Part shown: positions 1 to 64,000 of the stretch, in pieces
How the letters are laid out: each line of letters starts with the position of its first letter
Position numbering within the stretch: the first letter of the stretch is position 1
Source: Leuctra nigra
Taxonomy: Eukaryota > Arthropoda > Insecta > Plecoptera > Leuctridae
Length of the DNA: 64,000 nt
Direction of reading: 5' to 3'
NCBI GenBank assembly: GCA_934045905.1
Contig: OW203769.1
Coordinates: forward strand, 14,663,705 to 14,727,704
Notes under the pieces: generated by a model
Databases searched by the model: none
The model's input: the letters and a program-made list of their open reading frames with translations, nothing else
Told to the model about the DNA's origin: nothing
Program-made: the position numbers and the translations under genes

Positions 1-1139
1 GCCGAGTGGCTACCTATAAACAGCATATTCACTACCTAAAGCGTAATATTATAAGTAAGATAAAAGATTCATAGTGATGAGTCGACGAACTGTCAACTCA
101 TGAACAGCGGGGGTGAAGTTAATGAGAACCGAAGAGTGGCCAGAGTGAGTGGCGCTATCATTCGGGCAATTATGAAACTTTTACTGAGCATCAATGATTG
201 GCCAGAGTGAGTGGCGCTATCGTGCGGAGACTCTGCGATTACTTGAAATTTGCTGACTGCCTGCAAGTGGCGCCTTTGCTCTAGAGTGTAAGTGAAGTGA
301 ACTATTGATTTTAAATGCCAAAATGAATGGCCTATCAATTGAAGATTGAACGTCATGCAAATAGTGATGACAGGTCAGAGACTCAGTCATGTGTGCAAGG
401 GGAGGGGGAACACAAATCATCTATAACTAGTGGCAGTCCGAGTGGAGCTGTCAGAAATAAAACTTAGAGCTAATGATTGGCCGAGGTGGCAATCATAAAC
501 ATAAAATACACTTGAAAGTCAAGACATTATCTAAACATGGAAATGCACTGTAAGGTCAAATGAATATATCTAATGACAGTCCGAGTGGATCTGGCATAAA
601 CAAGTAAATACACTTGATGGGAGGGGTAAAAGTGGTGAGTTTGCTCTCCAGCACTTACATAAAAAACTAGGCCTCCCCAAGCCAAAAAAAAGTTGTCATG
701 CAGGGTCATGAGAAAATGAAATAAAGTCGCAAGCATAAAATGCGACAGGAAATAACATATTTATTCAATCTTCTCGGTGCTAGTCACCTGGCCTGGAAGA
801 AAATAAATGATTAGTTGAAGTTAGACTAGTCCTGGGAGAGCAGGGTATGGCCTGATGTTTTCTATGACATTGCCAATATATGACAATACCACTTTGTTCT
901 CTTGGCATGCGCAATTTTTTGTTCGTCTGGAAAACCATACAAAACCAGTACGACAAGAGATTCCCAGGACAACATTTAGAGCAAATCTATTCTGGCAAAG
1001 CCACCTCAACTTCGCAGAGTGAGTGTGACTTATTTAACTATTCTATGGGTCCCTGACTAAAGCTAAAAGTTCTGCACGAGTGTCACTCAGTATGAAAGTC
1101 ACTGTTCTGCACGAGTGGCACTGTATGAAAGTCACTGTC
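1..1139 (-). other. 3' untranslated region of the U2-targeting retrotransposon
   Basis: No credible ORF was found. The stretch is built of short diverged repeats: a 22-bp motif beginning GGCCAGAGTGAGTGG occurs at 138-159 and 200-221, and related 'CCGAGTGG'-type segments occur near 2, 438, 480 and 580. A short repeat containing GTGGCACTG/ATGAAAGTCACTG sits at about 1080-1140. No U2 3' sequence is present, so the element's 3' end lies outside the window. Confidence 0.6.
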
Positions 1140-4100
1140 CTAGTACTGGCGCTGCCCCGTCACGTGCTCGATGTAGATGTCACGCGACCACTTGATGGTG
1201 TCAGACACCATCAGGCGTCGCATGACGTTGGAGTAACGGGGGCTGATCTTCAGGGCGCGCAGCACGTCCTCGTTCATGGGGTCCCACCCTCCGAGGCTGC
1301 CGACGATGAAGGAGTCGACCTTGACCTCGAAACCCTGGTTGGTCAGGGCGGCGGCCGTCGCGGCGTACTTCGCCAGCTTGTGGTTGCGGGCCGCGACGAA
1401 GGCGTCGGCGCCGTTCTCGAAGGGGACGGTGATGTCTATGAGGTGAGCCGTCATATAGCGCTGGTTGGTGAGCACTATGTCGGGACGCATGTTGTCAACC
1501 CCCGACTGACGGTTCACCATGATGGCGCCTGCGTTCTTCACGCGACTGGGGATCGCGTTGACGAGGCGGTCCTGGATGGCGTTGTGGCGCTTCTGCATCG
1601 CGGCGGAGTGCCGCATGCAGTGGTTCAGGACGTGGGGGAGGGTCTCGTTGTCGTGGCCGCACAACCTGCAGGCCTTGGACCCATTCCCGAAGCGACGAGA
1701 GCCATTGAGCGGCACGGTGTGGAGGCGCGCGCGATGAATGAAGCGCCAGTCACAGAACCGAGTGTATTTTCCCTCCGCGATGAAATGGTTGGAGGCGTCC
1801 CAAACGGTGGTCAGTTTGTACGCCTTCCCCTGGTCCGGCTTCTGCAGCAGCGCGTTCTTGTAGTTCAGCCGCAGGCAAGATCGCAGCGCCTTGGTGACGA
1901 TGGCGCGATCTCGCGGGAAGAACGAGGACTCCCTGCCTGGAAAAGAAACTCGGAGAGCAATTTCGTCCTTGTTTTCGTCATAAACCCAATGACAGCCAAT
2001 TCGAGGCCCAAGCCGGCGCGTCGCCGACCTGGTCTGGGTCCAGATGTTACTGCATTGCCCGTCTTGGCGTGAGAATTCGCCCTCCATACTACCTGACAAA
2101 TACATGCAGGTCTCTTCCGGTGTTGGCGCTCTCCCCAGCTTCCTGTGTACCGTCGCCTGCAGAGACTTGCGCGCGATCTCGCGGCAAGTCTCGTCTTTAC
2201 CTGACAGGAGACGAAACGGATGAGTCACAGACAGGATATCGACGGAATCCGCCAGCGGCAGGATGCCCGCCCCACCCTCGTGCATCCCGAGGTAGACCAC
2301 CTCGTTACTCGCACGCTGGGGCAAGTTCATCCAGCGCTTGGCACATGACTTGACTTGGCTGTCAAAGGGCTTAAACTTAGTTTTCCGCATGGCACCTCCT
2401 CTCATAATAAACTCCAGTTTTGACAACAAGAACACTCGCACGGCGTCCAGCTTCTGCCAGGGAGCTAGAAGGGAATGATCGATTAGTCCCAGCTCCCGCT
2501 GCATGTTGACGAGTTCCTCCGTCGGGGTCTGCGCCACACGGGAGCCCGTGGGCACACCCAGGTGGGAGTAGGCCTCGCCATCAGCCAGAGTGGCCATGTC
2601 GCCGTCCTGGATAGAGAATGATGTTGGAGAAACTTTATTAGAGAGGATGTGGAGTGAGGCGCACTTGGATGGCTTGAAGCGCAGACCTGCCCATGTTGCC
2701 GCCTCGCTGACGATAGCTAGCAATGCATGCATTGAAGCTTCGTCGCGCGCTGTCACCACCAGATCGTCGGCGTAGGCCAACACGCTGATCATGGTGCCAT
2801 GGACTGACACTCCCAGGTCGTCGGCCCGCGCCGTCAGCGATCTGATGATCGGCTCGATTGCCAGATTGAACAGGATGGGGCTAAGTGGACAGCCCTGCTT
2901 CACGCCGGCATGGAGTGGGATGGGCGGTGTATAACCCTCGGCGGTTCGGATGGAGGTCGTGCTACCCTCGTACATGTCATTGACTATATCTATTATATCA
3001 CTCGGCACATGTAGGCTGTCTAGAGAACCTCTGATCAACTCATGAGGGACAGAACCAAAAGCGTTGGCAAGGTCGAGCCATGCTAGGCACAGCTCAGACT
3101 TTGGACGCTGATGGGTGCCGTTGATCATTGTCTGAAGGACGAAGTTGTGTTCCAGACATCCCTCATATTCAAGGAAACCTTTCTGCATGGGAGAAATAAT
3201 GTTATTAAGACACGCCCACTTGGTAACTCGGTCGGCCAGAATGCCTGCGTAGAGTTTAGCCAAGGTGGGCCCTAGGGTTAACGGCCTCCAGTTCGAGAGG
3301 TCATCGCGGTCCCCTTTCTTGAAGATGAGGACCGTCCGTGATAGTTTCCACGCTGCCGGGATCCTCTTGGCCGCGAGGCAGATGTTGAAGAGGGCCGACA
3401 AGAAGTCTCCGTCCGGGTCAGTCTTCCGGAGGTCAGAATACCGGATGTAGTCCGGTCCCGGAGCTGTGTTTTTCATGCGCCCTAACCGTTTTCTGACCTC
3501 CGGTGCTGTGAATAAAGCTGTTAGTATGTCGCTGTGCTCGATGTCCTCACCTGAGGGCATGTCCGGGACAATGTCGGGGGGAACCGTCCACTCGTACCCG
3601 CCATCGGCGAACACTTGCGAGTAGAACTCGTGAACAAGTCCCGACTCAAGCTGGCAGAACGGCGAGGCCCCTCCCCTGATATCCTGGGCAGCGGCCTTCT
3701 TGCTAGAGCGATACAGTTGCTGGATACGCCGGGCTTCTACCGGGTCGAATTGGGCCCGGCGACCTGCAGGTTGGGCCTGTAACCCGTGTTCTCTGTCAGG
3801 GGCCGGGCCCGGGGCCTGGTCGTCCTGTCCGCGACCTCTACCCCTACCTCTACCTCTACCATTACCTCTACCTCCACCTCTACCTCTACCTCTTCCTCTT
3901 CCGCGGCCTCCTCTGCCGCGGGCCCGGGGTTGTTGTTCGGGCTCCTCATCCGCTGTAGGCGATGTGGGCGGCGGCGGGGCTGCTGGCCGAGGTTGTGGCG
4001 TGCCCTTGAGACTAGCGACTAGTTCGCTGCTCACGGCGACCCACTCGGCCTCGAACTCGGGCCAACCGGCTTGCATGGCGGTTTCCAGGCGTAAGAGCCA

Positions 4101-6317
4101 GGCGTTGTTCCGCTCGGTAAGTGCAGCCTTTGCCCGGGCAGCACTCTCTGCTGCCGTCATTGCGGGGCGCGGAGAGGGGGGATGGACAGGTGGGGGCGAC
4201 GTCGGGATGTTCCTGGGTACTTGTGCAATGACCTCGATCGCGGTCGCCCCAATCACTACAACAGGATATGAACCTCCTTCGGGCCGGGATGTTGGCTGGC
4301 CGCGGTCCAGGGGTGAGCCTTCTGCGGGGAGCGATGTTGACGGGCCGCGGTCCAGGGGTGAGTCTTCTGCGGACCGCGATGTTGACGGGCCGCGGTCCAG
4401 GGGCGAACCTTCTGCGGGCCGGGGTGTTGGCGGGCCGTGCACTTGAGCGTCCTCAACCGCAGTTGCTCGTGCACTTGCAGCAGGGATTGAACCTGTTCCT
4501 GTGGGAGCTTGGGCTGCCGCGATGAACTGAAGGTTCCCATAGCGGGCCCTGGGGGCCTTACGGCAAGTCGACTTGGCCTTGCGAGGTGCTAGAGGAGCTG
4601 ATCGTATTACCGTGCGTGGTTCATCAAGGAGCACTGGGGGCTCGGGGCCGGGGGCCGAGGGTCTGGTTGGATGGAGTTGGAGTGGCTGGGGCCTGAGGGG
4701 CTCGGGGCCGGGGGCCCGGGATCTGTTAGGATGGAGTTGGAGTGGCTGGGGCCTGAGGGGCTCGGGGCCGGGGGCCTGGGGTCTGGTTGGATGGAACTGG
4801 AGTGGCTGAGGCCTGAGGGGCTCGGGGCCGGGGGCCCGGGATCTGGTTTGATGGAGTTTGAGTGGCTGAGGCCTGAGGGGCTCGGGGCCGCGGGCCCGGG
4901 ATCTGGTAGGATGGAGTTGGAGTGGCTGGGGCCTGAGGGGCTCGGGGCCGGGGGCCCGGGGTCTGCTAGGATGGAGTTTGAGCGGCTGGGGACCGGTGGA
5001 CCGTGTGGCTGGGGCCTGGGGCGCCAGAGCGAGCGCCGAGTTGACATACACGCGCCTATCAGCTGTCACGTCGCTGTATGACGGCGATGTCAAGGTCAAT
5101 GGTGTTCGAGGTTGAAACTCTGTGGCGTGGATGTTTTGCCCGGGGACCTGGGCTTTGGCTGGAGTCACGCGTCGTGCCGGGCCCGGAGGCGTCGGGCCCG
5201 TGGGCGCGGCCCGCACTGGCAGACGGTGGTTCGAGCGCCAGAAGCTGGGGAGGTCTGCGCGGGGGCTGGGGTCCCAGAGTGACCTGGGTCGTCCATCAAG
5301 TCCGCAACCTAATGGTGTCGTGTCAATTGTCAGTGGAGGCGCCGGGTTCACGTCACGCGGTGTAGTGGGAAGCCGGGTCTCGAACCCAGTGTTGCTAGAT
5401 ACAGCGGCTGGCCAAGCATCGAGCCCAGAGCTACTAGATTGTGGCGGTGGCCTAGGAGGCCAGGGGTCAAACACAATGCTACTAGATGGCGGAGGTATCA
5501 CAGCAGCTGGCCGGGGGTCGAACCCAGTGTTGCAGGATACAAGAGGAGGTGGCACAGCAATTGACCGGGGATCGAGCCCGGTGTGCAATGCTGGCGCTTG
5601 AGAATGGTCGGGATTTGCTGCAGTGTTGAGCAAGGGATCGAACCCGAAGCTCGGGATTAGCAGGTGCAGCAATGGTGACGGCGATGGAGGAGCCAGTGGC
5701 CGAGGCCGGGGATCAGCAGGTGATAGAATCTCCTGGGTTCCGAGCCCAGGGGGAGGCCCAAGTAGTCGCGACGGCGACACAGTGGCCCTGGATGTGGGCG
5801 TCGTTGGTGGGGACGTCGGCGAGATGGGCAACACGAGGGGAGGCGGTGGCGGGAACAGAGCACTAAGTTGTTCGGGAGAGAAGGATGTTAGGGCCAGCAA
5901 TTGCGTGGGCGAGAGCTGCGCAATAGGCGCCAGGTTATTCTCGCTGGATGTGCCAGCGCCCGAGGGGCTCAGCGGTCTCCCTTGAGATGTACCAAACACA
6001 GTCCCCTGACGGGTATGTGAAGGGGAGGGGCCTAATGTATCAATAAGGCCGACTTGGGCCGAGCTCACCGTATTCGTGATGAAGAAGCCCTCGGGGTCCT
6101 CGTGGTTGTGTGTCCAGTGGTGTCGCGTCTGTTTGATGTCCTTCAGCGTGATGTCGTGCTCCTCGCATCGGTACAGGAGCCCCCCGTGGATGCCATGGCG
6201 GTGGAGGTGCCGTGTGAGCTTGTAGCGGTCCTTGTGCTTGTACGTGCAGAACGCGCAATCCCATTTGTCCGAACGACAAGGTAACTGGATTATCTGGTGC
6301 GTTGGTTGTTGCTCCAT
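1140..6317 (-). CDS. Retrotransposon polyprotein: zinc fingers, reverse transcriptase, restriction-like endonuclease (1725 aa, intact)
   Basis: This single ORF has no stop or frameshift. The N-terminus carries a C2H2 finger (C21, C24, H37, H41) and a second degenerate finger (C51, H54, H66/H67, H70/H72), likely for target DNA binding. Residues ~100-800 are a low-complexity, proline-rich linker with six 20-aa repeats (~443-560), four ~15-aa repeats (~628-680) and an RG-rich tract (~798-830). The reverse transcriptase spans ~960-1300, with motif A aspartate D1082, a GVKQGCPLSP block (~1138-1147) and YADD at 1182-1185. A CX2CX8HX4C knuckle (C1550, C1553, H1562, C1567) precedes a PD-(D/E)XK-type endonuclease (P1612-D1613, D1628, K1647/K1650). 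It would nick U2 DNA and prime reverse transcription of its own RNA there. All visible catalytic residues are present, so this copy may be competent. The start is the first in-frame ATG, just before the fingers. GC content is far above the flanks. Confidence 0.93.
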   Translation of the reverse strand: MEQQPTHQIIQLPCRSDKWDCAFCTYKHKDRYKLTRHLHRHGIHGGLLYRCEEHDITLKDIKQTRHHWTHNHEDPEGFFITNTVSSAQVGLIDTLGPSPSHTRQGTVFGTSQGRPLSPSGAGTSSENNLAPIAQLSPTQLLALTSFSPEQLSALFPPPPPLVLPISPTSPPTTPTSRATVSPSRLLGPPPGLGTQEILSPADPRPRPLAPPSPSPLLHLLIPSFGFDPLLNTAANPDHSQAPALHTGLDPRSIAVPPPLVSCNTGFDPRPAAVIPPPSSSIVFDPWPPRPPPQSSSSGLDAWPAAVSSNTGFETRLPTTPRDVNPAPPLTIDTTPLGCGLDGRPRSLWDPSPRADLPSFWRSNHRLPVRAAPTGPTPPGPARRVTPAKAQVPGQNIHATEFQPRTPLTLTSPSYSDVTADRRVYVNSALALAPQAPATRSTGPQPLKLHPSRPRAPGPEPLRPQPLQLHPTRSRARGPEPLRPQPLKLHQTRSRAPGPEPLRPQPLQFHPTRPQAPGPEPLRPQPLQLHPNRSRAPGPEPLRPQPLQLHPTRPSAPGPEPPVLLDEPRTVIRSAPLAPRKAKSTCRKAPRARYGNLQFIAAAQAPTGTGSIPAASARATAVEDAQVHGPPTPRPAEGSPLDRGPSTSRSAEDSPLDRGPSTSLPAEGSPLDRGQPTSRPEGGSYPVVVIGATAIEVIAQVPRNIPTSPPPVHPPSPRPAMTAAESAARAKAALTERNNAWLLRLETAMQAGWPEFEAEWVAVSSELVASLKGTPQPRPAAPPPPTSPTADEEPEQQPRARGRGGRGRGRGRGRGGGRGNGRGRGRGRGRGQDDQAPGPAPDREHGLQAQPAGRRAQFDPVEARRIQQLYRSSKKAAAQDIRGGASPFCQLESGLVHEFYSQVFADGGYEWTVPPDIVPDMPSGEDIEHSDILTALFTAPEVRKRLGRMKNTAPGPDYIRYSDLRKTDPDGDFLSALFNICLAAKRIPAAWKLSRTVLIFKKGDRDDLSNWRPLTLGPTLAKLYAGILADRVTKWACLNNIISPMQKGFLEYEGCLEHNFVLQTMINGTHQRPKSELCLAWLDLANAFGSVPHELIRGSLDSLHVPSDIIDIVNDMYEGSTTSIRTAEGYTPPIPLHAGVKQGCPLSPILFNLAIEPIIRSLTARADDLGVSVHGTMISVLAYADDLVVTARDEASMHALLAIVSEAATWAGLRFKPSKCASLHILSNKVSPTSFSIQDGDMATLADGEAYSHLGVPTGSRVAQTPTEELVNMQRELGLIDHSLLAPWQKLDAVRVFLLSKLEFIMRGGAMRKTKFKPFDSQVKSCAKRWMNLPQRASNEVVYLGMHEGGAGILPLADSVDILSVTHPFRLLSGKDETCREIARKSLQATVHRKLGRAPTPEETCMYLSGSMEGEFSRQDGQCSNIWTQTRSATRRLGPRIGCHWVYDENKDEIALRVSFPGRESSFFPRDRAIVTKALRSCLRLNYKNALLQKPDQGKAYKLTTVWDASNHFIAEGKYTRFCDWRFIHRARLHTVPLNGSRRFGNGSKACRLCGHDNETLPHVLNHCMRHSAAMQKRHNAIQDRLVNAIPSRVKNAGAIMVNRQSGVDNMRPDIVLTNQRYMTAHLIDITVPFENGADAFVAARNHKLAKYAATAAALTNQGFEVKVDSFIVGSLGGWDPMNEDVLRALKISPRYSNVMRRLMVSDTIKWSRDIYIEHVTGQRQY

Positions 6318-6667
6318 GGCGTCTTGTTGGCACTTTCACTTTGATCACTTCCTGCGTGGAAACGGTCCGCGCGATAATTCTGGCGTGGAGACGATCCACG
6401 AGACTAGTTCCGCAGGTTGCCCGACAACCAGGGAATACCTAACATGATTTCACTGAGGGACACCAAGTGTGGGTTGCAGGGAACTACCACTGTCAGGCCG
6501 CACGAGATCCCTCAGTGAAATTGTTCGATCTAAATGTAGTACTTGTTGCTTATTCTTTGATTTCGTGGGCTGCCAGTGGAGTAGACCCCATTTTGAGGTG
6601 GAGTAAACCCCGAGCACACGAGACCGGAACTAGGGGAGGAAAGACGCTCTCGCGCGATACACCCGTA
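6318..6667 (-). promoter_or_regulatory. 5' leader of the retrotransposon with a 14-bp inverted repeat
   Basis: This region lies between the U2 junction and the ORF start. Two perfect 14-bp arms (6447-6460 and 6508-6521; ATTTCACTGAGGGA and its complement) could form a hairpin with a ~47-nt loop in the transcript. A direct repeat TACTCCAC flanks a short segment near 6575-6607. R2-type elements co-transcribed with their target often have a self-cleaving HDV-like ribozyme at the 5' end. I cannot demonstrate that fold here. Confidence 0.5.
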
Positions 6668-6726
6668 ATTAAGCTGATAAGAACAGATACTACACTTTGA
6701 TCTTAGCCAAAAGGCCGAGAAGCGAT
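6668..6726 (-). ncRNA. U2: U2 spliceosomal snRNA, 5' fragment (nt 1-59) interrupted by retrotransposon
   Basis: The minus strand reads the canonical U2 5' end: ATCGCTTCTCGG, stem-loop I (GGCCTTTTGGCT), the branch-point recognition sequence GTAGTA at nt 34-39, and the start of stem II (TTATCAGCTTAAT). After nt ~59 it leaves U2 and enters the retrotransposon. The Sm site and the 3' stem-loops are absent, so no functional U2 snRNA can come from this copy as it stands. Its promoter side is nearly identical to that of the uninterrupted copy at 40853-40964, so it may still be transcribed and drive the retrotransposon. The last 1-2 nt at the junction are ambiguous. Confidence 0.93.
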
Positions 6727-7060
6727 AACAACTCAAAATTTTGAGAAATATTTCGTAACTTTAAAACATAAACTCGAATAAATTTGGTGCACACCATGTT
6801 AGTACAAAAGTGACACCTAACAACGACACAACAACGAAAATAGTGGTGATATTCCCTGCATAATGCTGCCAACAAACAACAAATATGTGAAACATAATGC
6901 AACATATGCCTGTACAGTGCTGACAACAAACAACAAACATGTGCACTATTTGTAACACATGCCTGTACCGTGCCGCCATCTACACATATGATGCCGCCAT
7001 CTTTGAGGATGTACGTGAACTTGTTGTGCATCGTTCGCGCGGGAATCTACAACATTGATA
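6727..7060 (-). promoter_or_regulatory. U2 upstream region (inferred snRNA promoter)
   Basis: This is the sequence immediately 5' of U2 nt 1. It is almost identical upstream of the second U2 copy (40965-41297), the expected location of an snRNA PSE-type promoter. I cannot pick out a proximal sequence element with confidence. A palindrome CTCAAAATTTTGAG lies within 20 bp of the start site. Farther upstream, two GATGGCGGCA copies and two GTTTGTTGTTTGTTG-like stretches repeat. The ORFs that run through here are not credible genes. Confidence 0.4.
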
Positions 7061-7079
7061 AACAAACGTTTTGCGTTGA

Positions 7080-7865
7080 TTTTGTATGTATAATGCCAAA
7101 ATGAATTGTTTAATCCAACTTTAATCGATCAAAATTAATTAGGTCAATCAAAATGTCTGTAACCTACATAAAAACGCCCAATAAATCTACCCTACATCAC
7201 AGATGGACATGTTATGTCTAAAGGAAAATACCCACAATAAGTATTGTCATAATGAATTGATTAATACAACTTTAATAACGAAAATTAATTAGGTCAATCA
7301 AAATGTCTGTGACCTACATAAAACGACCTATAATTCTACCCTACTTCATAGATGGACATGTTATGGGCATAGGAAAATACCCACAATAAGTAATGTCATA
7401 ATTAATTATACTTGGCTTGAATATGCCAATGTTAATAAGGTCAATTAAAATAAAGTTTTGACCTACATAAAAACGCTTCATGTATTCACACCCCTATCCT
7501 CAACTGTAAGAATATGTGACTAACAATAACGTGTTACATACAGGAGTAGAATGCATTATCATCAAATTGTAGCAATGGAATGTTAAAAGGTTAACCAAAA
7601 TTATATTAACCTACATAAAAACGCTTCATGTACCTATTAGCAACCCTATCCTGCAATATAATTTACCATGCTGTTAAGAGTTCAATATGGGTAAAACATA
7701 GATGTACACTTAGAAATGAATTACCTATATCCTAAAATTTTAATTAGGAAATATTATCTAGGTCAACCGAAATAAAAAGTGTGGCCTACATAAAAAAGCT
7801 TCAGATTTACACGATGCAATATTTAATTTATACAGATTTTTGGGAAAATGTATCGTATACACTAT
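7080..7865. repeat. Five diverged ~150-bp tandem repeats upstream of U2
   Basis: Each repeat holds a core of AGGTCAAT, then AAAAT, then GACCTACATAAAAACGC (cores near 7141, 7285, 7438, 7597, 7751), followed by a ~100-bp variable part. The first two repeats also share a segment around GATGGACATGTTATG. The AGGTCA and TGACCT halves are inverted to each other within each unit. The same block occurs at 41318-48225, split by a 6.1-kb insertion. There is no gene here. Confidence 0.75.
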
Positions 7866-7874
7866 AAAGTAAGT

Positions 7875-8564
7875 TTGGATAGGATCAGAGTGTATATAAA
7901 TATCTTCCCGGCCTTTTGGGTAGGATCCGAGTGTATATAAATATCTTCTCGGCCTTTTGGATAGGAACAGAGTGTATATAAATAACTTCTCGGCCTTTTT
8001 GATAAGATCAGAGTATATATAAATATCTTCTCGGCCTTTTGGGTAGGATCAGAGTGTATATAAATATCTTCTCGGCCTTTTGAAAGGATCAGAGTGTATA
8101 TAAATATCTTCTCGGCCTTTTGGGTAGGATCAGAGTGTATATAAATATCTTCTCGGCCTTTTGGATAGGATCAGAGTGTATATAAATATCTTCTCGGCCT
8201 TTTGGATAGGATCAGAGTGTATATAAATATCTTCTCGGCCTTTTGGATAGGATCAGAGTGTATATAAATATCTTCTCGGCCTTTTGGATAGGATCAGAGT
8301 GTATATACATATCTTCTCGGCCTTTTGGGTAGGATCAGAGTGTATATAAATATCTTCTCGGCCTTTTGGATAGGATCAGAGTGTATATAAATATCTTCTC
8401 GGCCTTTTGGGTAGGATCAGAGTGTTTATAAATGTCTTCTCGGCCTTTTGGATAGGATCAGAGTGTATATAAATATCTTCTCGGCCTTTTGGGTACGATC
8501 ACAGCGTATATAAATATCTTCTCGGCCTTTTGGATATGATCAGAGTGTATAGAAATATCTGTTC
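7875..8564 (+). repeat. U2-derived 40-bp tandem array, TATA-containing type (about 16-17 units)
   Basis: Each unit reads CTTCTCGGCCTTTTGG, then ATAGGATCAGAGTGTATA, then TAAATAT. Aligned to U2 it covers about nt 5-43: stem-loop I is kept, GATCAAAGTGTAGTAT is recognisable, and the branch-point recognition site is altered to GTATATAAATAT. The last unit runs on to TATCTGTTC, matching U2 further 3'. The units lie on the strand opposite the neighbouring U2 gene. The same array at 48239-49010 has about two more units. Confidence 0.9.
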
Positions 8565-9508
8565 CCCTTGAGCTCACTTGAAATACCTCTCACCCGAGAC
8601 CACCACAGTGTGTGCTCATTACTGATTCTATCTGATTTCTATGTTCCAGGGAAACCAATCTGCAATTGGTTTAGGAACGCACAGACTCATACATCAAGTT
8701 ATGTCGTGCTGAACCAAGATCTAAGAAAATATGCTAACTCATTGATACAACTTATTGACTATTCACATGTGTGTAACTGTATTATAAATTAATATAAGAT
8801 CATTAAATAAAAGCAATTCTCACAAAGCATGTACACTTATGCCATTTTCTTGTGCCTCATTTTAGAATTCCTGTTAAGATTCCCTTCCCACTCTCAGAAG
8901 TAACGTAAATTCCAGCAATATGTGCTGCGGTTTGAAAATATAGACCTTTTGGTAAAGTTCAATATTCATTATTAAATTTTAAAAATATAATTTGATCAAT
9001 TTTGGAGGTAGAAACGCTTTCATGTATTTTCAAGTGACCCGGAAAATATTCACAATAAAATACAATAAAATAAATGAACATTGTTTATACATAGACCGCA
9101 TCACATGGATCACTACTCTTGAAAACAAACAAACATACAAAAAAATGTAACACAAAATTCATAGGAGCAGTGATAGTTTATTGACATTTGAAAGGTACAG
9201 GGAAAGAACGCTATAAGTCCATTTTTTTGAAAGAATGAGTTTTAAGGTGCAATCTTATAGTGATTTTTATGAGCTTTCAGAATATATAATCGGTTTTTAG
9301 AAAATATTTCCACAAAGTCTTGAAAAACGCATTTAAAGTATCGATTAGTATGGAATAGATACAAGGTTTCAACATCAATCTTAGTTTATCTCAGTTTCAA
9401 CCGAATGTGACTTGTAGCTTTCTTTCCCTGTACCCTTAATTTTTTGAAGAGGAAGGTCTTGTAAAATCGTTAGGTAACCAAATTTTATTAAATAAAATGT
9501 TTAGATCT
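8565..9508. other. AT-rich flank, no gene seen
   Basis: No gene, RNA or repeat structure was recognised in this stretch. It is duplicated nearly base for base as 49011-49511 + 50813-51102 + 53458-53610, where two Helitron-like elements have been inserted. It therefore supplies the empty-site sequence for both. Confidence 0.7.
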
Positions 9509-12118
9509 GTATATTGCTATATTTGACTTTTCGGCCTTTTGGCTAAGATGAGAGTGTATAGCTTTGAAATCACTTCTCGGCCTTTTGGCTAAGAAGAGAG
9601 TGTGTCTGTAAAAAAATGTATCGGCCTTTTGGCTAAGATAACAGTATTTAAATAATTCACTTCTCGGCCTTTTGGCTAAGATAACTGTATATTGATATAT
9701 TTCATGTCTCGGCCTTTTAACTAAGATGTGAGTGTATAGCTTAAAAATCACTACTCGGCCATATGGCTACGATAACAGGATTTAATAACCTTCTAGGCCT
9801 AATGGCTAAGATAACTGTATATTGCTATATTTCACTTTTGGCTAGAGTGTATAGCTTTAAAATCACTTCTCGGCCTTTTGGCGAAGAAGAGAGTGTATCA
9901 GTAAAATCATTTATAGGCCTTTTGGCTAAGATAACCGTATATTGATATATTTCACTTCTCGGCTTTTTGGCTACGATGAGAGTTTTTAGCTTTAAAATAA
10001 TTTATCGGCCTTATGGCTACGATAGCGGTATTTAAAAATCTTCTCGGCCTTTTGGCTAAGAAGAGAGTGTATAGGTGTAAACTCACTTCTAGCAGTATTA
10101 GCAGCATTTTTATAATAATAACTTCTGGGCCTTTTGGCTAAGACGAGAGTGTATAGCTTTAAAATCACTTATCAGCCTTATGGCTACGATAGCAGTATTT
10201 AAAAATCTTCTCGGCCTTTTGGCTAAGATAACTGTATATTGCTATATTTCACTTCTCGGCCTTTTGGCTAAGATATCAGTATTTAAAACATTATCATTTA
10301 TCGGCCTTTTTGCTAAGATGAGAGTTTATCGCTTTAAAATCACTTCTTGGCCTTTTGGCGAAGCAGAGAGTGTATCAGTAAAATCATTTATAGGCCTGTT
10401 GGCTAAGATAACTGTATATTGTTATATTTCACTTTTCGGCCTTTTGGCTAAGATGAGAGTGTATAGCTTTATAATCACTTATCGGCCATTTGGCTAAGAA
10501 GAGAGTGTGTCTGTAAAAAAATGTATCGGCCTTTTGTCTAAGATAACAGTATTTAAATAATTCACTTCTCGGCCTTTTGGCAAAGATAACTGTATATTGA
10601 TATATTTCATTTCTCGGCCTTTTGGCTAAGATGAGAGTTTTTAGCTTTAAAATCATTTATCGGCCTTATGGCTACGATAGCAGTATTTAAAAATCTTCTC
10701 GGCCTTTTGGCTAAGAAGATAGTGTATAGGTGTAAAATCACTTCTAGCAGTATTAGCAGCAATTTTATAATAATAACTTCTGGGCCTTTTGGCTAAGACG
10801 AGAGTGTAAAGCTTCGAAATCACTTATCGGCCTTATGGCTACGAAAGCAGTATTTTAAAATCTTCTCGGCCTTTTGGCTAAAATAGCAGTATTAAAAAAA
10901 ATAATCATTTCTCGGCCTTTTGGCTAAAATGAGAGTTTATAGCTTTGAAATCTCTTATCGGCCTTTTGGCTAAGATTAGAGTGTATAGCTTTGAAATCTC
11001 TTCTCGGCCTTTTGGCAAAGATTAGAGTGTATAGCTGTAAAATCATTTATCGGCCTTTTGGCTAAGATAACTATATATTGATATATTTTACTTCTCGGCC
11101 TTTTGGCGAAGGTGAGAGCGAATAGCTCAAAAATCACATCTCGGCCTTTTGGCTAAGATTGCAGTATAAAAATAATTCTTTTCTCGGCCTTTTGGCTAAG
11201 ATAACTGTATATCGATAAATTTCACTTCTCGACCTTTTGGCAAAGATATCAGTATTAAAAAAAAAAAAATTGGCCTTTTGGCTTAGATGAGAATGTAAAG
11301 CTTTGAAAACACTTCTCGGCCTTTTGGCTAAGATAAGAGTGTATAGCTGGAAAATCATTTATCGGCCTTTTGTCTAAAATAACTGTATATTGATATATTT
11401 CATTTCTCGGCCTATTGGCCGAGAGTGAGAGTGTATAGCTTAAAAATCACTACTCGGCCATATGGCTACGATAACAGGATTTAATTAAACTTCTAGGCCT
11501 AATGGCTAAGATAACTGTATATTGCTATATTTTACTTTTGGCTAGAGTGTATAGCTTTAAAACCACTTCTCGGCCTTTTGGCGAAGAAGAGAGTGTATCA
11601 GTAAAATCATTTATAGGCCTTTTGGCTAAGATAACCGTTTATTGATATATTTCACTTCTCGGCCTTTTGGCTACGATGAGAGTTTTTAGCTTTAAAATCA
11701 TTTATCGGCCTTATGGCTACGATAGCGGTATTTAAAAATCTTCTCGGCCTTTTGGCTAAGAAGAGAGTGTAAAGGTGTAAACTCACTTCTAGCAGTATTA
11801 GCAGCATTTTTATAATAATAACTTCTGGGCCTTTTGGCTAAGACGAGAGTGTATAGCTTTAAAATCACTTATCAGCCTTATGGCTACGATAGCAGTATTT
11901 AAAAATCTTCTCGGCCTTTTGGCTAAGATAACTGTATATTGCTATATTTCACTTCTCGGCCTTTTGGCTAAGATATCAGTATTTAAAACATTATCATTTC
12001 TCGGCCTTTTTGCTAAGATAAGAGTTTATCGCTTTAAAATCACTTCTTGGCCTTTTGGCGAAGCAGAGAGTGTATCAGTAAAATCATATATAGGCCTGTT
12101 GGCTAAGATAACTGTATA
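9509..12118 (+). repeat. U2-derived satellite array, 40-47-bp units
   Basis: This is a continuous array of units built on CTCGGCCTTTTGGCTAAGAT, the U2 snRNA 5' stem-loop I region, joined by AT-rich linkers of several types. Common linkers are GAGAGTGTATAGCTTTAAAATCA, AACTGTATATTGATATATTTCA and AGCAGTATTTAAAAATCTT (the first two spelled here without their variants). One recurrent segment lacks U2 similarity (TAGCAGTATTAGCAGCATTT). ORFs rich in 'GLLAKI' or 'LAKRPR' are artefacts of the repeat. Confidence 0.9.
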
Positions 12119-14013
12119 CCCCATAAAAAAACACTTCGTGTAAAAATACCAGCCAAGTCTCTTGTACTAAAAAAAATATATGAAATCTAAAAATTCTGCA
12201 CTAAAAAGTAATGATATCAAAAAATTTGCCAAGTCAAAACTTTATTTGAAAATCAAAAAATACTTGGCGCATCGTGTATATTAATAGCTTAGAAGTATAG
12301 GCCAGATATAAAATACATAAAATATACAAACATATAGTATACCTAAAATGCCCTAAAAAATCGATGCGCCAAGTATTTTTTGATTTTCAAATAAAGTTTT
12401 GACTTGGCAAATTTTTTGATATCATTACTTTTCAGTGCAGAATTTTTAGATTTCATATATTTTTTTTAGTATAAGAGACTTGGCTGGTATTTTTACACGA
12501 AGTGTTTTTTTATGGGGATATCACTCCTTTTTTTAGTTTATTCTAACAACTTGTGACACATATGAAATGAACAATTACTAAATTCTTCAAAAAAATCATC
12601 ACCCTTTACAATTTGGTTGCCACTAATGAATAGCAGTTTATGGTCCTAAATAATTGCTTTAAATGATCTTTCACGAAGAATAGCAAAGGTTTCATTCCAA
12701 TCAGTCAACCCAGTTCCGAGATATGGCAACACTTCGGTTTTCAAAATGGCTGCTGAACTTTCTGCAATGCCACATAGAATTTATTTCTATAAATGATGTG
12801 TATCATTTTAAGCTTTCTGAATATGTATTTATTGTATAGGAGGGAATTATAATAATTTATAAATTTGAATGACGTCATTTCCGGTCTCATAAATAGGAAA
12901 ATTCTATTTGTACTGTTCATATTCCATAGAGATGGCCTTCCGAATCGTTTGGCGCTAGTTTTACACCGATTTGTCTTCCAGTTTTTAAAATATGACGTTA
13001 CTTCCGGTTTAAAAATGGCGGCTGAAATCTCTGACCCCTTGAAGTATATTTTAAACATGATAACAATTTTATAAGCTGTCTCAAATAGTATATTTATTGC
13101 ATCAAAATAAAAATTTGTGAGTTTATTAAAATGTGTGACGTCATTTCCGGTTTAGGTATGGGAAACTGCAAATATTATTGATGATAATACATAAAGTTGA
13201 CCTTCTAAATTGTTTTGCGCTGGTTTCGTTGAAATCTACTTAGCCGTTATTGAGATATGATGTCACTTCCGGTTTCAAAATGGCGGCTTCCGGTTGGTTT
13301 TATAACAAGTCACATGAGACGTCAAAAGTACATACGTTACATAGGTAAATATCAAAATAATCGGTTAAACCTTTGTTGCCAAAAAGCCAATCGATGTATT
13401 TCAAATTTCATTACGTCATTTCCGGTTTCTTTAACATAATGTTCAGTCTTTTGCTACTTATCATGCATATAGATGACCGTCTGAATCGTTTGGCGCAATT
13501 TTCGTTCCAATCGGTCCAGCCGTTGACGAGATATGACGTCACTTCCGGTTTAAAAATGGCGGCACAAAAAATTCATGGGGTGAAGGTTAAATCAGACGCC
13601 AAAAGTGCACACGTGGTAAAAATGTGGGATCAATCGGTTCAGCCGTTTAGGCTGTGGCCTGTTTACCGGATTTGAATTCCAGGAGACTACTACTACTACT
13701 ACTACTGAGATTATTATTATTATTATTATTATTGTTATTATTATGAAAACCGCCCTAAAACACTGTTTTCACGGCCCTCTAGCGCGCAAAGGGCGTAACC
13801 TATTGTTCCCAAATTTGGTATATGTTGTAGGGTGGGCCATAGCTCGAAATTAAGGTATATCGCAACAATGTGAGATTTTCCAATTTTAAGATCCAGTAGG
13901 CCGAAAATGCCACTTTGATGCTTACAGTAAAAGTGGGTTTGCTCCAGCCTTTTTAAATGAGTGTGTGCGCGCGCCGTACGACTTGGCTGGCGTGGAGCGA
14001 CCGCTCCACTAGA
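12119..14013 (+). mobile_element. Helitron-like non-autonomous element, family H1 (copy a)
   Basis: The element sits between A and T of a satellite unit (ACTGTATA | TTGC) with no sizeable target duplication. The 5' part is a foldback: an arm at ~12119-12280 is repeated inverted at ~12361-12516 around a ~75-bp spacer. The middle has several TGACGTCA(C/T)TTCCGG plus ATGGCGGC units (for example at 13534). A (CTA)n/(ATT)n microsatellite lies near 13689-13742. The 3' end has subterminal GACTTGGC, a perfect hairpin GGAGCGACCGCTCC and terminal CTAG, typical of Helitron/Helentron 3' ends. No transposase is encoded, and the ORFs inside are not credible. Confidence 0.75.
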
Positions 14014-15563
14014 TTGCTATATTTCACTTCTCGGCCTTTTGGCTACGATGAGAGTTTTTAGCTTTAAAATCATTTATCGGCCTTATGGCTACGATAGCAG
14101 TATTTAAAAATCTTCTCGGCCTTTTGGCTAAGATATCAGTATTTAAAACATTATCATTTCTCGGCCTTTTTGCTAAGATAAGAGTTTATCGCTTTAAAAT
14201 CACTTCTTGGCCTTTTGGCGAAGCAGAGAGTGTATCAGTAAAATCATTTATAGGCCTGTTGGCTAAGATATCTGTATATTGCTCTATTTCTCTTCTCGGC
14301 CTTTTGGCTAAGATGAGAATGTATAGGTTTATAATCACTTATCGGCCTTTTGGCTAAGAAGAGAGTGTGTCTGTAAAAAAATGTATCGGCCTTTTGTCTA
14401 AGATAACTGTATTTAAATAATTCACTTCTCGGCCTTTTGGCTAAGATAACTGTATATTGATATATTTCATTTCTCGGTCTTTTGGCTAAGATGAGAGTGT
14501 ATAGCTTAAAAATCACTACTCGGCCTTATAGCTACGATAACAGGATTTAATAACCTTCTAGGCCTATTGGCTAAGATAACTGTATATTGCTATATTTCAC
14601 TTTTCGGCCTTTTGGCGAAGAAGAGAGTGTATCAGTAAAATCCATTTTAGGCCTTTTGGCTAAGATAACTGTATATTGATATATTTCAATTCTCGGCCTT
14701 TTGGCTACGATGAGAGTTTTTAGCTTTAAAATCATTTATCGGCCTTATGGCTACGATAGCAGTATTTAAAAATCTTCTCGGCCTTTTCGCTAAGAAGAGA
14801 GTGTATAGGTGTAAAATCACTTCTAGCAGTATTAGCAGCATTTTTATAATAATAACTTCTGGGCCTTTTGGCTAAGACGAGAGTGTAAAGCTTTGAAATC
14901 ACTTATCAGTCTTATGGCTACGATAGCAGTATTTAAAAATCTTCTCGGCCTTTTGGCTTAGATAGCAGTATTTAAAAAAATAATCATTTCTTGGCCTTTT
15001 GGCTAAGATAAGAGTTTATAGCTTTAAAATCTCTTCTCGGCCTTTTGGCTAAGATTAGAGTGTATAGCTTTGAAATCTCTTCTCGGCCTTTTGGCAAAGA
15101 TTAGAGTGTATAGCTGTTAAATCATTTATCGGCCTTTTGGCTAAGATAATTGTATATTGATATATTTTACTTCTCGGCCTTTTGGCGAAGGTGAGAGCGT
15201 ATAGCTCAAAAATCACATCTCGGCCTTTTGGCTAAGATTGCAGTATAAAAATAATTCTTTTCTCGGCCTTTTGGCTAAGATAACTGTATATCGATAAATT
15301 TCACTTCTCGACCTTTTGGCTAAGATATCAGTATTAAAAAAAAAAAATCTCGGCCTTTTGGCTTTGATGAGAATATAAAGCTTTGAAAACACTTCTCGGC
15401 CTTTTGGCTAAGATAAGAGTGTATAGCTGGAAAATCATTTATCGGCCTTTTGTCTAAAATAACTGTATATTGATATATTTCATTTCTCGGCCTTTTGGCT
15501 ACGATGAGAGTGTATAGCTTAAAAATCACTACTCGGCCATATGGCTACGATAACAGGATTTAA
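14014..15563 (+). repeat. U2-derived satellite array
   Basis: The 40-47-bp stem-loop I units continue after the H1 insertion, with the same linkers as the array at 9509. The segment is repeated at 32626-34175 as part of the large duplication. Confidence 0.9.
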
Positions 15564-17359
15564 TTGAGCGAGCGAAGCGAGCGACTCCATTTGGCTCTTT
15601 TAGCACGGACCTCTGTTTTTTTTTTGTTTTTTTTTTTGTTTTTGTTTTTGTATGCTAAAGGAAGCAATAGAAGTCGCACCGTTTCACTGATCGACCTGAA
15701 ATTTTGCACACATGTAAAGACAGCCTTCTCTGTTTGCAGACCCAATTTTTTTTTGAAATCCATCCATTGGTTCATTGTTAAAATAAGTATCTCCTGATAG
15801 CCTAAAAAATGAAAATGGTCTTCGAGAAATGTGATCAAACTCATATTTAGCATGGTCAGTAAGACCAACAATGTCACTTATTTTACAAATTTTCAGCCGA
15901 ATCTGTCAAGAAAGTATGCACTTATTGACATTTTTAATAGCTGTCAGAAATGAAACATTGAAAATGAATGTCTTTCCAATGCAACTGAATCTGATTTGCT
16001 TTAGGTACAAGAGTGTTTTGATGGTATGTACACTTTTTTAGTGAAAAGCAGATATTTTTATGTTTATTGAGTTGATCAAATTTGAATAATTCAATTTGGA
16101 TCATAGTTTCCAACAAATCATTTCGAGTTTTTAAGGACCTTGATTGTCTTTTCGTCAATTCGTAGTTCTGATGGCCGTGCCTCCCGTGTTTCTACTTGGC
16201 TGATTTTGCATCCAGGAGGGATTAGAAACATAAGCTCACATTTCAATAATATCATTGAGTGGCGTTTGTTCTCTTCTAGCGTTCACACGTCATTCCAAAT
16301 CTCTACTGCATTTTGCTTCTTTTCGTTGATAATTTTGGCAATTTGGTGTACTTTGTGAAGGTATTAGTAAAATTGAATCGCTTTTAAAGCATAGATATTA
16401 GGTATCTACAGTTTTTGTCCAGGGGATTGATTATTTCAAATTATTTTCTTCTTGGAAACGTTGGATTCATTCCGTTTCTAAACTAGGTAGTTACTATTTT
16501 ACCTGATCCGTTTTTTTGTGTGGAACTTTGATTCCTTTCGCTTATTAGTTGAAAGGTGTTTACTTTATTTTCATATTTGCGAAGTTTTGTTCAAGATTCA
16601 TTTCGTAACATTACGACATTGAATACATTACGTCTTTGAGCACACATTTCGTGCATTTCAAACATTGATCACACAAATATTATTGTACTTTAATTAGGTA
16701 GGTACTCTACTTCTTATTTTTTCATTACCTATCTTATCCCTATTTAAACATGCCGAAAAATGGAAAGACTTCTGCTAGAATGAAAGCCATAAAGGCGAAA
16801 AAGCGTCTGCGTGAAATTGAAGATCAAGAAACTGACGAAGCTAAATCTAAAAGGTTGAAACAAAATGTCGTTAATAATAAAGCATCAAGGAGCAAAGAGA
16901 CCCCCGACCAGACTGCTGCAAGGAGATACTCAAACAATCAACGCAATACCCGCTCTCGTGCAGCGGGTATTGCCGATTGACCGACCAACTAAAAACTTCG
17001 CATGGTAATTGGTAGCCACATTTAAGGTATTTTTGCCAATTTTCAGTCTAATTTGTAGTTATTTTCAAAAGTTTATCATATCATATGAGTGGTCCCAGGT
17101 ATATTGTTTGAAGAATATCATGTGATTTTTGAAACTTAACAATGAACCGTTCAATCAAAGGTTTAATCGATCAACTTAAAACTTAGCAAGGTTATTGGGA
17201 CCAATATTTTTGGAAATTTTGGAGATATTTATACAAGTCTGTGACAAAATTCAAGAATTATTGGCTTTTAATGACATTTTCGATAGACATAATTTCGGTT
17301 CGAGGTGTTGCGTGTATCCGTGCTCGCTCATCAACGCGTTACTCAGAGCGTTTTCCTAG
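15564..17359 (+). mobile_element. Helitron-like element, family H2 (copy a)
   Basis: The ends are defined by the inverted copy at 56166-58242, which interrupts an otherwise known satellite unit. The 5' end is TTGAGCGAGCGAAGCGAGCG; the 3' end has an AACGC/GCGTT hairpin and terminates TTTTCCTAG. Insertion is between A and T without a target duplication, as for Helitrons. It carries one small conserved ORF (16750-16980). The left and right satellite flanks belong to different unit types, so the site was rearranged after or during insertion. Confidence 0.6.
16750..16980 (+). CDS. 76-aa basic protein of Helitron-like element H2
   Basis: The ORF is very rich in K/R, with NLS-like clusters (KAKKRLR, KSKRLK) and a C-terminal ETPDQTAARRYSNNQRNTRS segment. 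This resembles the STPR-type repeats found at the N-termini of some insect Helitron helicase-like proteins and of FMBP-1-like DNA-binding proteins; that comparison is from memory of the families, not a search. The identical protein is present in the inverted copy at 56701-56931 and the duplicated copy at 35362-35592, and the 5' context CCTATTTAAACATG is shared. It may be the remaining N-terminal exon of a larger transposase. No helicase or Rep domain follows. Confidence 0.45.
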   Translation: MPKNGKTSARMKAIKAKKRLREIEDQETDEAKSKRLKQNVVNNKASRSKETPDQTAARRYSNNQRNTRSRAAGIAD

Positions 17360-17664
17360 TATAATAATTACTTCTGGGCCTTTTGGCTAAGACAAGAGTG
17401 TATAGCTTTAAAATCACTTATCAGCCTTATGGCTACGATAGCAGTATTTAAAAATCTTCTCGGCCTTTTGGCTAAGATAACTGTATATTGCTATATTTCA
17501 CTTCTCAGCCTTTTGGCTAAGATATCAGTATTTAAAACATTATCATTTCTCGGCCTTTTTGCTAAGATGAGAGTTTATCGCTTTAAAATCACTTCTTGGC
17601 CTTTTGGCGAAGCAGAGAGTGTATCAGTAAAATCATTTATAGCCTGTTGGCTAAGATAACTGTA
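17360..17664 (+). repeat. Short U2-derived satellite island between H2 and H1
   Basis: About seven units of the 40-47-bp satellite separate the two elements. The last is interrupted at ACTGTA by the next H1 element. Confidence 0.88.
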
Positions 17665-20600
17665 TCCCAGAAAAAAACACTCCGTGTAAAAAAGGCAGCC
17701 AAGTCTCTTTACTTTAAAAAAATTCAACACCGAAAAGGAGTGATATCAAAAAAGAAGCCAAGTCAATGACATTTCCAAATATTTAATCGTATCTTTGAAA
17801 TAAAAGTATAAACACCGAGAAATACTTTACAAAAGGACTTGGCGCATCGTTTTTTTAAAGACATCATTCTATCCTATAAGTGGAAAGAAATTTACAATTA
17901 GGTACATTTTCCTCTTTTTTTTAGAGCCAGTATCTATGAATCAAGCTACTTTTAGTAATGGCTATTTTATAGTTTTGTCAATGGCGATAGAAGAAAGATT
18001 TCATGTTGTAATAGATAAGTAATGTAAGGGTGGAAGAATTAAATAACAATTGGAAGTGGGCTCATTTATATTTTTATAGCACTGTTAATATGGTGATATT
18101 AGAATGGTATCTTTTCATAATTTGATCTTGACTGAAGGAATTCATGAAACGTTGTCAAATAATTACGAACTGTCTTTGGAACACTATTATATATTTTTGA
18201 AGTGTCAAGTGTATAAAGTTAAAAAATTTAAAGAAATTCTATGTGCCGTCTCTGTGTACTTTGTGAAATGTATTGTTATAAAATGCGGATTAATAGAAAT
18301 GTATTTCATGATGCGAAGGTATAACGCATGAGACTTAATTATGTTGACCACGAAACAATATTACGAAGATAACTATTGTGTATTTATAGAAAACATAGGC
18401 AACAAGTTTCATAGCGTATATATTCAAATAGAAAATATTTTACAGTAGGTATGTATAATATGTAATTGAAAGATGTGTCCCTATTATTCTAAAAATTCTA
18501 AATGACGGTTGTATATAAATGGCATATGCTTATGAATAGAAAAATGTCTTTAAAAAAACGATGCGCCAAGTCCTTTTGTAAAGTATTTCTCGGTGTTTAT
18601 ACTTTTATTTCAAAGATACGATTAAATATTTGGAAATGTCATTGACTTGGCTTCTTTTTTGATATCACTCCTTTTCGGTGTTGAATTTTTTTAAAGTAAA
18701 GAGACTTGGCTGCCTTTTTTACACGGAGTGTTTTTTTCTGGGATATCACTTCTTTTGTTAGTTTATTCATACAGCTTGTAGCACATGTCCTACCAAGGAC
18801 TAATTTCTTTAAAAAAATACGCCTCAACCGATTTGGTTAGTAAGAAAAGTTGCATTTGGTACAAGCTTAAAATGATTATCCAAGAAGAATAGTCTGAGTT
18901 TCGTTACAATCTGTCCAGACGTTTTCGATATCTGACTTCACTTCCAGTTTAAAAAATGGCGCTCAATAATACTGCCGCCTTGAATTCATAAAAGTGCAAC
19001 ATAATTGCATAATTAAGCTGCAATCTCGGCAGTTGTTTTCGATATATGACGTCACTTCCGGTTTTGAAATAGCGGCCGAAAATAATGTCATCTTGAATCC
19101 ATAAATATAAGGGCTATATAATTACATAATTTAGTTGCAATCGGTACATCTGTTTTCTATAAATGACGTCACTTCCTGTTTTAAATATGGCGGCCAGAAA
19201 TAATGTTGTCTTGAATTCATAATTATAAGTCCAACATAATTAGATAATTAAGTTGCAATCGGTACAGCCGTTTTCGACATATGACGTCACTTTCGGTTTT
19301 AACAATGGCGGTCGAAAATAATATCGTCTTTAATTCAAAAATATAAGTCCTACATAATTACATAATTTAGTTGCAATCGGTACAGCCGTTTTCGATATAT
19401 GACGTCACTTCCGGTTTTAACAATGGCGGTCGAAAATAATGTCGTCTTTAATTCAAAAATATAAGTCCTACATAATTACATAATTTAGTTGCAATCGGTA
19501 CATCCGTTTTTGATATATGACGTCACTTCCGGTTTAAACAATGGCGGCCAAAAATAATGTCGTCTTGAATTCATAATTATTAGTCCTACACAATTCCAAA
19601 ATTTGGTTACAATCGATACAGCCGTTTTCGATATATGACGTCACTTCCGGTTTTTGCAAATGGCGGCCGAGTACACCGCAATCTTGAATTTATAATTATT
19701 CACAATGTATGTTTCTAAATATCTATTTAAAAGTATAGATTGGGGAATTGAGTGTCATTTAGCATATTAATGGCGTCATTTAGCATATTCATGACGTCAT
19801 TTCCGGGATAGGTAATAAGAAAACAATCTAGTTCTATCTAGTTGATACTTCATGAATGACCTTCTGAATTCTTTAGCGCTAATTTCCGTCAAATCGGTCA
19901 TGCCGTTTTCAATATATGACGTCACTTCCGGTTTCATTTAGTGGTTCCTGCCGCCATTTCCGGTACCGTTTATTTGTATATTCATTTATCCCAATTGATT
20001 TTTCAAAAAGATTGCAGAATGCATAGACAGGAGCTAGTTCAGTGGCAATCGGTACAGGTGTTTTCGATATATGACGTCACTTCCGGTTTCAGAAATGGCG
20101 ACCGAGAACACTGTATTTAAATTATAATTATTTTGTATTGTCTATGTTACAATGTAAGATAATTATATGTGTATTTAAAGTATAATTTGATGAAATAAGC
20201 TAAATATTGCAAATTTATGACGTCACTTCCGGTTTAGAATATAAGAAAATTATATTTTTAAGTAACATACTTCATATAGATGACCATCTAAATCGAATGG
20301 CGCTAATTTCGTTCTAATCGGTCCAGCCGTTTTTCATATATGACGTCACTTCCGGTTTAAAAATGGCGGCACAAAAAATCACAAGAGACAAGGTATCATC
20401 AGACGCCAAAAGTGCATATGTGGTAAAAATTTCAGGTTGATCGGTTCAGCCGTTTAGGCTGTGGCGGTGACAGCGACCTTTTCTGATATCATCTGAAGAA
20501 GAAGAAGAAGAAGAAGAAGAAGAAGAAAGCGGTGTAATTTCACGATTTTCACTGCCCTCTAGGTCGTAAACGGCATGACTGGTTGTTGTCGCGTGATGTA

Positions 20601-20814
20601 TATGTTGTCAGGTGGGCCATAGCTCAAAATTAAGACATTTCACAACAATGAGAGATTTTCCATTGTTGAGATCCAGTTGGCCGAAAATGCTATGTTGTTG
20701 CTTACAGTAAAAGTAGTTGGTCTGCTCCTCAGTTTATATAGGCATTTACGGTATATGTAGAGTGACTGTGAGTGTACGGTAAGACTTGGCTGAGTGGAGC
20801 GACCGCTCCACTAG
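17665..20814 (+). mobile_element. Helitron-like non-autonomous element, family H1 (copy b, long form)
   Basis: It begins TCCCAGAAAAAAACACTCCG and ends in hairpin GGAGCGACCGCTCC plus CTAG. Inverted arms of ~195 bp (17666-17860; 18549-18742) flank a ~690-bp spacer; each arm has several GCCAAGTC/ACTTGGCG motifs that recur at the 3' end. From ~19035 to ~20370 there are about ten TGACGTCACTTCCGG units, six of them spaced at ~118 bp, each followed by an ATGGCGG(C/T) motif. A (GAA)n microsatellite sits at ~20496-20528. The small ORFs at 18104 and 18639 lie in the spacer or arm and look random. Unlike its duplicate at 36277, this copy abuts a 63-bp satellite at its 3' end. Confidence 0.75.
19035..20370 (+). 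promoter_or_regulatory. Array of CRE / ETS / YY1-like motif clusters inside H1
   Basis: Repeated units read (A)TATGACGTCACTTCCGGTTT, then an ATGGCGGC-type motif. TGACGTCA is the consensus CRE, ACTTCCGG the ETS core and AAAATGGCGGC the YY1 consensus. Most units from 19046 to 20342 keep at least two of the three. Whether any factor binds is inference only. Confidence 0.5.
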
Positions 20815-21505
20815 TCAGACGTGTCAGACACGATGTTCTCACGTGAAACCTCGCAGGCATGTGGCTACGAGCGATGTCAGGACGTGTCAGACACGATGTT
20901 CTCACGTGAAACCTCGCAGGCATGTGGCTACGAGCGATGTCAGGACGTGTCAGACACGATGTTCTCACGTGAAACCTCGCAGGCATGTGGCTACGAGCGA
21001 TGTCAGGACGTGTCAGACACGATGTTCTCACGTGAAACCTCGCAGGCATGTGGCTACGAGCGATGTCAGGACGTGTCAGACACGATGTTCTCACGTGAAA
21101 CCTCGCAGACATGTCGCTACGAGCGATGTCAGGACGTGTCAGACACGATGTTCTCACGTGAAACCTCGCAGACATGTCGCTACGAGCGATGTCAGGACGT
21201 GTCAGACACGATGTTCTCACGTGAAACCTCGCAGGCATGTGGCTACGAGCGATGTCAGGACGTGTCAGACACGATGTTCTCACGTGAAACCTCGCAGACA
21301 TGTCGCTACGAGCGATGTCAGGACGTGTCAGACACGATGTTCTCACGTGAAACCTCGCAGACATGTCGCTACGAGCGATGTCAGGACGTGTCAGACACGA
21401 TGTTCTCACGTGAAACCTCGCAGACATGTCGCTACGAGCGATGTCAGGACGTGTCAGACACGATGTTCTCACGTGAAACCTCGCAGACATGTCGCTACGA
21501 GGTTG
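20815..21505 (+). repeat. 63-bp tandem satellite (about 11 units)
   Basis: The units are nearly identical. Each contains the palindromes CGTGTCAGACACG and TCACGTGA. Two variants alternate: CAGGCATGTGGCTAC and CAGACATGTCGCTAC. Since 63 is divisible by 3, both strands stay open and yield repetitive ORFs of ~230-250 codons; these are almost certainly not genes. The array starts directly after the CTAG terminus of the H1 element and is missing from the duplicate locus at 39430. Confidence 0.92.
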
Positions 21506-21625
21506 TGTGATCTCACAGGGAAGTAACGTGTTTCCTGATGATGAGTCAACAATATCCGCGTTGCCAGCTGCACTTGTAACATTATCTTATTTCAAATAGT
21601 ACGTATCCCAATGCATCATGCAATT
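21506..21625. other. Unique segment between 63-bp satellite and U2-derived array
   Basis: About 120 bp with no similarity to the rest of the window and no recognisable feature. With the 63-bp satellite it replaces ~13 bp (ATATTGCTATATT) present at the duplicate site near 39430. Confidence 0.5.
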
Positions 21626-24600
21626 GTCACTTTCGGCCTTTTGGCTAAGATGAGAATGTATAGGTTTATAATCACTTATCGGCCTTTTGGCTAAGAAGAG
21701 AGTGTGTCTGTAAAAAAATGTATCGGCCTTTTGTCTAAGATAACAGTATTTAAATAATTCACTTCTCGGCCTTTTGGCTAAGATAACTGTATATTGATAT
21801 ATTTCATTTCTCGGCCTTTTGGCTAAGATGAGAGTGTATAGCTTAAAAATCACTACTCGGCCTTATGGCCACGATAACAGGATTTAATAACCTTCTAGGC
21901 CTATTGGCTAAGATAACTGTATATTGCTATATTTCACTTTTCGGCCTTTTGGCTAGAGTGTATAGCTTTAAAATCACATTTTGGCCTTTTGGCGAAGAAG
22001 AGAGTGTATCAGTAAAATCCTTTTTAGGCCTTTTGGCTAGGATAACTGTATATTGATATATTTCACTTCTCGGCCTTTTGGCTACGATGAGTGTTTTTAG
22101 CTTTAAAATCACTTATCGGCCTTATGGCTACGATAGCAGTATTTAAAAATCTTCTCGGCCTATTGGCTAAGAAGAGTGTGTATAGGTGTAAAATCACTTC
22201 TAGCAGTATTAGCAGCATTTTTTTAATAATAACTTCTGGGCCTTTTGGCTAAGATGAGAGTGTATAGCTTTTAAATCACTTATCAGCCTTATGGCTACGA
22301 TAGCAGTATTTAAAAATCTTCTCGTCCATTTGGCTAAGATAACTGTATATTGCTATATTTCACTTCTCGGCCTTTTGGCTAAGATGAGATTGTATAGCTT
22401 TGAAATCTCTTCTCGGCCTTTTGGCTAAGATTAGAGTGTATAGCTTTGAAATCTCTTCTCGGCCTTTTTGTTTAGATTAGAGTGTATAGCTGTAAAATCA
22501 ATTATCGGCCTTTTGGCTAAGATAACTGTATATTGATAAATTTCACTTCTCGGCCTTTTGGCTAAGATAGCAATATTAAAAAAAATTGTTATTTGGCCTA
22601 TTGGCTAAGATGAGAATGTAAAGCTTTGAAAACACATCTCGGCCTTTTGGCTAAGATTAGAGTGTATAGCTGTAAAATCATTTATCAGCCTTTTGGCTAA
22701 GATAACTGTATATTGATATATTTCACTTTTCGGCCTTTTGGCTAGAGTGTATAGCTTTAAAATAACTCTCGGCCTTTTGGCGAAGAAGAGAGTGTATCAG
22801 TAAAATCTGATATAGGCCTTTTGGCTAAGATAACTGTATTTTTATATAGTTCACTTCTCGGCCTTTTGGCTTAGACGAGAGTGTAAAACTTTAAAAACAC
22901 TTATCGGCCTTATGGCTACGAAAGCAGTATTTTAAAATCTTCTCTGCCTTTTGGCTAAGATAACTGTATATTGCTATTTTTACTTCTCGGCCTTTTGCTA
23001 AGATAGCAGTATTTAAAAAATAATCACTTCTCGGCCTTTTGGCTAAGATGAGAGTGTATAGCTTTAAAATCACTTCTTGGCCATTTGGCGAAGCAGAGAG
23101 TGTATCAGTAAAATCATTTATAGGCCTGTTGGCTAAGATAACTGTATATTGCTACATTTCACTTTTCGGCCTTTTGGCTAAGCTGAGAGTGTATAGCTTT
23201 AAAATTTCTTCTCGACCTTTTGGCTAAGAAGAGAGTGTGTCTGTAAAAAATTGTATCGGCCTTTTGGCTAAGATAGCAGTATTTGAATAATACACTTCTC
23301 GGCCTTTTGGCTAAGATAACTGTATATTGATATATTTCATTTCTCGGCCTTTTGGTTAAGATGATAGAGTATATTAAAAAATCACTACTCGGCCTTATGG
23401 CTACGATAACAGGATTTAATAACCTTCTAGGCCTATTGGCTAAGATAACTGTATATTGCTATATTTCACTTTTCGGCCTTTTGGCTAGAGTGTATAGGTG
23501 TAAAATCACTACTAGCAGTATTAGCAGCATTTTTATAATAATAACTTCTCGGCCTTTTGGCTAAGATGAGAGTGTATAGCTTTGAAATCTCTTCTCGGCC
23601 TTTTGGCTAAGATTAGAGTGTATAGCTTTGAAATCTTTTCTCGGCCTTTTGGTTAAGATTAGAGTGTATAGCTGTAAAATCATTTATCGGCACTTCTCGG
23701 CCTTTTGGCTAAGATAGCAGTATTTAAAAAAAATTATCATTTCTCGGCCTTTTGGCTAAGATGAGAGTGTATAGCTTTAAAATCACTTATCGGCCTTTTG
23801 GCTACGATAGCAGTATTTAAAAATCTTCTCGGTTTTTTAGCTAAGATAACTGTATATTGCTTTATTTCACGTCACGGCTTTTTGGCTAAGATGAGAGTGT
23901 ATAGCTTTAAAATCTCTTCTCGGCCTTTTGTCTTAGATAAGAGTGTATAGCTTTGAAATCTCTTCTCGGCCTTTTGGCTAAGATAACTGTCTATTGATAT
24001 ATTTCACTTCTCGGCCTTTAGGGGAAAGATGAGAGTGTATAGCTTTAAAATCACTTCTCGGCCTTTTGGCTAAGATAACTGTATATTGATAAATTTCACT
24101 TCTCGGCCTTTTGGCTAAGATTAGAGTGTATAGCTGTAAAATCATTTATCAGCCATTTGGCTAAGATAACTGTATAATGATATATTTCACTTTTCGGCCT
24201 TTTGGCTAGAGTGTATAGCTTTAAAATAACTCTCGGCCTTTTGGCGAAGAAGAGAGTGTATCAGTAAAATCTGTGGCTACGATAGCAGTATTTAAAAATC
24301 TTCTCGTCCATTTGGCTAAGATAACTGTATATTGCTATATTTCACTTCTCGGCCTTTTGGCTAAGATAGCAGTATTTAAAAAATAATCATTTCTCGGCCT
24401 TTTGGCTAAGATGAGAGTGTATAGCTTTGAAATCTCTTCTCGGCCTTTTAACTAAGTTAAGAGTGTATAGCTTTGAAATCTCTTCTCGGCCTTTTGGCTA
24501 AGATAACTGTATATTAATATATTTCACTTCTCGGCCTTTTGGCGAAGGTGAGAGTGTATAGCTTAAAAATCACTTCTCGGCCTTTTGGCTAAGATTGCAG

Positions 24601-27600
24601 TATTAAAATAATTCTTTACTCGGCCTTTTGGTTAAGATAACTGTATATTGATAAATTTCACTTATCGCCTTTTGGCTATGATAGCAGATTTAAAAATAAA
24701 AAATCTCGGCCTTTTGGCTAAGATGAGAATGTAAAGCTATGAAAACACTTCTCAGCCTTTTGGCTACGATGAGAGTTTTAAGCTTTAAAAATATTTATCG
24801 GCCTTATGGCTACGATAGCAGTATTTAAAAATCTTCTCGGCCTTTTGGCTAAGAAGAGTGTGTATAGGTGTAAAATCACTTCTAGCAGTATTAGCAGCAT
24901 TTTTATAATAATAACTTCTGGGCCTTTTGGCTAAGATGAGAGTGTATTGCTTTTAAATCACTTAACAGCCTTATGGCTACGATAGCAGTATTTAAAAATC
25001 TTCTCGTCCATTTGGCTAAGATAACTGTATATTGCAATATTTAACTTCTCGGTTTTTTGGCGAAGATGAGATTGTATAGCTTTGAAATCTCTTCTCGGCC
25101 TTTTGGCTAAGATTAGAGTGTATAGCTTTGAAATCTCTTCTCGGCCTTTTGGCTTAGATTAGAGTGTATAGCTGTAAAATCATTTATCGGCCTTTTGGCT
25201 AAGATAACTGTATATTGATATATTTCACTTCTCGGCCTTTTGGCTAAGATGAGAGTGTATAGCTTTGAAATCTCTTCTCGGCCTTTTGGCTAAGATTACT
25301 TGGCTAGAGTGTATAGCTTTAAAATCACTTATCGGCCTTTTGGCGAAGAATAGAGTGTATCAGTAAAATCAATTAGAGGCCTTTTGGCTTAGATAACTGT
25401 ATATTGATATATTTCACTTCTCGGCCTTTTGGCAACGATGAGAGTTTTTAGCTTTAAAATCATTTATCGGTCTTATGGCTACGATAGCAGTATTTAAAAA
25501 TCTTCTCAGCCTTTTGGCTAAGAAGAGAGTGAATAGGTGTAAAATCACTTCTAGCTGTATTAGCAGCATTTTTATAATAATAACTTCTTGGCCTTTTGGC
25601 TAAGATAAGAGTGTATTCCTTTTAAATCACTTATCAGCATTATGGCTACGATAGCAGTATTTAAAAATCTTCTCGTCTATTTGGCTAAGATAACTGTATA
25701 TCGATAAATTTCACTTCTCGACCTTTTGGCTAAGATATCAGTATTAAAAAAAAAAAAAAAATCTCGGCCTTTTGGCTTGGATGAGAATGTAAAGCTTTGA
25801 AATCTCTTCTCGGCCTTTTGGCTAAGATAAGAGTGTATAGCTGGAAAATCATTTATAGGCCTTTTGTCTAAAATAACTGTATATTGATATATTTCATTTC
25901 TCGGCCTTTTAGCTAAGATGAGAGTGTATAGCTTAAAAATCACTTCTCGGTTTTATGGTTACGATAACAGGTTTTAATAACCTTCTAGGCCTATTGGCTA
26001 AGATAACTGTATATTGCTATATTTCACTTTTCGGCCTTTTGGCTATGATGAGAGTTATTAGCTTTTAAATCACTTATCAGCCTTATGGCTACGATAGCAG
26101 TATTTAAAAATCCTCTCGGCCTTTTGGCTAAGATAATTGTATATTGCTATATTTCACTTCTCGGCCTTTTGGCTAAGATAGCAGTATTTAAAAAATAATC
26201 ATTTCTCGGCCTTTTAGCTAAGATGAGAGTGTATAGCTTTGAAATCTCTTCTCGGCCTTTTGGCTAAGATTAGAGTGTATAGCTTTGAAATCTCTTCTCG
26301 GCCTTTTGGTTAAGATTAGAGTGTATAGCTGTAAAATCATTTATCGGCCTTTTGTCTAAGATAACTGTATATTGATATATTTCACTTCTCGGCCTTTTGG
26401 CTAAGATAAGAGTGTAAAGCTTTGAAATCTCTTCTCGGCCTTTTGGCTAAGATTAAAGTGTAAAGCTTTGAAATCTCTTCTCGGCCTTTTGGTTAAGATT
26501 AGAGTGTATAGCTGTAAAATCATTTATCGGCCTTTTGGCTAAGATAACTGTATATTGATATATTTCACTTCTCGGCCTTTTGGCAAAGGTGAGAGTGTAT
26601 AGCTTTAAAATCGCTTCTCGGCCTATTGGCTAAGATAACTGTATATTGATAAATTTCACTTCTCGGCCTTTTGGCTAAGATGGCAGTTTTAAAAATAAAT
26701 CATTTATCGGCCTTCTGGCTAAGATAACATTATTTAAATAATTCACTTCTGGGCCTTTTGGCTAAGATGAGAGTGTATAGCTTTAAAATCACTTTTTGGC
26801 CTTTTGGCTTAGATGAGTGTGTATAGCTTAAAAATCACTTATCGGCCTTATGGCTACGATAGCAGTATTTAAAAATCTTCTCGGTCTTTTGGCTAAGATA
26901 ACTGTATATTGCTATATTTCACTTCTCGGCCTTTTGGCTAAGATGAGAGTGTATAGCTTTGAAATCTCTTCTCGGCCTTTTGGCTTAGATTTGAGTGTAT
27001 AGCTATGAAATCTCTTCTCGGCCTTTTGTTTAAGATTGGAGTGTATAGCTGTAAAATCATTTATCGGCCTTTTGGCTAAGATAACTGTATATTGATATAT
27101 TTCACTTCTCGGCCTTTTGGCAAAGGTGAGAGTGTATAGCTTTAAAATCGCTTCTCGGCCTTTTGGCTAAGATAACTGTATATTGATAAATTTCACTTCT
27201 CGGCCTTTTGGCTAAGATAGCAGTATTAAAAAAAAATCATTTCATTGCCTTTTGGCTAAGATAACTGTTTATTGATATATTTCACTTTTCGGCCTTTTGG
27301 CTGGAGTGTATAGCATTAAAATAACTCTCGGCGTTTTGGCGAAGAAGAGAGTGTATAGGTGTAAAATCACTACTAGCAGTATTAGCAGCATTTTTATAAT
27401 AATAACTTCTCGGCCTTTTGGCTAAGATGAGAGTGTATAGCTTTGAAATCTCTTCTCGGCCTTTTGGCTAAGATTAGAGTGTATAGCTTTGAAATCTTTT
27501 CTCGGCCTTTTGGTTAAGATTAGAGTGTATAGCTGTAAAATCATTTATCGGCACTTCTCGGCCTTTTGGCTAAGATAGCAGTATTTAAAAAAAATTATCA

Positions 27601-30600
27601 TTTCTCGGCCTTTTGGCTAAGATGAGAGTGTATAGCTTTAAAATCACTTATCGGCCTTTTGGCTACGATAGCAGTATTTAAAAATCTTCTCGGTTTTTTA
27701 GCTAAGATAACTGTATATTGCTTTATTTCACGTCACGGCTTTTTGGCTAAGATGAGAGTGTATAGCTTTAAAATCTCTTCTCGGCCTTTTGTCTTAGATA
27801 AGAGTGTATAGCTTTGAAATCTCTTCTCGGCCTTTTGGCTAAGATAACTGTCTATTGATATATTTCACTTCTCGGCCTTTAGGGGAAAGATGAGAGTGTA
27901 TAGCTTTAAAATCACTTCTCGGCCTTTTGGCTAAGATAACTGTATATTGATAAATTTCACTTCTCGGCCTTTTGGCTAAGATTAGAGTGTATAGCTGTAA
28001 AATCATTTATCAGCCATTTGGCTAAGATAACTGTATAATGATATATTTCACTTTTCGGCCTTTTGGCTAGAGTGTATAGCTTTAAAATAACTCTCGGCCT
28101 TTTGGCGAAGAAGAGAGTGTATCAGTAAAATCTGTTATAGGCCTTTTGGCTAAGATAACTGTATTTTTATATATTTCACTTCTCGGCCTTTTGGCAAAGA
28201 CGAGATTGTAAAGCTTTAAAAACACTTATTGGCCTTATGGCTACGAAAGCAGTATTTTAAAATCTTCTCTGCCTTTTGGCTAAGATAACTGTATATTGCT
28301 ATTTTTTACTTCTCGGCCTTTTGCTAAGATAGCAGTGTTTAAAAAATAATCACTTCTCGGCCTTTTGGCTAAGATGAGAGTGTATAGCTTTAAAATCACT
28401 TCTTGGCCATTTGGCAAAGCAGAGAGTGTATCAGTAAAATCATTTATAGGCCTTTTGGCTAAGAAGAGAGTGTTTAGGTGTAAAATCACTTCTAGCAGTA
28501 TTAGCAGCATTTTTATAATAATAACTTCTGGGCCTTTTGGCTAAGATAAGAGCGTATAGCTTTTAAATCACTTATCAGCCTTATGGCTACGATAGCAGTA
28601 TTTAAAAATCTTCTCGTCCATTTGGCTAAGATAACTGTATATTGCTATATTTCACTTCTCGGCCTTTTGGCTAAGATACCAGTATTAAAAAAAGAATTAT
28701 TTCTCGGCCTTTTGGCTAAGATAAGAGTGTATAGCTTTGAAATCTCTTCTCGGCCTTTTGGCTAAGTTAAGAGTGTATAGCTTTAAAATCTATTCTCGGC
28801 CTTTTGGCTAAGATAACTGTATATCGATATATTTCACTTCTCGGCCTTTTGGCGAAGGTGAGAGTGTATAGCTTAAAAATCACCTCTCGGCCATTTGGCT
28901 AAGATTGCAGTATTAAAATAATTCTTTTCTCGGCCTTTTGGCTAAGATAACTGTATATTGATAAATTTCACTTCTCGACCTTTTGGCTAAGATAGCAGTA
29001 TTAAAAAAAAAAAATCTCGGTGTTTTGGCTAAGATGAGAATGTAAAGCTTTGAAAACACTTCTCGGCCTTTTGGATTAGATGAGTGTGTATAGCTTTAAC
29101 ATCACTTATCGGCCTTATGGCTACGATAGCAGTATTTAAAAATCTTCTCGGCCTTTTGGCTAAGATAACTGTATATTGCAATATATTTCACTTCTCAGCC
29201 TTTTGGCTACGATGAGAGTTTTTAGCTTTAAAATTATTTATCGGCCTTATGGCTACGATAGCAGTATTTAAAAATCTTCTCGGCCTTTTGGCTAAGAAGA
29301 GTGTGTATAGGTGTAAAATCACTTCTAGCAGTATTAGCAGCATTTTTATAATAATAACTTCTGGGCCTTTTGGCTAAGATGAGAGTGTATAGCTTTTAAA
29401 TCACTTATCAGCCTTATGGCTACGATAGCAGTATTTAAAAATCTTCTCGTCTATTTGGCTAAGATAACTGTATATTGCTATATTTTACTTCTCGGCCTTT
29501 TGGCTAAGATGAGATTGTATAGCTTTAAAATCTCTTCTCGGCCTTTTGGCTAAGATTAGAGTGTATAGCTTTGAAATCTCTTCTCGGCCTTTTTGTTTAG
29601 ATTAGAGTGTATATCTGTAAAATCATTTATCGGCCTTTTGGCTAAGATAACTGTATATTGATAAATTTCACTTCTCGGCCTTTTGGCTAAGATAGCAGTA
29701 TTAAAAAAAATTGTTATTTGGCCTATTGGCTAAGATGAGAATGTAAAGCTTTGAAAACACTTCTCGGCCTTTTGGCTAAGATTAGAGTGTATAGCTGTAA
29801 AATCATTTATCAGCCTTTTGGCTAAGATAACTGTATATTGATATATTTCACTTTTCGGCCTTTTGGCTAGAGTGTATAGCTTTAAAATAACGTTCGGCCT
29901 TTTGGTGAAGAAGAGAGTGTATCAGTAAAATCTGATATAGGCCTTTTGGCTAAGATAACTGTTTTTTTATATAGTTCACTTCTCGGCCTTTTGGCTTAGA
30001 CGAGAGTGTAAAGCTTTAAAAACGGCCTATTGGCCGAGAGTGAGAGTGTATAGCTTAAAAATCACTACTCGGCCATATGGCTACGATAACAGGATTTAAT
30101 TAAACTTCTAGGCCTAATGGCTAAGATAACTGTATATTGCTATATTTTACTTTTGGCTAGAGTGTATAGCTTTAAAACCACTTCTCGGCCTTTTGGCGAA
30201 GAAGAGAGTGTATCAGTAAAATCATTTATAGGCCTTTTGGCTAAGATAACCGTTTATTGATATATTTCACTTCTCGGCCTTTTGGCTACGATGAGAGTTT
30301 TTAGCTTTAAAATCATTTATCGGCCTTATGGCTACGATAGCGGTATTTAAAAATCTTCTCGGCCTTTTGGCTAAGAAGAGAGTGTAAAGGTGTAAAATCA
30401 CTTCTAGCAGTATTAGCAGCATTTTTATAATAATAACTTCTGGGCCTTTTGGCTAAGACGAGAGTGTATAGCTTTAAAATCACTTATCAGCCTAATGGCT
30501 ACGATAGCAGTATTTAAAAATCTTCTCGGCCTTTTGGCTAAGATAACTGTATATTGCTATATTTCACTTCTCGGCCTTTTGGCTAAGATATCAGTATTTA

Positions 30601-30733
30601 AAACATTATCATTTCTCGGCCTTTTTGCTAAGATAAGAGTTTATCGCTTTAAAATCACTTCTTGGCCTTTTGGCGAAGCAGAGAGTGTATCAGTAAAATC
30701 ATATATAGGCCTGTTGGCTAAGATAACTGTATA
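21626..30733 (+). repeat. Largest U2-derived satellite array (9.1 kb)
   Basis: Stem-loop I units of 40-47 bp are uninterrupted throughout. Evidence of higher-order duplication is clear: 23490-24274 matches 27351-28135 at a constant offset of 3861 bp, including the private variant GTCACGGCTTTTTGG. Segments around 22585 and 29711 also match. From 30023 the array enters the 9.4-kb duplication that began at 11408. No gene is present. Confidence 0.9.
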
Positions 30734-32625
30734 CCCCATAAAAAAACACTTCGTGTAAAAATACCAGCCAAGTCTCTTGTACTAAAAAAAATATATGAAA
30801 TCTAAAAATTCTGCACTAAAAAGTAATGATATCAAAAAATTTGCCAAGTCAAAACTTTATTTGAAAATCAAAAAATACTTGGCGCATCGTGTATATTAAT
30901 AGCTTAGAAGTATAGGCCAGATATAAAATACATAAAATATACAAACATATAGTATACCTAAAATGCCCTAAAAAATCGATGCGCCAAGTATTTTTTGATT
31001 TTCAAATAAAGTTTTGACTTAGGAAATTTTTTGATATCATTACTTTTCAGTGCAGAATTTTTAGATTTCATATATTTTTTTTAGTATAAGAGACTTGGCT
31101 GGTATTTTTACACGAAGTGTTTTTTTATGGGGATATCACTCCTTTTTTTAGTTTATTCTAACAACTTGTGACACATATGAAATGAACAATTACTAAATTC
31201 TTCAAAAAAATCATCACCCTTTACAATTTGGTTACCACTAATGAATAGCAGTTTATGGTCCTAAATAATTGCTTTAAATGATCTTTCACGAAGAATAGCA
31301 AAGGTTTCATTCCAATCAGTCAACCCAGTTCCGAGATATGGCAACACTTCGGTTTTCAAAATGGCTGCTGAACTTTCTGCAATGCCACATAGAATTTATT
31401 TCTATAAATGATGTGTATCATTTTAAGCTTTCTGAATATGTATTTATTGTATAGGAGGGAATTATAATAATTTATAAATTTGAATGACGTCATTTCCGGT
31501 CTCATAAATAGGAAAATTCTATTTGTACTGTTCATATTCCATAGAGATGGCCTTCCGAATCGTTTGGCGCTAGTTTTACACCGATTTGTCTTCCAGTTTT
31601 TAAAATATGACGTTACTTCCGGTTTAAAAATGGCGGCTGAAATCTCTGACCCCTTGAAGTATATTTTAAACATGATAACAATTTTATAAGCTGTCTCAAA
31701 TAGTATATTTATTGCATCAAAATAAAAATTTGTGAGTTTATTAAAATGTGTGACGTCATTTCCGGTTTAGGTATGGGAAACTGCAAATATTATTGATGAT
31801 AATACATAAAGTTGACCTTCTAAATTGTTTTGCGCTGGTTTCGTTGAAATCTACTTAGCCGTTATTGAGATATGATGTCACTTCCGGTTTCAAAATGGCG
31901 GCTTCCGGTTGGTTTTATAACAAGTCACATGAGACGTCAAAAGTACATACGTTACATAGGTAAATATCAAAATAATCGGTTAAACCTTTGTTGCCAAAAA
32001 GCCAATCGATGTATTTCAAATTTCATTACGTCATTTCCGGTTTCTTTAACATAATGTTCAGTCTTTTGCTACTTATCATGCATATAGATGACCGTCTGAA
32101 TCGTTTGGCGCAATTTTCGTTCCAATCGGTCCAGCCGTTGACGAGATATGACGTCACTTCCGGTTTAAAAATGGCGGCACAAAAAATTCATGGGGTGAAG
32201 GTTAAATCAGACGCCAAAAGTGCACACGTGATAAAAATGTGGGATCAATCGGTTCAGCCGTTTAGGCTGTGGCCTGTTTACCGGATTTGAATTCCAGGAG
32301 ACTACTACTACTACTACTACTGAGATTATTATTATTATTATTATTGTTATTATTATGAAAACCGCCCTAAAACACTGTTTTCACGGCCCTCTAGCGCGCA
32401 AAGGGCGTAACCTATTGTTCCCAAATTTGGTATATGTTGTAGGGTGGGCCATAGCTCGAAATTAAGGTATATCGCAACAATGTGAGATTTTCCAATTTTA
32501 AGATCCAGTAGGCCGAAAATGCCACTTTGATGCTTACAGTAAAAGTGGGTTTGCTCCAGCCTTTTTAAATGAGTGTGTGCGCGCGCCGTACGACTTGGCT
32601 GGCGTGGAGCGACCGCTCCACTAGA
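30734..32625 (+). mobile_element. Helitron-like element, family H1 (copy a', duplicate of 12119-14013)
   Basis: It is nearly identical to 12119-14013 and shares the same flanking satellite units, so it arose by segmental duplication and not by a new insertion. The ATT microsatellite is one triplet shorter, and a few substitutions are visible (for example near 31020). It has the same foldback 5' part and GGAGCGACCGCTCC-ACTAG 3' end. Confidence 0.75.
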
Positions 32626-34175
32626 TTGCTATATTTCACTTCTCGGCCTTTTGGCTACGATGAGAGTTTTTAGCTTTAAAATCATTTATCGGCCTTATGG
32701 CTACGATAGCAGTATTTAAAAATCTTCTCGGCCTTTTGGCTAAGATATCAGTATTTAAAACATTATCATTTCTCGGCCTTTTTGCTAAGATAAGAGTTTA
32801 TCGCTTTAAAATCACTTCTTGGCCTTTTGGCGAAGCAGAGAGTGTATCAGTAAAATCATTTATAGGCCTGTTGGCTAAGATATCTGTATATTGCTCTATT
32901 TCTCTTCTCGGCCTTTTGGCTAAGATGAGAATGTATAGGTTTATAATCACTTATCGGCCTTTTGGCTAAGAAGAGAGTGTGTCTGTAAAAAAATGTATCG
33001 GCCTTTTGTCTAAGATAACTGTATTTAAATAATTCACTTCTCGGCCTTTTGGCTAAGATAACTGTATATTGATATATTTCATTTCTCGGTCTTTTGGCTA
33101 AGATGAGAGTGTATAGCTTAAAAATCACTACTCGGCCTTATAGCTACGATAACAGGATTTAATAACCTTCTAGGCCTATTGGCTAAGATAACTGTATATT
33201 GCTATATTTCACTTTTCGGCCTTTTGGCGAAGAAGAGAGTGTATCAGTAAAATCCATTTTAGGCCTTTTGGCTAAGATAACTGTATATTGATATATTTCA
33301 ATTCTCGGCCTTTTGGCTACGATGAGAGTTTTTAGCTTTAAAATCATTTATCGGCCTTATGGCTACGATAGCAGTATTTAAAAATCTTCTCGGCCTTTTC
33401 GCTAAGAAGAGAGTGTATAGGTGTAAAATCACTTCTAGCAGTATTAGCAGCATTTTTATAATAATAACTTCTGGGCCTTTTGGCTAAGACGAGAGTGTAA
33501 AGCTTTGAAATCACTTATCAGTCTTATGGCTACGATAGCAGTATTTAAAAATCTTCTCGGCCTTTTGGCTTAGATAGCAGTATTTAAAAAAATAATCATT
33601 TCTTGGCCTTTTGGCTAAGATAAGAGTTTATAGCTTTAAAATCTCTTCTCGGCCTTTTGGCTAAGATTAGAGTGTATAGCTTTGAAATCTCTTCTCGGCC
33701 TTTTGGCAAAGATTAGAGTGTATAGCTGTTAAATCATTTATCGGCCTTTTGGCTAAGATAATTGTATATTGATATATTTTACTTCTCGGCCTTTTGGCGA
33801 AGGTGAGAGCGTATAGCTCAAAAATCACATCTCGGCCTTTTGGCTAAGATTGCAGTATAAAAATAATTCTTTTCTCGGCCTTTTGGCTAAGATAACTGTA
33901 TATCGATAAATTTCACTTCTCGACCTTTTGGCTAAGATATCAGTATTAAAAAAAAAAAATCTCGGCCTTTTGGCTTTGATGAGAATATAAAGCTTTGAAA
34001 ACACTTCTCGGCCTTTTGGCTAAGATAAGAGTGTATAGCTGGAAAATCATTTATCGGCCTTTTGTCTAAAATAACTGTATATTGATATATTTCATTTCTC
34101 GGCCTTTTGGCTACGATGAGAGTGTATAGCTTAAAAATCACTACTCGGCCATATGGCTACGATAACAGGATTTAA
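32626..34175 (+). repeat. U2-derived satellite array (duplicate of 14014-15563)
   Basis: The same unit order as 14014-15563, including private variants such as CTTTTCGCTAAGAAG, shows that it belongs to the duplicated block. Confidence 0.9.
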
Positions 34176-35971
34176 TTGAGCGAGCGAAGCGAGCGACTCC
34201 ATTTGGCTCTTTTAGCACGGACCTCTGTTTTTTTTTTTGTTTTTTTTTTGTTTTTGTTTTTGTATGCTAAAGGAAGCAATAGAAGTCGCACCGTTTCACT
34301 GATCGACCTGAAATTTTGCACACATGTAAAGACAGCCTTCTCTGTTTGCAGACCCAATTTTTTTTTGAAATCCATCCATTGGTTCATTGTTAAAATAAGT
34401 ATCTCCTGATAGCCTAAAAAATGAAAATGGTCTTCGAGAAATGTGATCAAACTCATATTTAGCATGGTCAGTAAGACCAACAATGTCACTTATTTTACAA
34501 ATTTTCAGCCGAATCTGTCAAGAAAGTATGCACTTATTGACATTTTTAATAGCTGTCAGAAATGAAACATTGAAAATGAATGTCTTTCCAATGCAACTGA
34601 ATCTGATTTGCTTTAGGTACAAGAGTGTTTTGATGGTATGTACACTTTTTTAGTGAAAAGCAGATATTTTTATGTTTATTGAGTTGATCAAATTTGAATA
34701 ATTCAATTTGGATCATAGTTTCCAACAAATCATTTCGAGTTTTTAAGGACCTTGATTGTCTTTTCGTCAATTCGTAGTTCTGATGGCCGTGCCTCCCGTG
34801 TTTCTACTTGGCTGATTTTGCATCCAGGAGGGATTAGAAACATAAGCTCACATTTCAATAATATCATTGAGTGGCGTTTGTTCTCTTCTAGCGTTCACAC
34901 GTCATTCCAAATCTCTACTGCATTTTGCTTCTTTTCGTTGATAATTTTGGCAATTTGGTGTACTTTGTGAAGGTATTAGTAAAATTGAATCGCTTTTAAA
35001 GCATAGATATTAGGTATCTACAGTTTTTGTCCAGGGGATTGATTATTTCAAATTATTTTCTTCTTGGAAACGTTGGATTCATTCCGTTTCTAAACTAGGT
35101 AGTTACTATTTTACCTGATCCGTTTTTTTGTGTGGAACTTTGATTCCTTTCGCTTATTAGTTGAAAGGTGTTTACTTTATTTTCATATTTGCGAAGTTTT
35201 GTTCAAGATTCATTTCGTAACATTACGACATTGAATACATTACGTCTTTGAGCACACATTTCGTGCATTTCAAACATTGATCACACAAATATTATTGTAC
35301 TTTAATTAGGTAGGTACTCTACTTCTTATTTTTTCATTACCTATCTTATCCCTATTTAAACATGCCGAAAAATGGAAAGACTTCTGCTAGAATGAAAGCC
35401 ATAAAGGCGAAAAAGCGTCTGCGTGAAATTGAAGATCAAGAAACTGACGAAGCTAAATCTAAAAGGTTGAAACAAAATGTCGTTAATAATAAAGCATCAA
35501 GGAGCAAAGAGACCCCCGACCAGACTGCTGCAAGGAGATACTCAAACAATCAACGCAATACCCGCTCTCGTGCAGCGGGTATTGCCGATTGACCGACCAA
35601 CTAAAAACTTCGCATGGTAATTGGTAGCCACATTTAAGGTATTTTTGCCAATTTTCAGTCTAATTTGTAGTTATTTTCAAAAGTTTATCATATCATATGA
35701 GTGGTCCCAGGTATATTGTTTGAAGAATATCATGTGATTTTTGAAACTTAACAATGAACCGTTCAATCAAAGGTTTAATCGATCAACTTAAAACTTAGCA
35801 AGGTTATTGGGACCAATATTTTTGGAAATTTTGGAGATATTTATACAAGTCTGTGACGAAATTCAAGAATTATTGGCTTTTAATGACATTTTCGATAGAC
35901 ATAATTTCGGTTCGAGGTGTTGCGTGTATCCGTGCTCGCTCATCAACGCGTTACTCAGAGCGTTTTCCTAG
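34176..35971 (+). mobile_element. Helitron-like element, family H2 (copy a', duplicate of 15564-17359)
   Basis: It has the same length (1796 bp) and ends as 15564-17359. Differences are confined to the poly-T region near 34228-34262 and isolated substitutions. It is part of the 9.4-kb duplicated block. Confidence 0.6.
35362..35592 (+). CDS. 76-aa basic protein of H2 (duplicate copy)
   Basis: The protein is identical to that at 16750-16980, as expected for a recent segmental duplicate, so on its own it gives no evidence of selection. The K/R-rich composition and STPR-like C-terminal part are the same. Its function is unknown; it may be a DNA-binding N-terminal remnant of a Helitron protein. 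Confidence 0.4.
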   Translation: MPKNGKTSARMKAIKAKKRLREIEDQETDEAKSKRLKQNVVNNKASRSKETPDQTAARRYSNNQRNTRSRAAGIAD

Positions 35972-36276
35972 TATAATAATTACTTCTGGGCCTTTTGGCT
36001 AAGACAAGAGTGTATAGCTTTAAAATCACTTATCAGCCTTATGGCTACGATAGCAGTATTTAAAAATCTTCTCGGCCTTTTGGCTAAGATAACTGTATAT
36101 TGCTATATTTCACTTCTCAGCCTTTTGGCTAAGATATCAGTATTTAAAACATTATCATTTCTCGGCCTTTTTGCTAAGATGAGAGTTTATCGCTTTAAAA
36201 TCACTTCTTGGCCTTTTGGCGAAGCAGAGAGTGTATCAGTAAAATCATTTATAGCCTGTTGGCTAAGATAACTGTA
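35972..36276 (+). repeat. Short U2-derived satellite island (duplicate of 17360-17664)
   Basis: Stem-loop I units occur in the same order as at 17360-17664, ending at the ACTGTA insertion site of the next H1 copy. Confidence 0.88.
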
Positions 36277-39200
36277 TCCCAGAAAAAAACACTCCGTGTA
36301 AAAAAGGCAGCCAAGTCTCTTTACTTTAAAAAAATTCAACACCGAAAAGGAGTGATATCAAAAAAGAAGCCAAGTCAATGACATTTCCAAATATTTAATC
36401 GTATCTTTGAAATAAAAGTATAAACACCGAGAAATACTTTACAAAAGGACTTGGCGCATCGTTTTTTTAAAGACATCATTCTATCCTATAAGTGGAAAGA
36501 AATTTACAATTAGGTACATTTTCCTCTTTTTTTTAGAGCCAGTATCTATGAATCAAGCTACTTTTAGTAATGGCTATTTTATAGTTTTGTCAATGGCGAT
36601 AGAAGAAAGATTTCATGTTGTAATAGATAAGTAATGTAAGGGTGGAAGAATTAAATAACAATTGGAAGTGGGCTCATTTATATTTTTATAGCACTGTTAA
36701 TATGGTGATATTAGAATGGTATCTTTTCATAATTTGATCTTGACTGAAGGAATTCATGAAACGTTGTCAAATAATTACGAACTGTCTTTGGAACACTATT
36801 ATATATTTTTGAAGTGTCAAGTGTATAAAGTTAAAAAATTTAAAGAAATTCTATGTGCCGTCTCTGTGTACTTTGTGAAATGTATTGTTATAAAATGCGG
36901 ATTAATAGAAATGTATTTCATGATGCGAAGGTATAACGCATGAGACTTAATTATGTTGACCACGAAACAATATTACGAAGATAACTATTGTGTATTTATA
37001 GAAAACATAGGCAACAAGTTTCATAGCGTATATATTCAAATAGAAAATATTTTACAGTAGGTATGTATAATATGTAATTGAAAGATGTGTCCCTATTATT
37101 CTAAAAATTCTAAATGACGGTTGTATATAAATGGCATATGCTTATGAATAGAAAAATGTCTTTAAAAAAACGATGCGCCAAGTCCTTTTGTAAAGTATTT
37201 CTCGGTGTTTATACTTTTATTTCAAAGATACGATTAAATATTTGGAAATGTCATTGACTTGGCTTCTTTTTTGATATCACTCCTTTTCGGTGTTGAATTT
37301 TTTTAAAGTAAAGAGACTTGGCTGCCTTTTTTACACGGAGTGTTTTTTTCTGGGATATCACTTCTTTTGTTAGTTTATTCATACAGCTTGTAGCACATGT
37401 CCTACCAAGGACTAATTTCTTTAAAAAAATACGCCTCAACCGATTTGGTTAGTAAGAAAAGTTGCATTTGGTACAAGCTTAAAATGATTATCCAAGAAGA
37501 ATAGTCTGAGTTTCGTTACAATCTGTCCAGACGTTTTCGATATCTGACTTCACTTCCAGTTTAAAAAATGGCGCTCAATAATACTGCCGCCTTGAATTCA
37601 TAAAAGTGCAACATAATTGCATAATTAAGCTGCAATCTCGGCAGTTGTTTTCGATATATGACGTCACTTCCGGTTTTGAAATAGCGGCCGAAAATAATGT
37701 CATCTTGAATCCATAAATATAAGGGCTATATAATTACATAATTTAGTTGCAATCGGTACATCTGTTTTCTATAAATGACGTCACTTCCTGTTTTAAATAT
37801 GGCGGCCAGAAATAATGTTGTCTTGAATTCATAATTATAAGTCCAACATAATTAGATAATTAAGTTGCAATCGGTACAGCCGTTTTCGACATATGACGTC
37901 ACTTTCGGTTTTAACAATGGCGGTCGAAAATAATATCGTCTTTAATTCAAAAATATAAGTCCTACATAATTACATAATTTAGTTGCAATCGGTACAGCCG
38001 TTTTCGATATATGACGTCACTTCCGGTTTTAACAATGGCGGTCGAAAATAATGTCGTCTTTAATTCAAAAATATAAGTCCTACATAATTACATAATTTAG
38101 TTGCAATCGGTACATCCGTTTTTGATATATGACGTCACTTCCGGTTTAAACAATGGCGGCCAAAAATAATGTCGTCTTGAATTCATAATTATTAGTCCTA
38201 CACAATTCCAAAATTTGGTTACAATCGATACAGCCGTTTTCGATATATGACGTCACTTCCGGTTTTTGCAAATGGCGGCCGAGTACACCGCAATCTTGAA
38301 TTTATAATTATTCACAATGTATGTTTCTAAATATCTATTTAAGAGTATAGATTGGGGAATTGAGTGTCATTTAGCATATTAATGGCGTCATTTAGCATAT
38401 TCATGACGTCATTTCCGGGATAGGTAATAAGAAAACAATCTAGTTCTATCTAGTTGATACTTCATGAATGACCTTCTGAATTCTTTAGCGCTAATTTCCG
38501 TCAAATCGGTCATGCCGTTTTCAATATATGACGTCACTTCCGGTTTCATTTAGTGGTTCCTGCCGCCATTTCCGGTACCGTTTATTTGTATATTCATTTA
38601 TCCCAATTGATTTTTCAAAAAGATTGCAGAATGCATAGACAGGAGCTAGTTCAGTGGCAATCGGTACAGGTGTTTTCGATATATGACGTCACTTCCGGTT
38701 TCAGAAATGGCGACCGAGAACACTGTATTTAAATTATAATTATTTTGTATTGTCTATGTTACAATGTAAGATAATTATATGTGTATTTAAAGTATAATTT
38801 GATGAAATAAGCTAAATATTGCAAATTTATGACGTCACTTCCGGATTAGAATATAAGAAAATTATATTTTTAAGTAACATACTTCATATAGATGACCATC
38901 TAAATCGAATGGCGCTAATTTCGTTCTAATCGGTCCAGCCGTTTTTCATATATGACGTCACTTCCGGTTTAAAAATGGCGGCACAAAAAATCACAAGAGG
39001 CAAGGTATCATCAGACGCCAAAAGTGCATATGTGTTAAAAATTTCAGGTTGATCGGTTCAGCCGTTTAGGCTGTGGCGGTGACAGCGACCTTTTCTGATA
39101 TCATCTGAAGAAGAAGAAGAAGAAGAAGAAGAAGAAGAAGAAAGCGGTGTAATTTCACGATTTTCACTGCCCTCTAGGTCGTAAACGGCATGACTGGTTG

Positions 39201-39430
39201 TTGTCGCGTGATGTATATGTTGTCAGGTGGGCCATAGCTCAAAATTAAGACATTTCACAACAATGAGAGATTTTCCATTGTTGAGATCCAGTTGGCCGAA
39301 AATGCTATGTTGTTGCTTACAGTAAAAGTAGTTGGTCTGCTCCTCAGTTTATATAGGCATTTACGGTATATGTAGAGTGACTGTGAGTGTACGGTAAGAC
39401 TTGGCTGAGTGGAGCGACCGCTCCACTAGA
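36277..39430 (+). mobile_element. Helitron-like element, family H1 (copy b', duplicate of 17665-20814)
   Basis: It is near-identical to 17665-20814 with the same foldback arms, motif array and (GAA)n tract. Here the 3' CTAG is followed by ATATTGCTATATTTCAC, the continuation of the satellite unit cut at the 5' end (ACTGTA), so the insertion site can be read exactly. The 63-bp satellite found at the other copy is absent. Confidence 0.75.
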
Positions 39431-40652
39431 TATTGCTATATTTCACTTTCGGCCTTTTGGCTAAGATGAGAATGTATAGGTTTATAATCACTTATCGGCC
39501 TTTTGGCTAAGAAGAGAGTGTGTCTGTAAAAAAATGTATCGGCCTTTTGTCTAAGATAACAGTATTTAAATAATTCACTTCTCGGCCTTTTGGCTAAGAT
39601 AACTGTATATTGATATATTTCATTTCTCGGCCTTTTGGCTAAGATGAGAGTGTATAGCTTAAAAATCACTACTCGGCCTTATGGCCACGATAACAGGATT
39701 TAATAACCTTCTAGGCCTATTGGCTAAGATAACTGTATATTGCTATATTTCACTTTTCGGCCTTTTGGCTAGAGTGTATAGCTTTAAAATCACATTTTGG
39801 CCTTTTGGCGAAGAAGAGAGTGTATCAGTAAAATCCTTTTTAGGCCTTTTGGCTAGGATAACTGTATATTGATATATTTCACTTCTCGGCCTTTTGGCTA
39901 CGATGAGTGTTTTTAGCTTTAAAATCATTTATCGGCCTTATGGCTACGATAGCAGTATTTAAAAATTTCTCGGCCTTTTGGCTAAGAAGAGAGTGTATAG
40001 GTGTAAAATCACTTCTAGCAGTATTAGCAGCATTTTTATAATAATAACTTCTGGGCTTTCTGGCTAAGACGAGAGTGTAAAGCTTTGAAATCACTTATCA
40101 GCCTTATGGCTACGATAGCAGTATTTACAAATCTTCTCGGCCTTTTGGCTAAGATAGCAGTATTTAAAAAAATAATCATTTCTCGGCCCTTTTGGCTAAG
40201 ATGAGAGTTTATAGCTTTGAAATCTCTTCTCGGCCTTTTGGCTAAGATTAGAGTGTATAGCTTTAAAATCTCTTCTCGGCCTTTTGGCAAAGATTAGAGT
40301 GTATAGCTGTAAAATTATTTATCGGCCTTTCGGCTAAGATAACTGTATATTGATATATTTTACTTCCGGCCTTTTGGCGAAGGTGAGAGCGTATAGCTCA
40401 AAAATCATATCTCGGCCTTTTGGCTAAGATTTCAGTATAAAAATAATTCTTTTCTCGGCCTTTTGCTAAGATAACTGTATATCGATTAATTTCACTTTTC
40501 GACCTTTTGGCTAAGATATCAGTATTAAAAAAAAAAAAAAATCTCGGCCTTTTGGCTTAGTTAAAAATGTAAAGCTTTGAAACACTTCTCGGCCTTTTGG
40601 CTAAGATTAGAGTGTATAGCTGGAAAATCATTTATCGGCCTTTTGTCTAAAA
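39431..40652 (+). repeat. U2-derived satellite array ending at assembly gap
   Basis: Stem-loop I units are collinear with about 54950-56165 (shared GGGC(C/T)TTCTGGCTAAGACG). The array stops at ...TTTTGTCTAAAA where the N run begins. Confidence 0.88.
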
Positions 40653-40852
40653 NNNNNNNNNNNNNNNNNNNNNNNNNNNNNNNNNNNNNNNNNNNNNNNN
40701 NNNNNNNNNNNNNNNNNNNNNNNNNNNNNNNNNNNNNNNNNNNNNNNNNNNNNNNNNNNNNNNNNNNNNNNNNNNNNNNNNNNNNNNNNNNNNNNNNNNN
40801 NNNNNNNNNNNNNNNNNNNNNNNNNNNNNNNNNNNNNNNNNNNNNNNNNNNN
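40653..40852. other. Assembly gap, 200 N
   Basis: A run of exactly 200 N, probably a placeholder length. It separates satellite DNA from U2 nt 112. The missing U2 3' half and any inserted element would be inside it. Confidence 0.98.
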
Positions 40853-40964
40853 GTTTCCAAAAATCAGTTTAATATTCTGGGTCCACAATGTGAACCGTAT
40901 CAGATATTAAGCTGATAAGAACAGATACTACACTTTGATCTTAGCCAAAAGGCCGAGAAGCGAT
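40853..40964 (-). ncRNA. U2: U2 spliceosomal snRNA gene, nt 1-112 visible (3' part in gap)
   Basis: The minus strand reads U2 from its first nucleotide: stem-loop I, branch-point recognition GTAGTA (nt 34-39), stem II (TTATCAGCTTAATATCTGATA), a hairpin-like stretch (GGTTCACATTGTGGACC) and the Sm site ATTTTTGG at the expected place. Human and fly U2 are ~190 nt, so about 80 nt (stem-loops III and IV) are missing into the gap. U2 base-pairs with the intron branch site in the spliceosome. This copy lacks the retrotransposon present in the copy at 6668-6726, and its upstream DNA is nearly the same. It could be a functional gene if the 3' part is intact. Confidence 0.95.
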
Positions 40965-41300
40965 AACAACTCAAAATTTTGAGAAATATTTCGTAACTTT
41001 AAAACATAAACTCGAATAAATTTGGTGCACACCATGTTAGTACAAAAGTGACACCTAACAACGACACAACAACGAAAATAGTGGTGATATTCCCTGCATA
41101 ATGCTGCCAACAAACAACAAATATGTGAAACATAATGCAACATATGCCTGTACAGTGCTGACAACAAACAACAAACATGTGCACTATTTGTAACACATGC
41201 CTGTACCGTGCCGCCATCTACACATATGATGCCGCCATCTTTGAGGATGTACGTGAACTTGTTGTGCATCGTTCGCGCGGGAATCTACAACATTTATAAA
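40965..41300 (-). promoter_or_regulatory. Upstream region of second U2 copy (inferred promoter)
   Basis: Nearly identical to 6727-7060, with only isolated substitutions. The CTCAAAATTTTGAG palindrome next to the start and the GATGGCGGCA pair are retained. No PSE could be assigned. Confidence 0.4.
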
Positions 41301-41317
41301 CAAACGTTTTGCGTTGA

Positions 41318-41870
41318 TTTTGTATGTATAATGCCAAAATGAATTGTTTAATCCAACTTTAATCGATCAAAATTAATTAGGTCAATCAAAATGTCTGTGA
41401 CCTTCATAAAAACGCCCAATAAATCTACCCTACATCACAGATGGACATGTTATGTCTAAAGGAAAATACCCACAATAAGTATTGTCATAATGAATTGATT
41501 AATACAACTTTAATAACGAAAATTAATTAGGTCAATCAAAATGTCTGTGACCTACATAAAACGACCTATAATTCTACCCTACTTCATAGATGGACATGTT
41601 ATGGGCATAGGAAAATACCCACAATAAGTAATGTCATAATTAATTATACTTGGCTTGAATATGCCAATGTTAATAAGGTCAATTAAAATAAAGTTTTGAC
41701 CTACATAAAAACGCTTCATGTATTCACACCCCTATCCTCAACTGTAAGTATATGTGACTTACAATAACGTGTTACATACAGGAGTAGAATGCATTATCAT
41801 CAAATTGTAGCAATGGAATGTTAAAAGGTTAACCAAAATTATATTAACCTACATAAAAACGCTTCATGTA
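41318..41870. repeat. ~150-bp tandem repeats upstream of U2, first part
   Basis: Duplicate of 7080-7632, with AGGTCAAT...GACCTACATAAAA cores. The array is cut at GCTTCATGTA by the 6.1-kb inverted-repeat element and resumes at 47994. Confidence 0.75.
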
Positions 41871-42270
41871 CACTCAGCCAAACATAAAGTGATCGTGATG
41901 AAAAGTTAGAGTATCATCTCTTGTCTATTAATTTTCCGATTGCCTGTACAAACCGGTCAGACCTCTCACTCTAGCTGCTATCTCTCTCTGTGCTCGAGTA
42001 ATAACAAGGGATGGGGGAGATATTGACGTCAAATAGAAACAGGTAATTTCTCAATCACATCAGCCTAGCAGGTCGAATCTTCATTCGAATATTGCTCCTG
42101 GCTAACCCGATCGTGGTCTACCTAGATTTCGGCTCACATTTTCTCAATAAGTGCAATCTATATTATGTTTCAGATTCATAATTTTAAAAATATTTATTAT
42201 GATGTTTTGCTTTTGCTAATTTTAAATTTCATTTGCAAACAATCCGGTGTATGTGCAGTTAATCAATTCA

Positions 42271-42881
42271 TAAGGTCCTAGGGGGGAATAAGGCCCAGTG
42301 GGGAACAAGGCCCACTCTAAATATCTCAGGAGTCTGAAATCTGGGGCACAATTTATGAATCCTCGTTTGTAAAGTACCACTAGTTTGGTGTGTTAGCGAA
42401 GTTTTGTGTCGATAGTCCAAACCGTTTTGAAACCAGACTAAGAAAAATGAGAAAAATGATGAAAATGGTGATTTCTTTGTCTAAATTCTGTCACCGAGTC
42501 GTGGCTGTGCGATATGCGGAAATGAACTGTTATGAAAGCATATGAATGTGCATAGATTGTCATATTTGCTATCATTATGAATGTGTGGGCTTGAAGACAG
42601 ATGATGGGGATGATTGTATATGGGCTCAACATTCTGATTAGTGGTTTACTATAGGAGGGCCTTGTTCCCCACACATGAGGGGAACAAGGCCCACAGGTAA
42701 ACTTTTTTTCAAGGTCAATTTTTATACTATTAGAATAATTATGTTTGGTCAAATTCAATATCAACTTGACCACAATAGATCAATGGTCAATATTAACTTG
42801 TGTTTGCACATTATTTGTGCGTCCATTCCAAAATATCTATCAAAACAATTAAGGTGGGCCTTATTCCCCCCTAGGACCTTA
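42271..42881. mobile_element. MITE with perfect 27-bp terminal inverted repeats
   Basis: The left end TAAGGTCCTAGGGGGGAATA and the following AGGCCCA are exactly complemented at 42855-42881. A second internal inverted pair (GGGCCTTGTTCCCC / GGGGAACAAGGCCC) lies near 42658-42693. It interrupts the left arm of the 6.1-kb element, and the right arm lacks it. It has no coding capacity. Confidence 0.75.
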
Positions 42882-42906
42882 GCACAAAGAATACGTCTGT
42901 CTATAT

Positions 42907-43904
42907 CAGTGGCACTCAACCTGCGGCCCGCGGGCCGCATGCGGCCCGTGGAACTAATTTTTGTGGCCCCCCAGTTGATGTTTCCAATACCTACTCGTAC
43001 TTATTCACACAATCAAAATCAACTGTGCAAATAATATAAAAAAATAACAAATAACAAAATGTTTCATTGAACACATTATTTGAAAAATGTGAAATGTTTT
43101 ATTATTTTATATGATTTGGTTTTTTAAAGTTTAGTTTTGTCCTGAAGAAGGTCCAAACATATTGATCGAAACTGTTAACATTACATAGAAATAAACTAAC
43201 AGGATGAAATATCCATATGAAGAAGATTTTAACAATTTCTTGTTTGCACTTGAGAGGAATTTTGAGAGTTGTCATGTTAGGATCCACGCAACAGGCTGTA
43301 AATGCGACGAAAACTTCTTAAATGTAACTTCATACTTGTTAAAACGAAAATGAAGCCATTTACCAATTTCGAAAATTGTGAAATAGTGTATTGTTTTGGC
43401 GTGTGATACTTTGTTCAATTCGTTCCCTAATAAACAAAATACACTGAATTAACCAGACACATAAGAAGGGGTTGGGGGATGGGGGATTATCCCCCCAACC
43501 CGAGCAGACTGACCCCCCATTGACCATACAAAAATAAGTGCATCCCAGAACCACTTATAAATAGCTTAAATTCTAAAAAAAACGACTTGCGAGGCAACAA
43601 TTGGAGGGTAGTTTGATTCAGTTCGGGCATTTTAGAGCACCAGAAATTGAATCACTTTTAAATTGTAAAATTTTTAAATGACGCCCTGCGGGGCTAAAAT
43701 TTACATGCTTCGCTCCTTAGACCCCCCTTCCGGGTGTCGAAATACCCCCCTCCCCCCCTCTCAAGATAAAAGTAGTTCCTACGCGCATGGATGAACCGAC
43801 CTGAACACGTGAGCATTATTGTACTTTTTTTAAAAAAATGCGGGCCGCCAACAAAAGCAAATTCGTATTATTAGCCCGCAAGTCAAAAAGGTTGAGTACC
43901 ACTG
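42907..43904. mobile_element. Non-autonomous hAT element (998 bp)
   Basis: 16-bp TIRs CAGTGGCACTCAACCT and CAGTGGTACTCAACCT (complement) differ at one base. An exact 8-bp target duplication GTCTATAT lies at 42899-42906 and 43905-43912. Subterminal CGGCCCGCGGGCCGC is typical of many hAT elements. No transposase is encoded. Confidence 0.9.
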
Positions 43905-44360
43905 GTCTATATAAATGATTGGGTTTACATCCTACATTAACTTTAAATTAATTTGACGAGAAAAACTAAATTTCAAAATAACACTCACATTATAGTTTTT
44001 CTTTTGTCTATACAAAAAAAAATTACCTATTGCCAATATTATGACAGTTACGCCTTTTCATTGGAATTTATTTCAAAACCGACTTTAATATTACTTTACT
44101 CATAACTCAAAATATAACAATTTTCATTAATAAATATCAATTTGAATTTACGTAAATATCTTTGAGGGACTAACACTATGTTGAAAATCAGTGTGATGTA
44201 ATATTTATCAAACAACAATGATGTTGCTATAGCAACAATAAAATTATGACAGAACATGACATTAATGTCTTTGTCCCGCCATAATGTTCACTGACATTAA
44301 ATTTCATATTTATGAAGGACATTATTTTCTATTGAAGATCCTGACAAAATTCATCTTGTT

Positions 44361-45662
44361 GAAATCCTAGGTCCACTTTTATTTATAATTTACATTAATG
44401 ACCTCCCCGACACAATTGTAGCTTCAGAAATCTACGCAGATGACACAAATATTACAATTACAGGCAAAACCAAGCTAAATCTTGAAGAAAATGCAAAATG
44501 TACTCTGTCAAATGCAACAAAATGGTTTTATGATAATCATCTGCTAATTCAAGAAACAAAAACAAATTATATGCATTTCAAATTAAAAAATGTAATAAAT
44601 GAAACACCATTAAAAATTGTTATGTCAAATAAAAACGAAACTAGTTATCTAAGGGGAGTTGAGCAAACTAAATTTTTAGGAATCATTATCGATAAAAATC
44701 TAAACTGGAAAAGTCACTGCCAAAACTTGTTAAGTAAACTCAACTCGGCATATTTCTCTTTAAAAACCATCGTAAATTTAACAAACACTAAAACGGCGAA
44801 ATTAGTATATTATGCAAATATCGAATCACATATACGGTATGGGATTCAGTTCTGGGGCAACTCAACTGATGCATCCAAAATATTTATACTTCAAAGAAAA
44901 GCAATTCGGGCTCTATTTGGACTCAAATACAAAAATAACACTTACATCAAGCCAGATTGCAAACAACATTTTGTAAAACATAAAATTTTAACGATGCCTT
45001 GCTTATACATTCTAGAGTCGATACTTGCAATTAGGTCCCAAGAAGAATTAATACAAAACAACAGTGATATTCATAAATACAACACCCGACAGAAAAATAA
45101 CTTTCATGTAGATAGGCACAGGTCAACATGTACTCAAAAAAACTCTCTATTTTTCAAAACAAAAATGTATAATGCCCTGCCTAAAAATTTAAGAGATATA
45201 CAAAAATACTCGCTGTTCAAAAAGCAAGTGAAAGAACTGTTAGTAAGTAAGGTATATTATTCGGTAGATGAGTTCCTGCTAGACAAATAAAAATAAACAT
45301 ATGTTTAATAATAACAACAATAATATTATTGTCATTATATTATTATTATTATTAAAATTATTAATTATTAATATTATTGTGTACCTGTCTAATTTCATTT
45401 TTTGACATTGAATCTCGTGAATGTGTAATAAATAATACTATGTAACTAGATTTAAAATATAACTGTAGCATGTAGATGTTAATTTATTTTATTTTTTTAA
45501 TTGCAATGCTATTAAATATGTACTAGGTTACTAGATTTAGTTCGATGTAACCTTTCCACATACTCCACTGAATGGTGTCGACCATAGGAGTCCTTTCAAA
45601 TGTATGTACCTCTTTAAAATGTACTCATTGAATATGGAAATAATACTGAACTGAACTGAACT
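44361..45662 (+). mobile_element. 5'-truncated LINE (Jockey/CR1-like) fragment
   Basis: The fragment starts abruptly at the inner edge of the left inverted arm with RT sequence and runs through the 3' end of the ORF and an AT-rich 3' UTR. It ends in a short tandem ACTGA repeat near 45643-45660, the kind of 3' tail seen in several LINE clades. The clade is a judgement from RT motifs only. Confidence 0.65.
44364..45290 (+). pseudogene. C-terminal fragment of LINE reverse transcriptase
   Basis: The reading frame is open for ~308 codons to the stop at 45290. It has an ILGPLLFIIYINDLP block, catalytic YADD, then FLGIIIDKNLNW and a LINE-type C-terminal thumb region (for example NTRQKNNF). The N-terminal endonuclease and the first RT motifs are missing, so it cannot function alone. 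The first in-frame ATG (44571) lies downstream of the catalytic motif, which supports a truncated element over a gene. The lack of stops suggests recent insertion. Confidence 0.75.
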
Positions 45663-45819
45663 GTTTTGAATAATTATAATCCAACTTATTTTAAAATTGA
45701 TGGATATTCCCTAACAATTTTTTGTATGGATACCTACTGTAGGGGATGCAGTTAAATAAATGGCAGCATTTAGCTTGCATTTTAAGCGCCAAGCCTAATT
45801 TATGCATCAAGTTTAATTT

Positions 45820-46040
45820 TACTGGAGCAAGTTGGCTCAGGCAGTAACGCCCTAAGCTTGTTTCCCGGAAGTCCTGACTTCGATTCCCGCGACCGACCTA
45901 CTTGACTGAGGTGCGTCGTGGTGTTCCTCAGTCGAGAGTCAATGCTATGATTTTCACTAATAACTAGGAAAACGCCCAGCGTAACGCGTTGATGATCGAG
46001 CACCGAAACGGGCAACACCTCGAAGTCGAACTAAAATTCC
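45820..46040 (+). mobile_element. tRNA-derived SINE-like sequence
   Basis: An A-box-like TTGGCTCAGGCAGTAACGC and a B-box-like GACTTCGATTCCC are ~45 bp apart, as in a tRNA head. The following ~60-bp body beginning ACTAGGAAAACGC is about 80% similar to the 3' end of Helitron-like family H2 (antisense). There is no clear tail or target duplication. Confidence 0.5.
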
Positions 46041-46148
46041 CTTTACAGAAAATATAAGACAGATTATGAAAAGCATTAACACGAACGACAAATGAACGTT
46101 ATCCATTATTCAGATTGTTATGAAGGGATGTGCGTTGTTAAAATATCC

Positions 46149-46220
46149 TATCGAACCGGGGCTCGAGCCCGGGACCTCTCACTTGCCGGGCGAGAGCTCT
46201 ACCAATTGAGCTACCCGGTC
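46149..46220 (-). tRNA. tRNA-like sequence, probable pseudogene (Ala-GGC-like)
   Basis: The minus strand gives TA-GCTC/GAGC D-arm, anticodon stem CTCGC/GTGAG with loop CCGGCAA (anticodon GGC; U33 replaced by C), and T-arm CCGGG/CCCGG with B-box GGCTCGAGCCC. The acceptor 5' strand GACCGGG does not pair with the 3' strand TTCGATA, so a functional tRNA is unlikely. It may be a SINE head. Confidence 0.4.
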
Positions 46221-47993
46221 GGACAGACGGACATTAGACACAACGCACTGATGAGGGTTAGAGATCTCCGAGGAGAATGGAATGAAGGTAGAGAATGCTC
46301 ACTACGAACTGTCATACCATCGGTGACGATGCTGTCACCCTGTCTCATTGCACTTGCGTGCGCAACCCTCTTTTACTCGACTGAACGAGTTGCTTGAGTC
46401 AGAATGACTCCATGGAAATGAATTTCCACTTTAAACGATAAACACTCTGGAGTCTGGAGGTATTTAAGATGAAACTAATGCAAATCTTTTAGAAATCATC
46501 AAGTCCTCAATCAGGATAGTAATTAATGTGTTGTGAATAAATTGGCCTAATCCGTTATTCCGTTTGACCTGAAATAGATCAAGAACAACAAACAGACAAA
46601 AAATCAGAGATTCGAGCTATAAGTTTCAGATAAAGACGCTTGCTTTATTCGCTTGATAAGCCACGAGCGCCTCCTTCCCACCTTCCACCGGTAACCTTTT
46701 TATCATCCATCAAGTGGACACTAACTGCAACACCCCCGGTGTAAAGAAACTACCGCTCTCCAAGAACAATTAGTTGAGATGCATTAGAACGGTAATAATA
46801 TCAGAAAATGTTACCGCATTCAATTACTCACAATATTTCTTCACTAAAAAAGGTAATTAATAAACGAGCTAAATCTTATGTCCAAAACTAAATTTTCTGC
46901 TCTCACTAAATAAATACACATAATGTACTGAATATTAATGACGCACACACGGCAACAAGGCTGGTGAGTTTATTTAACGACGCACACTTAACAAAGATAA
47001 GATCATTGTTACATACATTGTTTTATAAAATGCAATGCATGCAGTTTATGGTAACAACGTCACTTTTATATTAAGGGCGCAGACTTTTCAACTAAAATTT
47101 TCCTTTGATTCATACTTACGAATACCCTAAATAGTGGGCGTAGATTAATTTTGTCAGGATACTCAATAGCCCAAATTTCCCTCCGTCAATATGAATATTA
47201 TTTCAGTGCACATTATTGCGGGACAAAGAATTAACGTCATGTGCTGTCCTAGTTTTATTGTTGCCATGGCAACATCATTGTTGGTTGATAAATATAACAT
47301 CACACTGATTTTCAACATACTGAATAATATTTACGGAATTTCAAATTGATATTTATTAATGAAAATTTACATATTTTTTGTTATGAATAAAGGAATATTA
47401 AAGTCAGGTTTGAAATAAATTCAAAAATAAATCGTAACTGTCCTATTGGCAATTTGTAATTTTTTTGTATAGACTAATATTGTATGAATCAATGATAGGG
47501 TAACTTTGAAATTTACGTTTTCTCATAAAATTAATTTAAAGAGCCTATGTAATTTTAGCCCAATCCATTATATAGATGTAGGTATACTTTGTTCCATTGA
47601 TTAACTGCACTTAGATCGGATTGTTTGCAAATGAAATTATACATTAGGAAAAGCATAAGATCATATTATACACTTTTAAAATTATGAATCTGAAACATAA
47701 TATAGATTGAACTTATTGAGAAAATTTGAGCCAAAATCTCGGTAGACCACGATCGGGTTAGCCTGATGAGCAAGATTCGAATGAAGCTTCGACCTTCTAG
47801 GCTGATGGGATAGATAAATTACCTGCTTCTATTTGACGTCAATATCTCCCCCATCCCTTGTTTTACTCGAGCACCGAGAGAGATAACAACTAGAGTGAGA
47901 GGTCTGACCGGTTTGTACAGGCAATCGGAAAATTAAACGACAAGAGATGCTTCCCTACCTTTTCATCACGATCATTTTATGTTTGGTTGAGTG

Positions 47994-48225
47994 TACCTAT
48001 TAGCAACCCTATCCTGCAATATAATTTACCATGCTGTTAAGAGTTCAATATGGGTAAACCATAGATGTACACTTAGAAATGAATTACCTATATCCTAAAA
48101 TTTTAATTAGGAAATATTATCTAGGTCAACCGAAATAAAAAGTGTGGCCTACATAAAAATGCTTCAGATTTACACGATGCAATATTTAATTTATACAGAT
48201 TTTTGGGAAAATGTATCGTATACAC
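47994..48225. repeat. ~150-bp tandem repeats upstream of U2, remainder
   Basis: Continuation of the repeats interrupted at 41870, collinear with about 7633-7860. Confidence 0.7.
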
Positions 48226-48238
48226 TATAAAGTAAGTT

Positions 48239-49010
48239 TGGATAGGATCAGAGTGTATATAAATATCTTCCCGGCCTTTTGGGTAGGATCCGAGTGTATA
48301 TAAATATCTTCTCGGCCTTTTGGATAGGAACAGAGTGTATATAAATAACTTCTCGGCCTTTTTGATAAGATCAGAGTGTATATAAATATCTTCTCGGCCT
48401 TTTGGGTAGGATCAGAGTGTATATGAATATCTTCTCGGCCTTTTGGGTAGGATCAGAGTGTTTATAAATGTCTTCTCGGCCTTTTGGATAGGATCAGAGT
48501 GTATATAAATATCTTCTCGGCCTTTTGGAAAGGATCAGAGTGTATATAAATATCTTCTCGGCCTTTTGGGTAGGATCAGAGTGTATATAAATATCTTCTC
48601 GGCCTTTTGGATAGGATCAGAGTGTATATAAATATCTTCTCGGCCTTTTGGATAGGATCAGAGTGTATATAAATATCTTCTCGGCCTTTTGGATAGGATC
48701 AGAGTGTATATAAATATCTTCTCGGCCTTTTGGATAGGATCAGAGTGTATATACATATCTTCTCGGCCTTTTGGGTAGGATCAGAGTGTATATAAATATC
48801 TTCTCGGCCTTTTGGATAGGATCAGAGTGTATATAAATATCTTCTCGGCCTTTTGGGTAGGATCAGAGTGTTTATAAATGTCTTCTCGGCCTTTTGGATA
48901 GGATCAGAGTGTATATAAATATCTTCTCGGCCTTTTGGGTACGATCACAGCGTATATAAATATCTTCTCGGCCTTTTGGATATGATCAGAGTGTATAGAA
49001 ATATCTGTTC
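48239..49010 (+). repeat. U2-derived 40-bp tandem array, TATA-containing type (about 18 units)
   Basis: Same array as 7875-8564, with the same first units (CCCGGCC variant) and last unit (ATATCTGTTCCCC) but about two more internal units. The block GTGTTTATAAATGTCTTCTC occurs twice here and once in the other copy, consistent with unequal exchange. Confidence 0.9.
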
Positions 49011-49511
49011 CCCTTGAGCTCACTTGAAATACCTCTCACCCGAGACCACCCCAGTGTGTACTCATTACTGATTCTATCTGATTTCTATGTTCCAGGGAAA
49101 CCAATCTGCAATTGGTTTAGGAACGCACAGACTCATACATCAAGTTATGTCGTGCTGAACTAAGATCTAAGAAAATATGCTAACTCATTGATACAACTTA
49201 TTGACTATTCACATGTGTGTAACTGTATTATAAATTAATATAAGATCATTAAATAAAAGCAATTCTCACAAAGCATGGACACTTATGCCATTTTCTTGTG
49301 CCTCATTTTAGAATTCCTGTTAAGATTCCCTTCCCACTCTCAGAAGTAACGTAAATTCCAGCAATATGTGCTGCGGTTTGAAAATATAGACCTTTTGGTA
49401 AAGTTCAATATTCATTATTAAATTTTAAAAATATAATTTGATCAATTTTGGAGGTAGAAACGCTTTCATGTATTTTCAAGTGACCCGGAAAATATTCACA
49501 ATAAAATACAA
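49011..49511. other. AT-rich flank, no gene seen (duplicate of 8565-9065)
   Basis: Collinear with the first locus up to AAAATACAA, where an H1 element is inserted. Nothing else was recognised. Confidence 0.7.
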
Positions 49512-50812
49512 CCATAAAAAACACTCCGTGTAAAAATACCAGCCAAGTCTCTTCAACTAAAAAAAAAATAGAAGAAATCTAAAAATTCAGCACTGAAAAG
49601 TAGTGATATCAAAAAAAGGCCAAGTCAAAACTTTTAAAAATTACTTGGCGCATCGTGCATATAAATAGTATAGAAGTAGGTCGGTAATCAAATATACTCA
49701 TCTATACATAAAATATATCTATAATCCCATAGAAAAACGATGCGCCAAGTAATTTTTAAAAGTTTTGACTTGGCCTTTTTTTGATATCACTACTTTTCAG
49801 TGCTGAATTTTTAGATTTCTTCTATTTTTTTTTTAGTTGAAGAGACTTGGCTGGTATTTTTACACGGAGTGTTTTTTATGGGATATCATTCCTTTTTTCA
49901 GTTTATTCTTACAATTTGTAGCATATATTGTGGAACCAAAGACTATAATTCCTTTAAAAAAATACGCCTTTTTGATTTGGTTGCTAAGAAAGTTGTGCTT
50001 GTTACTATGTATATGCCATAAATGATATGCTATAAAGTATAGCGCAAGTTTCGTTCCAATTGGTCCAGCCGTTCTCGAGTTATGGCATCACTTCCGGTTT
50101 TCAAAATGGCGGCTGACTTCACTGCCACCTAAAATTTGTGTCTTTAAATGCTATGTAACATTATAAGCCTTCTGAATATGTAGTTATTGTTATAAGAGAT
50201 GATTTCATTCAAATTTGGCATTTTTATGACGTCATTTCCGGTTTCGGTTAAAGTACATTTCTATTTTGACTGTTGATATTTCATTGAGAAGACCATCCGA
50301 ATCGTTTGGCGCTAGTTTCGTCCCAATTGGTCCATCAGTTTTTAAGATGTGACGTCACTTCCGGTTTCAAAATGGTGGCACAAAAAATTCGTAAGGACAA
50401 GGTATCATCAGACGCCAAAAGTGCATATATGGTAAAAATTTCAGATCGATCGGCTCAGCCGTTTAGGCTGTGGCGCTGTCAACAGTGTTTCCTGATATCA
50501 TCAGAATCATCATCTTCAGAATCAGAAAGTGGTGTAATTTTACATATTTCACGGCCCTCTAGCACGAAAATGACATACCCTATTGTTCCCAAATTCGGTA
50601 TATGGGGTGGGGTGGGCCATAGCTCGAAATTAAGATATTTTGCAACAATGTGAGATTTTCCAATTTTAAGATCCAGTAGGCCGAAAATGCCATGTTGTTG
50701 CTTACAGTAAAAGTGGTTGGTCTGCTCCTCAGTTTATTAGGCATTTACGGTATGTTGAGTGAGTGTGAGTGTACGGTACGACTTGGCTGGGTGGAGCGAC
50801 CGCTCCACTAGA
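49512..50812 (+). mobile_element. Helitron-like element, family H1 (copy c, short form, 1.3 kb)
   Basis: The boundaries are set by the empty site near 9058-9075 (ATACAA|TAAAATAAATG). The 5' inverted arms (~49513-49657 and ~49735-49880) enclose a spacer of ~77 bp. There are only three CRE/ETS-type units (for example near 50227 and 50350). The 3' end is GACTTGGCTGG, GGAGCGACCGCTCC and CTAG. The microsatellite slot holds a degenerate ATCATC/TCAGAATC tract. Confidence 0.82.
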
Positions 50813-51102
50813 TAAAATAAATGAACATTGTTTATACATAGACCGCATCACATGGATCACTACTCTTGAAAACAAACAAACATACAAAAAAATGTAACAC
50901 AAAATTCATAGGAGCAGTGATAGTTTATTGACATTTGAAAGGTACAGGGAAAGAACGCTATAAGTCCATTTTTTTGAAAGAATGAGTTTTAAGGTGCAAT
51001 CTTATAGTGATTTTTATGAGCTTTCAGAATATATAATCGGTTTTTAGAAAATATTTCCACAAAGTCTTGAAAAACGCATTTAAAGTATCGATTAGTATGG
51101 AA
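50813..51102. other. AT-rich flank, no gene seen (duplicate of ~9066-9353)
   Basis: Collinear with the first locus between the two H1 insertions. Nothing recognised. Confidence 0.7.
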
Positions 51103-53457
51103 TCCCAGAAAAAACACTCCGTGTAAAAATACCAGCCAAGTCTCTTTAACTATAAAAAAAAAATAGAAGAAATCTAAAAATTCAGCACTGAAAAGGAGTG
51201 ATATCAAAAAAGGAGCCAAGTCAACGAATTTTCCAAATTTTAATCGTACCATTGAAATAAAAATATCAACCCCCGAGAAATACTTAAAAAAAGGACTTGG
51301 CGCATCGTTTTTTTAAAGACACTTTTCTATCCTAAAAGTATAGGAAGAACTCTACAAGTATATTTTCCTGAGTATATCACATTCATTATCGACGAATCAT
51401 ACTACGTTTTAATATAACTAGTACTCTTACCTACTGGCAGTTTTGGTATTTTGTCAATATTCAGAGGAAATAAACGGATAAACGAATAACGAATAAACGG
51501 AAGCGGCCTAGTCTATTCGTTATTGCCACTATTTCTAGGGTCATATTAATCAATCATACTTCTCAATATCGTGACTGAGGGAAATAGCGAAAGCGCTCAT
51601 TACAAGAAGGCCGTCAATGAGATTTGTATAAGTGACTAGTGCACTGAGCCATGCTGCTCAAATAATTACTGACTAGATTTTTATCTAAAGTAATACGTTA
51701 TGTAATTTATGAATTTTTTTGGTATAAAATGTTAATTAATAGCAATTAATTACACGGCGAGAAGGTTCAAAGTATAATGCTGTAGTAGGTATGTTGATGT
51801 ACCCACAAAACTATAGGTACCTACCAATCACAAACACAACTGTTCTGTATTTATTGCTTGTAAGACAATGCTATGTTTCTTTGCGTACTTATATTTAAAT
51901 TTAAAATATTTTACAGAATGTTCAATATTTAATTTGAAAGTTTTGTCCCAATTTTTCTAGGCATTTCTGAACTACGTAGTATGTGAGTGGCATAAGCTTA
52001 AGAATAGAAAAATGTCTTTAAAAAAACGATGCGCCAAGTCCTTTTTTTAAGTATTTCTCGGGGGTTGATATTTTTATTTCAATGGTACGATTAAAATTTG
52101 GAAAATTCGTTGACTTGGCTCCTTTTTTGATATCACTCCTTTTCAGTGCTGAATTTTTAGATTTCTTCTATTTTTTTTTATAGTTAAAGAGACTTGGCTG
52201 GTATTTTTACACGGAGTGTTTTTTCTGGGATATCACTTCTTTTGTTAGTTTATTCATACAGCTTGTAGCACATGTCCGAGCAGGGACTAATTTCTTTAAA
52301 AAAATACGCCTCAACCGATTTGGTTACTATGAAAAGTTGCGTTTGGTATAAGATGAAAATGATTATCCAAGAAGAATAGCTTAAGTTTCGTTATAATCGA
52401 TCCAGCCGTTTTCGATACATGACGTCACTTCCGGTTTTGAAATAGCGGCCGAATTCCGGTATAGGTAATAAGAAAACAATCTAGTTTTATCTAGTTGATA
52501 CCTTCATGAACGACCATCTGAATTCCTAATCCCTATATTTCCGTAAAATCGGTCATGCCGTTTGTAATATATGACGTCACTTCCGGTTTCATTTAGTGGT
52601 TCCTGCCGCCATTTCCGGTACCATTAATTTATTTATTCATTTTTCACAATTGATTTTTCAAATAAATAGCAGAATGAATACGCAGGAGCTAGTTCAGTTG
52701 CAATCGTTACAGGCGTTTTAGATATATGACGTCACTTCCGGTTTCAGGAATGGCGGCCGAGAACACTGCTACCTTGAATATATAAATTGTATTGTCTATG
52801 TTACAATGTAAGTTAATTATGTACGTATTTTAAGTATAATTTGTTGAAATAAGTTAAATATTGCGTATTTATGACGTCACTTCCGGTTTAGAAAATAAGA
52901 AAATAATATTTTTTTTATTGATACTTCATATAGATGACCATCTAAATCGAATGGCGCTAATTTCGTTCTAATCGGTCCAGACGTTTTTGAGTTATGACGT
53001 CACTTCCGGTTTAAAAATGGCGGCACAAAAAATCACAAGAGGCAAGGTATCATCAGACGCCAAAAGTGCATATGTGGTAAAAGTTTCAGGTCGATCGGTT
53101 TAGCCGTTTAGGCTGTGGCGCTGTCAACAGGGTTTCCTGATATCATCAGAATCATCATCTTCAGAATCAGAAAGTGGTGTAATTTCACTGTTTTCTCGGT
53201 CCTCTAGCGCGCAAATGGCATAACCTATTGTTCCCAAATTTGGTATATGTAGTGGGGTGGGCCATAGCTCGAAATTAAGACATTTCACAACAATGTGAGA
53301 TTTTCCAATTTTAAGATCCAGTAGGCCGAAAATGCCATGTTGTTGCTTACAGTAAAAGTGTTTGGTCTGCTCCTCAGTTTATTAGGCATTTACGGTATGT
53401 TGAGTGACTGTGAGTGTATAGTACGACTTGGCTGGGTGGAGCGACCGCTCCACTAGA
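51103..53457 (+). mobile_element. Helitron-like element, family H1 (copy d, 2.4 kb)
   Basis: The empty site GTATGGAA|TAGATACAAGG near 9348-9366 gives the ends: 5' TCCCAGAAAAAACACTCC, 3' hairpin GGAGCGACCGCTCC plus CTAG(A). Inverted arms (~51104-51325; ~52010-52230) flank a ~690-bp spacer that does not resemble the spacer of copy b beyond its edges. Five or so TGACGTCACTTCCGG units follow. It has no coding capacity. Confidence 0.82.
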
Positions 53458-53610
53458 TAGATACAAGGTTTCAACATCAATCTTAGTTTATCTCAGTTTC
53501 AACCGAATGTGACTTGTAGCTTTCTTTCCCTGTACCCTTAATTTTTTGAAGAGGAAGGTCTTGTAAAATCGTTAGGTAACCAAATTTTATTAAATAATAA
53601 TGTTTAGATC

Positions 53611-56165
53611 TGTATATTGCTATATTTGACTTTTCGGCCTTTTGGCTAAGATGAGAGTGTATAGCTTTGAAATCACTTCTCGGCCTTTTGGCTAAGAAGA
53701 GAGTGTGTCTGTAAAAAAATGTATCGGCCTTTTGGCTAAGATAACAGTATTTAAATAATTCACTTCTCGGCCTTTTGGCTAAGATAACTGTATATTGATA
53801 TATTTCATGTCTCGGCCTTTTAACTAAGATGTGAGTGTATAGCTTAAAAATCACTACTCGGCCATATGGCTACGATAACCGGATTTAATAACCTTCTAGG
53901 CCTAATGGCTAAGATAACTGTATATTGCTATATTTCACTTTTGGCCAGAGTGAATAGCTTTAAAATCACTTCTCGGCCTTTTGGCGAAGAAGAGAGTGTA
54001 TCAGTAAAATCATTTATAGGCCTGTTGACTAAGATAACTGTATATTGCTATATTTCACTTTTCGGCCTTTTGGCTAAGATGAGAGTGTATAGCTTTATAA
54101 TCACTTAACGGCCTTTTGGCTAAGAAGAGAGTGTGTCTGTAAAAAAATGTATCGGCCTTTTGTCTAAGATAACAGTATTTAAATAATTCACTTCTCGGCC
54201 TTTTGGCTAAGATAACTGTATATTGATATATTTCATTTCTCGGCCTTTTGGCGACGATGAGAGTTTTAAGCTTTAAAATCATTTATCGGCCTTATGGCTA
54301 CGATAGCGGTATTTAAAAATCTTCTCGGCCTTTTGGCTAAGAAGAGAGTGTATAGGTGTAAAATCACTTCTAGCAGTATTAGCAGCATTTTTATAATAAT
54401 AACTTCTGGGCCTTTTGGCTAAGACGTGAGTGTATAGCTTTAAAATCACTTATCAGCCTTATGGCTACGATAGCAGTATTTAAAAATCTTCTCGGCCTTT
54501 TGGCTAAGATAACTGTATATTGCTATATTTCCATTCTCGGCCTTTTGGCTAAGATATCAGTATTTAAAACATTATCATTTCTCGGCCTTTTTGCTAAGAT
54601 AAGAATTTATCGCTTTAAAATCACTTCTTGGCCTTTTGGCGAAGCAGAGAGTGTATCACTTATCAGCCTTATGGCTACGATAGCAGTATTTAAAAATCTT
54701 CTCGGCCTTTTGGCTAAGATAACTGTATATTGCTATATTTCCATTCTCGGCCTTTTGGCTAAGATATCAGTATTTAAAACATTATCATTTCTCGGCCTTT
54801 TTGCTAAGATAAGAATTTATCGCTTTAAAATCACTTCTTGGCCTTTTGGCGAAGCAGAGAGTGTATCACTTATCAGCCTTATGGCTACGATAGCAGTATT
54901 TAAAAATCTTCTCGGCCTTTTGGCTAAGATAACTGTATATTGCTATATTTCACTTTTCGGCCTTTTGGCTAAGATGAGAGTGTATAGCTTTATAATCACT
55001 TATCGGCCTTTTGGCTAAGAAGAGAGTGTGTCTGTAAAAAAATGTATCGGCCTTTTGTCTAAGATAACAGTATTTAAATAATTCACTTCTCGGCCTTTTG
55101 GCTAAGAAAACTGTATATTGATATATTTCATTTCTCGGCCTTTTGGCTAAGATGAGAGTGTATAGCTTAAAAATCACTACTCGGCCTTATGGCCACGATA
55201 ACAGGATTTAATAACCTTCTAGGCCTATTGGCTAAGATGACTGTATATTGCTATATTTCACTTTTCGGCCTTTTGGCTAGAGTGTATAGCTTTAAAATCA
55301 CATTTTGGCCTTTTGGCGAAGAAGAGAGTGTATCAGTAAAATCCTTTTTTAGGCCTTTTGGCTAAGATAACAGTATATTGATATATTTCACTTCTCGGCC
55401 TTTTGGCTACGATGAGTGTTTTTAGCTTTAAAATCATTTATCGGCCTTATGGCTACGATAGCAGTATTTAAAACTCTTCTCGGCCTTTTGGCTAAGAAGA
55501 GAGTGTATAGGTGTAAAATCACTTCTAGCAGTATTAGCAGCATTTTTATAATAATAACTTCTGGGCCTTCTGGCTAAGACGAGAGTGTAAAGCTTTGAAA
55601 TCACTTATCAGCCTTATGGCTACGATAGCAGTATTTAAAAATCTTCTCGGCCTTTTGGCTAAGATAGCAGTATTTAAAAAAATAATCATTTCTCGGCCTT
55701 TTGGCTAAGATGAGAGTTTATAGCTTTGAAATCTCTTCTCGGCCTTTTGGCTAAGATTAGAGTATATAGCTTTGAAATCTCTTCTCGGCCTTTTGGCAAA
55801 GATTAGAGTGTATAGCTGTAAAATTATTTATCGGCCTTTCGGCTAAGATAACTGTATATTGATATATTTTACTTCTCGGCCTTTTGGCGAAGGTGAGAGC
55901 GTATAGCTCAAAAATCATATCTCGGCCTTTTGGCTAAGATTGCAGTATAAAAATAATTCTTTTCTCGGCCTTTTGCTAAGATAACTGCATATATCGATTA
56001 ATTTCACTTTTCGACCTTTTGGCTAAGATATCAGTATTAAAAAAAAAAAAAAAATCTCGGCCTTTTGGCTTAGATGAAAATGTAAAGCTTTGAAACACTT
56101 CTCGGCCTTTTGGCTTAGATTAGAGTGTATAGCTGGAAAATCATTTATCGGCCTTTTGTCTAAAA
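53611..56165 (+). repeat. U2-derived satellite array with a 210-bp internal duplication
   Basis: Stem-loop I units. A block starting TATCAGCCTTATGGC occurs at 54451, 54661 and (partly) 54871, an exact 210-bp direct period spanning five units. The first ~260 bp match 9509-9770, and the last ~1.2 kb match 39436-40652. Confidence 0.9.
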
Positions 56166-58242
56166 CTAGGAAAACGCTCTGAGTAACGCGTTGATGAGCG
56201 AGCACGGATACACGCAACACCTCGAACCGAAATTATGTTTATCGAAAATGTCATTAAAAGCCAATAATTCTTGAATTTCGTCACAGACTTGTATAAATAT
56301 CTCCAAAATTTCCAAAAATATTGGTCCCAATAACCTTGCTAAGTTTTAAGTTGATCGATTAAACCTTTGATTGAACGGTTCCTTGTTAAGTTTCAAAAAT
56401 CACAGGATATCTTTCAAACAATATACCTGGGACCACTCATATGATATGATATTACTGTGGACACAATATCAGATCAATCTGTTAAACGGTCATTATTAGT
56501 TTCATTTCGTTTGAAACTTTCTGCTCTAACTACCTTGCCTTGAACTAAAGATTCGATGTCGCCGTGAATTTGACAGCCAACACACAAAATGTCCCTAAAA
56601 TTACAAAAACTTTTGAAAATAACTACAAATTAGACTGAAAATTGGCAAAAATACCTTAAATGTTGCTACCAATTACCATGCGAAGTTTTTAGTTGGTCGG
56701 TCAATCGGCAATACCCGCTGCACGAGAACGGGTATTGCGTTGATTGTTTGAGTATCTCCTTGCAGCAGTCTGGTCGGGGGTCTCTTTGCTCCTTGATGCT
56801 TTATTATTAACGACATTTTGTTTCAACCTTTTAGATTTAGCTTCGTCAGTTTCTTGATCTTCAATTTCACGCAGACGCTTTTTCGCCTTTATGGCTTTCA
56901 TTCTAGCAGAAGTCTTTCCATTTTTCGGCATGTTTAAATAGGGATAAGATAAGTAATGAAAAAGTAAGAAGTAGAGTACCTACCTAATTAAAGTACAATA
57001 ATATTTGTGTGATCAATGTTTGAAATGCACGAAATGTGTGCTCAAAGACGTAATGTATTCAATGTCGTAATGTTACGAAATGAATCTTGAACAAAACTTC
57101 GCAAATATGAAAATAAAGTAATCACCTTTCAACTAATAAGCGAAAGGAATCAAAGTTCCACACAAAAAACGGATCAGGTAAAATAGTAACTACCTAGTTT
57201 AGAAACGGAATGAATCCAACGTTCCACAATTAAAACAAGACAACGTAATGTTTTGAACTGAATGAATCAAAACTTTAAAAAAAAAAAAGCAACCTTCAAG
57301 GAAATGTCAGGCTAGTCAGAAGCTCAGAAACGGAATAAATCCAACGTTTCCAAGAAGAAAATAATTTGAAATAATCAATCCCCTGGACAAAAACTGTAGA
57401 TACCTAATATCTATGCTTTAAAAGCGATTCAATTTTACTAATACCTTCACAAAGTACACCAAATTGCCAAAATTATCAACGAAAAGAAGCAAAATGCAGG
57501 AGAGATTTGGAATGACGTGTGAACGCTAGAAGAGAACAAACGCCACTCAATGATATTATTGAAATGTGAGCTTATGTTTCTAATCCCTCCTGGATGCAAA
57601 ATCAGCCAAGTAGAAACACGGGAGGCACGGCCATTAGAACTACGAATTGACGAAAAGACAATCAAGGTCCTTAAAAACTCGAAATGATTTGTTGGAAACT
57701 ATGATCCAAATTGAATTATTCAAATTTGATCAACTCAATAAACATAAAAATATCTGCTTTTCACTAAAAAACTGTACATACCATCAAAACACTCTTGTAC
57801 CTAAAGCAAATCAGATTCAGTTGCATTGGAAAGACATTCATTTTCAATGTTTCATTTCTGACAGCTATTAAAAATGTCAATAAGTGCATACTTTCTTGAC
57901 AGATTCGGCTGAAAATTTGTAAAATAAGTGACATTGTTGGTCTTACTGACCATGCTTAATATTAGTTTGATCACATTTCTCGAAGACCATTTTCATTTTT
58001 TAGGCTATCAGGAGATACTTATTTTAACAATGAACCAATGGATGGATTTCAAAAAAAAATTGGGTCTGCAAACAGAGAAGGTTGTCTTTACATGTGTGCA
58101 AAATTTCAGGTCGATCGGTGAAACGGTGCGACTTCCATTGCTTCCTTTAGCATACAAAAACAAAAACAAAAAAAAAAACAAAAAAAAAAACAGAGGTCCG
58201 TGCTAAAAGAGCCAAATGGAGTCGCTCGCTTCGCTCGCTCAA
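56166..58242 (-). mobile_element. Helitron-like element, family H2 (copy b, longer form, inverted)
   Basis: It interrupts a satellite unit whose empty form GTCTAAAATAACTG is common in the window (for example near 11371), so both ends are clear: minus-strand 5' TTGAGCGAGCG and 3' TTTTCCTAG, inserted between A and T. It is ~280 bp longer than the other H2 copies because it keeps segments near 56448-56600 and 57230-57340 that they lack. It carries the same 76-aa ORF. Confidence 0.65.
56701..56931 (-). CDS. 76-aa basic protein of H2 (independent copy)
   Basis: The protein is the same as at 16750-16980, although this is an independent insertion in opposite orientation with many differences elsewhere (indels of 100-150 bp). 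That pattern suggests constraint or a very recent common source. It is K/R-rich with an STPR-like C-terminal segment. No other Helitron protein domain is present in the element. Confidence 0.45.
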   Translation of the reverse strand: MPKNGKTSARMKAIKAKKRLREIEDQETDEAKSKRLKQNVVNNKASRSKETPDQTAARRYSNNQRNTRSRAAGIAD

Positions 58243-61200
58243 TAACTGTATATTGATATATTTCATTTCTCGGCCTTTTGGCTAAGATGAGAGTTTATAG
58301 CTTAAAAATCACTACTCGGCCTTATGGCTACGATAACAGGATTTAATAACCTTCTAGGCCTATTGGCTAAGATAACTGTATATTGCTATATTTCACTTTT
58401 CAGCCTTTTGGCTACGATGAGAGTTATTAGCTTAAAAATCACTTATTAGCCTTATGGCTACGATAGCAGTATTTAAAAATCCTCTCGGCCTTTTGGCTAA
58501 GATAATTGTATATTGCTATATTTCACTTCTCGGCCTTTTGGCTAAGATAGCAGTATTTAAAAAATAATCATTTCTCGGCATTTTGGCTAAGATGAGAGTG
58601 TAAAGCTTTGAAATCTCTTCTCGGCCTTTTTGCTAAGATTAGAGTGTATAGCTTTGAAATCTCTTCTCGGCCTTTTGGTTAAGATTAGAGTGTATAGCTG
58701 TAAAATCATTTATCGGCCTTTTGTCTAAGATAACTGTATATTGATATATTTCACTTCTCGGCCTTTTGGCTAAGATGAGAGTGTATAGCTTTGAAATCTC
58801 TTCTCGGCCTTTTGGCTAAGATAACTGTATATTGATAAATTTCACTTCTCGGCCTTTTGGCTAAGATAGCAGTATTAAAAAAAAATCATTCATCGGCCTT
58901 CTGGCTAAGATAACATTATTTAAATAATTCACTTCTGGGCCTTTTGGCTAAGATGAGAGTGTATAGCTTTAAAATCACTTTTTGGCCTTTTTACTTAGAT
59001 GAGTGTGTATAGCTTTAAAATCACTTGGCCTTATGGCTACGATAGCAGTATTTAAAAATCTTCTCGGTCTTTTGGCTAAGATAACTGCCTATTGCTATAT
59101 TTCACTTCTCGGCCTTTTGGCTAAGATGAGAGTGTATAGCTTTGAAATCTCTTCTCGGCCTTTTGGCTAAGATTAGAGTGTATAGCTGTAAAAACATTTA
59201 TCGGCCTTTTGGCAAGATAACTGTATATTGATATATTTAACTTCTCGGCCTTTTGGTGAAGGTGAGAGTGTATAGCTTAAAAATCACATCTCGGCCTTTT
59301 GGCTAAGATAACTGTATATCGATAAATTTCACTTCACGACCTTTTGGCTAAGATAGCAGTATTAAAAAAAAATCATTTCACGGCCTTTTGGCTAAGATAA
59401 CTGTATATTGATATATTTCACTTTTCGCCCTTTGGGCTAGAGTGTATAGCTTTAAAATAACTCTCGGCGTTTTGGCGAAGAAAAGAGTGTATCAGTAAAA
59501 TCATTTATAGGCCTTTTGGCTAAGATAACTGTATATTGATATATTTCACTCCTCGGCCTTTTGGCTACGATGAGAGTTTTTAGCTTTAAAGTCACTTATC
59601 GGCCTATTGGCTACCATAGCTGTATTTAAAAATCTTCTCAGCCTTTTGGCTAAGAAGAGAGTGTATAGGAGTAAAATCACTTCTAGCAGTATTAGCAGCA
59701 TTTTTATAATAATAACTTCTGGGCCTTTTGGCTAAGACGAGAGTGTATATCTTTAAAATCACTTATCGGCCTTATGACAACGATAGCAGTATTTAAAAAT
59801 CTTCTCGGCCTTTTGGCTAAGATAACTGTATATTGATATATTTAACTTCTCGGCCTTTTGGTGAAGGTGAGAGTGTATAGCTTAAAAATCACATCTCGGC
59901 CTTTTGGCTAAGATTGCAGTATTAAAATAATTCTTTTCGGCCTTTTGGCTAAGATAACTGTATATCGATAAATTTCACTTCTCGACCTTTTGGCTAAGAT
60001 AGCAGTATTAAATAAAAAAAATCTCGGCCTTTTGGCTATGATGAGAGTGAATAGCTAAAAATCACTACTCGGCCTTATGGCTACAATACCAGGATTTAAA
60101 TTTCTTTCTAGGCCTATTGGCTAAGATAACTGTATATTTCTATATTTCACTTTTCGGCTTTTTGGCTAGAGTGTATAGCTTTAAAATCACTTCTCGGCCT
60201 TTTGGCGAAGAAGAGAGTGTGTCAGTAAAATCATTGATAGGCCTTTTGGCTAAAATACTTGTATATTGATATATTTCACTTCTCGGCATTTTGGCTAAGA
60301 TTAGAGTGTATAGCTTTAAAATCACTTCTCGGCCTTTTGGCCAAGAAGAGAGTGAGTCTGTAAAAAAATGTATCGGCCTTTTGGCTAAGATAACAGTATT
60401 TAAATAATTCACTTCTCGGCCTTTTGGCTAAGGGAACTGTATATTGATATATTTCATTTCTCGGCCTTTTGGTTAAGATGAGAGTGTATAGCTGTAAAAT
60501 CATTTATCGGCCTCGTGTCTAAGATAACTGTATATTGATATATATCATTTCTCGGCCTTTTGGCTTAGATGAGAGTGTATAGCTTTGAATTCTCTACTCG
60601 GCCTTTTAGCTAAGATTAGAGTGTATAGCTGTAAAATCATTATCGGCCTTTTGGCTAAGATAACTGTATATTGATATAATTCACTTTTCGGCCTTTTGGC
60701 TAGAGTGTATAGCTTTAAAATCAATTCTCGGCCTTTTGGCGAAGAAGAGAGTGTATTAGTAAAATCATTAATAGGCCTTTTGGCTAAGATAACTGTATAT
60801 TGATATATTTCACTTCTCGGCCTTTTGGCTACGATGAGAGTTTTTAGCTTTAAAATCATTTATCGGCCTTATGGCTACGATAGCAGTATTTAAAAATCTT
60901 CTCGTCCATTTGGCTAAGATAACTGTATATTGCTATATTTCACTTCTCGGCCTTTTGGCTAAGATAGCAGTATTTAAAAAATAATCATTTCTCGGCCTTT
61001 TGGCTAAGATGAGAGTGTATAGCTTTGAAATCTCTTCTCGGCCTTTTAACTAAGTTAAGAGTGTATAGCTTTGAAATCTCTTCTCGGCCTTCTGGCTAAG
61101 ATAACTGTATATTGATATATTACACTTCTCGGCCTTTTGGCGAAGGTGAGAGTGTATAGCTTAAAAATCACTTCTCGGCCTTTTGGCTAAGATTGCAGTA

Positions 61201-64000
61201 TTAAAATAATTCTTTACTCGGCCTTTTGGCTAAGATAACTGTATATTGATAAATTTCACTTCTCGACCTTTTGGCTAAGATAGCAGAATTAGATATAAAA
61301 AATCTCGGCCTTTTGGCTAAGATGAGAATGTAAAGCTATGAAAACACTTCTCGGCCTTTTGGCTAAGATGAGAGTGAATGCCTGAAAAATTATTTATCGG
61401 CCTTTTGTCAAAAATAACTGTATATTGATATATTTCATTTCTCGGCCTTTTGGATAAAATGAGAGTGTATAGCTTAAAAATCTCTTCTCGGCCTTTTGGC
61501 TAAGATTACAGTATTTAAATAATTCACTTCTCGGCCTTTTTGCTAAGATAACTGTATATTGATATATTTCATTTTTCGGCCTTTTGGTTAAGATAGCAGT
61601 ATTAAAAAAAAAAAATCTCGGCCTTTTGGCTTAGATGAGAATGTAAAGCTTTGAAAACACTTCTCGGCCTTTTGGTTAAGATGAGAGTGTATAGCTTAAA
61701 AATACACTCTCGGCCTTATGGCTACGATATCAGGTTTTAATAACCTTCTAGGCCTATTGGCTAAGATAACTGTATATTGCTATATTTCACTTCTCAGCCT
61801 TTTGGCTACGATGAGAGTTTTAAGCTTTAAAATTATTTATCGGCCTTATGGCTACGATAGCAGTATTTAAAAATCTTTTCGGCCTTTTGGCTAAGAAGAG
61901 TGTGTATAGGTGTAAAATCACTTCTAGCAGTATTAGCAGCATTTTTATAATAATAACTTCTGGGCCTTTTGGCTAAGATGAGAGTGTATTGCTTTTAAAT
62001 CACTTATCAGCCTTATGGCTAAGATTAGAGTGTATAGCTTTGGAATCTCTTCTCGGCCTTTTGGCTTAGATTAGAGTGTATAGCTGTAAAATCATTTATC
62101 GGCCTTTTGGCTTAGATAACTGTATATTGATATATTTCACTTCTTGGCCTTTTGGCTAAGATGAGAGTGTATAACTTTGAAATCGCTTCTCGGCCTTTTG
62201 GCTAAGATGAAAGTGTATAGCTGTAAAATCATTTATCGGCCTTTTGTCTAAGATAACTGTATATTGCTATATTTCACTTTTCGGCCTTTTGGCTAAGATG
62301 AGAGTGTATAGCTTTAAAATTTTTTCTCGACCTTTTGGCTAAGAAGAGAGTGTGTCTGTAAAAAATTGTATCGGCCTTTTGGCTAAGATAACAGTATTTG
62401 AATAATTTTCTTCTCGGCCTTTAGGCTAAGATAACTGTATATTGATATATTTCATTTCTCGGCCTTTTGGTTAAGATGAGAGTGTATAGCTAAAAAATCA
62501 CTACTCGGCCTTATGGCTACGATAACAGGATTTAATAACCTTCTAGGCCTATTGGCTAAGATAACTGTATATTGATATATTTCACTTCTCGGCCTTTTGG
62601 CAACGATGAGAGTTTTTAGCTTTATAATCATTTATCGGCCTTATGGCTACGATAGCAGTATTTTAAAATCTTCTCAGCCTTTTGGCTAAGAAGAGAGTGT
62701 ATAGGTGTAAAATCACTTCAAGCTGTATTAGCAGCATTTTTATAATAATAACTTCTGGGCCTTTTGGCTAAGATAAGAGTGTATTGCTTTTAAATCACTT
62801 TTCAGCATTATGGCTACGATAGTAGTATTTAAAAATCTTCTCGTCCATTTGGCTAAGATAACTGTATATCGAAAAATTTCACTTCTCGACCTTTTGGCTA
62901 AGATATCAGTATTAAAAAAAAAAAAAATCTCGGCCTTTTGGCTTGGATGAGAATGTAAAGCTTTGAAATCTCTTCTCGGCCTTTTGGCTAAGATTAGAGT
63001 GTATAGCTGGAAAATCATTTATCGGCCTTTTGTCTAAAATAACTGTATATTGATATATTTCATTTCTCGGCCTTTTTGCTAAGATGAGAGTGTATAGCTT
63101 CAAAATCACTACTCGGCCTTATGGTTACGATAACAGGATTTAATAACCTTCTAGGCCTATTGGCTAAGATAACTGTATATTGCTATATTTCACTTTTCGG
63201 CCTTTTGGCTATGATGAGAGTTATTAGCTTTAAAATCACTTATCAGCCTTATGGCTACGATAGCAGTATTTAAAAATCCTATCGGGCTTTTGACTAAGAT
63301 AATTGTGTATTGCTATATTTCACTTCTCGGCCTTTTGGCTAAGACAGCAGTATTTAAAAAATAATCATTTCTCGGCCTTTTAGCTAAGATGAGAGTGTAT
63401 AGCTTTGAAATCTCTTCTCGGCCTTTTGGCTAAGATTAGAGTGTATAGCTTTGAAATCTCTTCTCGGCCTTTTGGTTAAGATTAGAGTGTATAGCTGTAA
63501 AATCATTTATCGGCCTTTTGTCTAAGATAACTGTATATTGATATATTTCACTTCTCGGCCTTTTGGCTAAGATAAGATTGTATAGCTTTGGAATCTCTTC
63601 TCGGCCTTTTGGCTAAGATTAGAGTGTATAGCTTTGAAATCTCTTCTCGGCATTTTGGTTAAGATTAGAGTGTATAGCTGTAAAATCATTTATCGGCCTT
63701 TTGGCAAAGATAACTGTATATTGATATATTTCACTTCTCGGCCTTTTGGCAAAGGTGAGAGTGTATAGCTTTAAAATCGCTTCTCGGTCTTTTGGCTAAG
63801 ATAACTGTATATTGATAAATTTCACTTCTCGGCCTTTTGGCTAAGATAGCAGTATTAAAAATAAATCATTTATCGGCCTTCTGGCTAAGATAACATTATT
63901 TAAATAATTCACTTCTGGGCCTTTTGGCTAAGATGAGAGTGTATAGCTTTAAAATCACTTTTTGGCCTTTTGGCTTAGATGAGTGTGTATAGCTTTAAAA
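58243..64000 (+). repeat. U2-derived satellite array running to window end
   Basis: 5.8 kb of stem-loop I units with the linker types seen elsewhere, including recurrent TAGCAGTATTAGCAGCATTT segments (59690, 61925). No gene or inserted element was found, and the array continues beyond the window. Confidence 0.9.

Follow-up and report, generated by a model that had tools for sequence, protein, structure and literature searches.

Satellite repeats derived from the U2 snRNA gene have been named before, as the available part of Kojima and Jurka (2015; PMC4640811) lists U2_sat as U2 gene-derived satellite repeats in Ciona. As far as that text goes, the satellite we describe here shares with U2_sat its described source, a U2 gene, as well as a genome context in which non-LTR elements from the Utopia/NeSL/YURE group seek out U2, whereas the occasional insertion of YURE reported there for U2_sat has no counterpart seen in the arrays here. 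Another tandem repeat from a multigene RNA locus is the rDNA-derived satellite of tomato (PMC2679016, in the portion available), although its source is ribosomal DNA and the source here is U2. As U2_sat is already named (PMC4640811), this kind of satellite is known, and the statement in the initial annotation that no satellite built from U2 had been described cannot be upheld. What the Leuctra nigra satellite adds to this known kind is a further example, one whose history can be read.

The window, which is the whole stretch of L. nigra DNA that was analysed, comprises 64,000 nucleotides, and all positions given here refer to it. Eleven satellite blocks make up 26,115 bp or 40.8 % of it, in agreement with the earlier estimate of 11 blocks, about 26 kb and about 41 %. 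They are head-to-tail arrays of a short unit, up to 9.1 kb long, and all lie on the plus strand, as had also been noted, opposite to the two U2 genes of the window:

6668..6726, minus strand: U2 gene 1, nt 1-59 only, followed by a retrotransposon
40853..40964, minus strand: U2 gene 2, nt 1-112, followed by an assembly gap

The arrays were mapped as follows, with the method given in brackets where it was recorded for the feature:

7874..8560 (core block 7904-8540), plus strand: 41-bp U2-derived array, copy 1, type G (TRF, core search, unit typing)
9512..12117 (core block 9527-12109), plus strand: main satellite array 1, piece 1 (TRF, core search, unit typing)
14013..15563 (core block 14027-15551), plus strand: main array 1, piece 2 (core search, unit typing)
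17360..17663 (core block 17371-17657), plus strand: main array 1, piece 3 (core search, unit typing)
21627..30733 (core block 21630-30724), plus strand: main array 1, piece 4, with 196 core sites (TRF, core search)
32625..34175 (core block 32639-34163), plus strand: main array 1, piece 5, a copy of piece 2 with 0 substitutions in 1,525 compared bp
35972..36275 (core block 35983-36269), plus strand: main array 1, piece 6, a copy of piece 3 with 0 substitutions in 287 compared bp
39430..40652 (core block 39446-40651), plus strand: main array 1, piece 7, bounded by the 200-N gap and sharing 98.1 % identity with 54937-56165
48237..49006 (core block 48267-48986), plus strand: 41-bp U2-derived array, copy 2 (TRF, core search)
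53610..56165 (core block 53630-56164), plus strand: main array 2, piece 1 (TRF, core search)
58242..64000 (core block 58266-63980), plus strand: main array 2, piece 2, reaching the window end (TRF, core search)

A 20-mer core gave 415 matches on both strands with ≤2 mismatches, compared with 0.00 expected in 100 shuffles. Searching with a 23-mer core at ≤7 edits returned 588 plus-strand and 8 minus-strand sites; at the same threshold, a single mononucleotide shuffle of the window yielded 14. Six of the minus-strand sites have 7 edits, while the other two have 0 edits and are the U2 genes themselves, so that the core is present unchanged in authentic U2. Plus-strand sites with ≤6 edits number 579, of which 577 fall inside the 11 blocks; a block was defined by at least three units, and two isolated 6-edit sites (19644, 38256) were excluded.

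The satellite sits in a duplicated U2 locus. The DNA upstream of U2 gene 1 and of U2 gene 2 is 99.4 % identical over 907 bp, and in both places a 41-bp array comes after this upstream DNA, with a large array farther along. Between the eighth satellite block and U2 gene 2 lies an assembly gap of exactly 200 N (40653-40852), and block and gene are linked across this gap only. A 6.1-kb insert at 41868-47996 parts the upstream DNA of U2 gene 2 from its 41-bp array. It has 402-bp inverted ends at 90 % identity, and its flanks overlap by 5 bp in copy 1 (TGTAC, 7629-7633), as a target duplication would give. Within the span of this insert we observed a tRNA-like Rfam match on the minus strand (46148-46220, 38.6 bits), perhaps a tRNA-derived SINE; ARAGORN called no tRNA, this match included. 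A 239-aa frame at 44571-45290 is without Pfam match and presumably resembles the C-terminal part of a LINE. At 49512-49881, a stretch of about 370 bp forms an inverted repeat with itself at 87-88 %.

Both large arrays were continuous before insertions cut them. The inserts with clean junctions are the following:

12118..14012, plus strand: Helitron-like insertion, ends GTGGAGCGACCGCTCCACTAG
15564..17359, plus strand: second-family insertion, TTGAGCGAGC...CTAG
56166..58241, minus strand: second-family insertion, inverted, ends placed to about 2 bp

After removal of the inserts, the joined flanks match unbroken array over 120 ungapped bp at 95 % (12117/14013), 97.5 % (56164/58242) and 84 % (15562/17360), and empty-site evidence was taken from this ungapped test only. 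For a further insert, the third by position, the joined flanks 36271/39430, cut four bases short, matched at 96.4 % in the gapped test (6 gap columns), but the ungapped test of the counterpart flanks 17652-17669/39424-39435 gave no spanning match. Joining a 41-bp array to a large array (8556/9512, 49002/53612) yielded gapped matches of 80-84 % with 18-26 gap columns, which decide nothing either way because 293-349 matches span any join in the gapped test.

Helitrons have a 5' TC end and a 3' hairpin followed by CTRR, use an A/T target without target duplication and carry a Rep/helicase gene. CTAG is present in both insert families here, a clear hairpin in one only, and the empty sites are restored without duplication, the target being A^T in one family and T^A in the other. 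As the 5' ends AYCCC and TTGAGC are unlike the Helitron TC, and as the three clean inserts contain no frame of at least 120 aa and hence no Rep/helicase gene, we use the label "Helitron-like" only. The start of the first insert (12119-12517, about 400 bp) likewise forms an inverted repeat with itself at 87-88 %. In the third insert, which occupies 17664-21626 in copy 1, the right end is not clean: a 63-bp tandem array (20814-21501, 10.9 copies at 98 %) directly follows the 3' end of the insert, where in copy 2 the satellite directly adjoins. A 118-bp tandem repeat lies inside this insert and its copy (18899-19668 and 37511-38280).

A second copy of the segment 11,862-20,814 lies at about 30,480-39,429, and an alignment of the two over 8,950 bp shows 12 mismatches. 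Since blocks 6 and 7 repeat blocks 3 and 4 without a single substitution, the blocks cannot be counted as independent. With insertions and this duplication of about 8.9 kb accounting for the remaining blocks, two 41-bp and two large arrays are what underlies the 11 blocks. That scaffolding or false duplication during assembly made much of the array is very unlikely in our view. Such an artefact would fit the near-identity of the repeated segment, the gap length of exactly 200 N and the start of this gap at the very point at which an insert is present in the homologous copy, but differences at 0.7-11.6 % of the sites in head or tail separate 12 of the 14 array pairs examined, the insert junctions are clean, and false joins do not create U2-headed repeats. 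The doubt is confined to the large copy of about 8.9 kb and the link across the N gap.

Within the arrays, the commonest lengths among 541 units of ≤60 bp are 46 (190 units), 45 (146), 39 (59), 44 (47), 41 (33) and 43 bp (29). They measure mostly 39-47 bp, close to the 40-47 bp given initially, with a full spread of 35-56 bp. Eight type consensus sequences were drawn from the units, and every unit was assigned to its nearest type (A 201, B 124, C 65, E 53, D 39, G 32, F 16 and H 11 units). Type G composes both 41-bp arrays and is absent elsewhere in the window; the other seven core-bearing types are intermixed in the large arrays with the recurring orders ADEBAC, DBAC-AC and ACBEAAAB. Furthermore, 25 long intervals each hide one unit that escaped the core search. 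For 19 of them this unit is a monomer without core, ending in AGCAGTATTAGCAGCATTTTTATAATA or close to that, which has been co-amplified, and in the other six the missed unit has its core cut or altered. The large arrays are thus higher-order repeats of seven monomer types and a headless one. The run of Tandem Repeats Finder (TRF) suggested initially recovered the short units but also periods of about 85 to 313 bp, which indicate higher-order structure in the satellite. Alpha satellite is likewise a higher-order-repeat satellite and shares with the L. nigra arrays several monomer types, their recurring order, recent block copies and inserted transposons, whereas the units here measure about 46 bp and have an snRNA head, and nothing here points to a centromere.

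Type A is identical to U2 nt 1-36 at 33 of 36 positions and type G at 31 of 36. The description of the core as U2 stem-loop I is therefore right as to its derivation from U2 and too narrow as to its extent, since the likeness spans nt 1-36 and goes beyond stem-loop I alone; in the units it ends around nt 36-41. In 7800-12200, Rfam gives 11 matches at E up to 0.1. Every one of them is to U2 on the plus strand, stays under the gathering score and falls within the 46-bp family, with no match inside the 41-bp array of this stretch. The 41-bp array has a distinctive unit at its right edge:

8518..8564, plus strand: edge unit of the 41-bp array, continuing into TATCTGTTC, which is U2 nt 38-46

Within the window, TATCTGTTC has just two plus-strand occurrences, at 8556 and 49002, where the two 41-bp arrays have their edges, and on the minus strand it is confined to the two U2 genes. 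This clue to the origin, the strongest single one, was spotted by eye, and the bases missing from the ordinary unit number five (TGTTC). The edge unit seems to preserve a remnant of the U2 copy that founded the satellite, and both edges go back to one and the same event. Beyond nt 46 the likeness to U2 at the array edge is not significant, as shuffles equal the score in 26 % and 5 % of cases. An alignment of the type A tail end to U2 nt 51-60 after a deletion (TAGCTTTAAA, 7 of 10 positions) was rejected, being equalled by 25 % of shuffles. This tail end, matching U2 no better than chance, is what one would expect if the core owed its likeness to chance or convergence and came from a source other than U2; with 33 of 36 nt matching, U2 nt 38-46 continued in the edge unit, U2 alone among the Rfam families scoring in 7800-12200, and the satellite adjoining U2 genes, we give that explanation practically no credence. 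The derivation of the repeat from the U2 5' end, as proposed at the outset, is supported by the head match, the edge unit and the Rfam matches.

Types A, G and H carry AGAGTGTAT at the site of U2 AAAGTGTAG, and type D does so partly, which suggests a single founder for A, G, H and in part D. Types B, C, E and F are without AGAGTGTAT, so the case for one founder does not extend to them. Three stretches left of the arrays gave low alignment scores of 24-29, taken without a shuffle control, against the 110 bp upstream of U2, and an inherited promoter is therefore unsupported. Exact-pattern scans for tandem U2 heads found 0 loci in the viral, bacterial and archaeal contigs covered, a result of little weight given that scope.

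The element that breaks U2 gene 1 contains one long frame:

1140..6317, minus strand: 1,725-aa open frame with a reverse transcriptase and a C-terminal region aligned to R2 proteins

This frame holds RVT_1 (E 5.2e-30), and among proteins of solved structure R2 is its best match (E 6.9e-68), with LINE-1 chains weaker at about 1e-16. Its C-terminus aligns to R2 (E 2.8e-7) with the PD..D residues retained, and a check for an N-terminal zinc finger gave a C2H2 match at E 0.072, under the curated cut-off. The retrotransposon is oriented like the gene and comes after U2 nt 59, its 5' flank being U2 nt 1-59. It is like Utopia, as described in the accessible part of PMC4640811, in combining a reverse transcriptase and an R2-type restriction-like endonuclease in one frame and in being inserted in U2. 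According to the same text, the 3' flank of Utopia begins at U2 nt 39, and reptile Utopia generates 20-bp target duplications whereas arthropod Utopia generates none (PMC4640811). The 5' flank here ends at nt 58/59, just where a 20-bp duplication combined with a 3' flank that begins at nt 39 would place its end, so that the junction departs from the arthropod rule if the host is an arthropod. U2 nt 39-58 occur in the window only inside the two genes, and the 3' end of the retrotransposon lies beyond the window; as the 3' flank falls outside, we name the element "Utopia-like" only. It belongs to the R2 group and appears to resemble Utopia, a U2-targeting family. A search of viral contigs for relatives returned one locus with 27 % identity over residues 606-683, outside the reverse transcriptase and endonuclease, which was left out of account.

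The U2 likeness of the units ends at nt 36-41, at the Utopia target with its 3' flank from nt 39, and a Utopia-like element is present in the same locus. A U2-seeking retrotransposon might have founded the satellite, with cuts at the Utopia target and a tandem-copying repair turning a piece of nt 1-38 into the unit, but we consider this unlikely.

As to function, it had been proposed that transcribed units act as a decoy, titrating U2-associated factors as repeated stem-loop I RNAs. U2 nt 11-20 vary in just 1-13 % of heads per position, as such a decoy might require (520 heads, after 21 of 541 with more than 7 ungapped differences were dropped), and one-sided stem changes preserve pairing in 83 of 279 cases (30 %) compared with 19 % for random changes. 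The remaining 196 of these 279 changes, counted at seven stem pairs in 207 distinct heads, nevertheless break the pair, two-sided changes left 6 pairs intact and 7 broken and hence give no covariation, and headless monomers have been retained and amplified. The proposal finds no support in these data, and a role as RNA decoy seems highly improbable.

Heads are more alike than tails. Across the 21 pairs of types A-G, with H excluded, heads diverge by 0.113 edits per site and tails by 0.450. In recent copies the difference is slight, as 120 of 2932 head sites differ compared with 108 of 1927 tail sites, a ratio of 0.73 (p = 0.018) obtained from five non-overlapping pairs chosen post hoc from 14, the nine dropped including two without differences. 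This lower divergence could reflect slow selection on the head, or conversion or homogenisation through the common head. If selection keeps the heads alike, the head may serve as a DNA box to which a protein binds, either a satellite-binding protein of the host or the U2-targeting element's own, and ratios such as those above would be expected if head variants are purged over time. We regard a DNA box as an unlikely explanation, as only three of the 14 pairs reach p < 0.05, all three using the array stretch 21623-24163, while two are reversed, one is equal and two are without differences. Headless monomers persist, conversion among heads predicts the same pattern, and finding units by their heads biases the set towards head likeness, 25 intervals holding a unit missed in this way. 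The lack of stem compensation and the amplification of headless monomers favour passive satellite DNA, which, judged by its sequence, the satellite most likely is.

Taken as a whole, the satellite was probably born from the U2 5' end of a gene copy inverted in the U2 locus and is now passive DNA. Its starting point would have been a U2 copy on the plus strand, facing the other way from the resident genes, and the edge unit running into U2 nt 38-46 indicates that this copy was seemingly duplicated in tandem over nt ~5-41, presumably by slippage or repair. The duplicated unit would then have been expanded and reshuffled by unequal exchange. The large arrays were cut by insertions and copied along with parts of the U2 locus, and they persist today as satellite DNA that probably has no function.

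Should a retrotransposon have founded the satellite after all, the element would build satellites from the gene it attacks, and if the link to Utopia were true, U2-targeting elements and U2-derived satellites would share one cause. The origins of satellites are seldom legible, and here a single window holds the gene of origin together with an edge unit resembling the founder, monomer types that have diverged and the insertions that broke the arrays.
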